A stretch of DNA of 20,213 nucleotides from a virus: IMG/VR virus record IMGVR_UViG_3300046792_000374, positions 1 through 20,213 of that record. One strand, given 5' to 3'. The notes below the pieces were generated by a model. It made no database searches and was not told the DNA's origin. It worked only from the letters and a program-made list of their open reading frames with translations. A program made the position numbers and the translations under genes. Positions 1 to 20,213 of the stretch are shown here, one piece after another (the first letter of the stretch is position 1; every line of letters starts with the position of its first letter).

Positions 1-1
1 C

Positions 2-820
2 GGCACGGCCACGGTGCTGCCGCTCGGCGCGCCACCGGCGTTCGTGGCGACGCTCGGCTTTACCAAAGGCAGCGGCGCCTACAATTCGACCCCCGCGGCC
101 AAGCTCCAGCCCTCGGTGGAGCTCTACGTGGCGGGCTGGCTCAGCGTGAGCGAATTTGCGGCCAGCATCGCGGCGCTGGTGGCGCAATACAACACGGGCG
201 GCACCACCGGGAACAAGATGTTTGCGCTCTACGCCACCAGCTCGGGCGGCGGGCAAGTGGCCTTCCGGGTGAGAAACCAGGACGATACGGCCAACATCGT
301 GGTGTCCTATCCGGAAGTGGCCAACGATCCGCATTTCGTGGAAGGGGTCTACCGAAACCAACGTGTCGAGATCTGGAGAGATCGGTTGCTGATGGCCTCG
401 ATAGCGGGTCCGGTCCGCATGCCCAACACGCTCACCGAAACCTGCATTTTCAACGAGGCATCCAAGGGCAATTCGCTCGGCGCGACGGCGAAAAATATCT
501 ACGTCTCGCCCCGGGTGCCGGCGGACGCCAATCGCGATTTGCTGATGGGGTTCGAGCCGCTCGGGCCGACCCGGCGGAGGCGCTATTTTCAGGTGACACC
601 GCCGGCCCTGGGCACGGGGATCTTGGGCGTGGCCACGGCCACGGTGAGCCTCGGGAGCTCGTTTTTGGTGGAGGGCGATCGCTACAGCGTCCGCCCGCTC
701 GGCGCGATCCCCGGCGGTGGGGCGCTTCTCGGCGTGCGTACCAGCGCCTTGAACACGCTGGAATTACAGTTCATGGGACCGACCACGGCGACCGGGACCG
801 GATTCGTTGTAGAAAACTAG
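2..820 (+). CDS. Partial phage appendage/adhesin-like protein with ConA/LamG-like domain (5' end outside window)
   Basis: The frame is open to the first base of the window, so the gene very probably begins upstream; a GTG at 14 is an internal codon or weak alternative start without a Shine-Dalgarno. About 272 residues are visible. Roughly residues 30-190 read as a beta-rich jelly-roll of the concanavalin/LamG type: an N-terminal strand pair, then the pattern HFVEGVYRNQRVEIWRDRLL, which resembles the 'h-V-x-G-V-Y-x(n)-L-Y-x-D-G' strands of LamG-3 domains. The C-terminal 70 residues are Gly/Ala/Thr-rich beta sequence ending in GFVVEN. Such domains usually bind glycans in tail fibres or capsid decorations; that role is inferred from context. 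The stop codon TAG overlaps the stop codon of the convergent gene in the 4-mer CTAG (817-820). It could also be a non-adhesive virion protein. Confidence 0.6.
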   Translation, partial: GTATVLPLGAPPAFVATLGFTKGSGAYNSTPAAKLQPSVELYVAGWLSVSEFAASIAALVAQYNTGGTTGNKMFALYATSSGGGQVAFRVRNQDDTANIVVSYPEVANDPHFVEGVYRNQRVEIWRDRLLMASIAGPVRMPNTLTETCIFNEASKGNSLGATAKNIYVSPRVPADANRDLLMGFEPLGPTRRRRYFQVTPPALGTGILGVATATVSLGSSFLVEGDRYSVRPLGAIPGGGALLGVRTSALNTLELQFMGPTTATGTGFVVEN

Positions 821-1491
821 CGGCGGGTCTCGGGGGCGAGCTCGGCGCTCGGGGGGATCTGGAGCCAGCGTTCGGCCAGGTGCGGGGCGAGAAACCACCA
901 GTAGCCGAGCGGGTGCTGGTCGAGCCGCTTGCGGTCGGCTGGCTTCACCCGGCGGCGCCAGACGCGTTCGGTGGCCAGCCGCTGGCGCTCGGGCAGCAGG
1001 GCCCAGACTTCGCCCAGCAGGCGCCGGGCCTCCCGATCGTCCGAGCGGTGCCACCACTGCTCGGCGTTCACGTGGTGGGGCCGCGCGGCGCTCGGACGGA
1101 TGCAGCGATGAGCGAGCCAGCCGGCGAGGCACCAGCGCACGGCGGCGGGATCGTCGTGGTGCACCACCTGGCCCCGGGCGTCCACGGCGAACGACCCAGC
1201 GCAGCGGCGCTCGGGCGTCCAGTCCCGCAGCAGCGTACCCCAGGGGGTGTGAGCGGGCGCGCGCTGGGAGCGGCGGTGCATCCGGAGCACGTCCTGGATG
1301 AACCGATCCACCCCGAGCCCGCGCGAGTCCCGGTAGCAGGCGTAGCTGTTGGCCTGGCCGCGCTGCTGGAGCTCGGCCACGATCTGGTACTGCTCGGCCC
1401 GCAAATGGCGCTGCGCGGCGACCCGGACCGCCTTGGGGCAGTCCAGGTGCACCGCGAAGTGCTCGGGGCCCGGGTAGGGCCAGGCGCTCAC
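817..1491 (-). CDS. DUF6197-like phage accessory protein
   Basis: Predicted 224 aa from a GTG start at 1491. This start is chosen because it overlaps the TGA of the upstream gene as GTGA, a typical coupling arrangement; the in-frame sequence further upstream is an Arg/Pro-rich shadow of the neighbouring gene. Residues about 85-130 match the pattern I associate with DUF6197 phage proteins: a Trp, then RRCAGSFAVDARG, then DPAAVRWCLAG, with the Cys/Trp positions in place. Residues 10-70 form a separate helical region with two Cys, and the C-terminus (150-215) is rich in Trp and Arg. The function of the family is unknown. It is the last gene of the minus-strand cassette and converges on the preceding plus-strand gene. 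Family assignment is by eye. Confidence 0.7.
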   Translation of the reverse strand: MSAWPYPGPEHFAVHLDCPKAVRVAAQRHLRAEQYQIVAELQQRGQANSYACYRDSRGLGVDRFIQDVLRMHRRSQRAPAHTPWGTLLRDWTPERRCAGSFAVDARGQVVHHDDPAAVRWCLAGWLAHRCIRPSAARPHHVNAEQWWHRSDDREARRLLGEVWALLPERQRLATERVWRRRVKPADRKRLDQHPLGYWWFLAPHLAERWLQIPPSAELAPETRR

Positions 1492-1904
1492 GCCGCGAGG
1501 CCTTCGGTGCGGGTGGCGCACTCGGGGCCGATGCCGCGGGCGATCGACTCGGGGTTCGTCAGCTTGCGACCGCAGCGGCCGCATTTGCCGCAGTGATGGA
1601 GCTCGACTTGCTCGGAATCGAGGTGCTTGAGGAACCACTCGAAACCGCGGATCGATTCATGGGTGCGCTCCACCTTGCTCGCGCGGGTGGTGCGGAACTG
1701 GGTGCGGGCGTCGGCGGGGACCAGCCCAGCGTATTCGCGACCGCGGCCGGTGAGGAGCGAGACGAAAAACACGGTGCCCGTGTCGTTCAGGTTCACGCGA
1801 TAGGTGTAGTGCGTGCCGGTCACCTTGCTCTCGAGGGTAAATTCGGCTTTGCCGGCAAACAGGAACTCGGCGGGGTTTTGGACGCGGGCGGTGGGGGTGG
1901 TCAT
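1488..1904 (-). CDS. DUF6011-like zinc-ribbon phage protein
   Basis: 138 aa from ATG at 1904. The N-terminal two thirds (residues 15-95) look like a small beta/alpha domain: EFTLESKVTGTHYTYRV, then FFVSLLTG, then TRASKVERTHESIRGFEWF. The C-terminus holds CGKCGRCGRKLTNPESIARG followed by IGPEC, with Cys105, Cys108, Cys111 and Cys129 as probable zinc ligands. That Cys-rich signature is characteristic of DUF6011 proteins, which are common in phages and mobile elements; their function is not established, and single-stranded nucleic-acid binding is only a guess. Repeat A (1917-1960) ends 12 nt before the start, and no strong Shine-Dalgarno is visible. The stop overlaps the start of the downstream gene (GTGA). 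Confidence 0.8.
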   Translation of the reverse strand: MTTPTARVQNPAEFLFAGKAEFTLESKVTGTHYTYRVNLNDTGTVFFVSLLTGRGREYAGLVPADARTQFRTTRASKVERTHESIRGFEWFLKHLDSEQVELHHCGKCGRCGRKLTNPESIARGIGPECATRTEGLAA

Positions 1905-1916
1905 TTTCTGGTTTCG

Positions 1917-1960
1917 CTTTCGGGGCCCCTTGCTGGGCCAGTTGACTGCTAGGAACGACG
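1917..1960 (-). repeat. Start-associated 44-bp repeat, copy A
   Basis: Ungapped match to 2231-2274 over 44 bp with 36 identities. Read on the minus strand it has three conserved blocks: CGTCGTTCCT, TCAACTGGCCC and GGGGCCCCGAAAG, separated by two 5-nt variable stretches. The second variable stretch lies in the loop of a GGCCC/GGGCC hairpin. It ends 12 nt before the ATG at 1904. This is a candidate operator, promoter or 5'-UTR element. Confidence 0.75.
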
Positions 1961-1989
1961 CGCGGCGCCGAACCTGTAGGGGGGTTTTT

Positions 1990-2217
1990 TCAGATGAACC
2001 GTGGCGCGGAGTCCAGACCGCGCGAGCGCCCCAAATCGGTGGCTTGCCAGGCGGGGTGGGGGGCGCCGGTGAACGCGATCAGACCGGCTGCCTCGAGCAG
2101 CTCGTTTCGCTTGGCGATGGCGCCGAGCGTGATGCTATCGCTGGACCAGGCGGCGATCGCCTCCTCCAGGGTCGAGATGGTGTCCAGGGTGTGGCGGTAG
2201 GCGGGTGATTTTTTCAT
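1990..2217 (-). CDS. Small hypothetical phage protein (75 aa)
   Basis: 75 aa from ATG at 2217. The sequence is predicted to be mostly helical in its first 47 residues: MKKSPAYRHTLDTISTLEEA, then KRNELLEAAGLI. A loop with APHPAW and a basic, Ser/Arg-containing tail follow. There are no Cys, no membrane segment and no recognised family. It lies between the two copies of the 44-bp repeat: copy B is 13 nt before its start and copy A lies after its stop. This regular gene spacing, and the unconvincing composition of the opposite strand, support it as a real gene. Function unknown; position in the accessory cassette suggests a host-interaction or regulatory role, which is inference only. Confidence 0.6.
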   Translation of the reverse strand: MKKSPAYRHTLDTISTLEEAIAAWSSDSITLGAIAKRNELLEAAGLIAFTGAPHPAWQATDLGRSRGLDSAPRFI

Positions 2218-2230
2218 TGGGTGGGTGTCT

Positions 2231-2274
2231 CTTTCGGGGCCCCGTGTCGGGCCAGTTGATCAACAGGAACGACG
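2231..2274 (-). repeat. Start-associated 44-bp repeat, copy B
   Basis: Partner of 1917-1960 (36 of 44 bases identical, no gaps). It ends 13 nt before the ATG at 2217, nearly the same spacing as copy A. The hairpin arms GGCCC and GGGCC and the self-complementary GGGGCCCC are unchanged, while the loop differs (GACACG here, AGCAAG in copy A on the minus strand). A partial copy containing only GTCGTTCCT lies at 2580-2588, 7 nt before the ATG at 2572. Confidence 0.75.
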
Positions 2275-2282
2275 CCGATTTC

Positions 2283-2429
2283 TTAGCGCGCTGCGAGCGT
2301 GCCAGCGAGGGCCAGCGCGAGGCACACCAGCGTAAAATGGGGGAGCCCCAGGCGCGTTTCGAGGCGGTGGAGCAGCTGGACCAGGAGCACCGAGGAAACC
2401 CCGGCGCCGATGGTGAGAAGGGCGCTCAC
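2283..2429 (-). CDS. 48-aa two-span membrane protein (holin-like size), coupled small gene
   Basis: GTG start at 2429 overlaps the TGA stop of the upstream small gene as GTGA; TAA stop at 2285-2283. The 48-residue product has two hydrophobic segments, residues about 3-20 (ALLTIGAGVSSVLLVQLL) and 33-47 (LVCLALALAGTLA), joined by a charged turn HRLETRLGLPH. It thus looks like a small helical hairpin in the inner membrane. Size and topology fit small holins or other phage membrane peptides, but no endolysin is visible in the window, so a lysis role is speculative. The coupling arrangement and clean hydrophobic pattern argue that it is a real gene despite its length. Confidence 0.55.
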   Translation of the reverse strand: MSALLTIGAGVSSVLLVQLLHRLETRLGLPHFTLVCLALALAGTLAAR

Positions 2430-2572
2430 TTGCAGGGCTTTCCGAGCTGGCACACGCCGGAGCTCGCGGTGTGTTCCACCGCAGCGCGCTCGGGGGTGGC
2501 GGCGGTGGCGAGGCGAACGAGGCCCCCCACGAGCAGGAGACCGACGAGGGCGAGGCGAATCGCGTTGCTCAT
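2426..2572 (-). CDS. 48-aa exported or membrane-anchored small protein
   Basis: ATG at 2572. The product has a textbook signal-like N-terminus: a short basic start (MSNAIR), a hydrophobic stretch LALVGLLLVGGLV, and a possible cleavage site after ATA near residue 24. A 24-residue tail containing two Cys (VCQLGKPCK at the end) follows. It may be secreted and disulfide-bonded, or remain as a single-span membrane protein. It is the first gene of the minus-strand cassette and overlaps the next small gene by 4 nt (GTGA), so the two are probably translated together. The sequence GTCGTTCCT, the first block of the 44-bp repeat, lies 7 nt before the start. Family unknown; a role in lysis or host-envelope modification is possible but unproven. 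Confidence 0.55.
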   Translation of the reverse strand: MSNAIRLALVGLLLVGGLVRLATAATPERAAVEHTASSGVCQLGKPCK

Positions 2573-2695
2573 GACAGCCAGGAACGACCCGGCGGCGCCA
2601 AGCTTGAGAAAATTCGCACTGCCCCAGAGCGGGGCGCGGGTGTATCGTAGGGTCACGTCACGGCGCGGAACGCCGGGGAAAGGGAAGCTCAGAAA
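2573..2695. promoter_or_regulatory. Divergent intergenic region
   Basis: This 123-bp gap separates the minus-strand cassette from the capsid genes and contains no gene. It is locally less GC-rich (GAGAAAATTCGCA around 2606-2618). TATCGT at 2643-2648 on the plus strand and TACGAT at 2649-2644 on the minus strand overlap, so one AT-rich spot could serve as -10 element in both directions. A purine-rich ribosome-binding stretch (GGGAAAGGGAAG) at about 2676-2689 precedes the scaffold start. Confidence 0.45.
2643..2648 (+). promoter_or_regulatory. Candidate -10 element (TATCGT) for scaffold gene
   Basis: TATCGT fits TAnnnT and is preceded by TG. CTGCCC lies 18 nt upstream as a weak -35. The predicted leader to ATG 2696 is about 40 nt and contains a purine-rich Shine-Dalgarno, so this unit is not leaderless. 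Confidence 0.4.
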
Positions 2696-3424
2696 ATGCG
2701 GTTCGGTCTGTTTAGCGCGCTCGCCATGGGGGTTCTGAGGGACCCGAATCCGCCCGTGCCTGCCGGCGGCGGCGGCTCGCCTCCCCTCGCGCCGGCCCCT
2801 GCTGCCCCGCCTACGGCTCCCTTTGCGACCTTCGACAGTCAGGCGGCGCTCGATGACCGGCTCGCCCGAGCGGGGCGTGCGGCCCTGAGGGATGCGACGG
2901 GGCTCGAGAGCGCGGACGAGGTCAAGGCGCGGCTGGCGCGTCTCAAGCAGCTGGAGGATGCGGAGACCGAGCGCGCGCGCGCCGAGCTCACCGCCACCCA
3001 GCGCCTCGAGGCGGACCTGGCCACCGAGCGCGCGCGGGTGACGGCGATGGCAGCCGAGCGGGACCAGGAGCGGTTCCGATCGGTGGTGAGCGGGGCGTGT
3101 GCCCAGCTCGGGGTGAAAAACCTGAAATATGCGCAGTACCTGGTGGCGGAGGCGGCCGAGGCTTTGCCGGAGGGCCAGCAGCTCGACCCGGACACCTACC
3201 TCCGAGGGCTGCTCGAGAAACCCGAATACAAGACCGCGTTCGGCATCGAGGCGGTCCCGGCGGTTGTGCCGGCACCGGTGACCACCAGCCCGAACCCGGG
3301 CGCGCCTCCCCCCGCTCCGCCCGCTCCGGGCAATGGCGGAGGGCCCCCGGACGTGATGGCGATGAATCCGACCCAGTTCCGAGAGCACCTCGAGAAATAC
3401 GGCGCCGGCTCGGCGCTCTCGTAG
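2696..3424 (+). CDS. Putative capsid scaffolding protein
   Basis: 242 aa from ATG 2696 with purine-rich GGGAAAGGGAAG upstream; ATG 2726 is an alternative start. After a Pro/Gly/Ala-rich N-terminus (residues 15-45), residues about 50-135 are a continuous charged helical coiled coil rich in Arg, Glu, Ala and Leu (for example LARLKQLEDAETERARAELT). A short globular segment follows, then a Pro-rich linker (200-225) and a C-terminal helix MNPTQFREHLEKYGAG. Coiled-coil body, low-complexity linkers and position directly before the major capsid gene are the usual profile of phage scaffolds, which template procapsid assembly and then leave. No protease domain is seen in it. Assignment rests on architecture and synteny. 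Confidence 0.75.
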   Translation: MRFGLFSALAMGVLRDPNPPVPAGGGGSPPLAPAPAAPPTAPFATFDSQAALDDRLARAGRAALRDATGLESADEVKARLARLKQLEDAETERARAELTATQRLEADLATERARVTAMAAERDQERFRSVVSGACAQLGVKNLKYAQYLVAEAAEALPEGQQLDPDTYLRGLLEKPEYKTAFGIEAVPAVVPAPVTTSPNPGAPPPAPPAPGNGGGPPDVMAMNPTQFREHLEKYGAGSALS

Positions 3425-3428
3425 CCGG

Positions 3429-3457
3429 TTGCCCGGACCGTTCCGGACTGGTACGCT
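3429..3457 (+). promoter_or_regulatory. Candidate promoter for the major capsid gene
   Basis: TTGCCC (3429-3434), a 17-nt spacer, then extended -10 TGGTACGCT (TACGCT at 3452-3457). The spacer carries the inverted repeat CCGGA/TCCGG (3433-3437, 3442-3446), a possible operator. The predicted leader to 3576 is about 110 nt and has AGGAG at 3561-3565. Confidence 0.5.
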
Positions 3458-3575
3458 ACGGGCACAACCGAATTCCCCGTAGCGACTCAGCCCCCACGCA
3501 CACGCCGGCGGTTAACGGGCGGAACCTAGGCCAGTCGTCAACGGACCCCCCTCCCGACATAGGAGACGAGGCCCC

Positions 3576-4961
3576 TTGACCATCGTCCAAGGCATTCCCG
3601 CAATCATTTCGAGCATGATCCAGGACCGCACCCTGGAACGCATGTATCACGACTCCCTGTTCCCGAACCTGCTGTTCCGGGGAGAAGCCAAGCCCGAATT
3701 GTGGCAGGCGAACCTGGGCGAGCGGCAGATCTTCACCCGTACGGGGCTCATCGAGCCGGAAACCGATCCGCTGGTTCCCGGGCAGGATCCGACCCCCGGC
3801 GAGTACACCGCCGAGCAGTGGGAGGCCGAGGCCCGCCAGTTCGGCAAGACGATCCCGACCCACATGCCCACCAGCTATGTGAGCCTGGCGTCCACGTTCC
3901 TGCAGAACACCCAAAAGCTCGGCCTGCACGCGGCCCAGACGCTCAACCGTCTGGTGCGCGACCGGATGTTCCAGAGCTACCTGCAGGGCGAAACGGTGAC
4001 GCTCGCGGCGGTCGGCGCGGCCGTCAATCAGATCCAGGTGGCGAACCTGAACGGGTTCACCCAGCGGCTGGTTAACGGCCAGCTGCAGCCGGTGAGTCCG
4101 AGCAACCCGCTTCCGGTCACCTTCACGGTGGCCGAGCCCGCCAATACGGTGATCGGCTTTGCCCCGAGCAATCCCTTGCAGCCCCTCGGGCAAGGCACGC
4201 TCACGCTCGGCGCGGTGACCTCGGTGGGCATCGCCCAGCGCGCGGGCGTCTTGGCCTCCTCGCGCTCGCGGCGGCTACGGGTCGGCGGTGGCCTCACGGT
4301 CGACGGCATCACGTCCGTCAACATTGTGACCCTAAACACGTTCATCAGCGCGGTGAGCCGGTTGAGGGGTCAGAACGTCCCCCCGCATGCGGACGGCTAC
4401 TACCACGTGCACCTGACGACCCAGGCCGAGGAGCAGCTGTTCCAAGACAACCATTGGCAGCGCTTGCACCAATCCCTGCCGGACTCCACCTCCTACCGGG
4501 CGCTGGCGATCGGGATGGCGGTCGGGTGCATTTTCTACCGCAACACCGAGCTTCCGGACTCGTCCACGGTCAAGGCCTCGGCCATCGTGAGCGACGCGGG
4601 CGGCGGTGGCCTGGCGACCTCTACGGGCCAGATCGGTGGCGAGCTCACCACCGAGGCGGGCCTCACCATCCGCCGGGCGCTGGTCACGGGCGGCGGCTGC
4701 ATCTACGAGAAATTCCTGGACGAGTCCAAGTTCATCACCGAGGCCGGGGTGAACGGCAAGATCGGCCAGTTCAGCGTCATCAACGGCGGGGTGGCCATCA
4801 TGGCCCAGCGCATCCGCTACATCCTCCGGGCGCCCCAGGACTTGCTGCAGCAGGTCGTGAACCAAACCTGGAGCTGGAGCGGGGACTTCCCCGTCCCCTC
4901 CGACGCGGTGGTGGGCGACGGCGCCCGGTTCAAGCGCGCGGTGGTCATCGAGCACGGCTGA
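3576..4961 (+). CDS. Major capsid protein (HK97 fold, N4 gp56-like)
   Basis: 461 aa from a TTG start at 3576, with AGGAG at 3561-3565 and GAGG at 3568-3571 upstream; no better ATG lies in the conserved N-terminus. The N-terminal part (residues 1-40, IQDRTLERMYHDSLFPNLLF) and the segment YYHVHLTTQAEEQLFQDNHW with GMAVGCIFYRNTELP resemble N4 gp56-type major capsid proteins, in which an RLRG... region precedes the P-domain. A beta-rich stretch at about residues 140-225 may be an extended loop or insertion domain. It forms the icosahedral shell together with the scaffold encoded just upstream. It has its own promoter-like site and is followed by a strong hairpin, consistent with high separate expression. 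Size is somewhat larger than many HK97-fold capsids (300-400 aa). Confidence 0.85.
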   Translation: MTIVQGIPAIISSMIQDRTLERMYHDSLFPNLLFRGEAKPELWQANLGERQIFTRTGLIEPETDPLVPGQDPTPGEYTAEQWEAEARQFGKTIPTHMPTSYVSLASTFLQNTQKLGLHAAQTLNRLVRDRMFQSYLQGETVTLAAVGAAVNQIQVANLNGFTQRLVNGQLQPVSPSNPLPVTFTVAEPANTVIGFAPSNPLQPLGQGTLTLGAVTSVGIAQRAGVLASSRSRRLRVGGGLTVDGITSVNIVTLNTFISAVSRLRGQNVPPHADGYYHVHLTTQAEEQLFQDNHWQRLHQSLPDSTSYRALAIGMAVGCIFYRNTELPDSSTVKASAIVSDAGGGGLATSTGQIGGELTTEAGLTIRRALVTGGGCIYEKFLDESKFITEAGVNGKIGQFSVINGGVAIMAQRIRYILRAPQDLLQQVVNQTWSWSGDFPVPSDAVVGDGARFKRAVVIEHG

Positions 4962-5001
4962 GCCCTTTTGGAACGGGTGGGCCCCTACTCCCTCCCTCGG
5001 G

Positions 5002-5031
5002 AACGCCGGCAGTTTTAGAGCTGCCGGCGTT
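5002..5031 (+). terminator. Hairpin terminator after the capsid gene
   Basis: Perfect 11-bp inverted repeat: AACGCCGGCAG (5002-5012), 8-nt loop TTTTAGAG, CTGCCGGCGTT (5021-5031). It lies 40 nt after the capsid stop. Only a short TTT follows, so it may act as a weak intrinsic or processing and stabilising hairpin. The inverted repeat could work in either direction. Confidence 0.7.
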
Positions 5032-5047
5032 TGCCGTTCCTGGGGGC

Positions 5048-5551
5048 ATGAAACTGTTTTGGGTGGGCCTGTTGGCCCTGGGGTGCGGGGGCGGGGTGAG
5101 CGAGCAGCCGACCCCGGTCCACTATGATCTGACCGTGGCCGAGGACTGGAGCCCGGAGCAGACCGAGCAGATCCTGGACGCGGTGGACTTCTGGCGCGGC
5201 GAGCTCGGGGACTGGGTGGAGCTGCGGGTCACCATCGGGCCGTGCGACGCACAGACCCCGCGCTGTATCGCGGCGGTGCAGCGCGACGCGCCGGAGTTCG
5301 CAGAGGGGGCCGAGCGCAACGCCGAGGAGCTCGAGCGGGCGGGCGACGATCTGCGCATTGTCGGGCTGACGACCCACACCGCGATCTTGCTCGATCGGGA
5401 TTTCGCACGCCTCGGGGATGTGGCGCGCCACGAGCTCGGGCACCGGCTCGGCCTCATCCATGCCGATGGCGGGGTGATGGGGATTTGCGTGGGCAGCTCG
5501 GAAGTCACGCCGAAGGTGCGTGCCCACCTCGAGCTCCGCGGGCTGCGCTGA
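5048..5551 (+). CDS. Predicted lipoprotein metzincin-type zinc protease (moron-like)
   Basis: 167 aa from ATG 5048, which has GGGGG immediately upstream. Residues 1-13 are a short basic/hydrophobic signal (MKLFWVGLLALGC) with a plausible lipobox and Cys13 followed by GGG, so the mature protein would be lipidated and exported. Residues 128-138 read HELGHRLGLIH, the full HExxHxxGxxH zinc signature of metzincins, with Met144 in GGVMG as a likely Met-turn. His128, His132 and His138 would bind zinc and Glu129 would be the catalytic base. Cys66 and Cys73 could form a disulfide. The domain is minimal compared with matrixins (about 160 aa). It sits between the capsid hairpin and the head-completion genes, where structural function is not expected. 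Lysogenic conversion, virion-associated proteolysis or host-surface modification are inferences. Confidence 0.8.
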   Translation: MKLFWVGLLALGCGGGVSEQPTPVHYDLTVAEDWSPEQTEQILDAVDFWRGELGDWVELRVTIGPCDAQTPRCIAAVQRDAPEFAEGAERNAEELERAGDDLRIVGLTTHTAILLDRDFARLGDVARHELGHRLGLIHADGGVMGICVGSSEVTPKVRAHLELRGLR

Positions 5552-5580
5552 TTTCCAAACCTCGGGTCCGGGTGTAAGCT
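5552..5580 (+). promoter_or_regulatory. Candidate promoter, near-leaderless (TAAGCT)
   Basis: TTTCCA (5552-5557), 17-nt spacer, TAAGCT (5575-5580). Only 8 nt separate the hexamer from ATG 5589, where the transcript would be expected to start, and no Shine-Dalgarno is present. Confidence 0.5.
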
Positions 5581-5588
5581 CACCCGCA

Positions 5589-6224
5589 ATGGCACAGAGC
5601 AGCGCACCCGAGGAGGCCGAGGACGAGGCGAGCAAGGATGCGCTCTACGCGCGCGCGACCGAGCTGCGGGTGAAGGGGCGGCGCAAGATGAGCCGCGCCG
5701 AGCTCGAGGCGGCCGTGGCGGCAGCGGAGGCGGAGCTGGCGGCGGCGGAAAAGCCCCCGGGTGCGGAGCTCGGTGCGGACGAGGAGGCCAACGCGGAGGA
5801 GGCGGCGGCCCTGGCGGAGGCAGCGCTGGCGGGCAAGCCCCCCAAGCAGGCGACCCCGGAGCAGGCGCAGAAGATTTTCGCGGCGACCACCGAACAGCTC
5901 GAGGGGCTGACGAGCGATCCGGGCCTGGCCCCGCACCTGAAAAACCTCGTGGTGCAGGAGCTCGGCAAGCGCACGACCAAGGCGCGGGAGGAGAAAATGC
6001 GCGAGCAGGCCCGAGGGGCCATGGAGCGCTGGAAAGTCACCTCCTCGGGCGGGCGCTACATCACCCGCGACGGGTTCCCCACGGAGCTCGCGGCGGGCAG
6101 CGTCATCACCCCGATGACCCACGACCTGGAGCACGTCCGCAAACAGGGGTTCAAGCTCGTGGCGATCCATTCGCTCGGGGTGTCGCTGGACGAGCTCGGT
6201 AACCAAGTGAGCGAGGCAGGCTGA
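5589..6224 (+). CDS. Head-region protein with Rho-N/SAP-like domain
   Basis: 211 aa from ATG 5589, chosen because the TAAGCT element lies 8 nt before it; upstream in-frame sequence belongs to the end of the metzincin gene region. Residues about 15-47 (KDALYARATELRVKGRRKMS then RAELEAAV) match the helix-extended-helix pattern of Rho N-terminal or SAP-like domains, which can bind nucleic acid and often occur in phage head or connector proteins. Residues 50-95 are Ala/Glu-rich low complexity. Residues 95-145 are helical, and 149-200 form a compact domain (WKVTSSGGRYITRDGFPTEL, then THDLEHVRKQGFKL). Position between capsid and connector genes suggests a head-completion or DNA-contacting role. Its stop overlaps the next start as TGATG, so the pair is coupled. 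Confidence 0.65.
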   Translation: MAQSSAPEEAEDEASKDALYARATELRVKGRRKMSRAELEAAVAAAEAELAAAEKPPGAELGADEEANAEEAAALAEAALAGKPPKQATPEQAQKIFAATTEQLEGLTSDPGLAPHLKNLVVQELGKRTTKAREEKMREQARGAMERWKVTSSGGRYITRDGFPTELAAGSVITPMTHDLEHVRKQGFKLVAIHSLGVSLDELGNQVSEAG

Positions 6225-6364
6225 TGGCCACGGTGAAAAAGGGCGACGCGCCCAAGCCCAAGCCCGGTACGGCGAGCAAGATCAAGGGCGGGGAAACGGC
6301 GAGCAAGGGGAGCGGGGGCAAGCCCGCCCCGGTCGGCAAGATCAAGGGCGGCAAACCCTGCTAG
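6224..6364 (+). CDS. 46-aa Lys/Gly-rich protein with C-terminal Cys
   Basis: ATG 6224 overlaps the preceding TGA as TGATG and the gene ends at TAG 6362-6364. The 46-residue product is composed almost entirely of Lys, Gly, Pro, Ala and Ser, strongly basic and probably disordered. It carries an internal repeat: TASKIKGG near residues 16-23 and PVGKIKGG near 36-43, ending KPC. The coupling to the upstream gene and the placement of the next gene's promoter element on its stop codon support it as a real gene. A basic disordered peptide next to head genes could contact packaged DNA or another head protein, but no family is recognised. Confidence 0.55.
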   Translation: MATVKKGDAPKPKPGTASKIKGGETASKGSGGKPAPVGKIKGGKPC

Positions 6365-6367
6365 AGT
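6362..6367 (+). promoter_or_regulatory. Candidate -10 element (TAGAGT), leaderless
   Basis: TAGAGT overlaps the TAG stop of the 46-aa gene and lies 6 nt before GTG 6374. No Shine-Dalgarno is seen, and no good -35 is visible. Confidence 0.4.
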
Positions 6368-6373
6368 GAATCC

Positions 6374-6787
6374 GTGGCGTTCACCGAAATGGAAAAGGCT
6401 CGGATCCGGCACCACCTCGGATACCCGAGCTTTGCCTCCCTGGCCCAGGCGATCCAGCTCGGTTACCCCGCGGCGAGCCAGCCGCTGTTTTTGGTGGACG
6501 ACTCGTTCGGGCGGGTGACGCTCGAGGGCGAGGACGCGGCGCGGCGGGATCTGTGCGAGTGCGAGAGCATCGAAAAGCAGATGAGCGAGGCCCGCAGCCG
6601 CTACAAGGCGACCTCGCTCGGGGACCTCGTGGTCAACCCCCTCGAGCCGACCATGCTGCGCAACGATCTGGTTTACTGGCGCCAGCAGCTGGCCAGTGAT
6701 CTGATGGTGGTGGTCAACCCCTACGCGCCGCGCGAGTACTACGGGGCGATGGGAGCCGGTGGCATCAACGCCACGGTGACGGGGTGA
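6374..6787 (+). CDS. Head-tail connector-like protein
   Basis: 137 aa from GTG 6374, six nt after TAGAGT. The N-terminus MAFTEMEKARIRHHLGYPSF resembles the opening helix of phage head-tail adaptor proteins of the gp6/gp15 type. The rest is predicted helical (QAIQLGYPAA, then DLCECESIEKQMSEARSRYK) with a C-terminal segment containing VNPYAPREYYG. Small size, helical content and place between capsid and neck genes fit an adaptor that seats on the portal ring, although the portal gene itself is outside the window. No catalytic motif is present. Assignment is mainly by synteny. Confidence 0.6.
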   Translation: MAFTEMEKARIRHHLGYPSFASLAQAIQLGYPAASQPLFLVDDSFGRVTLEGEDAARRDLCECESIEKQMSEARSRYKATSLGDLVVNPLEPTMLRNDLVYWRQQLASDLMVVVNPYAPREYYGAMGAGGINATVTG

Positions 6788-6791
6788 TCGG

Positions 6792-7403
6792 GTGGGGCCT
6801 GCAAATCCTCGCGCTGGGGTGCCGCCTTTCGATCCAGGCGTGCACCCCAACCCTACGCCGGGCCGCTCGCTCGTGGAGGACCTGGGCGCGGTGGCCGACG
6901 ATCTGCGGCAGCTGTTCACAGATTTCGGGCTGCGTCCCTATCGGGTTTTCTCGGTGCTGCAGCGCTGGAGCGGGGGGCGAGTGGGCGCCGGAACGCTGGC
7001 GGTCGTGCGAGAGCTCGAGCTACTGCCCACGCCCTTGGTCGACCTCGGGCCCGTCAAGCGCAAGCACACCGAGGGCGGCGGCACCGAGGACGGCCAGTTC
7101 ACGCTACGACAACTGAGCCCGAGGCTGACCGAGGATCAGGTCCAGAGCCTGGTGGCGCCCGGAGGCCTCGGCCCGGGCGAGGAATCGTTCCTCGAGGTGC
7201 GCCACGATGCCCGAGACGGCCAGGAGCTGGCTCGGCGGCGGTTCACGGTGGTGGGGCCCCCGTTCCGCAAGGCGGGCCAGTTCGAGTGGCAGGTCCGGCT
7301 GACCAAGGCCAACCCCGATCGGGACCGGCAGGGCGACACGACCGGTGAGCGGCAGCAGTTCCCCGAGCGCCTGCGAAACCCGCTGATGTCCGAAGGGGAC
7401 TGA
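6792..7403 (+). CDS. Head closure-like neck protein
   Basis: 203 aa from GTG 6792, four nt after the preceding stop; GTG at 6822 or 6840 are later alternatives. After a Pro-rich N-terminus, residues about 25-75 contain LRQLFTDFGLRPYRVFSVLQ and RWSGGRVGAGTLAVVRELEL, followed by LLPTP. The C-terminal half includes LRQLSPRLTEDQVQSLV, then EESFLEVRHDARDG, and RRRFTVVGPPFRKAGQFEWQ. I have seen this arrangement (RWSGGR-G, ELLPTP, SPR-TEDQ, and a final RRFT-FQW beta segment) in phage neck/head-closure proteins. It lies between the connector and the gp10-like gene, the usual place of head closure. The stop is four nt from the next start, consistent with an operon. Confidence 0.6.
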   Translation: MGPANPRAGVPPFDPGVHPNPTPGRSLVEDLGAVADDLRQLFTDFGLRPYRVFSVLQRWSGGRVGAGTLAVVRELELLPTPLVDLGPVKRKHTEGGGTEDGQFTLRQLSPRLTEDQVQSLVAPGGLGPGEESFLEVRHDARDGQELARRRFTVVGPPFRKAGQFEWQVRLTKANPDRDRQGDTTGERQQFPERLRNPLMSEGD

Positions 7404-7406
7404 TCG

Positions 7407-7904
7407 GTGGCGCTCACCCGCCGGCGCCGGGGACTTGGCGGGCGGCTCACGCTCGACCAGTTCGCGGACCTGCTCGAGGATATGCCGAAGGAGCTGGAGG
7501 GCGCGGTGGTGCGAGGGCTGCGCTCGGCGGCGCTGCGGGGGGTGGGGTTCGTGACCGAGGAGATCGACGCCTCCAAACCCTACCCGCCGGTGAATTTCGG
7601 TCAGCTCCGGCAGAGCACCAAATGGGCCCCGTTGCCCAAGGGCGCCCAGGTGTTCAACGACGCGCCCCATTTCCCCTTCATGGAGTACGGGACGCGCCCA
7701 CACTTCCCGCCGGTGGCGCCGCTCATCGTCTGGGCGACGCGCAAATTCGGGGTGGACGAGGCCGAGGCCGAGGCGATCGCGTGGGCCGTCGCCAAGAAAA
7801 TCGCAAAGGAAGGCATCGAGCCGCGGGGGTTTTTCGCGCGCGGCATCGCCCGGATGCAGGCCATCACGACGGACGAGATTTCTCACGAGCTCGAATTGTT
7901 GTAA
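7407..7904 (+). CDS. HK97 gp10-like neck/tail completion protein
   Basis: 165 aa from GTG 7407. The central and C-terminal region carries the family pattern: an amphipathic helix ending GFVTEEIDASKPYPPVNFGQ, then FNDAPHFPFMEYGTRPHFPP, then APLIVWATRKFG and KIAKEGIEPRGFFARGI. The P-F-M-E-Y-G-T-R-P-H core is typical of HK97 gp10-like proteins, which join the head-tail interface and complete the tail. A basic N-terminus (RRRRGLG) is visible. The start is four nt after the previous stop. The stop codon TAA forms part of the TAAATT element preceding the next gene. I consider the family assignment secure by motif and synteny. Confidence 0.85.
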   Translation: MALTRRRRGLGGRLTLDQFADLLEDMPKELEGAVVRGLRSAALRGVGFVTEEIDASKPYPPVNFGQLRQSTKWAPLPKGAQVFNDAPHFPFMEYGTRPHFPPVAPLIVWATRKFGVDEAEAEAIAWAVAKKIAKEGIEPRGFFARGIARMQAITTDEISHELELL

Positions 7905-7907
7905 ATT
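7902..7907 (+). promoter_or_regulatory. Candidate -10 element (TAAATT), leaderless
   Basis: TAAATT begins on the TAA stop of the gp10-like gene and ends 6 nt before ATG 7914. The intervening GGGGCG is not a usable Shine-Dalgarno at that distance. Confidence 0.45.
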
Positions 7908-7913
7908 GGGGCG

Positions 7914-8441
7914 ATGCCCCGAGCGCGGAACTGGCTCGTCACGTTCACGGCAGAAGGAGTTCCCCTCGAGGCCACCGAGATCGAGGGCCCCGGGGATGCC
8001 GACTGGGTGGTGGTGACGGCAGAGAGCGCGGAGGAGGCGCTGCGGGTTTCGGTGCGCGCCTACGCGCGGCTGAAAAAGAAAAAGGTCCGAGCGCGACTCC
8101 ATGCCGAGGGGCGGTGCCGGTGTGGCAGGCCCCAGCGCGATGGGTTTAAAACCTGTCAGGTGTGCGCCGAATACATGAAACGCTATCGGGACCCCAAGCC
8201 GTGGGAGACCGCACCCAAGCCCATGGCCGAGCGGGACGAGGGCGCGCGAGTGCTCGCGTTCCAGGAGACGAGCCGCAATCGCAAGCAGGAGACCCGGCTC
8301 GAGGTGCTCCTGGAAGTGCGCAAGTGGTGGAAAGACGCGCCGCACACCGCGGCGTTTGCCGAGCGCCTGGCGACGGAAATCCAGGCGGCGGGGGGCGTGG
8401 ACCGTGCGGGGCAGGAGCGTGGTAAGCTGACCGGGTCATGA
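7914..8441 (+). CDS. Zinc-ribbon phage protein of unknown function
   Basis: 175 aa from ATG 7914. Residues 1-50 form a small alpha/beta part (WLVTFTAEGVPLEATEIEG, then WVVVTAESAEEALRVSVRAY). A basic stretch RLKKKKVRAR follows. Residues 66-84 are GRCRCGRPQRDGFKTCQVC, with Cys68, Cys70, Cys81 and Cys84 as likely zinc ligands; this C-x-C-G...K-T-C-x-x-C pattern is frequent in small phage proteins. The C-terminal 80 residues are charged and helical. The gene interrupts the usual neck-to-tail-terminator order, so it is probably an accessory gene. Nucleic-acid binding would fit the zinc ribbon and basic segment but is inference. Its end overlaps the next start as ATGA and carries that gene's promoter-like element. 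Confidence 0.65.
   Translation: MPRARNWLVTFTAEGVPLEATEIEGPGDADWVVVTAESAEEALRVSVRAYARLKKKKVRARLHAEGRCRCGRPQRDGFKTCQVCAEYMKRYRDPKPWETAPKPMAERDEGARVLAFQETSRNRKQETRLEVLLEVRKWWKDAPHTAAFAERLATEIQAAGGVDRAGQERGKLTGS
8420..8428 (+). promoter_or_regulatory. Candidate extended -10 element (TGGTAAGCT)
   Basis: TGG then TAAGCT (8423-8428), inside the end of the zinc-ribbon gene, 9 nt before ATG 8438. TGGACC at 8398-8403 is a poor -35 with 19-nt spacing. No Shine-Dalgarno lies next to the start. Confidence 0.45.
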
Positions 8442-9118
8442 GCGACCCACCCCCGATCGGTACCCTGCTCTACGCCACGGTGGGGCCCGACCGGATGCCG
8501 CTGGCGGCGATGAACGCGATCGACCCCCAGGACGCGGCCGCGCACACCCTGCAGGCGTACCTCGAGGCGGCGGTGTTCCGGGTGGCGGGCACTCCCGAGC
8601 AGCGCTTTCGGCTCAAGCGGGTGGCCATCGGCTGGCCCGAGAATTTCGAGGGCCTGGAGTATCCGACCTGTAGCCTCACGGCTCCCGTGGTCCAGGAGGA
8701 CGCGCACAGCCTGACCCCTACGGCGCTCGAGGAGACGCTCGATCGCTACTGCCCCGGGACCGTGCTCTGGAAAACCGCCGAGCAGGCGATCACGTTCCAA
8801 TGTGACTTTTGGTGCACCGACCAGGTGGAGCAGCGCGCGATCAGCGCGGCGCTGGGCGAGCTGTTCAACCCGACCGAGGGGCGCGCGGGCATCCTATTGC
8901 AGGGGCCGACAGACTACTGGGATTTGCCGATCCGCTTCACCCAGATGAGCCGGCAGCGCCAGAACTCGAGCGACTCGGTCCAGGCGCGCTCGCGGCGCCT
9001 CACGGTGATGGTGCTGGCGGACGTGGACGTGGTGCAGCTCCGGCGCGGCGCGCGCCTGCAGCCCCGGTTCTGGGTGAACGGTGAGCCAGTGGTGTTGGAG
9101 TCGGCCGGCCCGGCGTGA
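8438..9118 (+). CDS. Putative tail terminator / tail completion protein
   Basis: 226 aa from ATG 8438, overlapping the preceding TGA as ATGA. The N-terminal half is mixed alpha/beta (AAHTLQAYLEAAVFRVAG, then RFRLKRVAIGWPENFEG). The C-terminal half has a helix QVEQRAISAALGELFNPTEG followed by strands GILLQGPTDYWDLPIRFTQM and RRLTVMVLADVDVVQLRRGA. The order helix, 'f-p', ILL, P-x-Y-W-x-L-P-I and a final strand is what tail terminators and completion proteins show, and the gene lies immediately before the sheath, the classical position. It would cap the growing tube and sheath. It is longer than typical terminators (about 130-180 aa), so the assignment is moderate. Its TGA stop provides the TGA of the TGATACGCT element. 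Confidence 0.6.
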   Translation: MSDPPPIGTLLYATVGPDRMPLAAMNAIDPQDAAAHTLQAYLEAAVFRVAGTPEQRFRLKRVAIGWPENFEGLEYPTCSLTAPVVQEDAHSLTPTALEETLDRYCPGTVLWKTAEQAITFQCDFWCTDQVEQRAISAALGELFNPTEGRAGILLQGPTDYWDLPIRFTQMSRQRQNSSDSVQARSRRLTVMVLADVDVVQLRRGARLQPRFWVNGEPVVLESAGPA

Positions 9119-9124
9119 TACGCT
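9095..9124 (+). promoter_or_regulatory. Candidate promoter of tail sheath gene
   Basis: TTGGAG (9095-9100), 18-nt spacer, extended -10 TGATACGCT (TACGCT at 9119-9124), whose TGA is the upstream stop codon. The leader of about 32 nt has GAGGAG at 9147-9152, 11 nt before ATG 9164. Confidence 0.5.
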
Positions 9125-9163
9125 CCAAAGCGGTACAACCGAGACCGAGGAGCCCACTACGCT

Positions 9164-11365
9164 ATGTCCGGATTCGTTCGACGCTTCACCAGTCCGCCGA
9201 CCCTGGAGGAAATCCAGACGATCGAATCCGTCAACGTCATCGACCTCGCTCCCCAGGACCCGGTCCAGGGCGCCGGCAGCGGGGTGGTGCTGCTCGTGGG
9301 GGAGTTCGAGGATGGCCTGTTCGCGACCGATGCCGAGGCCAAGGGCGCGGTGCAGGTGTTTGGGGCCGATGACTACGCGGCCAAGTTCGGCTCGTTCGGC
9401 TACACGTACGACGGGGTGGTGGCAAACAACCCCTCCGCTCGCAAGCACCTGACCGAGTGCTGGAACGGAAACGGGTTCCTCAAGGGGTTCAAGCTCCAGG
9501 CCCAAGGCCTGCTCATCGGGCGGGTGGACACCTCGGTGGGCGAGGTGGCGTTCGAGATCCTGCCGAGCATCCTGGGCGGCACGGGCCCCTTCCAGCTCGC
9601 GGTGGGTCAGACCCTGAGTGTCACCACCAACACGGGCACCGGGGCCACCGCAGCGCTCACGGGCGTGGTGGCGACCCGGGCGGGCGCCGGCGCGGCGTTC
9701 GCCACGATCCTGGCGGGCGATACGGTGGGCATCAAGATCGACGGCGCGCCCCAGATCAACGTGGTGTTTGGTGGCGGGGATGTGACCCAGGCGGCGGCGC
9801 TCGCGCGCATCAATGCCACGCTCGGCTTTGCCTCGGCCGTCATCAACGCGGCCCAGATCGATCTGCGCGGGATCATCAAGGGCACGGGCGGCTCCGTCCA
9901 GCTCATCGACGTGACCGCCGGAGCCCTCGCCAAGATCGGCCACACCGTGGGCACCACGGCGGGGGTGAGCAACATCGCGGCCAACATCGACGCGGTGACG
10001 CTCACCGAGGTGATTACGTTCATCAACGCCACGGTGGCGATTACGACCGTCAACGGCCTGGCGGAGAGCGCGGCGGGGCGCCTGCGGCTCCTGAACACCA
10101 CCAGCCTTCTGGCGGCCACCATCAGCGTGGCGGCGGGCGCGATGGCGACGGCGCTCGGGCTTTCCCCCATCGGCACGACCGTGGCCAAGGGCAGCCACCT
10201 GGGCGGGAGCATCCTGGCCGGTACGCGGCTGCGGGCGAGCGGGACGCCGGGGGCCGAGTGGGTGACGATGCAGACCCTGGACATCCCGGCGGGGACCACC
10301 AGCCCCATCACGGTACGGGTGCGGCCGGGTCTCGATGACGGCACGCACGCCGGAGCCATCGCGGCGGCGGTGGACACGGTGGCGGACCTGCCGAGCTTCG
10401 CGGCGGTGGACGTAAACAACGCCCTGGCGCTCACCGCAGCGTTGACCGAGGTGCAGCTGGACAATCGCTACCTGGCAGCCTTCAACGCGAGTCTGAACGA
10501 GGCGGGCCCCGGGCGGCTGGCAAACTACCTGCTCTCCGCGCGGCGCACTGATTCGGTGATCCGCGCGGCCCGGAGCAACGTAATCACGGCCACGGCCAAT
10601 GGCTTGCTCGCGCGCAAGTTCGTGACCGGCGACCTGCTCGGCACGCTCGTGGCCCAGAGCCTGATCAACGTGGCGTTGTACCGCTCGGACCGGGTGTTCT
10701 ACTCGACCAAGGGCTGGAAGGTGCGCGTGCCCCAGATTGCCGAGCGCGGCGTGGCGGGCGGCATCGGGTTCACGGTGGACGGCGTCATCGTGGTGCGACC
10801 AGACGGGCCGCTCACGACCATTTGCGCGATGCTGCCGCCCGAGGAAAACCCCGGCCAGGCCACGGGCCTCATCGCGGATTTTTTCGAGGTGGCGGCCGAC
10901 GGCGAGACGCTCTCGATCGACACCTACAAGGCCTGGAAAGCGGCGGGCATCATTGCGCCCCGGGTCGATTTCGACACGGGCCCCGAGTACCAGTCCGGGG
11001 TGACGAGCTCCCTCGAGAGCGGGCGGACCACCATCGCCCGGCGCAAAATGGCCGATTTCATCCAAGACACGGCGGTGAGCGTGGGCAAGCCGTTCTGCAA
11101 GCTGCTCAGTCGGGTGTCGACCCGCGACAAGCTGCGGGGGCGGTGGGACTCGTTCCTCAGCCGGCTGCGGAGCAAGCAGAGCCCCGAGACGAGCCGGATC
11201 GCGGCCTACGTCACCAACGACGATCAGAACGCGGGCAACACCGACGAGGTGCTGGCCTCGGGCGTGTATTTCATCGACACCAAGGTCAAGACGCTTTCGT
11301 CCCTGGACGAGATCGTATTCCGCACCGAGATCGGCCCCAACACCGTGATCTCGCGCGAGGCGTGA
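9164..11365 (+). CDS. Contractile tail sheath protein with large insertion domain
   Basis: 733 aa from ATG 9164, preceded by GAGGAG (9147-9152). The N-terminus (about 1-125) contains the sheath pattern GVVLLVGEFEDGLF, then VFGADDYAAKFGSFG. The C-terminus has the conserved sheath end GVYFIDTKVKTLSSLDEIVF and EIGPNTVISREA, and a core around residues 460-640 (KLLS, RTTIARRKMADFIQ). Between about 141 and 345 lies a Gly/Thr/Ala-rich insertion. It has two related units: DVTQAAALARINATL... at about 206-268 and VTLTEVITFINATV... at about 278-342. The 'A..INAT' and following 'G..L.L..T' steps resemble hook-IN-type repeats of flagellar proteins. The sheath shortens to drive the tube through the cell wall. 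Its size is above typical sheaths (400-660 aa), mainly through this insertion. Confidence 0.9.
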   Translation: MSGFVRRFTSPPTLEEIQTIESVNVIDLAPQDPVQGAGSGVVLLVGEFEDGLFATDAEAKGAVQVFGADDYAAKFGSFGYTYDGVVANNPSARKHLTECWNGNGFLKGFKLQAQGLLIGRVDTSVGEVAFEILPSILGGTGPFQLAVGQTLSVTTNTGTGATAALTGVVATRAGAGAAFATILAGDTVGIKIDGAPQINVVFGGGDVTQAAALARINATLGFASAVINAAQIDLRGIIKGTGGSVQLIDVTAGALAKIGHTVGTTAGVSNIAANIDAVTLTEVITFINATVAITTVNGLAESAAGRLRLLNTTSLLAATISVAAGAMATALGLSPIGTTVAKGSHLGGSILAGTRLRASGTPGAEWVTMQTLDIPAGTTSPITVRVRPGLDDGTHAGAIAAAVDTVADLPSFAAVDVNNALALTAALTEVQLDNRYLAAFNASLNEAGPGRLANYLLSARRTDSVIRAARSNVITATANGLLARKFVTGDLLGTLVAQSLINVALYRSDRVFYSTKGWKVRVPQIAERGVAGGIGFTVDGVIVVRPDGPLTTICAMLPPEENPGQATGLIADFFEVAADGETLSIDTYKAWKAAGIIAPRVDFDTGPEYQSGVTSSLESGRTTIARRKMADFIQDTAVSVGKPFCKLLSRVSTRDKLRGRWDSFLSRLRSKQSPETSRIAAYVTNDDQNAGNTDEVLASGVYFIDTKVKTLSSLDEIVFRTEIGPNTVISREA

Positions 11366-11397
11366 GCCACCGGCCCCCAAAAGAAAGACGCGAATAA

Positions 11398-11832
11398 ATG
11401 GCGCAGCGAATCAAGGGCCAGGAGGTGGTGGTGGGGTTCACCTCCCCCGATGGCGATCAGAAGGGCCTCGAGGACGTGGTCTCGTTCGAGGCGGAGCTCG
11501 ATATCGAGACCCTGCAGGAGGCCTACCTCGGCAAGGTGAGCGACGATTACGACGACATTTTCCACGGGGTGACGGGCCAGATGGAGATCCACATGCGGAG
11601 CTCCCAGTACCTGGCCTTTACGCAAAAGGTCCAAGACCGGGCCCAGCGCCGCAGCTCCGCCGATGGCCAGTTCACCGCCACGGCCACCTTCAATTTCCCT
11701 GACGGCACGCGCGCGCGGCTGACCTTCGAGGACCTGTTTTTCGGCGCTCTGCCGATCAAGGTGAGCGGTCGAGCCGCCTACGTATCGGGCACCATCCAGT
11801 GGAAGTGCTCCGATATGCGGCGCGTGCTCTGA
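11398..11832 (+). CDS. Tail tube protein
   Basis: 144 aa from ATG 11398. Immediately after the sheath and of typical size, it shows the strand pattern of contractile-tail tube proteins: QRIKGQEVVVGFTSPDG, SFEAELDIETLQEAYLG, DIFHGVTGQMEIHMRSSQYL, then QFTATATFNFPDGTRARLTF and AAYVSGTIQWKCSDMRRVL. Multiple copies form the hollow inner tube that carries DNA and is ringed by the sheath. The purine-rich AAAAGAAAGACG (about 11381-11392) is a modest Shine-Dalgarno. The gene is followed by a strong GC-rich hairpin. Assignment by synteny and fold pattern. Confidence 0.8.
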   Translation: MAQRIKGQEVVVGFTSPDGDQKGLEDVVSFEAELDIETLQEAYLGKVSDDYDDIFHGVTGQMEIHMRSSQYLAFTQKVQDRAQRRSSADGQFTATATFNFPDGTRARLTFEDLFFGALPIKVSGRAAYVSGTIQWKCSDMRRVL

Positions 11833-11851
11833 AAGCCCACCCCACCCAAAC

Positions 11852-11903
11852 CACGGGGCACCGGGCGGGAGCACCTTTGCGGCTACCTCCGGCCCGCCCC
11901 GTG
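11852..11903 (+). terminator. GC-rich hairpin after the tail tube gene
   Basis: Arms CACGGGGC (11852-11859) and GCCCCGTG (11896-11903) pair perfectly. An inner stem pairs GGGCGGGAG (11863-11871) with CTCCGGCCC (11887-11895), one mismatch. There is no T-run, so this may be an attenuator or mRNA-stabilising hairpin rather than a clean terminator. Confidence 0.55.
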
Positions 11904-11930
11904 ACCTATCTGCAAAGGAGATTAGGTCAC
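11901..11930 (+). promoter_or_regulatory. Inverted repeat with ribosome-binding site in its loop
   Basis: GTGACCTA (11901-11908) and TAGGTCAC (11923-11930) form an 8-bp perfect stem. The 14-nt loop contains AAAGGAG (11914-11920), the Shine-Dalgarno for ATG 11932. The first three bases also belong to the preceding hairpin, so the two structures compete at that end. Confidence 0.6.
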
Positions 11931-11931
11931 G

Positions 11932-12447
11932 ATGATTGAAAGCGAAGGGGCGCCCGAGCCCCAAGAAGAAAGCGCGCCAGCGCCTCCCGTACCTCCCGCG
12001 CCCGAGCGCCCCCGAGATCCCGCAGCGGCGGACCGCGTATTCGATCGGCTCACCCGGCGCGGCGTGGCGGCGCTCACCGGCGGCGATATCATCCAGCGAA
12101 AGACCCGCTCATTTCTGCTGGACGGCCAGACCTGCAGCCCGGATTTTTTCATCGACCCGGCCACGGGCGAATACTTCGACGTCCAGATCACGATGCGGAG
12201 CCTCTCCACCACCGAGGAGATCGAGGCCTTGAGCGGCGTGAGCGATGCGGGCCAGGTCCCCTACCTGCTCGCGCGCGCGGCCCTGTACGCCATCAACGGC
12301 AAGCCGATCCCGAGTGACCGGAAAGATTTCTTTTGGGAGGGGTTCGGCATGCAAGGCCGGCAGATCTGCCTGATGGCGTTCCAGCACATCGGCAGCGCTA
12401 GCGGGGCTGCCGTGGGAAAATTCCAGAGGTCCATTTCCGTCGGCTGA
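11932..12447 (+). CDS. Tail assembly chaperone, short form (G-like)
   Basis: 171 aa from ATG 11932 with AAAGGAG at 11914-11920. The N-terminus is Glu/Pro-rich and disordered (about 1-35). The folded part runs from about 36 to 150: VFDRLTRRGVAALTGGD, then DFFIDPATGEYFDVQITMRS, STTEEIEALSGVSDAGQVPY, ALYAINGKPIP, FFWEGFGMQGRQICLMAF. Genes of this type, located between tube and tape measure, chaperone the tape measure during tail assembly and are made as a short protein and a -1 frameshift fusion (lambda G and GT). A slippery heptamer near the 3' end, in phase, supports this. Stop TGA at 12445-12447. Confidence 0.75.
   Translation: MIESEGAPEPQEESAPAPPVPPAPERPRDPAAADRVFDRLTRRGVAALTGGDIIQRKTRSFLLDGQTCSPDFFIDPATGEYFDVQITMRSLSTTEEIEALSGVSDAGQVPYLLARAALYAINGKPIPSDRKDFFWEGFGMQGRQICLMAFQHIGSASGAAVGKFQRSISVG
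12414..12420 (+). promoter_or_regulatory. Programmed -1 frameshift slippery site
   Basis: GGGAAAA in phase as G GGA AAA (codons Val161-Gly162-Lys163 of the short chaperone). It has the X-XXY-YYZ form and is nearly the lambda G/GT heptamer GGGAAAG. It lies nine codons before the 0-frame stop. The -1 frame is open from here to TAG 12696-12698. Confidence 0.85.
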
Positions 12448-12698
12448 TCGGGTTCTGTCCGTCGGGCGTCGCCTATTGGGCGGCCTGGGTGCTCGCCTGG
12501 CGGGAACACGATCTGGACGACGCGGTGGGCCTGCTCTGGAAGCGGGTCGCGTACGCCACGCGCTACGGCCGAGCCTCGCTCACCGAGGTGCTCGGCCTGG
12601 ACCAGAGCCACCTCGAGCGGTTCCTCCGGGCGCTGGTGGACCTGGTGAACGAGGAAAACGAATCGAATCGCCCGAGCTCGTTCCAAAACAGGACATAG
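12420..12698 (+). CDS. Tail assembly chaperone, -1 frameshift extension (T-like part of GT fusion)
   Basis: In the -1 frame after the slippery site the sequence continues for 92 codons: IPEVHFRRLIGFCPSGVAYW, AAWVLAWREHDLDDAVG, then RASLTEVLGLDQSHLERFL, ending NESNRPSSFQNRT. Joined to residues 1-163 of the short form this gives a 255-aa fusion. The extension has no well placed start of its own (a GTG at 12489 lacks a Shine-Dalgarno), so expression by frameshift is the likely route. It occurs at the conserved position between tube and tape measure. In lambda the T part recruits the major tail protein while G coats the tape measure; the equivalent role here is inferred. The gene ends 18 nt before the tape measure start. 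Confidence 0.8.
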   Translation: MPEVHFRRLIGFCPSGVAYWAAWVLAWREHDLDDAVGLLWKRVAYATRYGRASLTEVLGLDQSHLERFLRALVDLVNEENESNRPSSFQNRT

Positions 12699-12700
12699 GG

Positions 12701-12706
12701 TAGACT
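12701..12706 (+). promoter_or_regulatory. Candidate -10 element (TAGACT), near-leaderless
   Basis: TAGACT lies two nt after the TAG stop of the chaperone fusion and 9 nt before ATG 12716 of the tape measure. No Shine-Dalgarno or convincing -35 was seen. Confidence 0.35.
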
Positions 12707-12715
12707 CCAGGGCCG

Positions 12716-14737
12716 ATGGCAGCTTCAACCCTAGACGTCCGGGCCACCCTGCTACTGCAGTCCAAGGGGGCCTATGGCGAGGTGCGCAAGGTGGCGGCCG
12801 AGGTCCGGAGCCTGGGCGATGGCCTGAAAACCACCCGCAGCGCCTTCCGGGATATGGTCGGGCAGGCGGTGGCGTTCGGGGCGGCGTACATCGGGGTGAG
12901 GGCCATCACCAACGCCGTGGTGGGCCTGACCAAGAGCGCGGTGGCCTACACGAGCGAGCTCGAGGCCAACAAGATCGGCCTGCAGAGCGTGCTGGCGGCG
13001 GTGGAGAACACCGACTGGGAGACGGCGGGCAAGCGCGCCACGGCGGCCTTCACCCAGATCCGCGACATGGCGATCAAGAGTCCGGCGACCTCGGCCGAGA
13101 TGTTCGACATTTTCAATAGCATTGTCGGCCCGGTGGAATCGGCGGGCTTCTCGATGCAGAAGGTCCTGGACCTGACCCAGGACACGGTGCTGGCGGCCTC
13201 GGCCCTGAACGAGGATTTCCCCCAGGCCTCCCGAGACATCAACATGATGGCCCGAGGGCTGGCGGGCGCCCACGTGAAGCTCTTTTCCATGTTGAAGGCC
13301 ACCGGCGCGATCAAGGAGGACGCGGAGGCGTTCAACGTGATGGCCCCCGAGAAGCGCATCGCGGCGATCGCGGCGGGCCTGAAAAAGTTCGCCAAGGGAG
13401 GCGAGGCGTTCGGCTCGTCTTGGAAGGGCGTCACCAGCACGCTCACCGACATTTTCGACGCTTTGAAGGCCTCGGCTTTCTCCCCGATCTTGAAGATCAT
13501 GGGGCGCAACCTGGAGCGCTTCAACGGCTACATCCTCCGGCACCGGGTGGAGATCGAAACGTTCCTGCTCAACGTGGGGCGCGACCTCGGTAACCGGATC
13601 GACACGCTGTTCCAAAAAGCGGAGCAGGGGTTCGGGTACATCCTCGAGCACTGGGATCAGATCGTGGACCGGTTCCACCAGGTGGTGACCAAGGTGAAGG
13701 AGGTGGCGCCGATCATCGCTCGGGCGGCCCTGGCCTGGGAGCTCACCAACCTCGGCCGCAACGTGGTGGGCGGCGCGCTCTCGGGCGGCGCGGCCCTGGC
13801 GAACATGGCGGGCGGGGCGGGGGAAGGCGCGGGGGCGCTCATCGACCTGGTGAAAAAGAGCCGCGCGGCCGCTCCCGCTCCCGAGATCACGAGGGCGATG
13901 CAGTTCGAGAGCCACCTGGGCGGGGGCCTCACCGAGGCCATGATGGCCGGCGGCGGCGGTGGCGGGGCAGCAGCAGCGGAGGGCGGAGCGGCAGGGGCCG
14001 AGGGCGGCATGGCGGCGTTTAGCGCGAGCCTGGTGGCGCTCGGGCCCGTCCTGGCGGTGATCGCCGTAGCCATCGCGGCGGTGGTGGCGGTCGGCCTGGC
14101 CATGGCCGAGCAGTGGAAAAACGTGGTCACCATCTTTGGGGAGACCGGCGGCCAGACGATGGCGATGCTGGTGGAGTTCGGCAAGGCGCTCTGGAGCACG
14201 CTCGGGCCGATCCTCAAGCTCATCGGCTCGGTGCTGCTCATCCCGCTCAGCTCGATGTGGCTCGTTTTTACCACCCTGCTGCGGGGCCTTCTGTTCGCGC
14301 TCACCGCGGTATTCGACGTGCTCGGCTGGGTGACCAATGCCATTTATCAGGAGGTCAAGCCGGCGTTTGATTTCATATTCGAGCTGTTCAAGGACCTGGC
14401 AGCGTTCATCAATAAGGTGTTTGGTGAGGCGAGTTCGGCCCTGAAAAGCGCCAAGGGGCCCAAGGCCACCGAGGCCGAGCTTTCGACGGAGCCGAATGCC
14501 GATTATAGCCGCTGGCTCAATAACGCCCCGCTCAGCTCGAGCACCATGGATCTGAGCAAAGCCCCGAAGGGTGCGGTGAACATCACCCAGGACTTCCGGG
14601 GCAGCCGCATCGCGATCCGCCAGGAGTTTAAGGGGGACGCCGATCCGGATCGGATCGTGATGGCCCAGATGGACGCGCTCACCCGCCAGGCAGAGAACCG
14701 GATTTCCTCCGGCTACGCCGGCGCGCTCACGAGGTAA
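12716..14737 (+). CDS. Tape measure protein
   Basis: 673 aa from ATG 12716. It is mostly helical, with a tape-measure N-terminus: an amphipathic helix (GEVRKVAAEVRSLGDGLKTT), a hydrophobic patch at 47-72, then a conserved region at 75-260 (TSELEANKIGLQSVLA, IKSPATSAEMFDIFNSIVG, DFPQASRDINMMARGLAGAH). A Gly/Ala-rich linker spans 405-433, followed by hydrophobic segments at about 441-464 and 497-533 that could insert into the host membrane during DNA ejection. The C-terminus is Gln/Arg-containing and soluble. Tape measure length sets tail length: at the commonly cited 0.15 nm per residue this predicts a tail near 100 nm. It follows the chaperone pair as usual. Confidence 0.9.
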   Translation: MAASTLDVRATLLLQSKGAYGEVRKVAAEVRSLGDGLKTTRSAFRDMVGQAVAFGAAYIGVRAITNAVVGLTKSAVAYTSELEANKIGLQSVLAAVENTDWETAGKRATAAFTQIRDMAIKSPATSAEMFDIFNSIVGPVESAGFSMQKVLDLTQDTVLAASALNEDFPQASRDINMMARGLAGAHVKLFSMLKATGAIKEDAEAFNVMAPEKRIAAIAAGLKKFAKGGEAFGSSWKGVTSTLTDIFDALKASAFSPILKIMGRNLERFNGYILRHRVEIETFLLNVGRDLGNRIDTLFQKAEQGFGYILEHWDQIVDRFHQVVTKVKEVAPIIARAALAWELTNLGRNVVGGALSGGAALANMAGGAGEGAGALIDLVKKSRAAAPAPEITRAMQFESHLGGGLTEAMMAGGGGGGAAAAEGGAAGAEGGMAAFSASLVALGPVLAVIAVAIAAVVAVGLAMAEQWKNVVTIFGETGGQTMAMLVEFGKALWSTLGPILKLIGSVLLIPLSSMWLVFTTLLRGLLFALTAVFDVLGWVTNAIYQEVKPAFDFIFELFKDLAAFINKVFGEASSALKSAKGPKATEAELSTEPNADYSRWLNNAPLSSSTMDLSKAPKGAVNITQDFRGSRIAIRQEFKGDADPDRIVMAQMDALTRQAENRISSGYAGALTR

Positions 14738-14747
14738 CCCCCCAGCC

Positions 14748-15956
14748 ATGGCGTTCGGATTTGGTGACAGCCAGCCCGGGGGCTCGGTGGAAATCCGCCA
14801 GCTCGAGGGCGACCGCCCCACCACCGTGGTGCTGCGCGGCCGGGCGATGCCCCACCGCGGCGGGGTGGCCTGGGAGCTCGAGCAGGCGAGCAAAATGACG
14901 TTCTACCCGGGCAACCCGGTGGGCACCCAGCAGCTGCTCGGGCCGCGCGAGGGTTCCACCAAAATGGCCGGGATGTGGAAAGACCGGTTCCTTTCGGGGG
15001 CCATCGTCAAGGACGGGGATCCGGGCGCGGTGACGACGGCGCTGGACGCCGTCCAGCTGTTCACCGAGCTGTTGCGCTCGGGCCGCAAGGTGCGGGTGCA
15101 GTGGGCCTCGTTCGTGCGCTCGGGCATCATCAAGCGGTTCGAGGCTACCCCGGACCGGGCCCAAGATATCGCTTGGGAGCTCGATTTCGAGTGGCAGAGC
15201 CGCGATGACGAGGCGGCGCCCCGGGCGACCACCGAGCAGAGCGCTCCCTCTGGCCAGGACCTGCTCCGCCGACAGAACCAGCTCGAGGACGTGGCGAGCC
15301 TGGCCCCGCCGAGCGCGGCGGAGGAGCTCGCCCGAGAGCTCGCCAGCATCACCTCGATGCGCGCTCAGCTCGCGGGGCTGGTCGACAATCTGCGCACGGT
15401 CGAGACGGTGGTGAACACCCCGGCGGCCGTCCGGGGCGCCCTAGTGAGCGCTGCGCGGAGCCTCGTAACGCAGCTCGAGGACTTCCGCCAGCGGATCCTC
15501 GGGCCTCGCTCGAGCGCGCGCCAGGGCCAGACGAGCCAGCGCGTGAAAGGGGACTATCAGTCGCCCACCGCGGTTGGGCGGCGCGGGGCGCCTCCGCCGA
15601 GCAGTTCCAGCGTCCAGGAGCTGCAGTTCGAGATCTGGTGTCGCTCGATGGGGCAAGCCGCCGGCGGGCTCTCGTTTCAGATCCAGCGGCTGGTGCTCGA
15701 TGTGCTCACCCGCACCCAGCCGCGGACGGCCCGGATCATCACCGCCCAGCAGGGCGATACGCTCTACGCCATCGCCACGCGCTTCTACGGCAGCCCGGAT
15801 TTTGCCAATTTCCTGGCGCTCACCAACCGGCTCACCTCGGCCGTGGTGCCTCCCGGCTACCAGCTGCGGATCCCCGAGCGCCCCTTTGGCGCTTCGGCCC
15901 GGGTCGAGCCGCTCACCGCGACTCAGCCCGAAGTGGGCGACGGGCGGTGCTGCTAG
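14748..15956 (+). CDS. LysM-containing tail hub protein (XkdP/DNA-circularization-like)
   Basis: 402 aa from ATG 14748, 10 nt after the tape measure stop. Residues 10-160 are a beta-rich domain (VEIRQLEGDRPTTVVLRGRA, then KMTFYPGNPVGTQQLLGPRE, and VQWASFVRSGIIKRFEA with AWELDFEW). A charged coiled region covers 170-265. A Gly/Pro/Ser linker follows, then a LysM-like domain at about 328-376 (ARIITAQQGDTLYAIATRFY to PPGYQLRIP). In PBSX and related phages the gene between tape measure and hub encodes such a protein with a C-terminal LysM; it helps connect tube and hub, and LysM may contact peptidoglycan. The stop TAG shares one base with the next start (TAGTG). Confidence 0.75.
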   Translation: MAFGFGDSQPGGSVEIRQLEGDRPTTVVLRGRAMPHRGGVAWELEQASKMTFYPGNPVGTQQLLGPREGSTKMAGMWKDRFLSGAIVKDGDPGAVTTALDAVQLFTELLRSGRKVRVQWASFVRSGIIKRFEATPDRAQDIAWELDFEWQSRDDEAAPRATTEQSAPSGQDLLRRQNQLEDVASLAPPSAAEELARELASITSMRAQLAGLVDNLRTVETVVNTPAAVRGALVSAARSLVTQLEDFRQRILGPRSSARQGQTSQRVKGDYQSPTAVGRRGAPPPSSSSVQELQFEIWCRSMGQAAGGLSFQIQRLVLDVLTRTQPRTARIITAQQGDTLYAIATRFYGSPDFANFLALTNRLTSAVVPPGYQLRIPERPFGASARVEPLTATQPEVGDGRCC

Positions 15957-17872
15957 TGGCGGTGTTTCGTCCCTCGGCCCGGGTGCGCCTCCAGCTGCGG
16001 ATCGATGAGATGGCCGACACCGGAACGCTCGAGGGCAAGCTCGCCCACCCCGCCCCGGTGGGGGCGACGGCGGGCCGCACCTTGCCAGCGACCAAGGCCG
16101 GTGCGCGCGCGGCGCTCGAGAGCAATTTCCAGCGCCGGGTCACGCTCAACCAGAACCGGGCGAGCCTGGCGGTGGATGCCCTGGCCCGGGAGCGCAGCGA
16201 GCTCGACCGCGAGCGGCAAAGCCTGCAGGCCATCACCACCGAGGGCCAGGCCCAGGCGGTGCCGGACGCGATCGACGAAAGCCGCGGGACCCAGGACGAT
16301 CTGAATGTGATTTTCAGCGTGCTGCCCCGCTCGTGTTCCATCGAGCGCAACCCGCTCAAGGATGCCGACACCGCCCGGCTCACCTTCGATTTTCGGGATG
16401 TGCCGGTCGACCCGCGCATCGTGCGAGCGTGTTTCGTTGCCATCAGCATGGGCACGGTGAGCGCGGACGACTACGCGGCGGGCATGGAGGGGCAAACCCG
16501 CGATGACGGGAGCCTCCGGAGCCTGGTGGCCCACGAATCCGGCGAGGAGATGCGCCTCGAGAGCGCCACGCGCTTTACCGGCTTTGCCGACCGTTGGGAG
16601 GTGACCTATGGCGAGGACGGCGACACCATCGAGCTCAATTGTCGCGATGTCTCGTCCGTGCTGCGGGACCAGCCGCTCTACAACGGCACGGGCAAGGCCC
16701 AGACCGTCGACTACGGCAAACCCATCGAGGAGGCGGTCCAGGAGCTGGTCGACGGGTTCGTGGCGACCCGCGGGATCCGGGTGATCCTGGGCACCCCCAC
16801 CAACCCGGACAACCCCCTCGAGGTGCTCGCCCCGCCGAGCAAGGAGCCCCCGATCCACCTGCTGCCCAAGACGAGCAAGAAGCGTAAGGGCAAGCAGAGC
16901 AAGGCGGCACCCAAGGAGCCGAACCAAAAGCTCTGGGATCACATCCTCGATTGCACGCTCCGGCTCGGGCTGGTGCCGGTGATGCGGAGCTTTACGCTCT
17001 ACCTGCTCGAGCCGCGGGTGATGTTTGCCGACCTCGAGAGCGCGCGCAAAATGATCTGGGGCCGCAACGTCAAGGAGCTCCGGTTCGCGCGCAAGCTCGG
17101 GGGGATGAAATGCGAGACGATCGAGGTTCGCAGTTTCGACGCCTCGATCGGCCGGACGCGCTGGGCGCGCTACCCGGTGCTCAAGGGGGAGCCCTCGAGC
17201 GGCATCCTCGGCAAGAAGGGCAGCCCCCAGCCGGTCACCACCCGGGCCAGCCATGTAAGTGCCAACGGCACGGCGGACGAACGCGTGCGGGTGCTCAGCG
17301 TGCCGAACGTGGCCGACCTGAAAACGCTGGAACTGGTGGCGGAACAGACCTTCAACGAGATGGGGCGCCAGGAGATCGAGGGCACGGTGGAGACCCACGA
17401 GATCGATTCGTTCGAGAGCGAGCAGGAGGGGGACCTCCTCCGGTTGCTGCCGGGTGAGGCGCTCCAGATCCTGGTAGCCTCGCCGGTCGAGACGGGCAAC
17501 ACGCTCGCGGCCGAGCTCGCCCCCAAACCCGTCCGGGGGACGAGCAACCTGCAGGAGCTCCACGACCAGAGCGTGGCGCGCCGGGTCGTATACCTCGAGA
17601 GCCTCGGCATCGCGCGGGCGACCGCCGAGCGGCTGGCGGAGGCCCAAGAAAAGGTGCGCCTCATCAGCAGCTTTCGGGTCCAGAGCGTGCAGCTCGACTG
17701 GAGCGCGGAGGACGGAATCGAGATGGGGATCCATTTCTCCAATTTCGTGGTCGTGCGCGAAGCTCCCAAGGACGTCACCCCCACCAAGGGCCCCAAAAAG
17801 TCTCTTTCGGCGACCGCTCAAGGGGTGGGGGTGCCGCAAACGGCATTCATGCAGAACCCGGATCGGTTCTGA
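15956..17872 (+). CDS. Baseplate hub protein (gp27/gpD/XkdQ-like)
   Basis: 638 aa from GTG 15956, overlapping the previous TAG by one nt; in-frame sequence before it is a shadow of the LysM gene. Residues 1-110 hold an Ala/Arg-rich, partly coiled-coil N-terminus. From about 115 (NVIFSVLPRSCSIERNPLKD, TARLTFDFRDVPVDPRIVR) begins the hub domain, with EVTYGEDGDTIELNCRDVSS and VLRDQPLYN near residues 215-250; such beta tracts occur in gp27/gp44-type hub proteins. A Lys-rich segment (TSKKRKGKQSK) is near 300. The C-terminal third contains long helices, then SSFRVQSVQLDWSAEDGIEM. It is expected to form the trimeric hub under the tube. The stop overlaps the spike start (TGATG). Confidence 0.7.
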   Translation: MAVFRPSARVRLQLRIDEMADTGTLEGKLAHPAPVGATAGRTLPATKAGARAALESNFQRRVTLNQNRASLAVDALARERSELDRERQSLQAITTEGQAQAVPDAIDESRGTQDDLNVIFSVLPRSCSIERNPLKDADTARLTFDFRDVPVDPRIVRACFVAISMGTVSADDYAAGMEGQTRDDGSLRSLVAHESGEEMRLESATRFTGFADRWEVTYGEDGDTIELNCRDVSSVLRDQPLYNGTGKAQTVDYGKPIEEAVQELVDGFVATRGIRVILGTPTNPDNPLEVLAPPSKEPPIHLLPKTSKKRKGKQSKAAPKEPNQKLWDHILDCTLRLGLVPVMRSFTLYLLEPRVMFADLESARKMIWGRNVKELRFARKLGGMKCETIEVRSFDASIGRTRWARYPVLKGEPSSGILGKKGSPQPVTTRASHVSANGTADERVRVLSVPNVADLKTLELVAEQTFNEMGRQEIEGTVETHEIDSFESEQEGDLLRLLPGEALQILVASPVETGNTLAAELAPKPVRGTSNLQELHDQSVARRVVYLESLGIARATAERLAEAQEKVRLISSFRVQSVQLDWSAEDGIEMGIHFSNFVVVREAPKDVTPTKGPKKSLSATAQGVGVPQTAFMQNPDRF

Positions 17873-18684
17873 TGGGACGACGCAGCCGTCGCACCCCCGA
17901 TGCCCGCCGGATCGGAGCTGCGGTTTCGCACCCCGGCATCGACCCGCGTACCTGGGCCTCCTCCGGGCGCATCGATGAAGATCCGGACGCGGTGCATTTC
18001 GACGCGGGGGTGGGCTGGATCGTGGACGTGACCCTCACCGGTAGCGGCCTCGAGGATGACGAGTCGCGGCCCTGCCGGCTCGTGTCCTTCGGCTCGGCGG
18101 GGCAAGGCCGAGGCGAGTACCTGCCCCCCGCGCGCGGCGCGGAGGTGCTGGTGGTGGTGCCGGCGGGAGACATCGAGAGCGGACCGGTGGCGGTCGGGTA
18201 CCTCACCAACGAGGACGACGCCCACCCGCCCGACACCATCAACCAGATCCCCATTTCTCCCGAGTCCCCCTCGAGCTCGGATCTGTCCGTGTCTCCGTTT
18301 GACACCGAGATCGTGAGCAGCAGCCACCACCGCCGCGAGGAGTACGCCGGAGACCGCCACATCCAGGCCAAGAGCCAGATCATCGAGGCGACCGAAACGG
18401 TCAAGCTCGCGGTGCGCGATGCCCTGCAGAGCTACGTGCGGGGCGAGCGATTCGTGGAGGCCCTCAACGGCTGGATCGACGCGGTGACCAAATATGTCAC
18501 CAAGAACGGCGAGGCGGATCTGGCCGTGTATACGGCGCTCAATCTGCTGGCGCCCGGGTCGATTACCCCCGATCAGATCGGCGCGGTGGTGGCGGCCATC
18601 GTCCAGAGCGAGGACCAGAGAGCGCGCTTCCAGGCGGCGGCGGTGGCGGGCGATGCCCTGAGCGCGCGCATCAAGGGCGACTAG
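17872..18684 (+). CDS. Baseplate spike protein (gpV/gp5-like OB domain)
   Basis: 270 aa from ATG 17872, overlapping the hub stop as TGATG. Residues about 45-113 form an OB-fold pattern of the gp5/gpV/VgrG type: GWIVDVTLTGSG, then CRLVSFGSAGQGRGEYLPPA, RGAEVLVVVPAGD, and GPVAVGYL. After a Ser/Pro linker, a short run HIQAKSQIIEATETVKLAVR may be a single triple-helix turn. Residues 190-270 are helical and acidic/Ala-rich, unlike the long beta-helix tip expected in this family. The protein caps the hub and pierces the outer membrane; the N-terminal assignment is firm, the C-terminal role unknown. No lysozyme motif is present. Confidence 0.75.
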   Translation: MGRRSRRTPDARRIGAAVSHPGIDPRTWASSGRIDEDPDAVHFDAGVGWIVDVTLTGSGLEDDESRPCRLVSFGSAGQGRGEYLPPARGAEVLVVVPAGDIESGPVAVGYLTNEDDAHPPDTINQIPISPESPSSSDLSVSPFDTEIVSSSHHRREEYAGDRHIQAKSQIIEATETVKLAVRDALQSYVRGERFVEALNGWIDAVTKYVTKNGEADLAVYTALNLLAPGSITPDQIGAVVAAIVQSEDQRARFQAAAVAGDALSARIKGD

Positions 18685-18696
18685 CCGGCGGCCCCC

Positions 18697-18705
18697 TGGT
18701 ATCCT
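18697..18705 (+). promoter_or_regulatory. Candidate extended -10 element (TGGTATCCT)
   Basis: TGG then TATCCT (18700-18705), in a 30-nt gap, 9 nt before ATG 18715. The intervening GGGGGGAG is a possible but very close Shine-Dalgarno. The -35 is unclear. Confidence 0.45.
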
Positions 18706-18714
18706 CGGGGGGAG

Positions 18715-20213
18715 ATGAGCGCCCAAGTCAAGATCGACCAGGCCACCCTCGCCCCGGCGGGCACGGCTGGCAAGTCACGCACCGATGGCAAGAGCGGCGG
18801 CCAGCTGGTCACGCTCACCAATACGGGGCTCGGGACCACCACCCGATTCCGACTGCTCTGGGTGCCGCCCGGTGACACCACCGCGGTGGCCTCGCTGGTG
18901 CAGACGGGCCCGAAGGTGTGGACGTTCAGTCCCACGGCGAGCCAGCCGGGCACCTATCGGATCCAGCTCATCGAGGACGAGGGCCGCCCGAGCGAACGGC
19001 GCGAGGTCCGCACGTTCAAGGTGAGAACGCCGATCTTTGGCCTCACCATCCCGGCCCTGAACGAGGTGGGCGACGCGAGCGCCAGTATGGTCAATGCAGG
19101 CGCGGCGCAGATCGAGGCGGCCGAGGACAATGCCGACGATTACACGATCGCGAGCTTGAACACGCGGCGCTTTGCGGCGTGGTGGCGCTGGGTCCACGAG
19201 CTCACACTGGCGCTCGAGGCGACCTTTGTTCGCGCGACGGGCTCGGCCAACGGCTTTGCGAGCCGCACTGTTTACGATTTCTCCACCGCTCCCACCTTCA
19301 CGACGGCGGCGGACATCCCCCCCGGCAATTTCTTTCTGTGCATTTTGCGCGGCCCCTCCGGGGGCTCGGGTGCGGGCGCACGCGGGGCTAACACCAACGT
19401 CTTGGGCGGCGCGGCGAGCGGTGGCGGGGCCTGCCATCGCTGGCTGATGACCCGCCAGCAGTTCATCGCGATGCTACCCGTAGTGCTCACTTTGCCCGAT
19501 GGCGGCGCCGGCGGCACGCTCGCGGCCGGAGTGGGTTCGGCCAACGGCGGCAGCGGGGTGGCCGCCTCCGGCGGGGCGCTGTTTTCCGGAACCGGGTTCA
19601 AGGGCTTTGCAGGTTCGGGGGCTCCGGGTACGGGAGGCGGAGTCGCGGGCAACGGCGGGGGCGGCGGAGGCCTCTGGGGCAATGGCAACGTGCTCGCCAG
19701 CGGAAACGGCGGCCGTCCAGCGAGCACGGGCGCGAGCAGCGGCGGCGGCGGCAGCTCGACCGAGCACGATAACTATTCTTTTGGTGGCGGCTTTGGTGTG
19801 CAGAACTCGGGCGGTGCGGGCGCCGGCCTAGCCGGTAATGCCACCGATGGCGGCGGCGGAGGCGGAGGAGACCCTAACTCTGGCGGAATCGTCACCGCTG
19901 GCGGCAGTAGCCTACGCGGCAGCGCCGGCGGCGGCAGTGGCGGCACGACAGCCGCGGCGGCGGCGAGTAACGGCGGCGATGGCGGCTCGACGGGCAATTC
20001 GGCGACGGGTCTGGCCGTGGGAGGGGGCGGACTCGGTGGCCTGATTGCCGGGCCCAAGAACGGTACGCCGGGCGTGGATGCGACCGACACCGTTGGCGCC
20101 ACGGGCAGCGGCGGCGGCGCCTCGGCACGCGGTGCCGGGGCCCAGGCGGCAGGCGACGGCGCGGCGGGCGCGGCAGGCGGCGGTGGCGCGGGCGGCGGAG
20201 GAGCCGTCACATC
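18715..20213 (+). CDS. Glycine-rich tail fibre/adhesin, 3' end outside window
   Basis: Open from ATG 18715 to the last base (499 codons visible, no stop). Residues about 25-105 look like an immunoglobulin-like sandwich: GGQLVTLTNTGLGTTTRFRL, then WTFSPTASQPGTYRIQLIED. Residues 110-165 are a helical neck (IPALNEVGDASASMVN, then FAAWWRWVHELTLALEATF). From about 214 the chain is low complexity: very high Gly, with Ala, Ser, Thr and Asn, in runs such as GGGGGGLWGNGN and SAGGGSGGTT, interrupted by short hydrophobic or charged positions. Some phage adhesins fold polyglycine helices into a sandwich, and this tract could do the same; alternatively it is a disordered stalk. The position after the spike suits a host-contact protein. 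The receptor cannot be predicted. Confidence 0.7.
   Translation, partial: MSAQVKIDQATLAPAGTAGKSRTDGKSGGQLVTLTNTGLGTTTRFRLLWVPPGDTTAVASLVQTGPKVWTFSPTASQPGTYRIQLIEDEGRPSERREVRTFKVRTPIFGLTIPALNEVGDASASMVNAGAAQIEAAEDNADDYTIASLNTRRFAAWWRWVHELTLALEATFVRATGSANGFASRTVYDFSTAPTFTTAADIPPGNFFLCILRGPSGGSGAGARGANTNVLGGAASGGGACHRWLMTRQQFIAMLPVVLTLPDGGAGGTLAAGVGSANGGSGVAASGGALFSGTGFKGFAGSGAPGTGGGVAGNGGGGGGLWGNGNVLASGNGGRPASTGASSGGGGSSTEHDNYSFGGGFGVQNSGGAGAGLAGNATDGGGGGGGDPNSGGIVTAGGSSLRGSAGGGSGGTTAAAAASNGGDGGSTGNSATGLAVGGGGLGGLIAGPKNGTPGVDATDTVGATGSGGGASARGAGAQAAGDGAAGAAGGGGAGGGGAVT

Follow-up and report, generated by a model that had tools for sequence, protein, structure and literature searches.

Phage late genes are usually pictured as one or a few long transcripts, with the stoichiometry of their products set largely by translation. 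In a 20,213-nt IMG/VR virus record (the window, i.e. the whole stretch of DNA that was analysed), six hexamers of the form TAnnnT lie immediately ahead of start codons within a structural operon, and an initial annotation read them as signals for leaderless transcription. This raises the question of whether the hexamers are promoters and, if so, why certain late genes should have their own. The comparisons below support the leaderless reading: the TAnnnT elements are very probably the -10 boxes of leaderless promoters serving selected low-copy virion genes of the late operon, with RNA predicted to start at the start codon.

The window and its relatives

The window covers the head-to-tail gene region of a phage with a contractile tail (Table 1) and belongs to an uncultured lineage. 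A related record of 61,005 nt, G001, is the same phage (99.96% identity over 13.7 kb); a search of it for tRNA genes found none. Neither the sheath nor the fibre-like gene gave a family match, and comparison of the sheath with 50,697 phage records gave zero matches. An IMG/VR search with the sheath returned 25 loci, 34-100% identical, and the sheath also matches one deltaproteobacterial MAG contig. Relatives were not found with the protein encoded at 14748-15956 as query.

Eight related phage records, including G001, provided 571 gene starts for comparison. Their genes were called by a home-made codon-usage model blind to promoters and Shine-Dalgarno sequences, and starts were assigned by two rules.

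Table 1. Genes and predicted promoter elements in the window
Feature	Position	Strand	Remarks
Scaffold gene	2696-3424		
Predicted leadered promoter, TTGCCC-N17(TGG)-TACGCT	3429..3457	+	Upstream of capsid gene; score 13.4; predicted leader ~110 nt
Major capsid protein gene	3576..4961	+	phrog_1357, E=1e-8; Shine-Dalgarno led
Connector genes	Among structural genes after capsid		
Candidate -10 element TAAGCT	5575..5580	+	8 nt before ATG 5589; TTTCCA at 5552, 17-nt spacer; score 13.1
Candidate -10 element TAGAGT with TGn	6362..6367	+	Exactly 6 nt before GTG 6374
Neck gene	7407-7904		
Candidate -10 element TAAATT	7902..7907	+	Exactly 6 nt before ATG 7914
Candidate -10 element TAAGCT with TGn	8423..8428	+	9 nt before ATG 8438
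Predicted leadered promoter, extended -10, TGATACGCT	9096..9124	+	Upstream of sheath gene; predicted leader ~30 nt with GAGGAG
Putative tail sheath gene, 733 aa	9164..11365	+	Named from position and size; Shine-Dalgarno led
Tube-like gene	11398-11832		Named from position and size
Chaperone-like genes	Before tape measure		Named from position and size
Candidate -10 element TAGACT, tape-measure gene	12701..12706	+	9 nt before ATG 12716; score 13.7
Tape-measure protein gene	12716..14737	+	phrog_167, E=4e-7
Hub/baseplate genes	Up to 18684		
Candidate -10 element TATCCT with TGn	18700..18705	+	9 nt before ATG 18715 (fibre-like gene)
Glycine-rich distal tail/fibre-like gene	18715..20213	+	Named from sequence; continues past window end

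Enrichment of TAnnnT at gene starts

The positions originally reported for the six hexamers, each 6-9 nt from its start codon, are exact in every case, and the enrichment to be expected of such elements is strong in both the window and the related phages. Only 34 TAnnnT hexamers are present on the + strand of the 20,213 nt. TAnnnT occurs at -15 to -12 in 6 of the 19 + strand gene starts of the window, against 0.13 expected (binomial p=2e-9); circular shifts of these starts gave a mean of 0.13 and a maximum of 3, and none of 200,000 shifts reached 6. The annotation also had TACGCT occurring twice, but the + strand has five copies (3452, 9119, 9158, 15758 and 16993).

In the relatives, TAnnnT is present at -16 to -12 in 55 of 571 starts, a 16-fold excess over the 3.5 expected, and is the most enriched of 64 XYnnnZ motifs. 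The peak is sharp, with 23 occurrences at -13 and 25 at -12 compared with one or two per position elsewhere. G001 supplies nine of the 58 sites recorded in the relatives. For a hexamer at -12, the standard distance from -10 to +1 would put +1 on the first letter of the start codon. Three of the six window sites are at -15, off this peak, so that a leader of 1-3 nt is possible there.

Two of the window sites overlap the stop codon of an ORF: the TAG of the 6362 element doubles as the stop of a 46-codon ORF, and the neck gene ends with the TAA of the 7902 element. This is what would be seen if the hexamers were a by-product of TAA and TAG stop codons and of AT bias at gene junctions. However, T is the sixth letter at six of the eight TA dinucleotides at -15 to -12 in the window (base frequency 0.15, p=2e-4), and stop-codon bias therefore does not explain the window sites. 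An upstream stop codon is used in just 7 of the 58 sites in the relatives, and 48 of the 54 TA dinucleotides at -13/-12 have T as the sixth letter (89%), compared with 21% at control positions. A stop-codon origin would also leave the -35 and TGn columns described below unaccounted for, and the control phages Mx8, Kromp and phiKX1 have no peak. It is scarcely credible, and was rejected on the conditional sixth-letter test together with the -35 and TGn columns.

Promoter architecture

The observation that most of these starts lack a Shine-Dalgarno sequence is borne out in the relatives, in which a Shine-Dalgarno-like sequence precedes 6 of the 58 TAnnnT starts and 303 of the 513 other starts (p=3e-13, although p-values here overstate independence, because the orthologs are related and the starts were set by a home-made gene caller). 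In the upstream sequence, 53% of sites have T at -23 from the hexamer, corresponding to a 17-nt spacer, compared with 16% of control TAnnnT (p=5e-11); of the relatives' sites, 62% have G at -21 and 55% have C at -20. An extended -10 TGn precedes 38% of sites, compared with 5% of control TAnnnT. Neither the -35 nor the TGn columns played any part in site selection.

Sigma-70-type features (a -35 with a 16-18 nt spacer and/or TGn) thus characterize the sites overall and are weak at several individual sites in the window, where -35 matches are poor at 6362, 8423 and 18700. TG had been noted before several of the hexamers. A true extended -10 TGn is present at 6362, 8423, 18700, 3452 and 9119, but at 5575, 7902 and 2643 the TG merely abuts the hexamer.

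A weight matrix was built from the sites next to start codons alone and then applied independently. In most relatives it places a site 104-144 nt ahead of the capsid gene, often of the form TTGC-N17-TAnnnT; between -150 and -96 of this gene, 10 of 17 relatives score at least 11, with a chance of 1.6% each (p=2e-14). TACGCT at 3452 and 9119 and TATCGT at 2643 had been singled out in the annotation as similar hexamers ahead of genes with a leader and a Shine-Dalgarno sequence. The first is a textbook match and the second has the highest matrix score on the strand (15.5), and about half of the relatives have similar-scoring sites upstream of the sheath gene. TATCGT at 2643 is weak, and was set aside as a promoter since its matrix score does not support it.

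The elements could instead be RNA processing sites, repressor operators or reinitiation signals, with the late genes read from one upstream promoter. Late phage operons commonly have few promoters, and most of the junctions with the element are short enough for translational coupling. Against this, the geometry is that of promoters, with a 17-nt spacing between -35 and -10, an extended -10 and a fixed distance of 6-7 nt from hexamer to start codon, and a matrix derived from start-proximal sites recovers the capsid promoter in the relatives. Such a role is thus very unlikely.

Genes that carry the element

Only some of the structural genes have the elements, namely the tape-measure, portal, baseplate J and fibre-like genes and several connector genes, while the capsid, sheath and tube genes keep Shine-Dalgarno starts. 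The element is retained where the orthologs that carry it are otherwise only 24-53% identical in protein. It is present at -18 to -9 in 10 of 15 tape-measure orthologs and in six of seven orthologs of the fibre-like gene, none of which has a Shine-Dalgarno sequence. Capsid orthologs have TAnnnT at the start in 0 of 16 cases and a Shine-Dalgarno sequence in all 16; the element is found in 1 of 18 sheath and 1 of 17 tube orthologs. Further carriers in G001 are the portal gene (TAGACT) and the baseplate J gene (TAGGAT). The 6362 element recurs at orthologs in G005, L005 and L021, and the 8423 element at orthologs in G004, G005 and L024; for the gene starting at ATG 7914, no ortholog outside the window's own phage was found in the related records.

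Comparison of low-copy with high-copy genes gives p=2e-9, for groups that were set post hoc, after the data had been seen, with copy number assigned from general knowledge of tailed phages. The early/replication block of G001 (28-56 kb; Sak4-like protein, exonuclease and ATPases), likewise delimited post hoc, has the element at 0 of 44 starts compared with 10 of 40 elsewhere (p=3e-4), and orthologs of early-block genes have it in 0 of 51 cases compared with 36 of 228 for the others.

These distributions suggest how the leaderless promoters might operate. Host-type (sigma-70-like) promoters would have TAnnnT as their -10 box, 6-9 nt ahead of the start codon, and RNA synthesis would begin no more than about 3 nt from that codon, giving a leaderless mRNA. 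Each of the low-copy genes (tape measure, portal, baseplate J, fibre-like and some connectors) would be transcribed separately, in addition to read-through from upstream, and its mRNA translated without a Shine-Dalgarno sequence. The high-copy capsid, sheath and tube would depend on Shine-Dalgarno initiation, and some 110 nt ahead of the capsid gene there would be a leadered promoter that is of this class (TTGC-N17-TAnnnT) but stronger. It may be that leaderless promoters are a stoichiometry device in this uncultured contractile-tail lineage, low-copy genes having their own leaderless promoter and high-copy genes relying on mRNA with a leader and a Shine-Dalgarno sequence, with no leaderless starts among the early genes; this is offered tentatively, as a real possibility that falls slightly short of probable.

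Host, control phages and the polymerase

A deltaproteobacterial MAG (G009) that carries a relative of the phage shows this peak at the starts of its bacterial complement too, with 28 sites at -15 to -12 among the 224 starts of its own genes. These are spread over -12 to -15, like those of the window, and TGn is weak. On the contig with the phage relative, all genes are on one strand and are phage-like throughout; this relative has a site at just 1 of 54 starts, that of the tape-measure gene. A deltaproteobacterial (myxobacterial-type) host is plausible.

No peak was found in Streptomyces phage Kromp (1 of 73 starts), Myxococcus phage Mx8 (0 of 68) or Komagataeibacter phage phiKX1 (1 of 50), all of similar or higher GC content. 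The pattern is thus missing from phages of other hosts that are related or rich in leaderless genes, which indicates that it is not automatic, and the idea that it is a general property of such phages was dropped on these counts. Thermus phage P23-45, whose middle and late transcripts are reportedly leaderless, was taken as a positive control but gave little information at 57% GC, its TAnnnT count in the first 50 kb being near background (four compared with 2.5 expected).

It is also conceivable that these are real -10 boxes for a polymerase that the phage encodes or modifies, as a late-specific class under a phage factor. The lack of elements in the early/replication block (0 of 44) and a -35 consensus of TTGC/TNGC, rather than TTGACA, are in keeping with this. 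However, a search for Sigma70_r2 (PF04542), the only sigma family searched, gave no match in the eight related records, all possibly incomplete, and a phage sigma factor was not retained as a candidate; moreover, the TAnnnT signal with weak TGn is also present in the deltaproteobacterial MAG genes. A phage-specific polymerase is therefore unlikely, and recognition by the host polymerase is preferred, although an activator or sigma appropriator of another family might still restrict the promoters to late times.

Relation to known leaderless systems

Leaderless genes with TANNNT are already known, as are a few predicted leaderless promoters in phages. Zheng et al. reported leaderless TANNNT genes in 8 of 33 deltaproteobacterial genomes, at a mean of 15.8% of genes (Zheng et al., 2011; PMC3160421), and TANNNT acts experimentally as a -10 element in Deinococcus (PMC12340547). 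These bacterial genes, known from deltaproteobacteria and other groups, share with the phage the hexamer, a distance of about 12 nt, the lack of a Shine-Dalgarno sequence, high GC content and, in some cases, TG. The phage differs in that its elements serve particular virion genes of a late operon and are conserved gene by gene among phages.

In Thermus phage P23-45, as cited in two papers, middle and late genes are transcribed by the host RNA polymerase from promoters of the extended -10 class (PMC7403470, PMC10770324). The resemblance to the present phage lies in extended -10 promoters used by the host polymerase for middle and late genes; in contrast to P23-45, no phage sigma-remodelling factor was identified here.

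Leaderless SigA promoters have been predicted in Cluster O mycobacteriophages (the Corndog group), again with +1 at the first nucleotide of the start codon (PMC4351075). Only a few are present, lying between divergent genes and, within the structural operon, at a single leftward gene, whereas the phage described here has many, in one co-directional structural operon. The open-licence literature yielded no late operon with many leaderless promoters that are conserved by gene and separated from capsid, sheath, tube and early genes. What is new is a late operon studded with predicted leaderless promoters and split by protein class. Some ten late promoters, mostly leaderless, are predicted in one genome from sequence alone; their placement follows protein class and is conserved between widely diverged phages, so that the use of leaderless initiation by a virus can here be put to the test. 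In practice, gene-calling software that relies on a Shine-Dalgarno sequence may misplace starts of this kind.

Promoter-like sites and genome form

In the eight related phage records, the TAnnnT hexamer, a candidate -10 element shortly before start codons, leads the highest share of starts in genes of at least 300 aa (25/133) and is rarest in shorter genes (10/203 at 150-299 aa; 15/237 below 150 aa). When the strand is scored with a promoter matrix built from such start-proximal sites in the relatives, TGGTAGCCT (17475-17480), inside gene 15953-17872, ranks second. It may serve 17872-18684 as an internal promoter, or the match may be a coincidence of the coding sequence.

Window positions 1-13733 match 13733-1 of the 61,005-nt record of the same phage, and 18276-20213 match 61005-59068; window 13734-18275 spans the gap between both ends. 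Because the window joins these two ends, the phage genome is circular or circularly permuted, at about 65.5 kb.

Other features of the locus

Features of the window
Feature	Position	Strand	Remarks
52-nt repeat, two copies	1910-1961 and 2224-2275	-	copies 81% identical
Small gene	5048-5551		between capsid and connector genes; weak matrixin (M10) similarity

The repeat (pattern GTCGTTCCT...CAACTGGCCC...GGGGCCCCGAAAG) lies immediately upstream of each of the minus-strand genes starting at 1904 and 2217, and its core, GTCGTTCCTG, recurs at about 2580-2590, ahead of a third possible start. It is perhaps a regulatory element common to the leftward genes.

The small gene encodes a zinc-protease-like motif, HELGHRLGLIH, and is an insertion found only in the window's phage among the loci compared.

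Relatives of the putative tail sheath are present on three contigs of the deltaproteobacterial MAG PRO4 (C404, 44%; C267, 43%; C249, 33%), perhaps representing several phages or a tailocin.
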